Positions 1 to 40,130 of a stretch of DNA of 40,130 nucleotides are shown here, piece by piece (position 1 is the stretch's first letter; each line of letters opens with the position of its first letter). The stretch is taken from contig JANQDY010000206.1 in the NCBI GenBank assembly GCA_028278625.1, forward strand, positions 1 to 40,130. Direction: 5' to 3'. Under the pieces are notes generated by a model. The model searched no databases and was not told where the DNA came from. It worked only from the letters and a program-made list of their open reading frames with translations. The position numbers were made by a program, and so were the translations under genes. The stretch is from Thermodesulfobacteriota bacterium. GTDB lineage: Bacteria > Desulfobacterota > DSM-4660 > Desulfatiglandales > Desulfatiglandaceae.

Positions 1-1131
1 TTTCCCCAGCCGCCTGGCGAGCCCAGGGTCATTGTAGAGGGCCGGTGTGGGATCTTCCCTTATTGTGAAGGTGGGCGACGGCATGTCAAAGGCCGCTGAA
101 ATGCCATTGGCAATGCGCTCTATGGCGCTCAAGAGCTGCGCTCTGGTTTCATCTGAAAAGGAACGCACCGTCAGCTGCAAATGCGCCTCATCGGATATGA
201 TGTTATGTTTGGTGCCGCTCTGAACGGATCCCACGGTGATGACCGCCGGTTCCGTGGGATTGATTTCCCGGCTCACAATGCTTTGAAGGGCTAAAATGAT
301 CTGAGCGGCCGCCACCACCGGGTCCTTGGTTTCATGAGGGGCCGCACCGTGCCCTCCCCTGCCGTGAACCTTTATGTCCACCGAATCAACATTGGCCATG
401 GCATACCCCTCGCAATAGGCCACCGTGCCGGCCGGCAGATCCGCGGCCACATGTAACGCTAGACAGTAATCCGGAATTCCGAACCGTTCAAAAAGACCGT
501 CTGCCAGCATGGCCCTGGCCCCCGCCCCCTTCTCTTCCGCCGGTTGCCCCACCATCATGAGCGTGCCTGACCAAAGGTCTTTCAACTGCACGAGAACGCG
601 GGCGGTCCCGACGAATACCGTCATGTGAATATCATGACCGCAGGCATGCATCACACCCACCTCCCGCCCCTTTTGATCCTTGGTCCGGATGCGGCTGGCA
701 TAGGGCAAACCGGTCTCTTCGGTAATGGGAAGGGCGTCCATGTCGGTCCGAATCATCACCGTGGGCCCCTTGCCGTTTTTAAAAATTGCCACAATCCCAT
801 AACCGCCCACATTCGTTGTCACTTCAAAGCCGACGGCTTTCAATTCTTCAGCCAGACGGGCCGATGTTTTCATCTCTCTAAAGGACAACTCCGGATGAGA
901 GTGAAAATGACGGTAAAGGGTTTCCAGATAAGGGTAGCGCTGATGGATTGCATCAATGAGACTGATCGGGAGATCGGTCCGGTCGTTGGCGGATGGCTGC
1001 CCAAAGGAAGGGGCCAAGGAGGGCCATAACACCAACCATAGTAGAAGAACGGGCCACAGCTTTGCACCTTTGGTTCTTGCACAATCAACCTGTTTTACGC
1101 TGATTCGAGTGCGGGCCGGATTCTTCAGCAT
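1..1131 (-). CDS. M20-family amidohydrolase (hippurate/aminoacylase type) with signal peptide, truncated by the window edge
   Basis: Reading the minus strand from an ATG at 1131 gives an open frame that runs off the left edge of the window (377 codons visible). An SD-like AGGAG lies 6 bases upstream of the ATG. The N-terminus is basic and followed by a very hydrophobic run (LWPVLLLWLVLW), so export or membrane anchoring is likely. The frame then contains HSHPELSF and, near 620-660, GVMHACGHDIHMT, the metal-binding signature of M20D peptidases and amidohydrolases, and further on GRGGHGAAPHETKDPV of the dimerisation domain. The family hydrolyses N-acyl amino acids such as hippurate, or releases acids from amides, with a di-metal centre. 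It is divergent from the SulP remnant and FUSC genes, and no shared regulation is visible. The C-terminus is not seen, so the exact substrate class is open. Confidence 0.88.
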   Translation of the reverse strand, partial: MLKNPARTRISVKQVDCARTKGAKLWPVLLLWLVLWPSLAPSFGQPSANDRTDLPISLIDAIHQRYPYLETLYRHFHSHPELSFREMKTSARLAEELKAVGFEVTTNVGGYGIVAIFKNGKGPTVMIRTDMDALPITEETGLPYASRIRTKDQKGREVGVMHACGHDIHMTVFVGTARVLVQLKDLWSGTLMMVGQPAEEKGAGARAMLADGLFERFGIPDYCLALHVAADLPAGTVAYCEGYAMANVDSVDIKVHGRGGHGAAPHETKDPVVAAAQIILALQSIVSREINPTEPAVITVGSVQSGTKHNIISDEAHLQLTVRSFSDETRAQLLSAIERIANGISAAFDMPSPTFTIREDPTPALYNDPGLARRLGK

Positions 1132-1178
1132 TCTACTCTCCTGTTTCAGCAGGTCAGTCATTGGTTGGTTCTCGCAAC

Positions 1179-1195
1179 GGGATGGGACTCATCCC
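1179..1195. repeat. Inverted repeat upstream of the amidohydrolase gene
   Basis: A perfect 6-bp inverted repeat, GGGATG-ggact-CATCCC, lies 48 bases upstream of the amidohydrolase start. It could be an operator or a leader hairpin. No T-tract follows on either strand, so a terminator is unlikely. The rest of 1132-1401 shows no gene that I can support. Confidence 0.3.
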
Positions 1196-1401
1196 AAGTA
1201 CACCGAATCAGGAGTCAATTCAAGGGAATTCGAAAGGCGCGGCTTTTCCCGCTGCAATACATGCTAAAAGCTCCGGATTATTCTAAATCAAACAGTAATC
1301 TTGCACCATCTTAACTTACTAATGGGATGATTTCGGGCGGAATTGAGTAATGGTTTTCGCCCTAAATCCGATTCAGGCAAGCAACTAACGGTGAGCGCTA
1401 C

Positions 1402-1647
1402 ATGTCTTTCATGTCGCATATCCCGTCTGTTTTGAAACGGGGACAGCAGAATTCGAGGCCAATGAGGTTTTTCTCAAATATCAAAGGAGGCCTTTCAGGG
1501 GCCATGTCCGCCGCAATGATTACCCTCCCGATGTCCATTGCCTATGGACTCATCGCTTTCGGGTCAATGGGGCATGGCACTTCTTCCCGGACCGTCTTGG
1601 CGGATTCAACTCCCATTGCTTGCATATTCAAACATTTCATCCACTGA
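1402..1647 (+). pseudogene. N-terminal remnant of a SulP-family anion permease
   Basis: The 81-codon frame contains SNIKGGLSGAMSAAMITLPM followed by SIAYGLIAFG, which matches the conserved first membrane segment of SulP (SLC26-type) sulfate/anion transporters (usual pattern: GGlsGalsaAmitLPMSiAYG). The match stops after about residue 55 and the frame ends after an unrelated tail (STPIACIFKHFIH). SulP permeases normally have 500-600 residues and about 12-14 membrane spans, and no continuation is present before the next gene at 1687. I read it as a decayed, 5'-only fragment left by a deletion. A short expressed peptide cannot be excluded but is unlikely to transport anything. Confidence 0.6.
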
Positions 1648-1686
1648 GTTGATCTTTTTGTCGTGAGGATATAAGAAACATTCACT

Positions 1687-2850
1687 GTGGGAGTGTTTCT
1701 TTTTGTGAATCAAAGGGCCAAAAGACCATCTATGTTGCGTGCCGTGCCAAAATGGTTGACATCACTTAGGGATTCGGATCCCGGCCGTATCCGACTCAAA
1801 CAGGGCGTTCGAACGACCCTTTCCGCCTTCGTCACCGCCTGCATCCTTTACCTTTTGGGCCAACAATGGCCGCTCTTCTCCGGCATGTTGCCGATCATGA
1901 TGGGTGCCATGTCCGCGACAATCGCATCACAAATCTTAAACGGCGAAACACGCAGGCAGCAGCAGGCAGCTACCCTCACGGCAGGGGCGTCGGGCATCCT
2001 CATGGTGCTCATCACCTTTTTGATTCGCAATGCAACATTTCTTAACGGCATCACCATGTCCGTCCTGGCTTTTGCGGTTTTCTACATTCGCCGCTTCGGC
2101 CTGCTGTACGTGGGACTGGGGCTCTACACCCTTTTCATTTTTATGTTCGGTACCGTGGTTGCAAAAACTGAAGCATCCCCTTTGCCCGCTGGGATGGCCA
2201 TTCTCCTTTCAATTCCGGTGACCTTCATCATCAACTTTTACTTTCTGCCTGCAAACAGACGCTTCCTTTTTCGCGACAGTGTTTTTTTGTTTATGGAACA
2301 GGCGGATAGGGTGGTCACCCTTCTGCACAGGGTCTTTTCCGGCCGCATATCGGCTGCCGAAGCCGAAATGAAGACGCACCAAGCCCTAAAAGACCTGCAG
2401 AAGCGGCTTACCGGCGGCGAAGACACCCTCGCAGGCATCAGCACGGAAGATGAAGATGAACAAAACCTTCTTGAGTCCCTTTATGTGAATGAATACCGCA
2501 CCTACGGTGCCATGAGCCTCGCCATCGATGCGGTGATGGAAACCGTTGCCGCGGGCGACGCTGCCGCCGGTCCCCAGGGTGAGCAAATGGAAAAGGTTTT
2601 TCGCCTGTTGGCGACCCTTCTAAAGACCGCGAAACAAAGCAGACGTGCCGGACAGTCATGGCAACAACAACTTGATCGATACAGCCGTCTGGTGAATACC
2701 GCCCGCAACGACCTACTTGCCGGCCATGAGATCACCAAAGGGAGAGCGTTTTTTCTCGCGCGGCTTCTGCTGATCCTGGATCGTGTGGGTGAAGCTTTGG
2801 GCGCATTGCACGATGATTTGATCCGGTTCGAAGCAAAGGTGGGCCCATGA
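1687..2850 (+). CDS. FUSC-family membrane protein (aromatic acid exporter-like), first of a pair
   Basis: 387 residues from a GTG at 1687; an ATG at 1732 (MLRAVPKWL) is an equally plausible start, and neither has a convincing SD. Residues about 35-195 hold five or six hydrophobic segments, beginning RIRLKQGVRTTLSAFVTACI, typical of the N-terminal membrane half of fusaric-acid-resistance/AaeB-type proteins. The rest is a soluble helical region rich in Glu, Arg and Leu. AaeB-like proteins export aromatic carboxylic acids. Its stop overlaps the start of the next FUSC gene by 4 bases (ATGA), so the two are translationally coupled and probably form one exporter made of two polypeptides. This family often travels with aromatic-acid metabolism, which fits the ligases nearby. 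Confidence 0.72.
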   Translation: MGVFLFVNQRAKRPSMLRAVPKWLTSLRDSDPGRIRLKQGVRTTLSAFVTACILYLLGQQWPLFSGMLPIMMGAMSATIASQILNGETRRQQQAATLTAGASGILMVLITFLIRNATFLNGITMSVLAFAVFYIRRFGLLYVGLGLYTLFIFMFGTVVAKTEASPLPAGMAILLSIPVTFIINFYFLPANRRFLFRDSVFLFMEQADRVVTLLHRVFSGRISAAEAEMKTHQALKDLQKRLTGGEDTLAGISTEDEDEQNLLESLYVNEYRTYGAMSLAIDAVMETVAAGDAAAGPQGEQMEKVFRLLATLLKTAKQSRRAGQSWQQQLDRYSRLVNTARNDLLAGHEITKGRAFFLARLLLILDRVGEALGALHDDLIRFEAKVGP

Positions 2851-3878
2851 GAATGCTTACCACCACGCGCCATGGGGTCCAGGCAACAGTGGCCGTTTCG
2901 GCCGTCTACGCGTTGTCGTTACTCTTTCCGCGGCTGGAACATCCCTATTGGGCGGTTGTCACGGCCCTGGTGGTGCTTTGCCAGACGTGGTCTGAAAGCA
3001 TCAAAAAGGCTTCACAGCGTGTAGCGGCCACTTTTGTGGGCCTTTTGGCCGCCGTAATCCTGTGCAGGCTTCTCGGTTCATTGTCCGCGGCCAAGGGCGT
3101 CGTCCTTTTTGCCTCTGTCTTTCTCTTTTCCTACACCGCGTCAAAGTCGTATTTGTGGACGATTTTCTGGATGTCCATCGTGGTCATCATGATGTTCGAC
3201 CTGCTGGGCAGGATGGATCATGGGTTGGTGCTGGAGCGGATGATTGAAACCCTGCTGGGAGCCGGCATGGCGATGCTGGTGTCAACCACTGTCCTCCCTG
3301 TGAATGCCAGGGATCAGTTACGCTCGGATGTCCCCAAATTCCTCGGGCTGGCAAGAAAAGCCCTGGCAAACGCCATGAACAATGCCATGGGCATTGAATC
3401 CAAAAACAAAAGCCCACTTCATTCCGCCATGCTCATGAGTTTTCAGAAGGTCAGCGATGAGTATCACACGCGGCAGCGGGAAACCTTTCTGCTGCGCCGG
3501 GAACCCTCACAGCTCAGGCGATGGGTCTTCTGGATGGAGATGCTGTCGTTTTACACGTCGGATATGCACCACGCGGTGGAGCAGGCCCGGGGTCCCCTAC
3601 CCGTTCTGAGCATTCGGGATGAAATGACGGCTCTGAGAGAGGGGATTGAAGATGCCCTTGAGCAGCTGGCCGGCTATGCCGACCGCAGTGAACCGGTTGC
3701 CGTTGCCCCTACAAAAGATCTTAAGGATGCCATTCGGGAAAAGCTCGCTCCGCTTCTCACAGAGAATATGGAGGAGCGGGATGCCTGCCTCGGCTTCCTG
3801 CCGGTCCTCTATTATGTGGACAAAATCTACGGGGTGCTGGAAGAGATGGCCGCCATCGTCAACAATCGGAAGCGATAA
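2847..3878 (+). CDS. FUSC-family membrane protein, second of a pair
   Basis: 343 residues. The start ATG overlaps the previous stop (ATGA at 2847-2850). The N-terminal 150 residues carry about five membrane segments with the FUSC_2 pattern HPYWAVVTALVVLCQTW and ASQRVAATFVGLLAAVI, then a cytosolic helical domain. The pattern of a conserved tryptophan/proline turn followed by R-x-x-AT-x-x-G is characteristic of the FUSC membrane domain. The partner gene is just upstream; together they resemble the two membrane halves that are fused in longer AaeB/YccS proteins. The last 20 bases overlap the convergent Fe-S gene at 3859-4539. Substrate is unknown; export of an aromatic or other organic acid is an inference. 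Confidence 0.72.
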   Translation: MRMLTTTRHGVQATVAVSAVYALSLLFPRLEHPYWAVVTALVVLCQTWSESIKKASQRVAATFVGLLAAVILCRLLGSLSAAKGVVLFASVFLFSYTASKSYLWTIFWMSIVVIMMFDLLGRMDHGLVLERMIETLLGAGMAMLVSTTVLPVNARDQLRSDVPKFLGLARKALANAMNNAMGIESKNKSPLHSAMLMSFQKVSDEYHTRQRETFLLRREPSQLRRWVFWMEMLSFYTSDMHHAVEQARGPLPVLSIRDEMTALREGIEDALEQLAGYADRSEPVAVAPTKDLKDAIREKLAPLLTENMEERDACLGFLPVLYYVDKIYGVLEEMAAIVNNRKR

Positions 3879-4539
3879 CGATGTCTATGGCATCGTTGGG
3901 GCAGATGGTGTAACAATCCCCGCATACATCGCATTTTTCAGGGTCGATAACAAACCGCTCCTCCTTCTCATGGATCGCCTTAAAGGAGCATTTTTCCATG
4001 CATTCCCCGCACCCGATGCAATCATCCGTAATCCGAACGCCTGAAAAAGGGATCTGGGCACCACCGAAGCTGAATTTTGTCCGCAGCAGTTTGTGAGAGC
4101 GGTGCTCCATTTCAAAGTCAAAATCAAAGACTTCCCCCCAGGCCCTATGAATACAGAAAGTGGTCATGGCGGGATATCGTTCAATGTCCTTTACGCAAAG
4201 CATGAACATCTCGTTATCCCCGGCTTTTTCTTTCAGTGTTTCAAGGGGAATTTCCTTCACATGGCCGGTGGCACGGATGGTATAGCCCGGTTCAAAATAG
4301 GGCATTCCCTGTTGATCGTGGGTGACACGGGTTTTTGGATACATGCCGCAGATGGACACCTTTTCACTCTTTTTGAGCTGGTGGTAAAAGGCCTTGGTGA
4401 CCATGGTCTGAAAATACAATCCTTCACGATCATGGGCCCTCAGGTGGGCAATCCGCGTTTGCGGAGTGCCCTTGTTGATGGTTGCAAACGCAAGGCAACC
4501 GATCCGGTCGAATTTCTCATAAATTTTCGGGATATCCAT
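3859..4539 (-). CDS. Pyridoxamine-5'-phosphate-oxidase-like flavin-fold protein fused to a 2x[4Fe-4S] ferredoxin
   Basis: 226 residues. Residues 1-150 look like the split-barrel FMN-binding fold of the PNPOx family (CLAFATINKGTPQTRIAHL, GLYFQTM, YTIRATGHVKEIP). The C-terminus has two complete C-x2-C-x2-C-x3-C motifs, Cys174/177/180/184 and Cys203/206/209/213, for two [4Fe-4S] clusters. Flavin plus two clusters suggests an electron shuttle between ferredoxin and a flavin-reactive partner. It is the last gene of the MoaD-AOR-DUF2080 run on the minus strand, so it is a good candidate for the redox partner of AOR. The 3' end overlaps the convergent FUSC gene by 20 bases. Binding of FMN versus F420 or another cofactor is not resolved. 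Confidence 0.8.
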   Translation of the reverse strand: MDIPKIYEKFDRIGCLAFATINKGTPQTRIAHLRAHDREGLYFQTMVTKAFYHQLKKSEKVSICGMYPKTRVTHDQQGMPYFEPGYTIRATGHVKEIPLETLKEKAGDNEMFMLCVKDIERYPAMTTFCIHRAWGEVFDFDFEMEHRSHKLLRTKFSFGGAQIPFSGVRITDDCIGCGECMEKCSFKAIHEKEERFVIDPEKCDVCGDCYTICPNDAIDIVIASDC

Positions 4540-4581
4540 TACTTTCTCTCACCCGTTCTCCATCAAACCATTTCCATCATA

Positions 4582-4755
4582 TTAGTTCAGTCGGACTATC
4601 TTAACGCGATGCCCCACCCAATCACAAGGTAAATAGACCCGGCCCACTTTTCCACTGGATCCAACTCGTTTTTCCAGGACTTCCGTGCCGTTTAATTCAA
4701 ATCTGACCATACTTCCCAGAACTCCAACACCCTTCTTTTGCCGATTCGGTTTCAT
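4582..4755 (-). CDS. Small DUF2080-like protein next to AOR (57 aa)
   Basis: A short frame between AOR and the Fe-S protein: ATG at 4755, stop at 4582, with GAGGGA spaced correctly upstream. The product is basic at the N-terminus (MKPNRQKKGVG) and continues VRFELNGTEVLEKRVGSSGK then VGRVYLPCDWVGHRVKIVRL. The pattern E-K-x-V-x-x-S-G-x-x-G-R-V-Y-L/V-P-x-x-W-x-G is that of DUF2080, often labelled a transposon-associated protein but also seen as a short gene beside AOR-type enzymes; that second point is from memory. The fold is probably a small SpoVT/AbrB-like swapped-hairpin barrel. Function unknown. Its place inside the operon suggests a role with AOR, or a small regulator. Confidence 0.72.
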   Translation of the reverse strand: MKPNRQKKGVGVLGSMVRFELNGTEVLEKRVGSSGKVGRVYLPCDWVGHRVKIVRLN

Positions 4756-4806
4756 AATTATCCCTCACGCACCACGAATTTTGACAGATCCGAATTTGAA
4801 ATAGAT

Positions 4807-6678
4807 CTACAGCCCCAGTTTATCAGCCACATAGCCAATCCCAAGTTCATGCAGTTTACCCCGGCTCGGCTTACCGCTTTTGTCCCAGCCTCTCGCTTCG
4901 TAGTACTCATCCAGCATCTTTTCGAGTTCCTCCCGGCTGATAAAGTGCCCTTTCGCGGCGCCGCCCTTGAGCGGTTCGGTCAACAGTCTCTCGGGAAGGG
5001 TATCATCGGCCCGTGTGAGTCCTTCCCGAACATTGAATGCGTGGGCCAGGTTGTTGATTCTTTCACCCACCTTCAGGATGTCATCAGGGGCAAATGTCAG
5101 TCCGGTAACCGCCGCCATGAGCGAAGCTGTGTTCTGGGCGGCAATACCCACCACCGCCATATCCAATAGAAAGGCACACATGGTGGGCGCATCGGTGGTA
5201 GCCGTACGGATATCCTGGTTCCATTTTGTGAGAACGCCTTTGCCTTCCGCGGAAAACCGGTCCACCTCATGGGGCACGGGAATGCCGAAAATCTCCTGAA
5301 ATGCATATCCCCTGCAATGGTCGGCCCCTGTGTAGGAGGTGGCGTAATTGAGACCGTGGGCCTTGGCACCTCTCACATCATAGGCGGGCAATTCAAGGCC
5401 CTTTACGTGCATGGCATATTTCTCGGCGCCTTTTCCGATTTTCTCCGCCGCGATCTTGCTGCCGTCGGCCAGGACTTCACCGATCCCTTCCCGATAAGCC
5501 ATCAACTTGAGGACTTGATTCATGGCATCATGGTTTCCGAAGTTGAGTTCCAGACCGCCCGTGTCTTCCCTGGTCAGAATGCCTTTTTCAAACAACTCCA
5601 TGGCAAATGCGATGGTCACACCGGAAGAGAGGGTATCAAACCCCATTTCATCGGCCAGGCGGTCCGCCGCGATAATCGCATCGATGTTTTCAACGCCGGT
5701 AACCCCACCGTACGCGTACATGGTCTCAAACTCGGGACCCTCGCTCAGAATGCCGGCATAAGTTCCGGTCTTTGCCAGTTTCATCTGACTACACCCCACC
5801 GGACAACCGTAACAGGCTTCAAACCCCACATTTCGCGTCATCTGCACATCAACACCGATTTTATCCACCGGATTGTATTCCCCTGTGGCAGTAAAGTTCC
5901 TGGTGGGAAAAATACCCGTCTCACAGGTGTGGTCCACGACCATGGGCGTACCGATGTTGGCGAATGCCGGATACAGAACATGGCTTTCCTTCATGGCCTC
6001 GGTCATGGTCTTTTTCGCGGTTTTCAGCTTTTCCCTGTCAAAGATCTTCACTTTCTCCGTACCGCGAACCGCTATGGCTTTCAGATTCTTGCTCCCCATC
6101 ACCGCACCGAGCCCTTTTCGCCCGGCCGCGCGCCACTCATTGATGATGGAAGCAATTTTGACCTGGTTCTCGCCGGCCGGTCCGATGCAGGCCACTCGAA
6201 CATTCTGATCGTGGAGTTCGTTCTTGATAACCTGCTGCGTATCAGAGGTCTTCATCCCCCAAAGCTTCTTGGCCTTTCTGAATTTGACATCACCGTCTTT
6301 TATCCAGAGATAGACAGGCTCTTCCGCCCTTCCCTCGATGATGACAACATCATAACCGGCAAACTTGAGTTCCACGGGAAAATACCCTCCCGTCAATGCC
6401 ATGCCCACTGCACCGGTAAGTGGTGATTTGGCTGTCACGCTCATTCGGCTGGCGCAGGGAATACTCGTGCCGGAAAAGGGTCCCGGAGCAAAAATCAGCT
6501 TGTTATCCGGCCCCAGGGGATCCGTATTGGCCGCCACTTCATCAAAAAGATATTTGATGCCGAATCCTGCCCCTCCGATGAAATCTTGGGCGAGTTCTAA
6601 GGGTAACGTTTCTTTCGTTGCTGTCTGCTTCGTCAGATTAACCCGCAAAACATTTCCCGTGTATCCGCCTTTGTACAT
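4807..6678 (-). CDS. aor: Tungsten-type aldehyde:ferredoxin oxidoreductase family protein
   Basis: 623 residues, the normal length for AOR. The N-terminal domain starts YKGGYTGNVLRVNLT and contains PGPFSGTSIPCASRMSVTAK and a GRKGLGAVMGSKNLKAI segment typical of the tungstopterin-binding region. The [4Fe-4S] ligands are Cys289, Cys292, Cys296 and Cys501; the spacing closely matches the Pyrococcus enzyme (288/291/295/494). The family oxidises aldehydes to acids with ferredoxin, or runs in reverse to reduce acids; some members act on aromatic substrates. The gene follows a MoaD-like gene and is followed by DUF2080-like and ferredoxin genes, so one operon is likely. The operon starts with an ANTAR-type terminator leader at 7106-7178. 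SD GGGAGG precedes the ATG. The 122 bases between AOR and the MoaD-like gene hold no further gene. Confidence 0.93.
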   Translation of the reverse strand: MYKGGYTGNVLRVNLTKQTATKETLPLELAQDFIGGAGFGIKYLFDEVAANTDPLGPDNKLIFAPGPFSGTSIPCASRMSVTAKSPLTGAVGMALTGGYFPVELKFAGYDVVIIEGRAEEPVYLWIKDGDVKFRKAKKLWGMKTSDTQQVIKNELHDQNVRVACIGPAGENQVKIASIINEWRAAGRKGLGAVMGSKNLKAIAVRGTEKVKIFDREKLKTAKKTMTEAMKESHVLYPAFANIGTPMVVDHTCETGIFPTRNFTATGEYNPVDKIGVDVQMTRNVGFEACYGCPVGCSQMKLAKTGTYAGILSEGPEFETMYAYGGVTGVENIDAIIAADRLADEMGFDTLSSGVTIAFAMELFEKGILTREDTGGLELNFGNHDAMNQVLKLMAYREGIGEVLADGSKIAAEKIGKGAEKYAMHVKGLELPAYDVRGAKAHGLNYATSYTGADHCRGYAFQEIFGIPVPHEVDRFSAEGKGVLTKWNQDIRTATTDAPTMCAFLLDMAVVGIAAQNTASLMAAVTGLTFAPDDILKVGERINNLAHAFNVREGLTRADDTLPERLLTEPLKGGAAKGHFISREELEKMLDEYYEARGWDKSGKPSRGKLHELGIGYVADKLGL

Positions 6679-6800
6679 GGTGAACCTCCCTATTTTCTTG
6701 ATCTCCTCCTTAAAGGCCCTGGGCCTTCAAGAAAATTATAATTTGACCGCCGATTTCTTTGCTGAATTGCCAACACCTCTTTTGGATATGGGCGTTACGT

Positions 6801-7100
6801 CTATCCGCCCCCGGCAGGGGGTAAGATCAAAACATCATCATGATCTTCAAGCATTGTTTCCATGCCATTTAGAAATTTGATGGATCTTCCATTGACCATA
6901 ATCTGAATGTGGGAAAGAAGACTGCCGGTTTCCGGCTCAAACAGATTCGATGACAGGGCTTCCCCCCAATGCTGCACCATATTGTCCAACAGATCCTTAA
7001 CGGTGCTTCCATCAGGCACCGTAAGGTCTAATTCCCTTCGGCCCAGAATTTTCTTAAGTCCCAGCAGGGTATGGACTTTTACGGATGTCAATGCTTTCAA
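6801..7100 (-). CDS. MoaD/ThiS-family sulfur carrier for the tungsten cofactor
   Basis: About 96-99 residues with the ubiquitin-like beta-grasp pattern and the C-terminal ILPPAGGG, whose final Gly-Gly is the thiocarboxylation site in MoaD and ThiS. MoaD-like genes adjoining AOR genes are common and are thought to serve tungstopterin synthesis. The start is uncertain: a TTG at 7100 lies only 5 bases after the T-tract of the leader terminator, and a second TTG at 7091 is preceded by GTGGG. Both give MTSVKVHTLLGL-type proteins. There is no ATG option before residue 38. Expression should depend on read-through of the terminator at 7106-7145. It heads the AOR operon on the minus strand. Confidence 0.85.
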   Translation of the reverse strand: MKALTSVKVHTLLGLKKILGRRELDLTVPDGSTVKDLLDNMVQHWGEALSSNLFEPETGSLLSHIQIMVNGRSIKFLNGMETMLEDHDDVLILPPAGGG

Positions 7101-7105
7101 CCCAC

Positions 7106-7178
7106 AAAAAAAGCCCTCTTTGCCGACTATTCGGGCAAAGAAGGCTTCATTACCTTCAAGAACGCTTCGTCACGTACT
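7106..7178 (-). promoter_or_regulatory. Element A: ANTAR-type dual-hairpin leader with terminator before moaD-aor
   Basis: On the minus strand, hairpin 1 (7159-7178) is AGTACG-TGACGAAG-CGTTCT with one T-T mismatch. Hairpin 2 (7140-7157) is GAAGG-TAATGAAG-CCTTC, one base further on. The 3' arm of hairpin 2 is also the 5' arm of a 12-bp terminator stem (7134-7145 with 7113-7124, one G-T pair) followed by seven T's (7106-7112). The two loops obey YRAYGRNG; inside the Y-G closing pair the hexaloops are GACGAA and AATGAA. Mutually exclusive antiterminator and terminator hairpins with G at loop position 4 are the hallmark of ANTAR targets. ANTAR binding is inferred. Confidence 0.8.
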
Positions 7179-7190
7179 GTTTTGTCTTTC

Positions 7191-7219
7191 TGTATAACCG
7201 GCTTGATTTTGCATGTCAA
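7191..7219 (-). promoter_or_regulatory. Sigma70-type promoter of the moaD-aor operon
   Basis: On the minus strand TTGACA (7214-7219) is followed after 17 bases by TATACA (7191-7196). The expected start near 7184 leaves a few bases before hairpin 1 of element A. The near-consensus boxes argue that initiation is strong and that control lies in the leader. Confidence 0.75.
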
Positions 7220-7231
7220 GCAAATTTTTCC

Positions 7232-7260
7232 TTGACATCCTTCATCACATTTCATACTTA
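7232..7260 (+). promoter_or_regulatory. Sigma70-type promoter of the small-protein/acyl-CoA dehydrogenase unit
   Basis: TTGACA (7232-7237), 17 bases, TACTTA (7255-7260). It is divergent from the moaD promoter; the two -35 boxes form the inverted repeat TGTCAAG/CTTGACA with 10 bases between the arms. Transcription should start about 15-20 bases before hairpin 1 of element B. Confidence 0.65.
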
Positions 7261-7284
7261 TATCAGTAATTACATATGCATATC

Positions 7285-7354
7285 GAGTCTAACGGTGGAC
7301 TCATGAGGTAATGAAGCCTCCACTTCCCGACAGAGGGAGTGGGGGCTTTTTTTT
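7285..7354 (+). promoter_or_regulatory. Element B: ANTAR-type dual-hairpin leader with terminator
   Basis: Hairpin 1 is GAGTC-TAACGGTG-GACTC (7285-7302), then two bases, then hairpin 2 GAGG-TAATGAAG-CCTC (7305-7320). The CCTC arm is reused in a terminator stem (about 7316-7328 with 7335-7346) followed by eight T's (7347-7354). Hexaloops are AACGGT and AATGAA, both with A at position 1 and G at position 4. It is the cleanest copy in the window and lies 42 bases before the ATG of the 103-aa protein. Confidence 0.85.
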
Positions 7355-7396
7355 CGATGTACATAAAGCCCAAGTGTTTTGGCGAAGGAGGAGAAA

Positions 7397-7708
7397 ATGG
7401 CCAAAGAGATTATCCTGTACAATCTTAAAGAGAGCGTCACCGATGAAGAATACAAGCAGTATTGTGAAGAGAAAAAGGGACCCTTCCTAAACGGGTTGCC
7501 GTCGTGCAAGAAATTCACCCTTGTGAAAATCACGGCTTCAAACAAGGGGGAAATTCCTTACAAGTACGTGGGGATCGTGGACACCACCAGTCAGGAAGAA
7601 TGGTTGAAAGACACCCAGTCGGAAGGATTTCAACAGTTCCTTCAGGAGTGGGTACCAAAGGTGGCCGATTTCCATATTCTCATGGGAGAGGAAGTTTTCG
7701 GCGGCTGA
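7397..7708 (+). CDS. Small dimeric alpha/beta-barrel-like protein (HapK/REDY-like), 103 aa
   Basis: The ATG at 7397 has the SD GGAGGAG just upstream; an earlier in-frame TTG at 7379 has none. The sequence alternates strands and helices in the ferredoxin-like pattern (KEIILYNLKESVTDEEYKQY, KFTLVKI, YKYVGIVDTTSQEEWLKD, FHILMGEEVF). It resembles the small HapK/REDY-like and EthD/Dabb-type proteins that often accompany catabolic enzymes. No catalytic residues can be assigned. It lies between two ANTAR-type elements, B upstream and C downstream, and is followed after 111 bases by the acyl-CoA dehydrogenase. Family assignment is from pattern memory and moderate only. Confidence 0.65.
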   Translation: MAKEIILYNLKESVTDEEYKQYCEEKKGPFLNGLPSCKKFTLVKITASNKGEIPYKYVGIVDTTSQEEWLKDTQSEGFQQFLQEWVPKVADFHILMGEEVFGG

Positions 7709-7733
7709 TCACGGGACTTGAGCAAGAATGAGC

Positions 7734-7801
7734 GTCCGATGAGGGACATATGAGGTAATGGGGCCTCTTTTCTTCTGTCTGAGAAAAGGGGCTTTTTTTT
7801 T
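7734..7801 (+). promoter_or_regulatory. Element C: internal ANTAR-type leader with terminator before the acyl-CoA dehydrogenase
   Basis: Hairpin 1 is GTCC-GATGAG-GGAC (7734-7747), four bases, hairpin 2 GAGG-TAATGGGG-CCTC (7752-7767). The CCTC arm is shared with a 10-bp terminator stem (7763-7772 with 7783-7792) and nine T's (7793-7801). No promoter is visible in the 25 bases before it, and the upstream gene ends at 7708, so it acts on read-through transcripts. It makes expression of the dehydrogenase depend on a second antitermination event. Confidence 0.8.
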
Positions 7802-7819
7802 AGATTTATGGAGGGGAAC

Positions 7820-9028
7820 ATGCTTCGAAAAGACGTATTTACGGAAGAGCAGAATGCCATTGGCGATATGGTAAATAAGTTCGTGGATAACGAAATCATG
7901 CCTGTTCGCCAGGAACTTGAAAGTGACCCGAAACTGGTGGAATCGATTCATCAGAAACTGGTGGATCTGGGCATCCAGAAGGCGGGGTACCCTCCTGAAT
8001 ACGGCGGAACCGGACCCGGCTCCCCCACCACCCTGGGAATCGTTTGCGAAGAACTGGCACGAGGAGATGCCGGCATCAGCCTCAGCTGCGGCATCAACGC
8101 CGGATTCGTGCTCCATGCGGCCATGGTGGCCGGCAACAAAGCCGTTTTGGATGAGTTCATCCCCCCTTTCTGCGGCGATAAGATCAATTCTGCCTGTCTC
8201 TCCATGACCGATGCCACCGGCGGTGCGGACACGGAAAATCCTTTGTTAAAGGGAAGAGGCATCAAAACAAGAGCGTTCCTGGATGGGGATGAGTGGGTGA
8301 TCAACGGGAGCAAATCCTGGCCGACGCATGCGGGCATCTCCAGCGTCTATCTCACCGTATGCAACACCGATTATGAGCAGGGTGAGGAGGGCATCGCCCT
8401 TATCTTTGTACCGGATGGCACGCCGGGCCTCAGTTTCGGACAGCCCGAAGCCAAAATGGGTTTTCAGACCTCCGTTAACGCCAGCGTTTTCTATGACAAC
8501 GTGCGCGTCCCCAAGGATTTTCGATTGGCGGGCCCGGGACCGGACGCCCAGTTCTATTATGCCACCATGGCCGGTACCCAGTGGCATTCATCGGTGATTG
8601 CTTTGGGCATCATGCGGGCGGTCTTTGAGATTATCCTGGATTATACCCAAGGGCGGGAGAGCGGCGGCAAACCGATCAGGGAATGGAGTCTTGTGGCCGG
8701 CATCCTGGCGGATATGGCTATCCGGTTGGAGATGACCCGTGGCGCCGTTTACAATTACGCTTATATGATGGAGCATCCGGAAATATACGGTCCTCCCTTT
8801 ACCAATGATATGGTGGCCAAGGCCAGCATCGTCCGATCTTATGCCTCCGACAGCGTTGTCTGGATCGCCAACAAAGCCATCGAACTCATGGGATCCAATG
8901 GTCTTTCTCCCGAGTATCATCTGGAGAAATATCTCAGGGACTCAAAAATAACCCAAATATGGCTCGGCGGCCAACAGGTCTCCAAGTATCGCATCGCCAG
9001 AGGTTATTACGACTATTCGGTCTACTGA
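7820..9028 (+). CDS. Acyl-CoA dehydrogenase family flavoprotein lacking the usual catalytic Glu
   Basis: 402 residues. The ATG at 7820 is preceded by GGAGGGG; the upstream ATG at 7808 lies before that SD. The three-domain ACAD pattern is clear: an N-terminal helical domain (FTEEQNAIGDMVNKFVDNEI), the FAD/substrate strand region (SACLSMTDATGGADTENP, INGSKSWPTHAG) and the C-terminal four-helix domain. The family oxidises acyl-CoA thioesters to enoyl-CoA and passes electrons to ETF. Oddly, the C-terminal Y-E-G-T site that supplies the base in medium- and short-chain enzymes reads W-L-G-G here (residues 381-384). The alternative isovaleryl/long-chain Glu position also aligns with a non-Glu residue. 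It may use another base or have a different reaction. It lies downstream of element C. Confidence 0.88.
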   Translation: MLRKDVFTEEQNAIGDMVNKFVDNEIMPVRQELESDPKLVESIHQKLVDLGIQKAGYPPEYGGTGPGSPTTLGIVCEELARGDAGISLSCGINAGFVLHAAMVAGNKAVLDEFIPPFCGDKINSACLSMTDATGGADTENPLLKGRGIKTRAFLDGDEWVINGSKSWPTHAGISSVYLTVCNTDYEQGEEGIALIFVPDGTPGLSFGQPEAKMGFQTSVNASVFYDNVRVPKDFRLAGPGPDAQFYYATMAGTQWHSSVIALGIMRAVFEIILDYTQGRESGGKPIREWSLVAGILADMAIRLEMTRGAVYNYAYMMEHPEIYGPPFTNDMVAKASIVRSYASDSVVWIANKAIELMGSNGLSPEYHLEKYLRDSKITQIWLGGQQVSKYRIARGYYDYSVY

Positions 9029-9073
9029 AAGACGGGGAACCAGGAATACCGCCCATGGCCGCTTATGATGATT

Positions 9074-9113
9074 GAGGCGCAGGGAATTCTTCGGTTTGAT
9101 TCCCGAGCGCCTC
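9074..9113. terminator. Possible bidirectional hairpin between convergent genes
   Basis: GAGGCGC pairs with GCGCCTC, and GGGAAT with ATTCCC inside it, around a loop of about 11 bases. It lies between the 3' ends of the acyl-CoA dehydrogenase (9028) and the response regulator (9120). No long T-tract follows on either strand, so it may be a weak or Rho-assisted terminator. Confidence 0.45.
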
Positions 9114-9119
9114 TGGTTC

Positions 9120-9683
9120 TCATCCATACATCATAATCACCGCTTCGGCCACATCCTTGATGGGCTTGTTCTTCTTCATGCTGATTTCCTGCAGGCGGCG
9201 ATAGGCCTTGGGTTCGGTGAGGCCCTCATTTTCCATCATCAATCCTTTGGCCCGCTCCACCAGCTTCCGGGTTTCAAGCTGAGTCTTCAAAGCAACAACC
9301 CGTTCTTTGAGGGCGGATTTTTCCATGAATAGGCTCACCGCCAGCTCAACGGCGGAAGCGACATCTCCCACCCGGAACGGTTTGGTGATATAAGCCATGA
9401 CGCCTGCTTCTTTGGCCTTTTCAATCAAATGGCGCTCCGAAAAAGCCGTGAGGATGACCACAGGGTGCTGCCTGGATATCTTCCGGGCCACTTGAATACC
9501 GTCCATTTCGGGCATTTTGATGTCCAAAATCGCCACATCGGGGTTCTTTTGTTGAACCAACTTGAGAGCCTCCATGCCGTCCTTGGCTTCTCCCACGACC
9601 CGATATCCCAAATCCTCAAGCACTTCTCTCAGATCGCGCCGCAACAAGGGCTCATCATCGGCAATCAGAATGCGTAAGCTCAT
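9120..9683 (-). CDS. Response regulator with receiver and RNA-binding ANTAR domain (EutV-like)
   Basis: 187 residues. The N-terminal 120 residues are a CheY-like receiver: acidic pocket Asp9/Asp10, phospho-acceptor Asp54 in LDIKMPEMDG, a conserved Thr in ILTAF and Lys in ITKPF. A coiled-coil linker leads to a C-terminal ANTAR domain (about 130-187: LVERAKGLMMENEGLTEPKA, YRRLQEISMKKNKPIKDVAE). ANTAR domains bind paired RNA hairpins with six-base loops and prevent terminator formation, as in EutV, NasR and AmiR. The ATG overlaps the kinase stop (ATGA), with AAGGAG upstream, so the two are co-expressed. It is the obvious reader of the eight leader elements described in this window; direct binding is an inference. 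Confidence 0.93.
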   Translation of the reverse strand: MSLRILIADDEPLLRRDLREVLEDLGYRVVGEAKDGMEALKLVQQKNPDVAILDIKMPEMDGIQVARKISRQHPVVILTAFSERHLIEKAKEAGVMAYITKPFRVGDVASAVELAVSLFMEKSALKERVVALKTQLETRKLVERAKGLMMENEGLTEPKAYRRLQEISMKKNKPIKDVAEAVIMMYG

Positions 9684-12523
9684 TTATCGCTCCTTGCTTT
9701 TATGGAATAGTACCCCTGTGGCAGGGGAAAGGTCAACTCAGCGGTGGCACCGCCACCTGATCGAATCTTCAAGGCGCCTTTCAACTCCTCGCTGGCAAGC
9801 GTTTGGACGATGGTCAATCCAAGATTTCCGTCCTTCTCGGGATCGAAATCCATTGGGAACCCCGGGCCATCGTCTTTCACGGTGACCGTGACCACATTCT
9901 TCATCTGCCGTATCTTTACGGAAACCCGTCCGCCCTCTTCTTTTTTAACACCATGCTCCATTGCATTTTGAATGAGCTCATTGACCACCAGGGCCACGGA
10001 GGTCGCCTCCCGGGAAGGGATCATCACCGGGTGCTCAGACGCATCGAGGGTAATCCAGGGCCTGTTCGCCGGCCCTGAATCGGCCGCTTTGCCGATATTC
10101 CCCACCAAACGCCCCAGATCCACCATGCCGATCTGCCCCTCGGAAAGGGACTCGTGGACCATTGCAATGCTCATGATACGGGAAATGCTGTCGCTTAGGG
10201 CCTGCTCCGGTGACACGTGATCCAACCTGCGAAGCTGCATGCGAAGAAGAGCCGCGATATTTTGAAGATTGTTCTTAACCCGGTGATGGATCTCGCGATA
10301 AAAGGTCGAGTGTTTACTTAAAGACCGGTTTTCGATAAACATGGCCACCTGGGAAGAAATCCCCACCAGGAATTGAACACTTTCCGATATGTGGTCCGGA
10401 TAAAAAAGAAAAGCCTTGTCCGGTGTTGCGTAAAGATTCAAAACGGCCCGCAATTCATCTTTATAGATGACCGGGACCGTCGCAAAGCTGTAAGGGAAAG
10501 GGGCTTTCAAATAGATGGGAGAGGGATGCTCCGATTGCTCCGAAAAAAACAGGGGTTCGGAATGCTCGATCTGCCAGTTGGTGACTCTTTCGTCGTTCTC
10601 CACTTCAGTGTCGCTGATTTGAACTTCTCCTCCCCCATCCACCGCTTCTTTGATCCAAATGCGGTGGGTTCGGTCTACCAGCCAGAGGGTCGCAAAAGAA
10701 AGATCCAGAATTCGTCGAATATGCTTGACGATGTTCTGAGATTGAACCGCTGAACTGATCTGCCGGCTGAATTCATATCCCAGTTGATTGAGGATTTCCA
10801 ACTGGTTCATTTTCATGGCCAGGCTGCCGTCCAATTCAATCCTGTATAGACCGCTGGCGGTGAGATTGCCGATGATTTCCGCCAGCACCCGATCTTCCTC
10901 TTCCGGCGCCTGTCCATTCTTTTTTCCTTTGAAAGCAAGATTCCCGAAATGTTTCCCATGGCTGTCAAGACTCACGCAATGGTAGTCTTCCTCCATTTCT
11001 TTTTGTGTTACGCGCCTAGGGAATGAATTTGCATCCGAGGTACTTGCCAGTCGGTAGGCGTTCCCATCGTCCGTTATCAGGTAGAAAGCACCGTTGGCCC
11101 AGGGGAACAATGCTGAAAACTCCATTGTCAGCGCCTTCAACAGACCGCCTGCGTCGGTCCCATCCTGAATAATGCGGTTGACGCTTCTGATGGACCTGAT
11201 TTGTGAGACTTTTCGATCCAGTCTCGTCGAGAATTCCCGGTAAACCCGTTTGCTTTGATGCATCAGGGAAGCCACGGGATTCAGCTCGTCTGAAAACACC
11301 AGCGTTGACACGGACTGATTGTTATAGACCGGGAGGCCGTCATCAAAAATGCCCATTTCGCCATAGGTGTAGAAACCGCAAAGCGGCAGCTTTGCGTGGG
11401 TCAGCACGCGTGTAATTTCTTCCTGCTCAACCGCATCCGTTAGTCGTAAGGCACAGGAAAACATGAACCCGATTTCAGGTTTTCTGAGGCCGCCGTACCG
11501 CACGGCCTTTTCGTAGGCGGAAACGCCTGCTTTTGCAATTTCACCCCGATCCGCCTGCATGAGGGTCATCACCCGATCATTCCCAACAAGGTGAGAAAAC
11601 TGGATGGACCCGTCCGCCAAAATCTTCTCCGGCACCAGCAAAAGGGAATTGCCGTAAACATCCATGGAACCGAAAGGGTGTTCGTTCAAAGGAGAAGGGG
11701 GCGCCGGCAGATTGTCCCTGATTTGTGCCACGGGAATTTCCAGCATTTCCGCATAAACATCGGCCGCGGGGCGGTTGTCGAACTGCTGCACGATGTGGCT
11801 GGACGCCTTTGTCACCAATGTGCGCTTCGTGGTCGGAGAAAACCCGTGCGACATGCCCAGACCGAAAAGGATCTCCGTTTCCAAAAAAGCAAGTGCAACG
11901 GCATCGTTTGACACCCGGCTATTGATCATCTGATAGTTGGGGCCATAACGAAAATAATCTCCTGAGCTGCCGCCAAAAATGGGAATCCGATTGGCGGAGC
12001 TTTTGCGAAGAAACGTATGAATATCATGGGTAAGAGAGAAACCGCTCTTGGTGGCCCCCGGCGTGAAAATCATGAGCAGCACCGGCGACACTCCCAGCGT
12101 TCCCGAAGCCGACACATTGAGCATTTGGTGTTCCGGAAATCTCGCATCGAAATATTCAGAAATGTCAGCATCTTTGAGCGCCTCATTGACGGCTTTCTGA
12201 TGATCCGTCGAAACCCCTTCCCCCATACCCAGTTTCACATTGATATGGGGCGAACAAAGGAGGGTCACAACGACACTGTTCCTCAAAAACCCATCCGCAA
12301 TCTCTCCGGCGGCACTGGTGCCGATGAGCGGGCAGTCCTCAAGAACATCCACCATCCCCCGATTGACCTCAAGAACATCCAGCTCGGGAGAAACAAACGC
12401 AACGGCGAGACTCGGCTGGAATTTCTCCCGGCGTGAAAGTGCCTGGGAGGCCGCCTCCCGCCCCATCTCCACGGGGTTTTCGGCAATGCTTTTCCCTATG
12501 TGTGCTTCAAAGTAGATCGGCAA
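9680..12523 (-). CDS. FIST-domain sensor histidine kinase (HisKA_2 type), partner of the ANTAR regulator
   Basis: 947 residues, no clear membrane segment, so a cytosolic sensor is likely. Residues about 1-400 match FIST_N and FIST_C (LAVAFVSPELDVLEVNRGM, LIGTSAAGEIADGF, FMFSCALRLTD, LPLCGFYTYGEMG); FIST domains are proposed to bind small ligands. Two GAF-like regions follow (about 430-570 and 580-735). The transmitter begins at 741 with YREIHHRVKNNLQNIAALLR, the HisKA_2 H-box (His746/747), then an HATPase_c domain with VNELIQNAMEHG (N box), DDGPGF and a glycine-rich NLGLTIVQ. HisKA_2 kinases are the usual partners of ANTAR regulators (EutW). The gene overlaps the regulator gene at 9680-9683. 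A ligand entering the cell, perhaps a product of the cluster's transporters, is the likely signal. Confidence 0.92.
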   Translation of the reverse strand: MPIYFEAHIGKSIAENPVEMGREAASQALSRREKFQPSLAVAFVSPELDVLEVNRGMVDVLEDCPLIGTSAAGEIADGFLRNSVVVTLLCSPHINVKLGMGEGVSTDHQKAVNEALKDADISEYFDARFPEHQMLNVSASGTLGVSPVLLMIFTPGATKSGFSLTHDIHTFLRKSSANRIPIFGGSSGDYFRYGPNYQMINSRVSNDAVALAFLETEILFGLGMSHGFSPTTKRTLVTKASSHIVQQFDNRPAADVYAEMLEIPVAQIRDNLPAPPSPLNEHPFGSMDVYGNSLLLVPEKILADGSIQFSHLVGNDRVMTLMQADRGEIAKAGVSAYEKAVRYGGLRKPEIGFMFSCALRLTDAVEQEEITRVLTHAKLPLCGFYTYGEMGIFDDGLPVYNNQSVSTLVFSDELNPVASLMHQSKRVYREFSTRLDRKVSQIRSIRSVNRIIQDGTDAGGLLKALTMEFSALFPWANGAFYLITDDGNAYRLASTSDANSFPRRVTQKEMEEDYHCVSLDSHGKHFGNLAFKGKKNGQAPEEEDRVLAEIIGNLTASGLYRIELDGSLAMKMNQLEILNQLGYEFSRQISSAVQSQNIVKHIRRILDLSFATLWLVDRTHRIWIKEAVDGGGEVQISDTEVENDERVTNWQIEHSEPLFFSEQSEHPSPIYLKAPFPYSFATVPVIYKDELRAVLNLYATPDKAFLFYPDHISESVQFLVGISSQVAMFIENRSLSKHSTFYREIHHRVKNNLQNIAALLRMQLRRLDHVSPEQALSDSISRIMSIAMVHESLSEGQIGMVDLGRLVGNIGKAADSGPANRPWITLDASEHPVMIPSREATSVALVVNELIQNAMEHGVKKEEGGRVSVKIRQMKNVVTVTVKDDGPGFPMDFDPEKDGNLGLTIVQTLASEELKGALKIRSGGGATAELTFPLPQGYYSIKARSDK

Positions 12524-12597
12524 ATCTCAATCTTCCTCAATTTTCCCAACAATCTCACGTGAAGAACCTTCATACGCCTAACAATTCGTTTTTCTTG

Positions 12598-12627
12598 ATA
12601 ATACCCAGTTTTTCCGATTCATGTCAA
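12598..12627 (-). promoter_or_regulatory. Promoter of the histidine kinase-ANTAR operon
   Basis: On the minus strand TTGACA (12622-12627) and TATTAT (12598-12603) are separated by 18 bases, about 75 bases upstream of the kinase ATG at 12523. No hexaloop terminator leader lies between them, so the regulator operon is not itself under this antitermination control. Confidence 0.65.
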
Positions 12628-12675
12628 TTGTATACGGAAATGAAACGCATTTACCGTAATTCGATTTTGCTCTAT

Positions 12676-12690
12676 TTCCATATTATGGAA
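12676..12690. repeat. Perfect palindrome in an AT-rich intergenic region
   Basis: TTCCATA-T-TATGGAA is a perfect 7-bp inverted repeat around one base. It lies in the 12524-13025 region between the divergent kinase and AMP-ligase genes, which is clearly more AT-rich than the flanking genes and codes for nothing I can support. The repeat has the size of a dimeric repressor operator. Confidence 0.35.
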
Positions 12691-12881
12691 GTCGTTTTCA
12701 TTATTTTATTAACTGCAAAAAACTATACATCAAAATGGAAACATAGAGGTGCCTTTGATAGATCATGGAGAACCTTTTCAGGCTTTCTTAGATTATCATT
12801 AAAATGTTGTTTTATTTATGAGATATTTTTCAACAAGACATGCATCATGGAAATTGTGGCGTCTTATTCTTTGTTTTTAAC

Positions 12882-12910
12882 TTGACAGGGCTTGCCAGAG
12901 ATGATAGATT
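12882..12910 (+). promoter_or_regulatory. Promoter of the AMP-ligase/molybdo-enzyme operon
   Basis: TTGACA (12882-12887), 17 bases, TAGATT (12905-12910). The leader that follows contains a small hairpin (TGAAAG-TAC-CTTTCA) and a run of seven T's 12 bases later, but no YRAYGRNG loop. This operon therefore seems to be outside the antitermination regulon, or to be regulated differently. Confidence 0.6.
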
Positions 12911-13025
12911 TCGTTTGAAAGTACCTTTCATAATATGTAAGTTTTTTTGAGTCGCTGGCTTCTTGAAAGTTTGTGACGCTTAAAACCGGGAAGATTGGCT
13001 TTGACACAAACAGGGAAGATGGATC

Positions 13026-14696
13026 ATGGATACTCTATTACAAGGCGTCATCCCCTACAAAAAGGAAGACGCCGCATTGTACGACAGAATGCGGTGGTGG
13101 TACGGACTGACTCTGGGGGACCTGCTGGACAGGGCCTCTGACATTCATCCCTCAAAGGAAGCGTTTGTCGACGGACAAAGCCGCCTGACGTATGCAGAGG
13201 CCAGAGCCGGGGCTGACAAACTCGCCGTTGCGCTTCTTGAAATGGGCATTCACCCCTTGGACCGGGTTCTGGTTCAATTGCCCAATTGGAATGAGTTTAT
13301 CTATTCCTATTTCGCCCTACAGAAAATAGGCGCCATTCCGGTGCTGCTCATCGATCGCTATCGCCAGCTTGAAATTGGTCGTCTCGTCGAACTCACAGGC
13401 GCCACAGGCTGGATTGTGGCATTCTGCCATAGAAAAACGGACTTTGTTCCGATCGTGGATGAAGTATTACAAGCGCATTCAGGGCTCAAGCACGTCATCA
13501 CCGTTCGGGATGTGAATAAGCAAGGCCCCTTTTTGCGTATGGAAGAGCTGATGGCAAATCCCGTCCTGGGTCCGGTAGAAAAAGAACATCTTTTAGATCT
13601 CCGCCCGGACCCCATGCAGGTAGCCCACATGGGGCCCACGGGCGGCACTACGGGGTCCCCCAAAATTGTGCCGCGAACCCACAACAGCCTTGTTACCTGT
13701 GCCGATTTTTGCGCCAGATCCTGGGATCAGCACACCCTGGACATCAACCTGATCGCAGGCCCCATCGGCCACGACCTTTCTTTTACAAAGGGCTTTTTGG
13801 GCAGTATTGCCACAATTGGCAAAACCATATTTTTGGATTCCACGGATGCCTCGGATATCTGCCAGACCATTGAAAAGGAGAAGGTCACCTCTATCATCTG
13901 GGTGCCGGCACTGGCCCAGCGGCTTTTGGGCTATGAAAAACTGAAATATCATGACCTTTCATCCCTCAAGAAAATGCACAGCGCCGGCGCCGCAAGCCAC
14001 CCGGATATCGTAGCCAGCGTTTTCGATACCCTTGGAATGACCTTTTTTAACGGTTACGGCGCCACCGAAGGGATGACCACAATCACGCGATCCACTGACG
14101 ACATTGACACCATCTGCACCACTGTGGGACGACCCACTTGCCCCTATGATGATTACCGTGTCATTGATTTTCATGAAAAGCCCTTGCCAACAGGTGTTGA
14201 AGGGGAACTGGTCCTCAAAGGCCCAGGCGTCTTTACCGGCTATTACAAGACCCCCGAAGAAAATAAGGCAGCCTTCACCCTTGACGGGTATTTTAAGACC
14301 GGCGATGTTGGGAAGTTTGATGAAAACGGTTATATCACCCTGACCGGCCGAATCAAGGAAATGATCAACCGTGGTGGGGAGAGTATCAGCACCCGGCAGA
14401 TTGAAGAACTCATCACCAAACACCCTGATGTGGCCGCTGTTGCGGTGGTTCCCATGCCCGACCCGGTCCTCGGGGAAAGGGCCTGTGCCTATATCGAACT
14501 CCGGAAAGGCGCCGCCCTGACATTCATCGACATCGTCAACTTCTTGAAGTCCCAACAAGCTTCGGTTCTTCTACTCCCCGAGCGCATCGAATTTCTGGAT
14601 GCCATGCCCTACACCGCTGCCCAGAAACTGGATAAAAAGGCCCTTCGAAAAGATATCGAAGCAAAAATCAACCGCAAACCCAGGAGGAAACCATGA
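13026..14696 (+). CDS. AMP-dependent acid-CoA ligase, aryl-AMP ligase (EntE/DhbE-like) subfamily
   Basis: 556 residues. The ANL-family motifs are present: P-loop MGPTGGTTGSPK (about 202-213) followed by IVPRTHN as in EntE-type 2,3-dihydroxybenzoate ligases, the A5 motif NGYGATEG, the A7 Asp in YFKTGDVGKF, the A8 hinge GRIKEMINRGGESIS, and the A10 lysine in PYTAAQKLDKKAL. The enzyme activates a carboxylate as acyl-adenylate and normally transfers it to CoA. The aryl-type P-loop and hinge favour an aromatic or cyclic acid; the exact substrate is unknown. The stop overlaps the start of the molybdo-enzyme (ATGA), so activation and the following redox step are coupled in expression. Confidence 0.87.
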   Translation: MDTLLQGVIPYKKEDAALYDRMRWWYGLTLGDLLDRASDIHPSKEAFVDGQSRLTYAEARAGADKLAVALLEMGIHPLDRVLVQLPNWNEFIYSYFALQKIGAIPVLLIDRYRQLEIGRLVELTGATGWIVAFCHRKTDFVPIVDEVLQAHSGLKHVITVRDVNKQGPFLRMEELMANPVLGPVEKEHLLDLRPDPMQVAHMGPTGGTTGSPKIVPRTHNSLVTCADFCARSWDQHTLDINLIAGPIGHDLSFTKGFLGSIATIGKTIFLDSTDASDICQTIEKEKVTSIIWVPALAQRLLGYEKLKYHDLSSLKKMHSAGAASHPDIVASVFDTLGMTFFNGYGATEGMTTITRSTDDIDTICTTVGRPTCPYDDYRVIDFHEKPLPTGVEGELVLKGPGVFTGYYKTPEENKAAFTLDGYFKTGDVGKFDENGYITLTGRIKEMINRGGESISTRQIEELITKHPDVAAVAVVPMPDPVLGERACAYIELRKGAALTFIDIVNFLKSQQASVLLLPERIEFLDAMPYTAAQKLDKKALRKDIEAKINRKPRRKP

Positions 14697-16774
14697 CAGC
14701 AGCAATAAAGAAAATCAGAACCGCCTGCAGAAACTGCCACGGAGGGTGCGGCGTTATCGCCCATGTGGCCGACGGCAAGGTGATAAAGGTGGAAGGCGAT
14801 CCCGATTCGCCCATCAGCTACGGTACCCTTTGCTCCAAAGGGCTGGCCGTCACCCAGATGGCTTACAGCCCGGAACGGATCACACACCCCATGAAAAAAA
14901 TCGACGGTCAGTGGACCCGGATCACCTGGGATGAGGCCCTTGATGAGATTGCCGCCAAATTCCAGGCGGTCAAGGACGCGTTCGGGGCCGAACATATTGT
15001 CGTGGGGCAGGGAACAGGAAGGGACTATGAAAGCCATCTCTACCGGTTTGCCAATATGCTGGGCACTCCCAACGTACTGACAGCGGGCCACATGTGCTAC
15101 GTCTCCCGTGTCGCATCAACGCTGATTACCGTCGGTACCCTTCCCATCTGTGACTACCGGGGCGGCCCCAAATGTATTGTCATGTGGGGATGTAATCCCC
15201 AGTGGACCAATCCCGACGAGTACAAGGGCGTCGATTTCTGGAGCAACCACAAAAAAGGGGCAAAGGTCATCTGCATCGACCCCAGAAAAGGTTTTGTGGC
15301 AAAGAAGGCCCACATCTGGCTCCAGCTACGGCCAGGAACCGACGCGGCCCTTGCCATGGGATTCCACAGCGTCATTCTGGAAGAAGAGCTTTACGACAGG
15401 GAGTTCACGGAAAACCACATCAACGGTTGGGAGGCCTTTAAAGACCGCGTCAAAGAATATCCTCTCGAAAAAGTCCAGGAGATCACATGGGTGGACAAGG
15501 AGAAGATCCGCAAGGCGGTAAGGCTCTATGCCAAAAACAAACCGGCCTGCATCCATTGGGGGGTCCCCACGGAGCAGACCAACAACTGCGCCGATTGTAC
15601 CCGGATCATCACGGGGTTGATGGCGGCAACGGGAAACCTGGACACTCCCGGCGGCAATGTCCTTTATGTCAATCCTCCCACAAGGACCGTGTCCGAGTTT
15701 TCACGTCACAAGGATCTTCCGAAAGAACAACGCGCCAAACGGCTGGGGGGCGATGTTTTTCCCCTTGGCGCACGCGTTGCATTGATCAACCCAAAAAAGG
15801 CCTGGGACTCCATTCTAACGGGGGAACCCTACCAACTTAAGGCGGGTCTTTTGTGCGGCACCAATCCGGTCATGACCCGGGCCAATGCCAGGGAGGCATA
15901 TGAGGCATTAAAAGCCCTGGAATTTCTGGTGGTTATTGATCTCTTCCTGACCCCGACCGCCGAGCTTGCCGATATCTTTCTGCCCGCCGGTACCTGGCTG
16001 GAACAGGACCACGTTGCCGACAACTGGAAGCGCCACGGGTTTGTCATTGCCCGCCAAAAATGCGTGGAAATCGGCGAATGCTGGCAGGACCACAAAATCT
16101 TCATGGAACTTGGCAAACGAATGGGCCAGGAGTGGTGGCCCACGGTGGAAGATGCCCTGGATTATCTTCTGGAGCCTTCGGGGCTTACCTGGGACCAGTT
16201 CAAGGAAAAGGGATATCTCAAAGGAGAAATGGTCTACCATAAATACAAGGAACGGGGCTTTTCAACCCCCACTGGAAAGGTCGAACTTTATTCAACGGTA
16301 CTTGAAAAATGGGGATATGACCCATTGCCCAAATACACCGAAATCCCTGAGAGCCCGGTTTCCAAGCCAGAGCTGGTGGACAAGTTCCCTTATATCTTGA
16401 ATGCCGGTTACCGAACACCCACATTTTTCCATTCCGCCAACCGAATGCTCCCCTGGTTGCGGGAAATAAGACCCGATCCCATTGTGGAGATCCATCCGGA
16501 TACGGCTCGGAAAGAAGGGATTGAAGAAGGGGACTGGGTCTGGATTGAATCTCCAAGAGGGAAGGCGAAGGAAAAGGCCAAGTTCAACACCGGCATTGAT
16601 CCCCGCGTGATCGTTGCGGAACACGGCTGGTGGTATCCGGAAATGGAAGGCCCGGGACACGGCTGGGACATCTCTAACATCAACCTGTTGATGGATAATT
16701 CCTATGAAACCTTGGACCCTGCAATCGGTTCCACCAATTTAAGAAATTGTCTATGCAATGTCTCCAAGGTCTAA
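14693..16774 (+). CDS. DMSO-reductase-family molybdenum/tungsten oxidoreductase, catalytic subunit
   Basis: 693 residues, no Tat signal (the protein starts MTAAIKKIRTACRNC), so cytoplasmic. The N-terminal [4Fe-4S] motif is Cys12, Cys15, Cys19 and Cys47. Downstream is the bis-MGD-binding framework (GQGTGRDYESHLYRF, MWGCNPQWTNPDEYKG, CGTNPVMTRANA, VVIDLFLTPTAELADIFLPA, LNAGYRTPTFFHSANRMLP). Cys135 in AGHMCYVSR is the likely metal ligand by position. The family covers thiosulfate/polysulfide reductases, acetylene hydratase and hydroxylating or transhydroxylating enzymes, so the reaction is undetermined. Neighbours are an acid-CoA ligase upstream (4-base overlap) and a four-cluster Fe-S subunit downstream, with a Lcl-domain gene inserted between. 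Confidence 0.88.
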   Translation: MTAAIKKIRTACRNCHGGCGVIAHVADGKVIKVEGDPDSPISYGTLCSKGLAVTQMAYSPERITHPMKKIDGQWTRITWDEALDEIAAKFQAVKDAFGAEHIVVGQGTGRDYESHLYRFANMLGTPNVLTAGHMCYVSRVASTLITVGTLPICDYRGGPKCIVMWGCNPQWTNPDEYKGVDFWSNHKKGAKVICIDPRKGFVAKKAHIWLQLRPGTDAALAMGFHSVILEEELYDREFTENHINGWEAFKDRVKEYPLEKVQEITWVDKEKIRKAVRLYAKNKPACIHWGVPTEQTNNCADCTRIITGLMAATGNLDTPGGNVLYVNPPTRTVSEFSRHKDLPKEQRAKRLGGDVFPLGARVALINPKKAWDSILTGEPYQLKAGLLCGTNPVMTRANAREAYEALKALEFLVVIDLFLTPTAELADIFLPAGTWLEQDHVADNWKRHGFVIARQKCVEIGECWQDHKIFMELGKRMGQEWWPTVEDALDYLLEPSGLTWDQFKEKGYLKGEMVYHKYKERGFSTPTGKVELYSTVLEKWGYDPLPKYTEIPESPVSKPELVDKFPYILNAGYRTPTFFHSANRMLPWLREIRPDPIVEIHPDTARKEGIEEGDWVWIESPRGKAKEKAKFNTGIDPRVIVAEHGWWYPEMEGPGHGWDISNINLLMDNSYETLDPAIGSTNLRNCLCNVSKV

Positions 16775-17117
16775 GAACAAGTCCTTTTGGCAGGACCCGT
16801 TGACCGGGCTCAAGTGGCAGTTAAGAAGCCCCGGCAACATGAGCTGGCATGATGCCATGGCCTATGCCGGCTCCTTGGAACTGGAAGGTCTTAGAGACTG
16901 GCGCCTGCCGGCAATCCGGGAATTGGAAACGTTGCTGGATAGAAGCCGCTACCGGCCCATCTTGAGGGAGGAGGTACCTTTCAGGGACCGGCGATCCTAT
17001 TGGTCCGCCACGACCTTTGAGGCCAATACACAGAATGCCTGGATCATCATTTACGACGGGGCTTATGTGCTCAGCTACTATAAAACGAACCACTATCATG
17101 TCCGATGTGTCAGGTGA
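16758..17117 (+). CDS. Lcl/DUF1566 domain protein between the molybdo-enzyme subunits (119 aa)
   Basis: The 119-residue product is essentially one complete DUF1566 (Legionella collagen-like protein C-terminal) domain: FWQDPLTGLKWQ, MSWHDAMAYAGSLELEGLRD, WRLPAIRELETLLDRSRYRP, YWSATTFEANTQNAWIIIYD and a terminal HVRCVR. The domain has a C-type-lectin/FGE-like fold and is usually exported, but no signal peptide is present here. The ATG at 16758 lies inside the end of the molybdo-enzyme gene (17-base overlap in another frame), so it is translated from the same message. A role in assembling or scaffolding the two enzyme subunits is possible, but this is only inferred from position. Confidence 0.8.
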   Translation: MSPRSKNKSFWQDPLTGLKWQLRSPGNMSWHDAMAYAGSLELEGLRDWRLPAIRELETLLDRSRYRPILREEVPFRDRRSYWSATTFEANTQNAWIIIYDGAYVLSYYKTNHYHVRCVR

Positions 17118-17134
17118 GATTAAAGGAGAAAGAA

Positions 17135-17587
17135 ATGGGAAAAATATCATTCATGTTTATGAAAAAAGACTGCATGGGGTGCCATGCCTGTGAAGTGGCA
17201 TGCAAACAGGAAAACGGATTGGGAGTGGGGCCGAGACTGGTTCGGGTCATTGAAAAAAGCCCTGATTTTGTCCCGGTCTACTGCCACCACTGCGCCAAGG
17301 CACCCTGCCTTGGGGCCTGTCCAGTTGAGGCGATCCACAGGAACCATATGGGTATCGTACTCATCGAAAATGAGCTCTGCATCGGATGTAAAGAGTGTAT
17401 GGAAGCCTGCCCTTTCGGTGCCATGCAATTTGACGAAAATTCCGAACTGGCAATAAAATGCAATCTCTGCCTGGAAAAACTGGAAAAAGGAGAGAGAACC
17501 GCCTGCAGTCAAGCCTGCCCAACTCAGTGCATTTTTGTGGGCCACACGAAAGAGCTGTCTGACGAATTGGCCGCTAGCCGGGCATAA
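17135..17587 (+). CDS. Four-cluster ferredoxin subunit (DmsB/PhsB-like) of the molybdo-enzyme
   Basis: 150 residues from the ATG at 17135, with AAAGGAGAA upstream. Four cysteine groups are visible: CMGCHACEVACKQ near the start, CHHCAKAPCLGACP, CIGCKECMEACPFGA and CNLCLEK with a later CSQACP. This is the arrangement of the electron-transfer subunits of DMSO-reductase-family enzymes, carrying up to four [4Fe-4S] clusters. No membrane anchor subunit follows, so electrons probably pass to or from a soluble carrier. It is the last gene of the operon beginning at 13026. Confidence 0.9.
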   Translation: MGKISFMFMKKDCMGCHACEVACKQENGLGVGPRLVRVIEKSPDFVPVYCHHCAKAPCLGACPVEAIHRNHMGIVLIENELCIGCKECMEACPFGAMQFDENSELAIKCNLCLEKLEKGERTACSQACPTQCIFVGHTKELSDELAASRA

Positions 17588-17596
17588 TCCTTTAAT

Positions 17597-17646
17597 AAAA
17601 AGGCCCCATGTGCCAGCGATCTTGGCAAAGGGGCCCATTACCACCC
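17597..17646 (-). terminator. Element H: ANTAR-like terminator at the end of the first ABC operon
   Basis: On the minus strand, past the stop of the solute-binding protein (17669), lies GGTGGTAATGGGCCCC, which closely resembles the core of the leaders (GAGGTAATGGCGCCTC). It runs into a stem GGGGCC/GGCCCC (17630-17635 with 17602-17607) with an inner TGCCA/TGGCA pairing, then TTTTTATT. The antiterminator hairpin itself is weak (GGTGG against CCCC). No minus-strand gene follows: the next gene is on the other strand. It may be an ordinary terminator recruited from the family, or the vestige of a lost downstream gene. The stem could also end plus-strand transcripts. Confidence 0.6.
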
Positions 17647-17668
17647 TGAAATCAGTTGGATGACTTCA

Positions 17669-18889
17669 TTATCTGTCATTCCAGGGCTTGATCGCCTGGG
17701 TCTTCCATCCCCCTTCAATCTCCGGAAAGGAGAGTTCCTGATAACCGTCGTGCCACTGGTGGGCCGTGCTCAAATGAATGGCGACATTATCTTTCCCGTA
17801 TTTCACGTCCCCCATGACCGTGCCTTTGAAATCATTATTCAAGACAGCCTGTTTGATGGCAGCGGAATCCAGGGTGCCGGCCTTTTCAATGGCCTTAAAA
17901 AGGATTTGGGCCAGGGCGTAGTAAAGGCCGATGGAAACGGAGTGCTTGTCATATTTTTTATAGTATCTCGTCCCCAGTTCCTTTGCACCGGGATATTTGA
18001 AATCCTCCGACCAGAACCCGTCCATCAGAATCCCTTCTGAGTCGGGTCCCAAGGCATTGTAGAATTCATGGGCCCAGGTCCCTTTGTAGCCCATCAGGAA
18101 TTTGACGTTTAAGCCCGCCTCTTTCATCTGACGAACAAAGGTGACGCAGTCTCCGTCTGCCGCAAAAATCAGGATACCGTCCACCTTTTTGCCTTTGAGT
18201 TTGAGGATCTGGGATGAATAGTCCTTCGCCCCGACGGCCAAGGGCTCATCCACCACAAACTTATAGCCGTATTTTCTTGCCATCTCCTTAAATGCCCCGC
18301 CAAAAGCCCTGCCGTCGATGGTGTCCTCCATGAGAATTGCCAGCCGCTTGGGCCTCTCTTTTTCATCCATGCCGTTGATGACCACATAGGGATTTGAAGC
18401 GGCTTGCATGATGTCGAAAAAGAAAAGGGTTGACCATTTGAATTTCTGCTGTGACCAAGGGGGTACGAGGCAGGTGGTTGCATGATAATATTTCTTGTAT
18501 TTGTCAGCGGTCATGCAGGTGGGGATCACATGGTTGGTGGTAAAACCGGACAAAAGGGCGTCCACCTTATCAACCTTGATGAGCTTTTCCGTTGCGGCCA
18601 CCGCTTTTCCCGGATCACTTTCGGCATCGGCGATGATGAGTTCAACAGGAAGCTTTTTCCCATATTCCTTTACATAAATGCCGCCATTTTTGTTGATGTC
18701 GGCCACGGCCTGTTCATAGGCCCATTTCTGTTCAAGGGCGCCGCCGGCCAGAATTCCGGTCAATGGAAGGGGTGCGCCGATCTTTATGGTCTTCTTTTCC
18801 TCGGCTGTTGCCGGCACGGACAAAAATGTTATGATCGCCAACATCAAAAAAACCATTCCAAATTTAAATAAACCTGATTCGTTTTTCAT
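17669..18889 (-). CDS. ABC transporter substrate-binding protein, branched-chain amino acid (HAAT) class
   Basis: 406 residues with a signal peptide (hydrophobic stretch about 10-27, cleavage near VPATAEE), then the periplasmic binding protein fold TIKIGAPLPLTGILAGGALE, typical of the LivK/type I family. AGGAGATG precedes the ATG. Homologues in anaerobes bind aromatic acids, amides or other small carboxylates as well as amino acids, so the ligand is open. It is the last gene of a minus-strand operon: SDR, two ATPases, two permeases and this protein. The whole run should depend on read-through of tandem leader elements E and D at 23080-23226. Confidence 0.9.
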   Translation of the reverse strand: MKNESGLFKFGMVFLMLAIITFLSVPATAEEKKTIKIGAPLPLTGILAGGALEQKWAYEQAVADINKNGGIYVKEYGKKLPVELIIADAESDPGKAVAATEKLIKVDKVDALLSGFTTNHVIPTCMTADKYKKYYHATTCLVPPWSQQKFKWSTLFFFDIMQAASNPYVVINGMDEKERPKRLAILMEDTIDGRAFGGAFKEMARKYGYKFVVDEPLAVGAKDYSSQILKLKGKKVDGILIFAADGDCVTFVRQMKEAGLNVKFLMGYKGTWAHEFYNALGPDSEGILMDGFWSEDFKYPGAKELGTRYYKKYDKHSVSIGLYYALAQILFKAIEKAGTLDSAAIKQAVLNNDFKGTVMGDVKYGKDNVAIHLSTAHQWHDGYQELSFPEIEGGWKTQAIKPWNDR

Positions 18890-18916
18890 GCCACATCTCC
18901 TTTCTCTCTTAGAAGT

Positions 18917-19876
18917 CTAATAAACTGGATTTGGCCTTCCTTTTCCAAAAAGCCTTTTCAATTTCATCCGGATCAATCCTTCCGGAAGAAATAGGATGGA
19001 TAAGATGATGAGGATTCCCGAGATAATGGGATGGATGCCCGGAACCCATATCTTCAACAGCTCGAAAAGGCCCGTCAGTGCAAATGCACCGATAACGGGA
19101 CCGCCAAGGGTTCCGGCGCCCCCCAGAACACACATGAGAATCGGGTAGAGGGTCCAGCTGAGGCCGAAGAAGTTCTGGGGATGAATATGAAAGAGATAGT
19201 AAGCCTGAAGACTGCCGCAAAGACCGCTAATGAAGGCATAGACTGAAAACGAAAAGAGTTTATATGGGAGGATCCCGATACCGTTGGCGCGGGCTGCAAC
19301 TTCATCCTCCCTGATGGCAATCAATGCCAATCCATAGCGGGATCTCAAAATGAAAAATACGGCCGCCGTGGCAAATACCGCGAGGAAAAGGGCCACGTAA
19401 TAATAGGGAAGCATGGAACCGTAGGAGCCGGACGGGAGATATTTTCCCATGGAGCCCCCTGTAAAGGCGCCTCCCTGAATAAAAATGAGCCGGAGGACCT
19501 CCCCCAGCCCCAGGGTGCCAAGGGAAAAGTAGTCTCCCTTCAGTTTTCTGAGCAGCGGGATGCCCACCAAAACCCCAAGGATCGCCGGTATCAGGCCGCT
19601 CAGAATCATGGCCAGGGGATTAAAATAGCCTAAATCGGCGCTCTCCCACAAAATGGCCGTCACATAGGCGCCCAGGCCGAAAAAGGCATGCTGACCCAGA
19701 GACACCTGGCCCGTGTAACCGCCGATGAGGTTAAAGCCCTGACTCATGGCGAGATAGGTAAAGGCCATGAAGAGATAATAGACAAAGTAGTTGTTTTCAG
19801 CATCCAGCACCAGCGGAATGATCGCCAGAACGGCAACAACTGCGAAACATGAAATGGTCCCTTTTTGCCGGCTCAT
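18917..19876 (-). CDS. livM: ABC permease, LivM type
   Basis: 319 residues from the ATG at 19876 (MSRQKGTISCFAV), which overlaps the stop of the LivH gene (ATGA at 19873-19876). About eight to nine hydrophobic segments are present, with the conserved FNLIGGYTGQVSLGQHAFFG and the cytoplasmic coupling segment AIREDEVAARANGIGILPYK that contacts the ATPase. It pairs with LivH to form the channel for the ligand bound by the neighbouring binding protein. Confidence 0.9.
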   Translation of the reverse strand: MSRQKGTISCFAVVAVLAIIPLVLDAENNYFVYYLFMAFTYLAMSQGFNLIGGYTGQVSLGQHAFFGLGAYVTAILWESADLGYFNPLAMILSGLIPAILGVLVGIPLLRKLKGDYFSLGTLGLGEVLRLIFIQGGAFTGGSMGKYLPSGSYGSMLPYYYVALFLAVFATAAVFFILRSRYGLALIAIREDEVAARANGIGILPYKLFSFSVYAFISGLCGSLQAYYLFHIHPQNFFGLSWTLYPILMCVLGGAGTLGGPVIGAFALTGLFELLKIWVPGIHPIISGILIILSILFLPEGLIRMKLKRLFGKGRPNPVY

Positions 19877-20781
19877 GGTCTTTCCGCACCCATGGAAGTT
19901 CTGGTGAACAGGCCTTCCGGTTTCATGAGGAGCACCACCATGAAAGCGCCGTAGGACAACACATCTGCCCACCCCCCGGTCCATATGAAGGCCCCCAGGC
20001 TTTCGATGACCCCCAGGAGAATACCGCCCAAAAGCGCACCGATGATGTTTCCCATGCCCCCCAGGGCCAGGGCGATCATCGCCTTGAGGCTGAAGATAAA
20101 CCCGAAATACGGGTCAAAAGAATAGGTGGTGGCCGTGGCCACGCCGGCCAGGCCGGCCAGGCCGATTCCCATGGCAAAGGTCAGGGTGTTCACCTTGTGG
20201 GGGGTGATCCCCACCAGGGTCGCGGACACCACGTTTTCAGATGCTGCCCGGACCGCCTTTCCCAGCATGGTCTTTTTGAGGAAAACCGTGACTGAAATGG
20301 TTGCCAGAAGGGCCATGGCAAAGGCCATCAGACGGCTGAAACTGAAATTGATCTCCATTACGGAAAACCCCAGACCCGTGTAACCGGTTCGAATGGCCCT
20401 GGCATTGGGCGTCCAAAGGACGCTCATGAGGTTTTCGAGGAATGCCATCATGCCGAAGGAAAGCAATAGGGAAGCGGCCTTTCCGGTCTCACCCCTGCCC
20501 GACACCCTCTTGAACAGCAGCCGATAAACGCCCGCTCCGAACAGCATGGCACAGGGGACCACGATCAGGATGGAAAGATAGGGATCAATCCTAAGAAGGC
20601 TGAACAACCAGAAAGCGCCGTAGGCTCCCAGCACGATCATGACTCCCTGGGCAATGAAGATGATCTGCATGGTCCCGAAGATCAGGCTCAGCCCCAGGGC
20701 CGCAATCCCGTACATGGTCCCGAAAAGAACACCGTTCACCAGAACCTGGATCAGTATATCGATGGAATCAAAGCCGAGCAT
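19873..20781 (-). CDS. livH: ABC permease, LivH type
   Basis: 302 residues. The N-terminus LIQVLVNGVLFGTMYGIAAL and the repeated GLSLIFGTMQIIFIAQGVMI match the LivH family, and the coupling region reads AASENVVSATLVGI. About eight membrane segments are visible. The gene begins 5 bases after the LivF stop with GAGGTAG as SD, and overlaps LivM by 4 bases, so the transporter genes are tightly coupled. Confidence 0.9.
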   Translation of the reverse strand: MLGFDSIDILIQVLVNGVLFGTMYGIAALGLSLIFGTMQIIFIAQGVMIVLGAYGAFWLFSLLRIDPYLSILIVVPCAMLFGAGVYRLLFKRVSGRGETGKAASLLLSFGMMAFLENLMSVLWTPNARAIRTGYTGLGFSVMEINFSFSRLMAFAMALLATISVTVFLKKTMLGKAVRAASENVVSATLVGITPHKVNTLTFAMGIGLAGLAGVATATTYSFDPYFGFIFSLKAMIALALGGMGNIIGALLGGILLGVIESLGAFIWTGGWADVLSYGAFMVVLLMKPEGLFTRTSMGAERP

Positions 20782-20786
20782 GCGGA

Positions 20787-21509
20787 CTACCTCAATGACC
20801 CCATATAGGCCTTTTGGATCTCGGGATTGGCCAGCAGCTCCTCCCCTTTTCCCTTGAGGGTGATCCGGCCCGTTTTAAGGACAAGGCCGTGATGGGCGAT
20901 CCTTAAGGCCCTATGGATGTTCTGCTCCACCAGAAGCAGGGTCATTTGCTGCCGGTTCAGGGTCTCGATGATGTCGAACACGTCCTTCACAATAAGCGGC
21001 GCCAACCCCAGTGAAGGCTCATCCAGCATCAAAAGGTCCGGTCTCGACATGAGCGCCCTACCGATGGCCACCATTTGCTGTTCCCCGCCGCTCATCTTTC
21101 CGGTCATCTGATTTTTTCTCGTCTTGACAATGGGAAAGATCTCCATGACCCAGTCGAGGGTCTCCACCAACCGGGGTCTTGCCCGCTTCGTAAAGGCCCC
21201 CAATTCAAGGTTCTCCAGGACCGTGAGCCCGGTGAACAGGCCCCGCCCTTCGGGCACCAGGGAAATACCGCGCTCTACCATGACCTCGGCACCCGTGCCA
21301 TCCCCGCGAAAACCTTTAAAGCGCACTTCCCCGGAGGTGGGTTTCACCAGCCCTGAAACGGTCTTGAGGATGGTCGATTTTCCAGCGCCATTGGATCCGA
21401 TGATTGCGTAAACCTCTCCTTTTTGAACCTGGAAACCGATATCCCACAGTGCCTGGGCATCACCGTAGGATACGTTGAGGTCTTTGACCCTAAGCAGGGG
21501 ATTCGCCAA
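20787..21509 (-). CDS. livF: ABC transporter ATPase, LivF type
   Basis: About 240 residues from a TTG at 21509 (LANPLLRVKDLNVSYGD), chosen because GGAGG lies 6 bases before it and the protein length then matches LivF. The gene overlaps the end of LivG by 20 bases. Walker A is GSNGAGKST, the signature is MSGGEQQM, and Walker B is LLMLDEPSLGLAP, all canonical. It energises the LivHM permease together with LivG. Confidence 0.88.
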   Translation of the reverse strand: MANPLLRVKDLNVSYGDAQALWDIGFQVQKGEVYAIIGSNGAGKSTILKTVSGLVKPTSGEVRFKGFRGDGTGAEVMVERGISLVPEGRGLFTGLTVLENLELGAFTKRARPRLVETLDWVMEIFPIVKTRKNQMTGKMSGGEQQMVAIGRALMSRPDLLMLDEPSLGLAPLIVKDVFDIIETLNRQQMTLLLVEQNIHRALRIAHHGLVLKTGRITLKGKGEELLANPEIQKAYMGSLR

Positions 21510-22212
21510 GATACGCCTCCACCACCTTCGGATCTTCGGCGATTTCCGCCGCTTTGCCCTGGGCCAGCATTTTACCGTAATCCAGTACCACGATTCGGTC
21601 ACAGATGCTGAATACCGCATCAATCTTGTGTTCCACCCACAAAATGGAAACACCGTGGGTTTTCCGGATATCCAAGATGAGATCCATGATATGATGGGTT
21701 TCAGTGGGATTGAGCCCTGCCAGGGGCTCATCCAGAAGTGCAAGACCCGGCTCAGAGGCAAGCGCCCTGGCAATCTCCACGAGCCTTCGGTTTGAAATGG
21801 TCAACTGAGAAACAACCCTGTCCTTCAGATCCAGCAAATTCAGCATCTCCAGATAATGAAGCGCATCCTTCCTGGCCCTCTTTTTTGTCCTTCGGTTTCC
21901 GTAGATGGCACCCACTATGACATTTTCCAAAACCGTCATTGAGGGAAAGATCCTGACCAGCTGAAAGGTCCTGGCAATGCCGCGCCTGCAGATACGATCG
22001 GGGCTGAGACCCACCAGATCCCGCCCTTTATAGGTGACGGAACCGGCATCGGGCCGATAGATCCCGGTGATCAAGTTAAAAAGCGTGGTTTTGCCGGCGC
22101 CATTGGGCCCAATGAGCCCGATGATCTCTTTTTCACCGATATCAAAAGAGACATCCGCTAAAACCGTCAATCCCCCGAAATTCTTTGAAACCTGATCTAC
22201 CCTGAACAACAT
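21490..22212 (-). CDS. livG: ABC transporter ATPase, LivG type, with a divergent signature motif
   Basis: About 240 residues from the ATG at 22212 (MLFRVDQVSKNFGG); an upstream TTG at 22248 would add 12 residues. Walker A is GPNGAGKTT, Walker B ALLDEPLAGLNPTE, and the characteristic LivG insert FQLVRIFPSMTVLENV is present. The signature loop, usually LSYGQQRRLE, reads LTISNRRLVE, so the Gly-Gln of the ABC signature is missing. One of the two composite ATP sites with LivF may therefore be degenerate. The gene lies 56 bases after the SDR stop. Confidence 0.88.
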   Translation of the reverse strand: MLFRVDQVSKNFGGLTVLADVSFDIGEKEIIGLIGPNGAGKTTLFNLITGIYRPDAGSVTYKGRDLVGLSPDRICRRGIARTFQLVRIFPSMTVLENVIVGAIYGNRRTKKRARKDALHYLEMLNLLDLKDRVVSQLTISNRRLVEIARALASEPGLALLDEPLAGLNPTETHHIMDLILDIRKTHGVSILWVEHKIDAVFSICDRIVVLDYGKMLAQGKAAEIAEDPKVVEAYLGESPA

Positions 22213-22268
22213 GCCGGGATTTCCAGATTTATCCGTCAAGACTCGCAAACCGTTTCACACGCACCGCT

Positions 22269-23057
22269 CTAGACGTGCCCGTGGATATTGCACAAAACAT
22301 GTTGATTCATGCCGCCGTCACATGGAATGTTGGCCCCTCTGATCCATCCGCTCTCCTCGCTTAAAAGAAAGGCGATGACCGGTGCGATATCAGGAGGCCG
22401 CCCCGGACGGTCCATGACCTTCATGTCCTCTTCGGCGCGGGCCCCCAAGGTCTCAAGAAAATCGGGAAGGATGGGCGTTTCAACAGGACCCGGGCTCACG
22501 GCATTGATCCGAATCCCTCGATCGCGCCATGTCCAGCGATTCATCATGGTCCAGACGATCAGGGTTTCCTTGGAAAAGAAATAGGACCTTCCGCCTTCCT
22601 GGGCCACGTCTGTTTCTTCGCAGAGGGCCTCTACGCCATCGAAATCCCGTAGCGCCAGCATTGCCTTGATCTGATCACCCGCTTCCGGCCAACCGATGCC
22701 GGCAAGGGAGGCCACGTTGACAATGGAGGCATTGTCATTGAGCTTGTTGATCATCAGTTCGGTAAAATGTCTGAGCCCCAGGAAATTCACCTTCAGCACC
22801 AGGGCCCGATCCTTTGTTGGCGGCAGGCCCGCAATATTGCAGAGCCCGTCAATCCCTTTGGGAATCGCATCAACCGCCGTCTCAATGGACCCAGAATCTG
22901 AGAGATCAGCCTGAATGTATCGATCCACATCGGCGATCGGTTCGTTTAAATCAACACCAATGACCGTTGCACTCTTTTCTTTCAGCACTTTAGCGGTCTC
23001 GGCACCGATGCCCGAGGCCGCACCTGTCACCACGATCTTTCTATTCTCCAAAGACAT
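22269..23057 (-). CDS. Short-chain dehydrogenase/reductase, 3-alpha-hydroxysteroid dehydrogenase-like branch
   Basis: 262 residues from the ATG at 23057, preceded by AGGAGGAAAC. The Rossmann motif TGAASGIG is at 11-18, then the acidic residue after strand 2 (VDLNEP, favouring NAD), NIAGLP in the NAG position, the catalytic Ser in NVASLAG and the Tyr/Lys pair in SYFFSKE. A long insert between the Ser and Tyr (about 30 residues) and the ending DGGMN resemble the 3-alpha-HSD/carbonyl reductase and cinnamyl-type alcohol dehydrogenase group. It should interconvert an alcohol and a ketone or aldehyde. It heads the ABC operon directly behind elements E and D, which suggests that it acts on the imported compound or its product. 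Confidence 0.87.
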   Translation of the reverse strand: MSLENRKIVVTGAASGIGAETAKVLKEKSATVIGVDLNEPIADVDRYIQADLSDSGSIETAVDAIPKGIDGLCNIAGLPPTKDRALVLKVNFLGLRHFTELMINKLNDNASIVNVASLAGIGWPEAGDQIKAMLALRDFDGVEALCEETDVAQEGGRSYFFSKETLIVWTMMNRWTWRDRGIRINAVSPGPVETPILPDFLETLGARAEEDMKVMDRPGRPPDIAPVIAFLLSEESGWIRGANIPCDGGMNQHVLCNIHGHV

Positions 23058-23079
23058 TGCGTTTCCTCCTTCCAACAAC

Positions 23080-23154
23080 AAAAAAGCCCCCTTTGCCCTT
23101 CCGCAGGCAAAGGAGGCGCCATTACCTCCTGAATGCGTCAACGCTTCAGCATTC
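23080..23154 (-). promoter_or_regulatory. Element D: second of two tandem ANTAR-type leaders before the SDR-ABC operon
   Basis: On the minus strand hairpin 2 is AGGAGG-TAATGGCG-CCTCCT (23111-23130); its 3' arm joins a 12-bp terminator stem (23106-23117 with 23086-23097) and six T's (23080-23085). Upstream is a GAATGC/GCATTC stem (23149-23154 with 23131-23136), but its loop is 12 bases rather than the six-base type, so hairpin 1 is atypical. It starts directly after the T-tract of element E and lies 23 bases before the SDR start. Confidence 0.78.
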
Positions 23155-23155
23155 C

Positions 23156-23226
23156 AAAAAAAAAGCCTCTTCACCGGCAACAGGTGAAAAGGCGTCATTA
23201 CCTCTAAAAATGCGTCATTACATTTT
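23156..23226 (-). promoter_or_regulatory. Element E: first of two tandem ANTAR-type leaders before the SDR-ABC operon
   Basis: On the minus strand hairpin 1 is AAAATG-TAATGACG-CATTTT (23207-23226) and hairpin 2 is AGAGG-TAATGACG-CCTTT (23188-23205), both with the identical hexaloop AATGAC. The 3' arm of hairpin 2 continues into an 11-bp terminator stem (23183-23193 with 23165-23175) followed by nine T's (23156-23164). Confidence 0.84.
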
Positions 23227-23245
23227 CAAATCGCTATTAAATTCC

Positions 23246-23274
23246 AGGATAGCTTTCGATCTTGTCGGTGTCAA
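23246..23274 (-). promoter_or_regulatory. Promoter of the SDR-ABC operon
   Basis: On the minus strand TTGACA (23269-23274), 17 bases, TATCCT (23246-23251). The start should fall just before hairpin 1 of element E. Confidence 0.72.
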
Positions 23275-23361
23275 GAAAAAAATCACAGGACAAATACCAG
23301 GAATAGTGCCCAACAAATTATGCCAGCGAAAAAACCGCATCAGGCAAGCTTCTGACCTTCT

Positions 23362-23451
23362 TCAAAGAGGGACGATGGTCGTGATCTCTGGGAATTCTTC
23401 CTTGACCAGATGATGGGCCGTTTTCATCACCGTCTCAACAGCCCGTTCACT
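23362..23451 (-). pseudogene. Possible C-terminal gene remnant upstream of the SDR promoter
   Basis: A 29-codon open stretch on the minus strand reads SERAVETVMKTAHHLVKEEF then PEITTIVPL and stop. It looks like protein sequence, an amphipathic helix with a regular C-terminus, but has no start or upstream continuation because stops close the frame at 23452. I do not recognise the parent family. It may be chance. The rest of 23275-23590 shows nothing else I can support. Confidence 0.25.
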
Positions 23452-23590
23452 TTACAGGAAAGCAAAGTACCCAACATGACAAAACAGAGCGCATGTGGTT
23501 TCAGGTACCATATAGGCCACCTCAAATCCAACCAGATAACCAACAGGTATGAATTACGGAGACTTCTTTCTTTATTGCAAAAAATAGTAC

Positions 23591-23619
23591 TTGACATCAT
23601 CAAAAAAATAATATTAGCT
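23591..23619 (+). promoter_or_regulatory. Promoter of the second ABC operon
   Basis: TTGACA (23591-23596) with TTAGCT after 17 bases (23614-23619), or TATTAG after 15. It is preceded and followed by A-rich sequence. Transcription would begin about 20-25 bases before the antiterminator hairpin of element F. Confidence 0.6.
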
Positions 23620-23624
23620 GCCTT

Positions 23625-23719
23625 TCGATTAAAGGATCTGTTAAGAGGTAACGGCGCCTCTTTTGCGTGATGTTGCGCATCTTTTGCTGCGCAGTATTGT
23701 GTAAAAGGGGTTTTTTTTT
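23625..23719 (+). promoter_or_regulatory. Element F: ANTAR-type leader with terminator before the second ABC operon
   Basis: Hairpin 2 is AGAGG-TAACGGCG-CCTCT (23644-23661), hexaloop AACGGC. The CCTCTTTTGC arm pairs with GTAAAAGGGG to form a long terminator stem containing an inner TGCGCA/TGCGCA hairpin, then nine T's (23711-23719). Upstream, CCTTT-CGATT-AAAGG forms a stem, but its loop does not follow the hexaloop rule. An alternative CTGTTA/TAACGG pairing could sequester the loop of hairpin 2. The SBP gene starts 135 bases downstream. Confidence 0.72.
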
Positions 23720-23854
23720 GGGGGGATCGGTGTTCTCTGGTCCCCATGATGCGGAAACCCGTTCCCAAATGACGTCCCGGGGAATTTGGTCGGTTTTCGC
23801 AAAAGGGTATCGGAGGTAACTGCTCACGTTTACGAATGAAAGGAGTTTACAGAC

Positions 23855-25057
23855 ATGTTAAAGCGTTATTTCAAAAAGGTTCTGGCTTTTTTGGTTGTCA
23901 TGGTCTCTCTTTCACTGGCAGGCTCGGCCCTGGCCACAGATACCATCAAAATCGGCGCATCAGCGGCGAAGACAGGTCCCTTGGCCGGTGGTACCGCTGT
24001 TACCCATTGGCCCAATATCAAGCTTTGGGTACATGAGGTAAACGCCAGAGGGGGCCTTCAGCTAAAAGACGGTAAGGCAAAAATCGAATTGGTGGAATAT
24101 GATGACCGCACTTCTCCCGGGGAAGCCATCAAAAACATCCAACGGATGGCGACCCAGGACAAGGTGGAATTCATCATCGCACCCTACGGGACCGGCTTGA
24201 ATCTGGCCACGGCCCCAATATTTGCAAAACACGGTTATCCGCAACTCGCCACAACCGCCATTACCGATAAGATTCCTGAGTTGACAAAACGGTATTCCAA
24301 TATCTTCTTTTTATTGGGAGATACCAGCTCCCTTGCCAAGGATGTGGTCAAAATACTTACAAAGATGAAAAACGACGGACTCATCGGCAACCGCGTGGCC
24401 ATGGTCAACGTGGCGGATGCTTTTGGCATCGAACTGGCGAACGCCGCCCGACCCCTCTTTAAAGAGGCTGGTTTTGAGATCGTCTATGACAAATCCTATC
24501 CCCTTGGCTCCCAGGACCTGTCACCCGTGATCCGGGGTGCGAAGGCGTCTAATCCTGACGCTTTCGTTGCATGGTCCTACCCCGGAGATACTTTCGGACT
24601 CACGGAACAAGCAAAGATCGAAGGGCTGGACGTAAAGGCCCACTATTCGGCCGTGGCCACCGCCTTTCCCGCCTTTGGTAAAAAATTCGGAAAAAATGCG
24701 GAAGGTATTTTGGGTGCGGGCGGTATCAACCCGGACACGCCTGAAATGCAGGCCTACATCAAAGCCCACAAAGCGGTGACCGGAAAGGAACCGGATTACT
24801 GGGCCAGCCCGGTAACCTATGCCGCATTGGAGATTCTGGAAAAGGCCATTGAAAGCGTGGGTTCAACAGACAGGAAGGCGGTTACGGAATATATCAAGAC
24901 CCATACCTTTGATACGGTCATCGGCCCGGTTAAATTCGTTCGGCAGAACAATGAAGAATTCTGGACCGTCGGTCAATGGCAGAACGGCAAGTTCTACGGT
25001 GTCAGCTCCACGGGCAGACCGGGTGCCAAGCCTGTCAAAGCCAAGCCCGCTTGGTAA
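23855..25057 (+). CDS. ABC transporter substrate-binding protein, HAAT class (second system)
   Basis: 400 residues with a signal peptide (MLKRYFKKVLAFLVVMVSLS, cleavage near GSALA-TD), then TIKIGASAAKTGPLAGGTAV as in the LivK-like type I fold and a proline/lysine-rich tail. AAAGGAG lies upstream of the ATG. It is clearly not a copy of the first system's binding protein, so the two importers probably have different ligands. It opens a five-gene operon (SBP, LivH, LivM, LivG, LivF) led by element F. Confidence 0.9.
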   Translation: MLKRYFKKVLAFLVVMVSLSLAGSALATDTIKIGASAAKTGPLAGGTAVTHWPNIKLWVHEVNARGGLQLKDGKAKIELVEYDDRTSPGEAIKNIQRMATQDKVEFIIAPYGTGLNLATAPIFAKHGYPQLATTAITDKIPELTKRYSNIFFLLGDTSSLAKDVVKILTKMKNDGLIGNRVAMVNVADAFGIELANAARPLFKEAGFEIVYDKSYPLGSQDLSPVIRGAKASNPDAFVAWSYPGDTFGLTEQAKIEGLDVKAHYSAVATAFPAFGKKFGKNAEGILGAGGINPDTPEMQAYIKAHKAVTGKEPDYWASPVTYAALEILEKAIESVGSTDRKAVTEYIKTHTFDTVIGPVKFVRQNNEEFWTVGQWQNGKFYGVSSTGRPGAKPVKAKPAW

Positions 25058-25120
25058 TCGTTATTGATAGGGGTTCAGGGCTATTTTTGCACCGGCAACG
25101 TTCATTTCAGGTAATCTCAA

Positions 25121-25990
25121 ATGCTTGAAGTTTTTATTATCGGTATCCTGCTTGGCGGAACCTATGCCTTAATCGCAATGGGGCTGCAGCTCCAATACGG
25201 CGTGGCCAGGATCATGAATCTTGCCAACGGTGAGTTGCTGGTAGCGGGCGCCTTTGGTGCCTTCTGGCTCTATACGGGCGCTCAATTAAGCCCCGTCCTA
25301 TCCGTAATGCTTGTCATGCCCCTATCCTTTGTTCTGAACTGGCTCATCTACCGGTGGCTGCTTCAACCGCTCGTCCGCCGTGCCAAGACACATGGTCAAT
25401 TGGAAGTGGACAGCATCCTTGCCACCTTCGGTATCACATTCGTCATGGTGGGAATCATGCTGGCCATCTTCGGCGGGGAATACTTCAGCTATTCCTATCT
25501 GGCCGAACCGCTCAATATTTTAGGCCATCCCTATGCCTTAAACCGGGTCATGGCATTCCTCATGTCTTTGGCCCTGGGATCGGTATTAATCTTCTGGACC
25601 TACAGAACCCGGACGGGCATGACTTTTAGGGCCGTTGCCATCAGTTCCGAGGCATCGGGGCTTGTGGGCATCAATGTCCCAAGGATTCTGGCAATGGCCT
25701 TCTCCCTGGGAGGGGCGGTTACGGCGGCGGGTGGCTGTATGCTCAGCATGTTTTTGATATTTGATGCCTCAATCGGTGTCGTATTTACCATGAAAGCGCT
25801 CATTATCGTGATATTGGGCGGTGTGGGAGACCTGCGGGGTGTTATTCTCGCGGCATTTATGCTGGGGCTGGCTGAGACCGCGGTGGCCAGCTGGGTTGAT
25901 CCGGGATTGACCCTTGCTGCCGCTTATCTGCTCTTTATCCTCATCCTGCTGTTCAGGCCCCAGGGGCTTTTGGGGAGGCGGCCCTCTTGA
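25121..25990 (+). CDS. livH: ABC permease, LivH type (second system)
   Basis: 289 residues with the family start FIIGILLGGTYALIAMGLQL and QYGVARIMNLANGELLVAGA, about eight membrane segments, and the coupling segment AISSEASGLVGINVPRILAM. It lies 63 bases after the SBP gene and overlaps the LivM start. Confidence 0.9.
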   Translation: MLEVFIIGILLGGTYALIAMGLQLQYGVARIMNLANGELLVAGAFGAFWLYTGAQLSPVLSVMLVMPLSFVLNWLIYRWLLQPLVRRAKTHGQLEVDSILATFGITFVMVGIMLAIFGGEYFSYSYLAEPLNILGHPYALNRVMAFLMSLALGSVLIFWTYRTRTGMTFRAVAISSEASGLVGINVPRILAMAFSLGGAVTAAGGCMLSMFLIFDASIGVVFTMKALIIVILGGVGDLRGVILAAFMLGLAETAVASWVDPGLTLAAAYLLFILILLFRPQGLLGRRPS

Positions 25991-26913
25991 CCTTTAAGGA
26001 AAAACGAAATCTCGCTTTGATCTGCCCCCTTTTTGGACTGGCGGCCCTGCTCCCGTTGACGGACGCAGGATATTGGATCTCCATGGGCGTGACCATTGTG
26101 ATGTATACGGTGTTGGCCACCTCCTGGGCCCTCTTCTCCGGCCCCACCCACTATATTTCTCTTGCCAGCGCCGCCTTTTTCGGGCTCGGCATGTATGTGG
26201 TTGCCGGATTTATCGAGGTCGTTCCCTATCCGCTGCTGGTGTGTGCGGCGGCGCTGGTGGGAGCGGTTCTTGCCGCCATCGTGGGCCTGGCCACATTGCG
26301 TATATCGGGCGTCTATTTCGTTATTTTCACGCTGGGTCTTTCTGAACTCATCCGGCAGGTCATGACCTGGATACAGACCACCATGGGGACCAGCAGCGGT
26401 CTCTACGTCCTCACCAACATCACTGAAACTGTCATCTATTGGGAGTTATTATGTCTTGCCGCGCTGGTCTTCTTGGTGGGATGGTGGATCGGACGATCCC
26501 GGTTGGGTTTTGCCCTTCGGATTATCGGAAATGATGAAACCGTGGCGGTGCATTGCGGCATCAACACCGCATATAGCAAGGTGGCTTTGTTTATGGCATC
26601 GGGCACCTTTGCCGCCATCACAGGGGCCGTTCTGGCGCCCCGGTGGACCTATGTGGAACCGACCATCGCCTTTAGCCCCATCATCTCCTTTCAGGTGGTT
26701 ATCATGGCGCTTCTGGGCGGAATGCACCGGCTATGGGGTCCCATTCTGGGCGTTATACCCTTTACGCTTTTGTGGGATTTTATTTCGGCCAATTTCCCCA
26801 ATCAGACAACTCTGCTTTTGGGAGTGGCCTTTTTGTTGATCGTCTATCTCATTCCAAAGGGTGTGGCCGGATTGTTTGAAAGCCTGATCTCCCGCGGAAA
26901 CGGGCCTGATTGA
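25987..26913 (+). CDS. livM: ABC permease, LivM type (second system)
   Basis: 308 residues from a TTG at 25987 that overlaps the LivH stop (TTGA). Hydrophobic segments and the motif SGPTHYISLASAAFFGLGMY fit LivM; the coupling segment is RIIGNDETVAVHCGINTAYS. A TTG start in a 4-base overlap suggests translation by reinitiation after LivH. Confidence 0.88.
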   Translation: MTFKEKRNLALICPLFGLAALLPLTDAGYWISMGVTIVMYTVLATSWALFSGPTHYISLASAAFFGLGMYVVAGFIEVVPYPLLVCAAALVGAVLAAIVGLATLRISGVYFVIFTLGLSELIRQVMTWIQTTMGTSSGLYVLTNITETVIYWELLCLAALVFLVGWWIGRSRLGFALRIIGNDETVAVHCGINTAYSKVALFMASGTFAAITGAVLAPRWTYVEPTIAFSPIISFQVVIMALLGGMHRLWGPILGVIPFTLLWDFISANFPNQTTLLLGVAFLLIVYLIPKGVAGLFESLISRGNGPD

Positions 26914-26920
26914 TGTTGCC

Positions 26921-27655
26921 ATGATGCAAAACGCCGCACTAAAAATCGAAAACATCACCAAAAGCTTCGGTGGCATTGTCGCCGTTTCAAACATGTATTT
27001 CCGGTTGGAGGAACAAGAAGTATTGGGATTGATCGGACCCAACGGTTCAGGCAAGACCACCATGATGAATCTGATCTCAGGCAACCTCAGACCCACATCC
27101 GGAAGCATATTCCTCTACGGTGAGGAGATCTCAGGCGCCCCACCCAACCGGATATCCCGGATGGGAATCGCCCGTACTTTTCAACTGGTCCGTATCCTCC
27201 CTTCGCTGACGGTCCTTGAGAATGTGGCCGCAGGCGGCGTTTTCGGCCATCGCCGGCAATGGGGTCAATCGCTGGCGGAGAACGCCCGCCGTCTTCTGGA
27301 TCGTTTGGGAATCGGTCACGCGGAAAAAGCACCCGTATCAGCGTTGAACTACATCGACCAGAAGCGAGTTGAACTGGCAAGGGCCCTGGCCGGTGATCCC
27401 AAACTCCTTCTCCTGGATGAGTGGCTCGCGGGCCTGAACCCCACGGAATTGAAGACGGGCATTTCGTTGATCAAGGAACTCCGCCGCGAGGGTAGAACCA
27501 TCATCATTGTAGAACATGTAATGGATGCCATCCGCAGCCTCTGTGACCGCTGCGTTGTCATGAATAGCGGCGTTAAAATCGCGGAAGGATCTCCCGAAGA
27601 GGTATTGAGCGATCCGAAGGTCATTCAGGCTTACCTGGGAGAATCCGATGCTTGA
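26921..27655 (+). CDS. livG: ABC transporter ATPase, LivG type, divergent signature (second system)
   Basis: 244 residues. Walker A is GPNGSGKTT, Walker B LLLLDEWLAGLNPTE, with the LivG insert FQLVRILPSLTVLENV. As in the first system, the signature loop is unusual: LNYIDQKRVELARALA, without the Gly-Gln of LSGGQ/LSYGQ. It overlaps the LivF start by 8 bases. Confidence 0.88.
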   Translation: MMQNAALKIENITKSFGGIVAVSNMYFRLEEQEVLGLIGPNGSGKTTMMNLISGNLRPTSGSIFLYGEEISGAPPNRISRMGIARTFQLVRILPSLTVLENVAAGGVFGHRRQWGQSLAENARRLLDRLGIGHAEKAPVSALNYIDQKRVELARALAGDPKLLLLDEWLAGLNPTELKTGISLIKELRREGRTIIIVEHVMDAIRSLCDRCVVMNSGVKIAEGSPEEVLSDPKVIQAYLGESDA

Positions 27656-28358
27656 AACAAGGGATATTACCGTTTATTACGGTCAGCACCGGGCTCTGGA
27701 GGAGGTATCTTTGACGGTTCCAACCGGTGACATTGTCGTGATGCTGGGGGCAAACGGGGCCGGCAAGAGCACGCTTCTTCGTTCGATCTCCGGACTCATC
27801 CCCAAAAAGAAAGGAAGCGCCGTTTTTTTAAACGGCCAGGAGATCACCGGATTAAAATCCCATGAGATAGTTGAAGCAGGCATCAGCCTCGTACCGGAGG
27901 GAAGGGGCATCTTCGGTGATCTGAAGGTGCAGGAGAATCTGGCACTGGGCGCCCATCCAGGCAGGGCCAGGGAGAGAGAAGCGGAAAACATGGCACGGGT
28001 TCTTGACCTTTTTCCCGTGCTGGGGGCCCGCAGAAAACAGATCGTCCGAACCATGAGCGGTGGAGAGCAACAAATGGTGGCCATCGGGCGGGCCCTCATG
28101 TCCCACCCCTCCATCTTGATGCTGGATGAACCTTCCCTGGGACTGGCACCGGTTCTCTGCAAGGAACTCTTTCGCACGCTGGCCCGTATCCGTGAGAAGG
28201 GTGTCGGCGTGTTTCTTGTGGAGCAGAACGCAAAACAGAGCCTCGCCATTGCGGATCGCGGGTATCTTCTTGAAAACGGACAGGTGACCGGATCGGATAT
28301 GGCAGGGGCACTGCTCAAAGATGAGCAGGTCCAAAAGGCCTATCTGGGGGGTGTCTGA
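27648..28358 (+). CDS. livF: ABC transporter ATPase, LivF type (second system)
   Basis: 236 residues starting MLETRDITVYYGQHRALEEV. Walker A GANGAGKST, signature MSGGEQQM and Walker B LMLDEPSLGLAP are all canonical. It is the last gene of the second importer operon; a hairpin terminator follows at 28470-28491. Confidence 0.9.
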   Translation: MLETRDITVYYGQHRALEEVSLTVPTGDIVVMLGANGAGKSTLLRSISGLIPKKKGSAVFLNGQEITGLKSHEIVEAGISLVPEGRGIFGDLKVQENLALGAHPGRAREREAENMARVLDLFPVLGARRKQIVRTMSGGEQQMVAIGRALMSHPSILMLDEPSLGLAPVLCKELFRTLARIREKGVGVFLVEQNAKQSLAIADRGYLLENGQVTGSDMAGALLKDEQVQKAYLGGV

Positions 28359-28452
28359 GCTCCGAGGGGATCATTGCCAATGCGCCCGTCGGTTCCAGGA
28401 CCTCGAACCGACTTGTCACCCGGTATCAACGTTCCTCCTTTTCCTCATCAAC

Positions 28453-29919
28453 CTAGAACCTTGTAAAGGCGGCCCATTGGGGGGCCGTTTTCGGTCTCGG
28501 CTTTCGGCCGTAGAAGATGTCGTCCAATATGGAGAAAGCTCGACGCGAGATCCGGTTCCGGCTGATCAACCAGACGATCAACCGATGGGGGAAGGTTCGC
28601 GCGTGGCTAAAGGGGCAGACCTTCATGCACACATTGCAGTCGGTCCCCACCTTGCCCCAATAGTTGAAACAGCTTTCATCATCCAGTTTCCATTTCAGGC
28701 ATCCGTTATGCAAAACGGGATCCTCTTCCAGAGGAATGGATTTTGACGGACAGCAGACCCCGCATTTCTTGCAGATTTTACAGAAATCCTGAACACCGAT
28801 GTCCACCGGCTTATCACAAAGAAGCGGCATGTCGGTGGTCACCGCACTCAGCCGGATACGCGGCCCGAATTCCCGGGTCAAAAGGTATCCCAGCCGTCCG
28901 ATCTCACCCAGGCCCGCATCCACGGCCAGGGGCGGCAGAATCACCTCATAATGGCGCAAATGGTTGGCCGTGGCCGAATAGCCCAGGTTTGAAATAAAGG
29001 CCGCCAACTGGGTGCTCACATAGGCCCCCTTGGCGTAATTGTTCATGCTTTCAACGAGGGTCGGGGTGTGGGGCGCAGGGCCGATCAAATCGAGGGACAT
29101 CTCCTCGGCAAAGACGATGGCGTACCCATGGGTCAACTCAATCTCCTTGCCCCAGTCGGACCAGTTCTCCCGGAATATCTCACCCCTGTGTGAATAGACC
29201 CAGAGGGGGTTTATTTCGGTGATTCCCACCAGATCCGCCCCCAGATTCCTCACATACCCTTTGACCCGGATGGAAGCCTCTTGGGGGGAAAGGTGAACGG
29301 GGTTTTCGCTTCTTTTTGGGGGGATGAGCGGATGCGGTTTCGGTTTTACGATGTCCGGTGCCGACAGGTGGTGCGGCATGGCCAGGGACCCCATGAGCAT
29401 GGCCACATCCGCATCCGCATAAGGCCTGTCAATGGTACCCGGAATGCCGATGGGACCACCCTTGGCACGACGATCAGCATCGACTGCCTCCTTTTCAGGA
29501 TGATCCCCGTAATAGGCCCGGTACTCCCTTGAACCGGTCCTCAGACCTCGGTTACGGGCAAACACCTGATCCCGCTCGTCAAACCTCCTGACATCACCGG
29601 TCACATACCCCATGGCCCCCTTTAGGGCCCGCTGATTGACCGCGGTCCTTCGCGCGGCAACAGCGACCGCGGTGATACCCATTAGACAGCCCAGCACCAG
29701 AATGACCGCACCAAAACCGCTGTTGAAAAGACCGGAAAGGCCCAGCAACAAAAAGACCACGAAAAGCCCCAGCATTCCCAGGAACTGCAAAAACCCCCAA
29801 AAAGTCGCCCGGGGCTCCTTTTCATAGATGGAAGAGATAAAAAAGCCCAAGCCCACAAAGGCCTGAACCGCCAGGGCGATACCCGCCGCCCACATTAAGA
29901 TGCTGAGAAAGATCCCCAT
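28453..29919 (-). CDS. Reductive-dehalogenase-like protein fused to an N-terminal three-helix membrane anchor
   Basis: 488 residues. Residues about 5-30, 38-63 and 68-89 are three hydrophobic helices, like the separate anchor RdhB. No Tat signal is present. The rest resembles RdhA: HYEVILPPLAVDAGLGEIGR, EFGPRIRLSAVTTDMPL, then FCKICKKC with Cys380, 383, 386 and 390 (C-x2-C-x2-C-x3-C-P) and a second set Cys417, 428, 431, 435. RdhA enzymes carry a corrinoid and two [4Fe-4S] clusters and cleave carbon-halogen bonds; QueG uses the same fold for epoxyqueuosine, but lacks the membrane anchor. Without a Tat signal the catalytic part probably faces the cytoplasm. AAGGAGG precedes the ATG. It sits behind element G, so it belongs to the antitermination regulon. 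Dehalogenation is not proven. Confidence 0.82.
   Translation of the reverse strand: MGIFLSILMWAAGIALAVQAFVGLGFFISSIYEKEPRATFWGFLQFLGMLGLFVVFLLLGLSGLFNSGFGAVILVLGCLMGITAVAVAARRTAVNQRALKGAMGYVTGDVRRFDERDQVFARNRGLRTGSREYRAYYGDHPEKEAVDADRRAKGGPIGIPGTIDRPYADADVAMLMGSLAMPHHLSAPDIVKPKPHPLIPPKRSENPVHLSPQEASIRVKGYVRNLGADLVGITEINPLWVYSHRGEIFRENWSDWGKEIELTHGYAIVFAEEMSLDLIGPAPHTPTLVESMNNYAKGAYVSTQLAAFISNLGYSATANHLRHYEVILPPLAVDAGLGEIGRLGYLLTREFGPRIRLSAVTTDMPLLCDKPVDIGVQDFCKICKKCGVCCPSKSIPLEEDPVLHNGCLKWKLDDESCFNYWGKVGTDCNVCMKVCPFSHARTFPHRLIVWLISRNRISRRAFSILDDIFYGRKPRPKTAPQWAAFTRF
28470..28491 (+). terminator. Intrinsic terminator of the second ABC operon
   Basis: CGGCCC-attggg-GGGCCG followed by TTTT, 112 bases past the LivF stop. 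It overlaps the 3' end of the convergent reductive-dehalogenase-like gene, which ends at 28453. Confidence 0.7.
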
Positions 29920-29967
29920 AATTCTCTGCGCCTCCTTGATTGAAAGGTCCCATGCCGATCCCCGAGC

Positions 29968-30040
29968 AAAAAAAACCTCTTCCGCACGAGATGATACAAA
30001 ACCTGCCCACCGTCACGCAGAAGAGGCGCCGTTACCTCTT
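29968..30040 (-). promoter_or_regulatory. Element G: ANTAR-type leader with terminator before the reductive-dehalogenase-like gene
   Basis: On the minus strand hairpin AAGAGG-TAACGGCG-CCTCTT (30021-30040), hexaloop AACGGC as in element F. Its 3' arm CCTCTTCTGC pairs with GCGGAAGAGG in the terminator, around a long insert of about 30 bases, then eight T's (29968-29975). No second hexaloop hairpin is visible in the short AT-rich stretch up to the promoter. The gene starts 48 bases after the T-tract. Confidence 0.72.
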
Positions 30041-30061
30041 AGTTTATTCAATATTTCAGCT

Positions 30062-30091
30062 AGATTAGAATGCTATCAGGATACATGTCAA
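30062..30091 (-). promoter_or_regulatory. Promoter of the reductive-dehalogenase-like gene
   Basis: On the minus strand TTGACA (30086-30091), 18 bases, TAATCT (30062-30067). The start should lie about 15 bases before the element G hairpin. Confidence 0.65.
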
Positions 30092-30117
30092 GGAAGAAAT
30101 CAAACTTCCGTGATGAT

Positions 30118-30387
30118 TCAGTTTTTCGAAACCAAATCGCCTTCAATGTAACGGTGAACGATCCCGGAAATCAACGTTTGATAGGGAATACCCATTTCCA
30201 GGGCCTTTTTTTGAATTCCCCGATAATCATGGTCATACAGACGTATCGTAATCCGTTTATCTTTTTTAAATGTGCTTTTTGCTGCGGCCTTGATGCTTTC
30301 TATTTCTTTTTTCGTCGGCTTGCGAAGCTTCATTTTACCACTTTCGTAAGCATCCAGAATACCTTTCTCTTCTTCATCATATTTCAC
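30118..30387 (-). CDS. brnA: BrnA-like antitoxin (ribbon-helix-helix)
   Basis: 89 residues from a GTG at 30387, with AGGAGGGG at the right distance. The N-terminus is charged and the C-terminus carries the BrnA/CopG-like ribbon-helix-helix pattern RITIRLYDHDYRGIQKKALE followed by MGIPYQTLISGIVHRYI. The protein neutralises the toxin and represses the operon by DNA binding. It overlaps the BrnT gene by 11 bases in the usual toxin-first order. Confidence 0.82.
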   Translation of the reverse strand: MKYDEEEKGILDAYESGKMKLRKPTKKEIESIKAAAKSTFKKDKRITIRLYDHDYRGIQKKALEMGIPYQTLISGIVHRYIEGDLVSKN

Positions 30388-30667
30388 TTTTGCCCCTCCT
30401 TTCCGAATGATAATCTCTGGTCGCCTTTCTGCTCGGGATGATGGTTTTCAGAAAAACATACTCTTTTTCAATGGCATGTGGCACAAGATAACCATAGTCT
30501 TCAACGGCAACAAAATAAATCTGTTGACCCGGATATTTTCCCTGGTCCGGATGGTCAGCAACTTTCCATAGATCTCCCTGCAATAGATGGAAAATGACCT
30601 TTTCGAAAGATATGTTTCTCTCATTTTTCAGCCATTCATTTTTTGCTGAATTCCATTCGTATTTCAT
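30377..30667 (-). CDS. brnT: BrnT-like toxin (DUF497, RelE-fold ribonuclease)
   Basis: 96 residues from the ATG at 30667 (MKYEWNSAKNEWLKNERNIS). The pattern W-x-x-x-K-x-x-x-N-x-x-K-x-x-I-S-F, a middle strand with YFVAVED and a C-terminal Arg/Tyr/His cluster (SRKATRDYHSER) fit BrnT. The toxin cleaves RNA and is blocked by BrnA. The promoter's -10 ends 7 bases before the ATG, so the message may be leaderless. The reading frame extends further upstream to 30775, but that part crosses the promoter and a GC-rich hairpin and is not coding. Confidence 0.82.
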   Translation of the reverse strand: MKYEWNSAKNEWLKNERNISFEKVIFHLLQGDLWKVADHPDQGKYPGQQIYFVAVEDYGYLVPHAIEKEYVFLKTIIPSRKATRDYHSERRGKSEI

Positions 30668-30674
30668 ATTGGGG

Positions 30675-30703
30675 ATTGTACATCCGATTAATGTACATGT
30701 CAA
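30675..30703 (-). promoter_or_regulatory. brnTA promoter with embedded operator-like repeat
   Basis: On the minus strand TTGACA (30698-30703), 17 bases, TACAAT (30675-30680). Two copies of TGTACA lie 9 bases apart across the spacer, a direct and inverted repeat at once, placed where a BrnA dimer would block polymerase. Confidence 0.65.
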
Positions 30704-30732
30704 CAGACGTTCACTGAAACGAAGGAGCGGGT

Positions 30733-30769
30733 GGGCGGGGCCACCAGCGGCCCCGCCCTGCCCTTTTAT
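30733..30769 (+). repeat. GC-rich perfect hairpin followed by a short T-run
   Basis: GGGCGGGGCC-accagc-GGCCCCGCCC, a perfect 10-bp stem, then TGCCCTTTTAT on the plus strand. It has terminator shape on the plus strand, yet no plus-strand gene lies upstream. On the minus strand it lies after the sulfotransferase stop, without a T-tract. It may insulate brnTA from its neighbour. Confidence 0.5.
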
Positions 30770-30872
30770 AAGCACCTGCCAATTTCCGGGATCAGCCGGT
30801 TCTTTGCAGACCGGAAGCTGTCCCCGGGTCTCTTTGAGACACCCAATGGCACTTGGAAGATCGCGGATTGGA

Positions 30873-31823
30873 CTATTTCTTTCCGTCAGGATAATGGCCG
30901 ATTTCCAGACTTCCCTTTTCGATCCACCGGCGCAATTCCGGATCGAGCTGGCCGGCTCTGGCCTCGTATGCGGCGGTATCTTCTTCTTTCGTCAGAATGT
31001 CCACCCAGATGCCGTCCACCCGGTCCATGAAAGCGTCGCCGCCGCCCTTGAACATTTTGTCAAATTTGGGTTGAAGAATTTTCAAATCCTTTTTCATGGA
31101 ATCAAAATGCGCGGCCTTGGCAAAATCGCCCCACATTTCTTCGGGAACATCGATCCCCACAAATCTGGCCACGCGCCGCATCTGCCCTTCCAGGTCGTTC
31201 AGGAGATCGGTGAAGTGGACCAGTAAGATGTTGGGCAGTTCTCGGTATGGCCAGAAACTCTCCGCATAACTGAACATGGACCAGAAAGGGTATCCGTCCT
31301 TTTCCCAGGAAAAACCGCCGCTCTTGGTCAGCCAGTCATGCCATCTCTGATGAACATCGCCCGCATCCGCAAAGCGGGGGAACGGCTTTTCTCCGTACTT
31401 ATCCTTGGTGGCCAGGTTTTCATCCGTTAGAATTTCCCAATGATTTTGCAGCGCAAAGAACGCATCATGCAGTTCACGGGAAACATGGATGTACTTGACA
31501 TTTTCGTTGTAAGGGATTCCGTCCAGGGGAACATGGCACTTAATGAACCGGCGGTATTCTATCTTATCCATTTCTTTCACTTCTTCTTCAATGGACGCCA
31601 GCAGACGATAGTCGGGCCAGGGGGTCTTCATGATCTCGCTGCTCACGGTCAGGTCCTGGTGGATGAGCAAGCTCAGAATGCGAAGCATCCAGGTTGTTCC
31701 CGTCTTAAGGGCGGTGCAGACGATGATGTCGTCATCCCTGAAGTTAACATGATCCCAGTGATTGGAATTTAGCGTGTCATTGACATACTCACGAGTCCTT
31801 TGGGGGAGATTAGCGTTTGTCAT
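30873..31823 (-). CDS. PAPS-dependent sulfotransferase (Sulfotransfer_1, cytosolic aryl/steroid type)
   Basis: 316 residues from the ATG at 31823, with AAAGGAG upstream; longer in-frame starts would cross the promoter. The PAPS 5'-phosphosulfate loop is CTALKTGTTWMLRIL, the catalytic His is in RFIKCHVPLDG, and the 3'-phosphate region includes YIHVSRELHDAFFAL; late in the protein MFKGGGDAF is near the usual RKG-type loop, which is altered. These enzymes transfer sulfate to hydroxyl groups of small phenols, steroids or alcohols. Its promoter overlaps a GntR-type site shared with the SLC13, tctC and gntR promoters, so it belongs to that regulon. Confidence 0.87.
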   Translation of the reverse strand: MTNANLPQRTREYVNDTLNSNHWDHVNFRDDDIIVCTALKTGTTWMLRILSLLIHQDLTVSSEIMKTPWPDYRLLASIEEEVKEMDKIEYRRFIKCHVPLDGIPYNENVKYIHVSRELHDAFFALQNHWEILTDENLATKDKYGEKPFPRFADAGDVHQRWHDWLTKSGGFSWEKDGYPFWSMFSYAESFWPYRELPNILLVHFTDLLNDLEGQMRRVARFVGIDVPEEMWGDFAKAAHFDSMKKDLKILQPKFDKMFKGGGDAFMDRVDGIWVDILTKEEDTAAYEARAGQLDPELRRWIEKGSLEIGHYPDGKK

Positions 31824-31863
31824 TTTGTCTCCTTTCACATTATTGGTTTTCCTTGATGATTTA

Positions 31864-31898
31864 TTATACGTATAACAAATAACCTTTCCCGTTGTCAA
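31864..31898 (-). promoter_or_regulatory. Promoter and GntR-type site S1 of the sulfotransferase gene
   Basis: On the minus strand TTGACA (31893-31898), 17 bases, TTATAC (31870-31875). The -10 is half of the perfect palindrome TTATACGTATAA (31864-31875), so a bound repressor would cover the -10 and start point. Confidence 0.65.
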
Positions 31899-31932
31899 GG
31901 GTAACAACGGAAACCATGTAGAAAAGTCGCCT

Positions 31933-33315
31933 TTAAATTAACCCGATCAGTTTCCACCAGGGAACCTCAATGAGCAGGATGACAATCAGCGTCACAACGG
32001 TCATTGGAATTCCGAATTTCAACACCTCGGCGCTCGTGTATTTGCCTGCCCTTTTTCCTTCCCCCAGAAGTATGGTTACATGCTGAAAAGGCAACAGATA
32101 GTGGATTTCCACCGCCGTATACACCAAGAGCGCCGGAAATACCGGGCTCCAGCCGGCAGTGGCGGCATAATCCACCAAAGTTGGGGAGACAATGGACATG
32201 CTGGCCAGTGCACTGCCCAGAATCATATGGATGGCCATGGTGGCTAAAGATGCCAACGCTGCAAAAGAAAAAGCGTTTTCCGGGGGATTAGACGGTAGTG
32301 CCATCCGCGCCAGCCATTGGGACAGCCCTGTTTCCTTGCCCACGGTGCCGATGGCCAGAGCGCCGATGACGAAGATGACGATTGGCCAGGCAACGCCGGT
32401 GTTGATGTCATTGGGTTCCAGCACGTCCCCGACGATGGGAAGGGACAGGCCCACCACCACTCCTAAAGCAATCCAGGAGGGATCTATATGGTGTATAAAA
32501 TCCGTGGCCCACAACAGTAGTGCCATGGACACCCAGGCAATGGTTGCCTTTTCCTGCCGGGACAAGGGTCCAAGCTTCTTCTGTTCTTCTCTCAGAACCC
32601 CGGCGTCGATTTTCATTGGGCCGGTTTGGCGAAATAACGCCAGGTGTAAGACCATCATTAAAATTGATGCGCATATGCCGGGGACGGCCATATATGAAAG
32701 CCAATCCAGCCACCCGATACGCGTACCGGCAAAGGCAACAGCCGTCACATTCAGCATGGCGTCACCGGTCAGCAGAATCATGGAGGTGGCGGTGGCCGAG
32801 GTGAAGACCGCCAGCCCCAAAGAAGCCGCGTCTTTGTTGTTGGCGCCGCTTTTCCTAATGATCTGTGACACCAGGGCCATGATCAAGAGGGTGCGGGGAA
32901 AAGGCTGAGGGATCAGAAAACTCAATACAAAACCAAGCACATAGGCAAGGACGACGATGTTTCGGTATGACTTGGCGAAACGGATCATAAATACGTAGGC
33001 CACCCTGCTCGCCAAACCGGATTTGGTTACAGCGGCGGCCAGCAAAAAAGCACCGATCACAAGCCACATCAGCGGCAGGCTTGCCAGACGAAAGACAATT
33101 TCCGGTGTGGCCAAACCAAGAAGAATATAGCCGAGGAACATCACCATGGTGGTATAGGCGGGATGGGTCACCCCGAAAATCCACCATATTACCGTGAAGA
33201 CCGTTACCGATAGGGCTTTTTGTCCCTCCGGGCTCAAACCTCCGGGAAGGGGAACAGACCACAGGATGCCGGCGACGATTAAGGACAGAATGAAGCCTGT
33301 CAATTTCTTTTTCAC
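31933..33315 (-). CDS. SLC13/DASS-family anion symporter
   Basis: 460 residues with about 11-12 hydrophobic segments. The pattern LTGDAMLNVTAVAFAG and later GSALASMSIVSPTLVDYA fits the two hairpin/SNT-like substrate and sodium motifs of divalent-anion:Na+ symporters (here with changed residues), and HPAYTTMVMFLGYILLGLA resembles the N-terminal signature. Likely cargo is a dicarboxylate, sulfate or other organic anion. It is monocistronic and lies between the sulfotransferase and the ligase-TTT operon, with its own GntR-type site. Confidence 0.82.
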   Translation of the reverse strand: MKKKLTGFILSLIVAGILWSVPLPGGLSPEGQKALSVTVFTVIWWIFGVTHPAYTTMVMFLGYILLGLATPEIVFRLASLPLMWLVIGAFLLAAAVTKSGLASRVAYVFMIRFAKSYRNIVVLAYVLGFVLSFLIPQPFPRTLLIMALVSQIIRKSGANNKDAASLGLAVFTSATATSMILLTGDAMLNVTAVAFAGTRIGWLDWLSYMAVPGICASILMMVLHLALFRQTGPMKIDAGVLREEQKKLGPLSRQEKATIAWVSMALLLWATDFIHHIDPSWIALGVVVGLSLPIVGDVLEPNDINTGVAWPIVIFVIGALAIGTVGKETGLSQWLARMALPSNPPENAFSFAALASLATMAIHMILGSALASMSIVSPTLVDYAATAGWSPVFPALLVYTAVEIHYLLPFQHVTILLGEGKRAGKYTSAEVLKFGIPMTVVTLIVILLIEVPWWKLIGLI

Positions 33316-33345
33316 GACTTTTGCCTAACTTCTCCAATCATTCAA

Positions 33346-33362
33346 TATACGTTATATGTTAG
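33346..33362. promoter_or_regulatory. GntR-type site S2 upstream of the SLC13 gene
   Basis: TATACGTTATATGTTAG, a degenerate copy of the shared GTTATACRTATAAT-like site, about 30 bases upstream of the start. A weak TTGATT lies on the minus strand at a suitable distance. The remaining part of 33316-33480 holds no gene. Confidence 0.5.
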
Positions 33363-33480
33363 ATTTTTAATCAAAAGACGGAAAACCCACTTCATGAGAA
33401 GGCCCGCATTGAAATGTTCCGCTTTTAAAACCGATTACATGCTGCAACGATTAATTTCGAAGGCTTAATGCCGCGCTCGA

Positions 33481-33657
33481 TCATTCATCCACGGCCAAAT
33501 CAACCGTATTGATCTCCAGCATCTTGATGCTGGCCATGATGCGTGAAATGTTTCGCTCAACCGCGGGAAAACCATCTGAAAGGCGTTTGATATCCTGTGC
33601 GGCTTCTTTCAGTGCCAGCACTTTTTGAGAGATTGCGCTGATGCTGTTCTGTGACAT
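33481..33657 (-). CDS. Small helical protein of unknown function (58 aa)
   Basis: From the ATG at 33657, preceded by a strong GGAGAAGGAGAGG, the product is MSQNSISAISQKVLALKEAA continuing QDIKRLSDGFPAVERNISRI and ending in an acidic tail. It is predicted almost wholly helical with a heptad-like spacing of Ile/Leu/Val, so a short coiled coil. It lies 21 bases after the ligase stop, at the end of the TTT-ligase operon. No family recognised; it may bind the ligase or another partner. Confidence 0.65.
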   Translation of the reverse strand: MSQNSISAISQKVLALKEAAQDIKRLSDGFPAVERNISRIMASIKMLEINTVDLAVDE

Positions 33658-33678
33658 GTCCCCTCTCCTTCTCCTCAA

Positions 33679-35007
33679 TCAATGGCCTTTTCTCAAATCC
33701 TTAAACCGTTTGGCTTTCACCTGGTATCGCGGAAGGGTCTCATAATCGTGAAAGCTCAAATTGTACCGGAGGTTGGTCTTGATGCGCAGTTGATCCACCA
33801 GCCTGGCCTCGATGTCCTGGCGACGGTTTTCGGCGCCCGGCATGATTTCCACTTTGAGGGCAATGCGATCCACGTCCCCCTTCTTGTCCACGACCACTTC
33901 AAATTCGTCACCCAATCCGTCGATGCCCCGCACAACTTCCTCAATGGCGGATGGCGCCAGGAGTACCCCTTTCACTTTGGTGATGTCGTCGGCCCGGCCC
34001 ACCACACCCCCTTTTATGAGGCGAAAGGTCCTGCCGCAGGCGCACGGATCAGGGTCCCATTCGATAATATCCTTGGCGTCAAACCGCACGCAGGGCTGGG
34101 CCTGGCGATCCAGGGCCGTGATAATCATTTTACCCCGTTTTCCCGGCTCTTCGATGATTCTTCCCGTATCAAGATCCTCAATCTCCACCAGGAAAAGCCC
34201 TTCGTTCACATGCATGCCCCGGGGCTGGCTAGCGCATTCAAATGACCAGGCCCCGATTTCGGTGGCTCCAGCATGGTCGAAGACCTTGGCGCCCCAGGCA
34301 TCCTCAATACGCTTCTTGGTGGTGGGTATCCCCGCACCCGGCTCGCCGGCGCAGGTGATTTTGTCAATGGATAGGGATGTGGGATCGATATCCATTTTGT
34401 TTCGGGCCGTATCAGCCATTCCCAGCACGTAGGTGGGGGTCGCCATCATGGCGGTGGCCTTTAGTTCCTGGATCTTCAGAATCCGGGCTTTGGTGTCCAG
34501 AACACCGCCCGGCACCACTTCGCACCCCAGCTTTTCAGCCGCATAATGCCCGGCCCAAAAGGCCACAAACACGTTGTATCCGAAAGGAATGAACACCCGG
34601 TCCGAAGGCCGGTACCCCTGGGCCCACAGAATGAAGGACCAGCATTCGGCCCACCACTCCCAGTCCTGCCAGGTGTCCGGCTGGTACACCGGCTGACCGG
34701 TGGTTCCGCTGGTCTGGCGGAACTCGGTGACCTCTTCCAAGGGAACACAAAGGGCATCCCCGTAAGGAAAGGGGTCTTTGCGCTGAATATCCCGCATCAT
34801 GGACTTTTCCACCTTGGGCACGGCCTGGATATCCTCGAAAGACTGGATATCCCGTGGTTTGATCCCCGCAGCATCATAGAGGGAGCGGTGAAATTTTGAG
34901 TTTTGGTAAGCCCATTTGAAGATGCGCCTGAATTTCCTGAGTTGCAGGGCTTGAAGCTTTTCCCGTTCCAGGGTTTCAAGCATTGGGCTCCAATAGATGC
35001 CGTTCAT
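33679..35007 (-). CDS. Phenylacetate-CoA ligase family (PaaK-like) acid-CoA ligase
   Basis: 442 residues, typical for PaaK (about 430-450). The adenylate P-loop is RQTSGTTGQPV, followed by GVLDTKARI, a CAGEPGAGIPTTKKRIEDAW segment, HAGATEIGAWSFEC, the ribose-binding Asp region RFDAKDIIEW, the zinc-like CACGRT and hinge GRADDITKVKG, and the C-terminal catalytic Lys region YQVKAKRFKD. The family forms CoA thioesters of aryl acids such as phenylacetate. It lies 17 bases after tctA in one minus-strand operon, which suggests that it activates the acid imported by TctABC. Confidence 0.87.
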   Translation of the reverse strand: MNGIYWSPMLETLEREKLQALQLRKFRRIFKWAYQNSKFHRSLYDAAGIKPRDIQSFEDIQAVPKVEKSMMRDIQRKDPFPYGDALCVPLEEVTEFRQTSGTTGQPVYQPDTWQDWEWWAECWSFILWAQGYRPSDRVFIPFGYNVFVAFWAGHYAAEKLGCEVVPGGVLDTKARILKIQELKATAMMATPTYVLGMADTARNKMDIDPTSLSIDKITCAGEPGAGIPTTKKRIEDAWGAKVFDHAGATEIGAWSFECASQPRGMHVNEGLFLVEIEDLDTGRIIEEPGKRGKMIITALDRQAQPCVRFDAKDIIEWDPDPCACGRTFRLIKGGVVGRADDITKVKGVLLAPSAIEEVVRGIDGLGDEFEVVVDKKGDVDRIALKVEIMPGAENRRQDIEARLVDQLRIKTNLRYNLSFHDYETLPRYQVKAKRFKDLRKGH

Positions 35008-35024
35008 TTGAAACCGCCTTTCCT

Positions 35025-36509
35025 TTAGTCTTTTTTGAATGCCAGGACATATGCCTTTCGCAACACGATCAGAAGCGTCACCCCCAGAAATACGGCCGAA
35101 ATGGGCTGTGTCACCAGAATAGACCAGCTTCCGTTTGAAACCACCAGGGATTGACGCAACCCTTCTTCCGCGATGGGCCCCAAAATGATTCCCATGAGAA
35201 TAGGCGCCAGGGGGAAGCCGAACTTATTCAATAAATATCCGAGGATTCCAAAAATCAGCGCCAGGCCCACGTCAAAGAGGGAAGAGTTGACCGCGTAGGC
35301 GCCGATAAAGGAGATGACCAGAATGATGGGTACCAGAATCGATTCCTTTACCTTTAAGATGGCGGCAAAGGGTCTTGCACCGAAGTATCCGAAGCCCAGC
35401 ACCATCAGGTACGCCACCAGCATGGTGGCAAAGATGGCATAGACCAGTGTGCCCGCCTCCATGAAAAGCATGGGACCCGGAATGAGTCCGTGCACAAGGA
35501 AAGCCCCCATCATGATGGCGGTAATGGGATCGCCCGGAATCCCAAGAGAGAGCAGTGGAATGAGGGCCCCGCCGGTCACCGAATTGTTGGAGGATTCGGA
35601 GGCAATAAGCCCGTCAATCTCCCCTTCCCCAAAGGTTTCCGGATGTCTGGATGCCCGTTTGGCTTCAGAATAGGCCACAAAAGACGCAATGGCCGCCCCG
35701 GTGCCGGGAATCGCACCCACGCCCACGCCGATGCCGGATGATTTCAGCAGGGTCATCTTGTGACGGAGCATGGTCTTAAACATCTCCCACAATCCGGTTT
35801 TCTGGTCCATTTTCCCGAGCTGAACAGCCTTGGCGCCTTGCTCCGTCAGAAACAGGGCCTGGGAAACGGCAAAAAGTCCCACCACCACGGGCAGAAGCGG
35901 CAACCCCCGGGACAGGTCCAGAATGCCGAATGTAAACCGTTCCACCGTCCCCATCTTGTCCTGTCCCACCGTGGCCAGGATGAGGCCGAAGGTCCCCATG
36001 ATCAGCCCTTTCAGGAAGGACTTGCGGCTGCCTGAAGTGATCACCATGATGATGCCGAAAATGGCGATGGAGAAATACTCCGTATAGCTGAACTTAAGGG
36101 CCACCGTGGCGATAAAGGGCGCCGCAAAGGTGAGCGCCACAACACTGATCACACCGCCCAGAAAGGATGCCACAACGGCGGCGGTAAGCGCCTTGTGGGC
36201 TTCACCTTTGCGGGCCATGGGATAACCGTCAAGCGTTGTACAGATGGCGGCCGGCGTGCCGGGTGTGTTGATCAGAATAGCGCTCACGGCGCCCCCGTAA
36301 AAGGCACCGCAGTAGACCGCCACCAACATGCAGATACCCGAACCGGCGTCCATCCCGAAGGTCAGCGGCAGCAGTACGGTCACCCCCACCACCGCCCCGA
36401 CACCGGGCATAACCCCTGCGATAATCCCCAGAGGAACGCTGAACAGCAGAACCAACAGGAGTTGCGGACTTAGCGCTATCTGCCAACCGGCCAGTAGATT
36501 CTCAAACAT
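35025..36509 (-). CDS. tctA: Tripartite tricarboxylate transporter large membrane subunit TctA
   Basis: 494 residues with about 11-12 membrane segments. The family signature GVMPGVGAVVGVTVLLPLTF is near the N-terminus, followed by the substrate-region motif YGGAVSAILINTPGTPAA, and a second related repeat GAIPGTGAAIASFVAYSEAK in the middle, plus LSLGIPGDPITAIMMGAF. TctA forms the translocation path for carboxylates delivered by TctC. It lies between tctB and the ligase gene. Confidence 0.92.
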   Translation of the reverse strand: MFENLLAGWQIALSPQLLLVLLFSVPLGIIAGVMPGVGAVVGVTVLLPLTFGMDAGSGICMLVAVYCGAFYGGAVSAILINTPGTPAAICTTLDGYPMARKGEAHKALTAAVVASFLGGVISVVALTFAAPFIATVALKFSYTEYFSIAIFGIIMVITSGSRKSFLKGLIMGTFGLILATVGQDKMGTVERFTFGILDLSRGLPLLPVVVGLFAVSQALFLTEQGAKAVQLGKMDQKTGLWEMFKTMLRHKMTLLKSSGIGVGVGAIPGTGAAIASFVAYSEAKRASRHPETFGEGEIDGLIASESSNNSVTGGALIPLLSLGIPGDPITAIMMGAFLVHGLIPGPMLFMEAGTLVYAIFATMLVAYLMVLGFGYFGARPFAAILKVKESILVPIILVISFIGAYAVNSSLFDVGLALIFGILGYLLNKFGFPLAPILMGIILGPIAEEGLRQSLVVSNGSWSILVTQPISAVFLGVTLLIVLRKAYVLAFKKD

Positions 36510-36517
36510 GTTGCCTC

Positions 36518-37000
36518 CTAAAAAAGGCTTCCCGTGGGCAGATAGATGCCCAGGATGGACCCGAATAAAAAGTAGGTTGCAAACGTGATGAGCGGCGGCA
36601 CCAGCACCAGTGTCCAGATGCCGCGCACACCCAGCAGAAAAAAGGCCAGAATCATGAATGCCAGGGTGGCAATAATGTAGCCGAAAAAAGTGCAGAGAAA
36701 GATATAAACAACAAAGGAGGCCAGCATGACAATGGGCTTCAGCTGGAAAATGGGTTTCATGGGCCGGGCATCCGCATTCTTGGAAACACTCGAAAGGATC
36801 AGGGCCACAGACTCAATGGCAAGGGCTCCCAAAAGAAGTCTTGGGAGGAATGCCGGGCCCATGTCGTGGGGTACCGTCTCCATCTCGTATCCGGAGAAAT
36901 GGTATGAAAAATAATAAAAAGCCACGGAGAAGGCCAGCATGACAATCCCCATGGTCAGGTCACCCTGTTTGACGCTGAGGGAGCTTTCTTTTTCGCCCAT
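36518..37000 (-). CDS. tctB: Tripartite tricarboxylate transporter small membrane subunit TctB
   Basis: 160 residues with four hydrophobic segments (about 16-35, 50-70, 86-115 and 125-150), in the normal TctB pattern. It lies 8 bases before tctA and 91 bases after tctC, as in most TTT operons. Sequence conservation in TctB is low, so the call relies on topology and position. Confidence 0.87.
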   Translation of the reverse strand: MGEKESSLSVKQGDLTMGIVMLAFSVAFYYFSYHFSGYEMETVPHDMGPAFLPRLLLGALAIESVALILSSVSKNADARPMKPIFQLKPIVMLASFVVYIFLCTFFGYIIATLAFMILAFFLLGVRGIWTLVLVPPLITFATYFLFGSILGIYLPTGSLF

Positions 37001-37091
37001 GTTTCTGACCTCCCTGTTAAACGGTTTTCAGGTTTCAGCGATTGGCTTCCCTTCATGGTTCAAGCAGAAAACCAACCGCCGGCGATGCATT

Positions 37092-38069
37092 CTACTGCTT
37101 CTTCTTTTGGGCTTTATAGGCTTCAAAGTATTTGATGTCTTTGTCGATTTTGGCTTGGAAGGCTTTGCTGTCAAGATAGAGAATCGGCATTTTGGCCTTG
37201 GTCATGGCGTCCACGAATTGCTTTTCCTTGACGGCTTTTGAAAAACCCTCCTCAATGGCTTTCAAAACGGGCTCGGGTGTCCCTTTGGGCGCAAAAATCC
37301 CGGTCCACAGCATGGGATAGTCTGTGACCCCGTCCTCATCCATGGTTGGCACATCGGGCATTAATTTCATGCGTTCTCCGGCAAATACCCCCAGGATATT
37401 CAGTTTGCCCGCCTTTTGGAAACCGACGGCACCGGCAGCCACCGATAGGGCCACATCCACGTGTCCGCCCACGGCGGCCGTAACGCCCGGTCTGAGACCT
37501 TTAAAGGGAACACCCTTCATTTTAATGCCGGTTGAGGTTTCCAGCGACTTAATCATCATGTAGGGAACCGTCCCAAGACCCGGATGCGCGTACTTTACCT
37601 GATCCGGGTGCTTTTTAGCGTACTCAATCAGCTCTTTGGTGGTTTTGTAGGGTGCCTTTGCATTGGCCACCAGGACGATGGGCAGGTAGGTGAACTGGCA
37701 GATGGGGGCAAAGTCCGATGTTTTATAAGGGAGCTTCGCTGAAAAGATGGGTTGGGTGACCGCCGGCCCGATGGGCAGCGAACCGAGTTCATATCCGTCT
37801 TTCTTTGCCCGGGCCACCTTGGCTGCCCCGATGGTGGCCCTGCCGCCGGTGACATTGGACACTTTAACCGGCTTGCCAAACACCTTGGAAGCGGAATCGG
37901 CAAGAATCCGTGTGGAAATGTCACCACCGGAACCCGCCGGAAAAGGATAGATGAGACGTATCGGCTTTTTGGGATAGTCCCCGGCCAATCCTCCTGAAAC
38001 GAACGTCAACACGGCCGCAAACGCAACCATTCCGATCACCAGCCTTTTCACAACATGGGTCTTTTTCAT
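37092..38069 (-). CDS. tctC: Tripartite tricarboxylate transporter substrate-binding protein TctC (Bug family)
   Basis: 325 residues with a signal peptide (MKKTHVVKRLVIGMVAFAAV, cleavage near SGGLAGDYP). The Bug-family start YPKKPIRLIYPFPAGSGGDI, the central KYAHPGLGTVPYMMIKSLE and PFKGLRPGVTAAVGGHVDVA, and FAPKGTPEPVLKAIEEGFSK are present. It captures a carboxylate in the periplasm. It is the first gene of the TTT-ligase operon, under a promoter covered by the GntR-type site S3. Confidence 0.92.
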   Translation of the reverse strand: MKKTHVVKRLVIGMVAFAAVLTFVSGGLAGDYPKKPIRLIYPFPAGSGGDISTRILADSASKVFGKPVKVSNVTGGRATIGAAKVARAKKDGYELGSLPIGPAVTQPIFSAKLPYKTSDFAPICQFTYLPIVLVANAKAPYKTTKELIEYAKKHPDQVKYAHPGLGTVPYMMIKSLETSTGIKMKGVPFKGLRPGVTAAVGGHVDVALSVAAGAVGFQKAGKLNILGVFAGERMKLMPDVPTMDEDGVTDYPMLWTGIFAPKGTPEPVLKAIEEGFSKAVKEKQFVDAMTKAKMPILYLDSKAFQAKIDKDIKYFEAYKAQKKKQ

Positions 38070-38157
38070 CTTCTTTCTCCCTATCTTTTTAGATTAATGG
38101 TTGAAAGACATCCAAATTCCATTCCTGTAAGGGTGAAACCTTCTACCACATAAAAAC

Positions 38158-38208
38158 GTTATACATATAATGTATATGCACTCTATTGAAAGCCTGTTTC
38201 TTTGTCAA
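38158..38208 (-). promoter_or_regulatory. Promoter and GntR-type site S3 of the tct operon
   Basis: On the minus strand TTGACA (38203-38208), 17 bases, TAGAGT (38180-38185). Just downstream lies GTTATACATATAATGTATAT (38158-38177, plus strand), containing the perfect ATACAT-ATA-ATGTAT repeat, over the expected start point. A bound GntR protein would block transcription. Confidence 0.7.
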
Positions 38209-38303
38209 GCAAAAAAATGGATCCTCTTGCCTTGTTGTTTTAACCGCTATAGAATCAACCTTTTCACTAGGCGGCTTTTGATCCGAAAGACTGCGGGAAA
38301 CTT

Positions 38304-39008
38304 TTGACCTTGAAACTAAACCCTTACAGCGTCGAAGCCTATGTGGTTCGCAAACGGAACTTTATTGACTTCCTTTGGCGTCGCAAAGATTCTCGGAAGG
38401 TGCGCAAATTTTTTGTCATCGGCCATCCTCGCGCCGGCACCACTTCGCTCCATCGTTTTTTTCAGAACGCAGGACTGAAAAGCTGCCACACCGCCAGCTA
38501 CTGGCGGACCGCCGAGTTCGACTGTTTCTCAGATCGGGGCAACTTTCAACCGTTTCGTGCCTACGACCGATACTACGAGAATGCCCGTTTCATTCTTAAC
38601 ACCCGGCCTTTGGAGAATTGGCTGATCAGCTGTTTCACCCACAAACGTCGGTTCATGTGGGTGAGCAGCCTTTTAAGGATAATCGAGCTGAGAAACCGGT
38701 ATTTCATGGAAGTGCTGAAGTACTTCACGGGACGCACCAACCTGCACATTGTAAACATCGAGCGGTCCGGCGCATTTGACTACCTCAGTTGCCGACTGAA
38801 CCTGATCCGGTTTGAAAAAACCGTTCACAACCGCTCCCTGCGGCCGCCGAATCCAAAAGACCTGGTGAAGATCGCCCGCGCCTTCCGCCGACTTGGCATC
38901 GAGGGCGAGAAAAGTTGTCCCTTTGTGGTGCCAAGCCTACTATCGCCAGGAGAAAGAAGGATTTACAGCCGTTTTCTAAAGGCCCAGGCGGATTACGTAT
39001 TCATTTGA
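38304..39008 (+). CDS. Sulfotransferase-family protein, second type
   Basis: About 234 residues; the start is uncertain (TTG at 38304 or 38310, neither with a good SD). KFFVIGHPRAGTTSLHRFFQ is a classic PAPS-binding loop, and FILNTRPLENWLISCFTHKR fits the 3'-phosphate (R...S) region. No relation to the first sulfotransferase is evident beyond the P-loop. At about 234 residues it is short but within range for this family. It is alone on the plus strand between the divergent tct operon and gntR, so its regulation is unclear. It may modify a carbohydrate or lipid rather than a small phenol. Confidence 0.7.
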   Translation: MTLKLNPYSVEAYVVRKRNFIDFLWRRKDSRKVRKFFVIGHPRAGTTSLHRFFQNAGLKSCHTASYWRTAEFDCFSDRGNFQPFRAYDRYYENARFILNTRPLENWLISCFTHKRRFMWVSSLLRIIELRNRYFMEVLKYFTGRTNLHIVNIERSGAFDYLSCRLNLIRFEKTVHNRSLRPPNPKDLVKIARAFRRLGIEGEKSCPFVVPSLLSPGERRIYSRFLKAQADYVFI

Positions 39009-39107
39009 GCCTTCCAAAGACTTTTACAAATACGGAATTCTTGCGGTATAACGTCGTTACATAGGGTATAAAACCGGGTTTATACAGGAATTAGCGACTG
39101 AATTCCC

Positions 39108-39136
39108 TTGACAGGCAACATACGTTATACATATAT
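39108..39136 (+). promoter_or_regulatory. Promoter and GntR-type site S4 of the gntR gene
   Basis: TTGACA (39108-39113), 17 bases, ATATAT (39131-39136). The spacer contains ACGTTATACATATA (39122-39135), identical to 14 bases of site S3, so the regulator probably controls itself. Confidence 0.68.
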
Positions 39137-39193
39137 GCCGTAGGACATGGTATCACGGTTTCTTTTTTTGAACATAAGGAAGGTCATTTTCAC

Positions 39194-39898
39194 ATGGCGC
39201 TCAAAGCGATTAAGACAGGACGGCTCGGAGACCAGGTGACCGAGCAGCTCAAACAATCCATATTTGAAGGGGAATACTCTGAAGGAGAACGGCTTCCTTC
39301 CGAGCATGAATTGATGGAAATTTTCGGGGTGAGCCGCATCGTGGTCCGGGAAGCGGTTCGGAACCTCGAAAAAGCCGGACTTGTGGAGATCAAGCGGGGT
39401 CCCGCGGGCGGTGCTTTCGTATGTCCCATGAGACATGACGTTCTCTCTGAACTGGTTCGGGACACGTTAAAACTTGGGCGGATCAACGTGGCTGAGATCA
39501 TGGAGGTCCGGCTGCAAGTTGAACCGATTGTTGCGGGGCTTGCCGCCAGGCGGCGCACCCTTAAAGATCTTGAGATGCTTGAAAAAGGCATATCCAACAT
39601 GCCGAAAGTAAAGAGCGGCAATAAGTACGTGGCCTGGAACGTTGACTTTCACCGTCTGGTGGCCAGGGCAAGCCACAATGCCATGTATGAACTGCTGGTC
39701 AACATCCTGATGGACATGACGCAGGAACTGATTCTAAGCATCAAACCCTCTGAACGGATTATCCATGACACCACAAGCCATCCCGCCATATTTGAGAAAA
39801 TAAAAGACGGCGATGAAAAAGGGGCGGAAGAAGAATTCAGGAAACACCTTACGGAAATCGTCCCGATGCTGGAAGATCTTGAGAAGGGAAAATCCTAA
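39194..39898 (+). CDS. GntR-family transcriptional regulator, FadR/FCD subfamily
   Basis: 234 residues. The N-terminal winged helix reads QVTEQLKQSIFEGEYSEGER and LPSEHELMEIFGVSRIVVRE with the wing GGAFV; the C-terminal FCD domain has EIMEVRLQVEPIVAGLAARR (metal-ligand-type region), WNVDFHRLVARASHN and HPAIFEKIKDGDEKGAEEEF RKHL. FCD regulators bind carboxylates or acyl-CoA esters and usually release DNA on binding. The four related AT-rich sites S1-S4 in this window, one at its own promoter, define its likely regulon: sulfotransferase, SLC13 transporter, TctABC-ligase operon and itself. Confidence 0.9.
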   Translation: MALKAIKTGRLGDQVTEQLKQSIFEGEYSEGERLPSEHELMEIFGVSRIVVREAVRNLEKAGLVEIKRGPAGGAFVCPMRHDVLSELVRDTLKLGRINVAEIMEVRLQVEPIVAGLAARRRTLKDLEMLEKGISNMPKVKSGNKYVAWNVDFHRLVARASHNAMYELLVNILMDMTQELILSIKPSERIIHDTTSHPAIFEKIKDGDEKGAEEEFRKHLTEIVPMLEDLEKGKS

Positions 39899-40130
39899 CG
39901 CGGCATAGCCGCAGGTTCTAGGCTCTGGGCCCTGGGTGCCAGTGCCCAGTGCCCAGCACCTGTTATGGGTTCAGGATTTTCCCGTCAACAAACTTCTTGT
40001 TTTTTGTGACTGAAAACCTGGTGACAAGGCACTAGGCTTTTTCCGAGACTGCGCTCGGAAAAAGAGGTCCCTTCGGGACAGTCCAGATTTTGCATTATGA
40101 TATTGTTGAAGCATTCCCTTTTGCAATTTG
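39899..40130. repeat. Non-coding tail with several hairpins
   Basis: No gene is supported here. A low-complexity stretch with repeated TGCCCAG units (39930-39962) can form a GGTGC/GCACC stem. Then CTTTTTCCGAG-actgcg-CTCGGAAAAAG (about 40038-40065) is a perfect 11-bp hairpin, followed by GTCCC-ttc-GGGAC. The first part may terminate the gntR message; the hairpins look like a dispersed intergenic repeat. Confidence 0.45.

What the first reader, a model, noticed from the sequence alone, without database searches (positions are those of the whole stretch)
7106..30040. A local ANTAR antitermination regulon: eight copies of one hexaloop-hairpin/terminator element around an ANTAR two-component system
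Elements A-H (7106-7178 minus, 7285-7354 plus, 7734-7801 plus, 23080-23154 minus, 23156-23226 minus, 23625-23719 plus, 29968-30040 minus, 17597-17646 minus) share one design. A short stem closes the loop YRAYGRNG, and its CCTC-type 3' arm is reused as the 5' arm of an intrinsic terminator with 5-9 T's. The stems change sequence while keeping pairing (GAGG/CCTC, GAAGG/CCTTC, AAGAGG/CCTCTT), so the copies covary. The hexaloops (AATGAA, AACGGT, AATGGC, AACGGC, AATGAC, AATGGG, GACGAA, GATGAG) all keep G at position 4, mostly with A at position 1, which is the known ANTAR loop rule. Seven of the eight sit directly upstream of genes, where plain terminators make no sense, and an ANTAR response regulator lies at 9120-9683. 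I am not aware of a described regulon of this kind for these genes.
Basis: partly seen in the sequence, partly recalled or inferred. Interest (0 to 1): 0.93.

Follow-up and report, generated by a model that had tools for sequence, protein, structure and literature searches.

The report
Loop-gated RNA switches for catabolic genes
In seven places ahead of genes this bacterial DNA encodes a six-base-loop RNA hairpin that overlaps a predicted transcription stop signal, and one neighbouring sensor-regulator pair likely opens all seven together, which would switch on uptake and breakdown genes including an unusual predicted dehalogenase.

Summary
A-G are attenuators with ANTAR-type hexaloops, just upstream of genes; H is an ordinary 3' terminator.

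A, B, C and E are canonical (upstream hairpin, then a hairpin overlapping the terminator). D, F and G invert the order: the hairpin that competes with the terminator comes first and the second hexaloop lies inside the terminator; in D it is the apex.

Elements recur beside the same FIST-kinase/ANTAR-regulator pair in all seven related genomes found with it. Among 395 Desulfobacterota genomes the strongest hits are in the four kinase carriers (three at E below 1e-11, one at 2.5e-6); seven others reach only 4e-4 to 9e-4. ANTAR domains occur in 164.

Targets recur: EthD-like protein plus acyl-CoA dehydrogenase, aldehyde oxidation (three unrelated enzyme families), SDR plus ABC importers, a membrane-hybrid reductive dehalogenase.

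ANTAR antitermination and ANTAR regulons were known, mostly for nitrogen genes. New here: FIST input, carbon and organohalide targets, inverted architecture. Binding, signal and direction of control are inferred.

The parts
9120..9683 (-). ANTAR response regulator (receiver + ANTAR)
   Evidence: Pfam Response_reg 107.5 bits, ANTAR 77.3 bits; aligned to EutV 6wsh, E 5e-36, and Rv1626 1s8n, E 5.4e-54
9680..12523 (-). Sensor histidine kinase FIST N - FIST C - GAF - HisKA_2 - HATPase, overlapping the regulator gene
   Evidence: Pfam; relatives
7106..7219 (-). Element A, canonical: promoter-like TTGACA 7214-7219 and TATACA 7191-7196; upstream hairpin 7162-7175, loop GACGAA; core hairpin 7140-7157, loop AATGAA; terminator 7113-7145, T-run 7106-7112
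4807..7100 (-). Genes behind A: ThiS/MoaD-like 6801-7100, aldehyde:ferredoxin oxidoreductase 4807-6678; a Fe-S protein follows at 3859-4539
   Evidence: Pfam
7232..7354 (+). Element B, canonical: TTGACA 7232-7237; upstream hairpin 7285-7302, loop AACGGT; core hairpin 7305-7320, loop AATGAA; terminator 7316-7346, T-run 7347-7354
   Evidence: (promoter no better than shuffles)
7379..7708 (+). Gene behind B: EthD/HapK-like small protein
   Evidence: Pfam HapK below cut-off; NCBIfam EthD family 24.4 bits, cut-off 30.5
7734..7801 (+). Element C, canonical, inside the operon: upstream hairpin 7734-7747, loop GATGAG; core hairpin 7752-7767, loop AATGGG; terminator 7763-7792, T-run 7793-7801
   Evidence: no promoter site better than shuffles
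7808..9028 (+). Gene behind C: acyl-CoA dehydrogenase
   Evidence: Pfam
23156..23274 (-). Element E, canonical, first of a tandem: TTGACA 23269-23274 and TATCCT 23246-23251; upstream hairpin around loop AATGAC 23214-23219; core hairpin 23188-23205, loop AATGAC; terminator 23165-23193, T-run 23156-23164
23080..23149 (-). Element D, inverted, second of the tandem: core hairpin 23111-23130, loop AATGGC; terminator 23086-23117 whose apex 23099-23104 is hexaloop GCGGAA; T-run 23080-23085; a bulged upstream hairpin with loop GTTGAC is also possible
17669..23198 (-). Genes behind E and D: SDR (translation searched from 23072; coniferyl-alcohol dehydrogenase subfamily) and branched-chain-amino-acid-type ABC importer 1
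   Evidence: Pfam; NCBIfam 310.4 bits, cut-off 242
23591..23719 (+). Element F, inverted: TTGACA 23591-23596; core hairpin 23643-23662, loop AACGGC; second hairpin 23664-23679, loop GATGTT, in the 5' arm of the long terminator 23656-23710; T-run 23711-23719
   Evidence: (promoter no better than shuffles)
23855..28358 (+). Genes behind F: ABC importer 2 (binding protein, two permeases, two ATPases)
   Evidence: Pfam
29968..30091 (-). Element G, inverted: TTGACA 30086-30091; core hairpin 30021-30040, loop AACGGC; second hexaloop GACGGT 30009-30014 with one stem mismatch; long terminator 29976-30027; T-run 29968-29975
28453..29919 (-). Gene behind G: predicted reductive dehalogenase with about three N-terminal TM-like segments and an E-K-E between the first two
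   Evidence: TIGR02486 168.7 bits, cut-off 160.35; 4ras E 2e-41, 4uqu E 1.3e-38, QueG 6.7e-6 at best; hydropathy; no dehalogenase Pfam match
17597..17646 (-). H: ordinary 3' terminator of the ABC importer 1 operon, not an element

Best explanation
A FIST-domain histidine kinase and its ANTAR response regulator likely switch on seven nearby leader RNAs together by antitermination. Each leader, except C and D, probably starts at its own sigma70-type promoter, and RNA polymerase is predicted to stop at an intrinsic terminator by default. When the kinase senses its ligand (unknown) it would phosphorylate the regulator; the active regulator would bind the hexaloop hairpin whose 3' arm is also the 5' arm of the terminator, hold it folded, and so let polymerase run on. 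In A, B, C and E the second hexaloop lies upstream, as in known ANTAR targets. In D, F and G it lies downstream, inside the terminator: holding the first hairpin would peel the base of the terminator stem away from the U-tract, while in D the upper stem with its hexaloop can stay folded and bound. Opening all gates would give uptake (two ABC importers), alcohol and aldehyde oxidation, acyl-CoA dehydrogenation and reductive dehalogenation for one class of organic compound, probably aromatic. Shown: sequences, pairing alternatives, gene order, recurrence in genomes. Inferred: binding, phosphorylation, ligand, substrate, direction of control.
For: Strict dual-loop scan 6 in 40 kb against 3 in 1.33 Mb. 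Covariation of the upstream helix. Terminator in the minimum-energy fold and more stable than the two-hairpin fold in 7 of 7. Regulator keeps R142, K143, Y164 and M172 of EutV, with K147 replaced by R. Elements near the pair in 7 of 7 genomes found with the kinase. Model R1 in 395 genomes: kinase carriers G103, G230, G330 at E 5.9e-12 or better and G355 at 1.6e-4; model R2: only G355, 2.5e-6; 164 of 395 have ANTAR. Out-of-sample genome G490: 5 hits, E 4.8e-11 to 1.9e-5, with orthologous targets. Family of G450: R2 strong in G450 alone of 46, though 30 have an ANTAR protein.
Against: No experiment. Seven genomes without the kinase have marginal R1 hits, E 3.6e-4 to 9.1e-4, not looked at by eye; one of the seven, G204, has an ANTAR domain. 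Five of 24 elements lack a second hexaloop by rule (G, G450c, G450e, G230c, G355b); G450c has A at position 4 of its upstream loop and G450e has no second stem. Neither model finds the G458 element. Inverted elements show no covariation beyond shuffles. Promoter-like sites of B and F are no better than shuffles. The window's own whole genome was not available.
Confidence: 0.82

Rival explanations
1. Single-loop version: D, F and G are ANTAR attenuators that use only the core hexaloop; the hexaloop inside the terminator is incidental. (A sub-question of the main reading, so its odds do not compete with it.)
For: Isolated single hexaloops bind EutV (Discussion of PMC8934654). The downstream stem is needed by the terminator anyway. 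G450e keeps the loop letters but not the stem.
Against: The terminator apex is an R1/G4 hexaloop in 8 of 9 non-redundant short-terminator contexts without an upstream partner and in 0 of 9 with one (Fisher p 4e-4 on a hand-entered table). Spacing is the same 13 nt.
Confidence: 0.35
2. In inverted elements the regulator stabilises the terminator through its apex hexaloop and so represses.
For: The second hexaloop is part of the terminator in D and its relatives.
Against: The core hairpin with the invariant loop excludes the full terminator stem, and canonical and inverted elements stand in tandem before one operon (E and D), where opposite effects would cancel.
Confidence: 0.07
3. Another ANTAR protein of the cell, not the FIST-linked one, works these leaders.
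For: G450, G103, G230, G330 and G355 each have two ANTAR matches.
Against: 29 other genomes of the family of G450 have an ANTAR protein, no kinase at E 1e-100 and no R2 hit below E 0.0147. Elements cluster at the FIST-linked pair.
Confidence: 0.05
4. Plain terminators or a repeat family without regulation.
For: Each element does contain a strong T-tailed hairpin.
Against: They stand ahead of genes, mostly behind promoter-like sites; loops are fixed at A1/G4 while upstream stems covary; they track the kinase/regulator pair.
Confidence: 0.04

Closest known systems
EutV/EutW and the eut leaders of Enterococcus faecalis (PMC3369931, section 10 and passages seen; PMC8934654, abstract and Discussion seen)
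   Same: Receiver-ANTAR regulator with its kinase; dual A1/G4 hexaloops; core hairpin shares its 3' arm with a terminator; several leaders under one pair
   Different: FIST-GAF kinase; carbon and organohalide genes; D, F and G have the terminator-overlapping hairpin first and the second hexaloop inside the terminator
NasR/nasF, AmiR/amiE and NasT leaders
   Same: ANTAR antitermination; Ramesh reports the same dual hairpin in nasF and amiE
   Different: Single loci for NasR and AmiR as described there; other sensors; nitrogen genes
Predicted ANTAR-RNA regulons of Desulfotomaculum acetoxidans and Pelobacter carbinolicus (Ramesh 2012)
   Same: Many elements in one genome over several operons
   Different: Nitrogen metabolism and nitrogenase rather than this gene set
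Hybrid transmembrane reductive dehalogenases (Atashgahi 2019, PMC6797604; passages and section 5 seen)
   Same: About three N-terminal TM-like segments, E-x-E between the first two, reductive dehalogenase match
   Different: No regulation is described in the passages seen; here the gene sits behind an ANTAR-type leader in three genomes
CprK and two-component control of reductive dehalogenase genes (search listing only)
   Same: Inducible dehalogenase genes
   Different: CprK is listed as a CRP-FNR type transcriptional regulator; here control would act on leader RNA

Membership tests
ANTAR target RNA (antitermination class) | Hexaloops with A at position 1 and G at position 4 | tested here: met
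   Core loops: A1 in 26 of 27, G4 in 27 of 27. Partner loops often have G1 instead of A1, and G450c has A4
ANTAR target RNA (antitermination class) | Two hexaloop hairpins with a short linker | tested here: met
   19 of 24 elements by rule, spacing 12-15, mostly 13; 5 of 24 fail the rule
ANTAR target RNA (antitermination class) | Second hairpin (P2) overlaps an intrinsic terminator | tested here: inconclusive
   Met in A, B, C, E; in D, F, G the first hairpin overlaps it and the second lies inside it
ANTAR target RNA (antitermination class) | Bound by an ANTAR protein, with regulator-dependent read-through | not testable with these tools
   Needs purified protein and transcription assays
ANTAR response regulator | Receiver plus ANTAR domain with the RNA-contact residues of EutV | tested here: met
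   Pfam; R142, K143, Y164, M172 kept, K147 is R (positions counted by me)
Hybrid transmembrane reductive dehalogenase | Reductive dehalogenase domain with N-terminal TM helices and E-x-E | tested here: met
   TIGR02486 over cut-off, 4ras and 4uqu, three TM-like segments by hydropathy, E-K-E by eye; no dehalogenase Pfam match
Hybrid transmembrane reductive dehalogenase | Dehalogenating activity | not testable with these tools
   Function of the group is reported as unknown in PMC6797604

The most novel reading that the evidence does not exclude
An inverted ANTAR switch: the antiterminator hairpin is transcribed first and the terminator's own apex is the second regulator-binding hexaloop, so the stop signal carries half of the binding site that disarms it. 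One FIST kinase drives such switches, beside canonical ones, to induce a whole carbon and organohalide catabolic programme.
Probability: 0.5. Interest if true: 0.82.

Novelty: new variant of a known kind. Interest (0 to 1): 0.7.

Why it matters
It would extend ANTAR antitermination from mostly nitrogen genes to carbon and organohalide catabolism, with a signal input (FIST) that no paper in the held library names together with ANTAR (0 papers). The inverted elements are a natural test of an open question: the successive-binding model of Walshe 2022 puts the recruiting hairpin before the antiterminator hairpin, and in D and its relatives that order is reversed. The regulon also gives the hybrid reductive dehalogenases, whose function is reported as unknown, a testable metabolic setting. 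The aldehyde-oxidising step behind these switches is filled by three unrelated enzymes in different genomes, so the switch seems to mark the step rather than the enzyme.

Tried and rejected
Of L001-L020, 19 match over the ANTAR domain as well, and none of the 20 shows two A1/G4 hexaloops with a terminator in 319,491 bases (2 hits in 1,012,695 bases of the other 60). The kinase was not found in six genomes reached through those loci. Element H was rejected. MAFFT aligned the first hairpin of F and G with the second of A-E, so two models were built. G458a was dropped from the canonical alignment because it was shifted; D was left out of it because it fits the inverted layout better; G355b was in neither alignment. 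For the Fisher table I dropped the G230 copies as near-duplicates of G103, F, G and G450e because their terminators have long arms, and G450c, which has neither partner by rule; G330a was counted as a hexaloop although RNAfold closes its apex to four bases. Covariation of the second hairpin in inverted elements would not discriminate, because the terminator needs those pairs anyway. The seven marginal R1 hits in genomes without the kinase were not inspected. Structure prediction and fold search were not used. The odds of the novel case were lowered from 0.55 to 0.5 because on recheck G450e has no second stem and G has a mismatch, which leaves the long-terminator elements weaker.
Full report
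WHAT IS THERE. Elements A-G are real and at the stated places. Each has a core hairpin, mostly xAGGU[AAYGRN]GCCUx, whose 3' arm GCCU... opens a T-tailed intrinsic terminator. In A, B, C and E the partner is upstream (GACGAA, AACGGT, GATGAG, AATGAC). In D, F and G it is downstream, inside the terminator (GCGGAA, GATGTT, GACGGT; G with one stem mismatch). D can also form a bulged upstream hairpin with loop GTTGAC (read by eye; coordinates). H has a U-C closing mismatch, lies 3' of the ABC operon and scores near background.

CHANCE. A strict rule (R1/G4 in both loops, spacing 13-14, both stems at least 4 bp, terminator of at least 6 bp and T5) gives 6 hits in the window (A-F), 3 hits in 1,332,186 bases of the 80 loci L001-L080 and 0 in 20 Markov windows. 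On the canonical alignment (9 sequences, 2 helices) 98.8% of cells pair, against 38-64% for slid partners, and 3 of 4 pairs of the upstream helix and 2 of 5 of the core helix have changes on both sides. On the inverted alignment (11 rows, 10 distinct) 93% of cells pair, but covariation does not exceed shuffles (161 of 500 as high), because the sequence hardly varies.

THE PROTEINS. 9120-9683 is a receiver-ANTAR regulator; 9680-12523 is a FIST, GAF, HisKA_2 kinase. The regulator aligns to EutV (6wsh) and Rv1626 (1s8n); R142, K143, Y164 and M172 of EutV are kept and K147 is R (I counted positions from the alignment with an offset of two; roles of the residues from the Discussion of PMC8934654). 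About 100 relatives of the kinase with the same domain order are among the 120 listed of 125 scored matches; those that carry an organism name are mostly deltaproteobacterial. Several regulator relatives come from contigs of the same length as kinase relatives. That FIST domains sense small ligands is recalled, not taken from a call.

RECURRENCE. Kinase matches at E 1e-60 were found in 6 of 395 genomes drawn from the phylum of G001: full-length in G103, G230, G330 and G355, and 32% over the FIST part only in G220 and G242. The class of G355 has 3 of 85 at E 1e-100 (G355, G450 with 81% identity, and G458 cut by its contig end). The class of G330 has 4 of 46 at E 1e-150 (G330, G230, G103 and G490). 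All seven genomes have elements near the pair. Of 24 elements taken from the window and these seven genomes, 9 have an upstream partner only, 10 a downstream partner only, 0 both and 5 neither by rule (G, G450c, G450e, G230c, G355b). Three more in G490 look inverted; one passes the strict scan and two were judged by eye. Core loops over these 27: A1 in 26, A2 in 27, G4 in 27 (list typed by hand).

SPECIFICITY. The inverted model R1 over 395 genomes has matches at E 0.001 or better in 11: G103, G230 and G330 (best E 2.7e-13, 1.7e-12, 5.9e-12), G355 (1.6e-4) and seven others at 3.6e-4 to 9.1e-4, of which only G204 is in the list of genomes with an ANTAR domain. So R1 alone separates G355 from these seven only narrowly. 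The canonical model R2 matches 1 of 395, G355 at 2.5e-6. Only 16 candidates per genome were scored in these wide searches. ANTAR domains occur in 164 of 395. In the 46 genomes of the family of G450, R2 finds 4 strong places in G450 (E 2.1e-9 to 2.6e-6), all within 6 kb of the kinase gene; six other genomes have hits of 0.0147 to 0.0651, although 30 of 46 have an ANTAR protein. In G450, G103, G230, G330 and G355 all hits with E below 0.01 lie on the contig of the kinase. The models contain elements from those genomes, so these scores are not independent; the lack of hits elsewhere is. G490 was not in the models: R1 finds 5 places, E 4.8e-11 to 1.9e-5, three beside the pair and two on other short contigs. 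Neither model finds the G458 element.

TARGETS. Window: A, ThiS and aldehyde:ferredoxin oxidoreductase; B and C, EthD/HapK-like protein and acyl-CoA dehydrogenase; E and D, an SDR over the cut-off of the coniferyl-alcohol dehydrogenase subfamily (310.4 against 242) with ABC importer 1; F, ABC importer 2; G, reductive dehalogenase. Relatives: EthD-like protein plus acyl-CoA dehydrogenase in G450, in G355 (followed on the same strand by the oxidoreductase) and in G490 (78% and 70% identical); NAD-type aldehyde dehydrogenase in G450, G103, G230 and G330; a molybdenum aldehyde/xanthine-type oxidoreductase in G490; an SDR, of another subfamily than the window's, followed by ABC importer 1 relatives in G103, G230 and G490; ABC importer 2 in G490; reductive dehalogenase in G450 (82%) and a more distant one in G458 (39% over about half); a URO-D-family methyltransferase followed by a phenylacetate-CoA-ligase-like gene in G450. 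Two elements in tandem stand before one operon in the window, G355, G103 and G230. An aromatic substrate is my inference from this set.

HOW IT WOULD WORK. In 7 of 7 window elements the minimum-energy fold contains the terminator and is more stable than the two-hairpin fold; the terminator alone is also lower in energy. Stop is thus the predicted default. TTGACA promoter-like sites end 30-48 nt before the core loop of A, B, E, F and G; the fraction of shuffles as good is 0.05, 0.28, 0.02, 0.99 and 0.02, so B and F are not supported statistically. C is inside an operon and D follows E. The terminator apex is an R1/G4 hexaloop in 8 of 9 non-redundant short-terminator contexts without an upstream partner and in 0 of 9 with one (Fisher p 4e-4; table entered by hand; dropped rows are listed under Tried and rejected). 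This replacement is the main evidence that the apex loop is used. Its stem proves nothing, since the terminator needs it anyway. For the long-terminator elements (F, G, G450e) the second hairpin is good in F, mismatched in G and absent in G450e.

WHAT IS KNOWN. Ramesh 2012 (PMC3369931; section 10 read in full, other passages) defined the dual hexaloop, its overlap with the terminator through P2, linker limits, and regulons, mostly of nitrogen genes, including one of nitrogenase operons in Pelobacter carbinolicus. Walshe 2022 (PMC8934654; abstract and Discussion read) found one hexaloop contacted at a time and proposed successive binding, recruiting hairpin first. Mehta 2021 (PMC8164766; passages) covers actinobacteria. 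Searches of the held library found no paper with ANTAR and reductive dehalogenase, with FIST domain and ANTAR, or with ANTAR, sulfate-reducing and antitermination; of three papers with reductive dehalogenase and antitermination one was seen in passages and describes another motif upstream of such genes in Dehalococcoides without naming ANTAR. Most subscription papers are not held. Transmembrane hybrid reductive dehalogenases are described, with unknown function, in PMC6797604 (passages and section 5).

VERDICT. An ANTAR regulon, well supported by comparison; a new variant in its inverted elements, its FIST input and its targets; function untested.

Noticed in passing
window 28453-29919 (-): Predicted reductive dehalogenase with about three N-terminal TM-like segments and an E-K-E motif, like the hybrid enzymes of PMC6797604; orthologs behind elements in G450 (82%) and, more distantly, G458 (39%).
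   Followed up: partly
window 13026-17587 (+): AMP-binding ligase, molybdopterin oxidoreductase, Lcl_C-domain and Fe-S genes divergent from the kinase, with no element ahead of them by the scans.
   Followed up: no
window 30873-36509 (-): Sulfotransferase, sodium/sulfate-type symporter, phenylacetate-CoA-ligase-like and TctA genes without an element by the scans; in G450 the ligase ortholog (90% over 285 residues) follows a URO-D-family methyltransferase gene that is behind an element.
   Followed up: no
L177 3144-3183 and L178 3532-3571 (genome G490): Elements on other contigs: ahead of a molybdenum aldehyde/xanthine-type oxidoreductase, and ahead of the EthD-like plus acyl-CoA dehydrogenase pair.
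   Followed up: partly
L090 17951-17990 (genome G450): The counterpart of element C has A instead of G at position 4 of its upstream loop (AATAAT), a break of the loop rule.
   Followed up: no
protein collection, P0036, P0038, P0043: Relatives of the FIST kinase of about 1140 residues carry an extra receiver domain; no ANTAR domain is listed for them.
   Followed up: no
family of G450, 29 genomes besides G450: A second kind of ANTAR protein, usually in a frame of about 240-270 residues, is common and has no such elements by model R2; its targets are unknown here.
   Followed up: no
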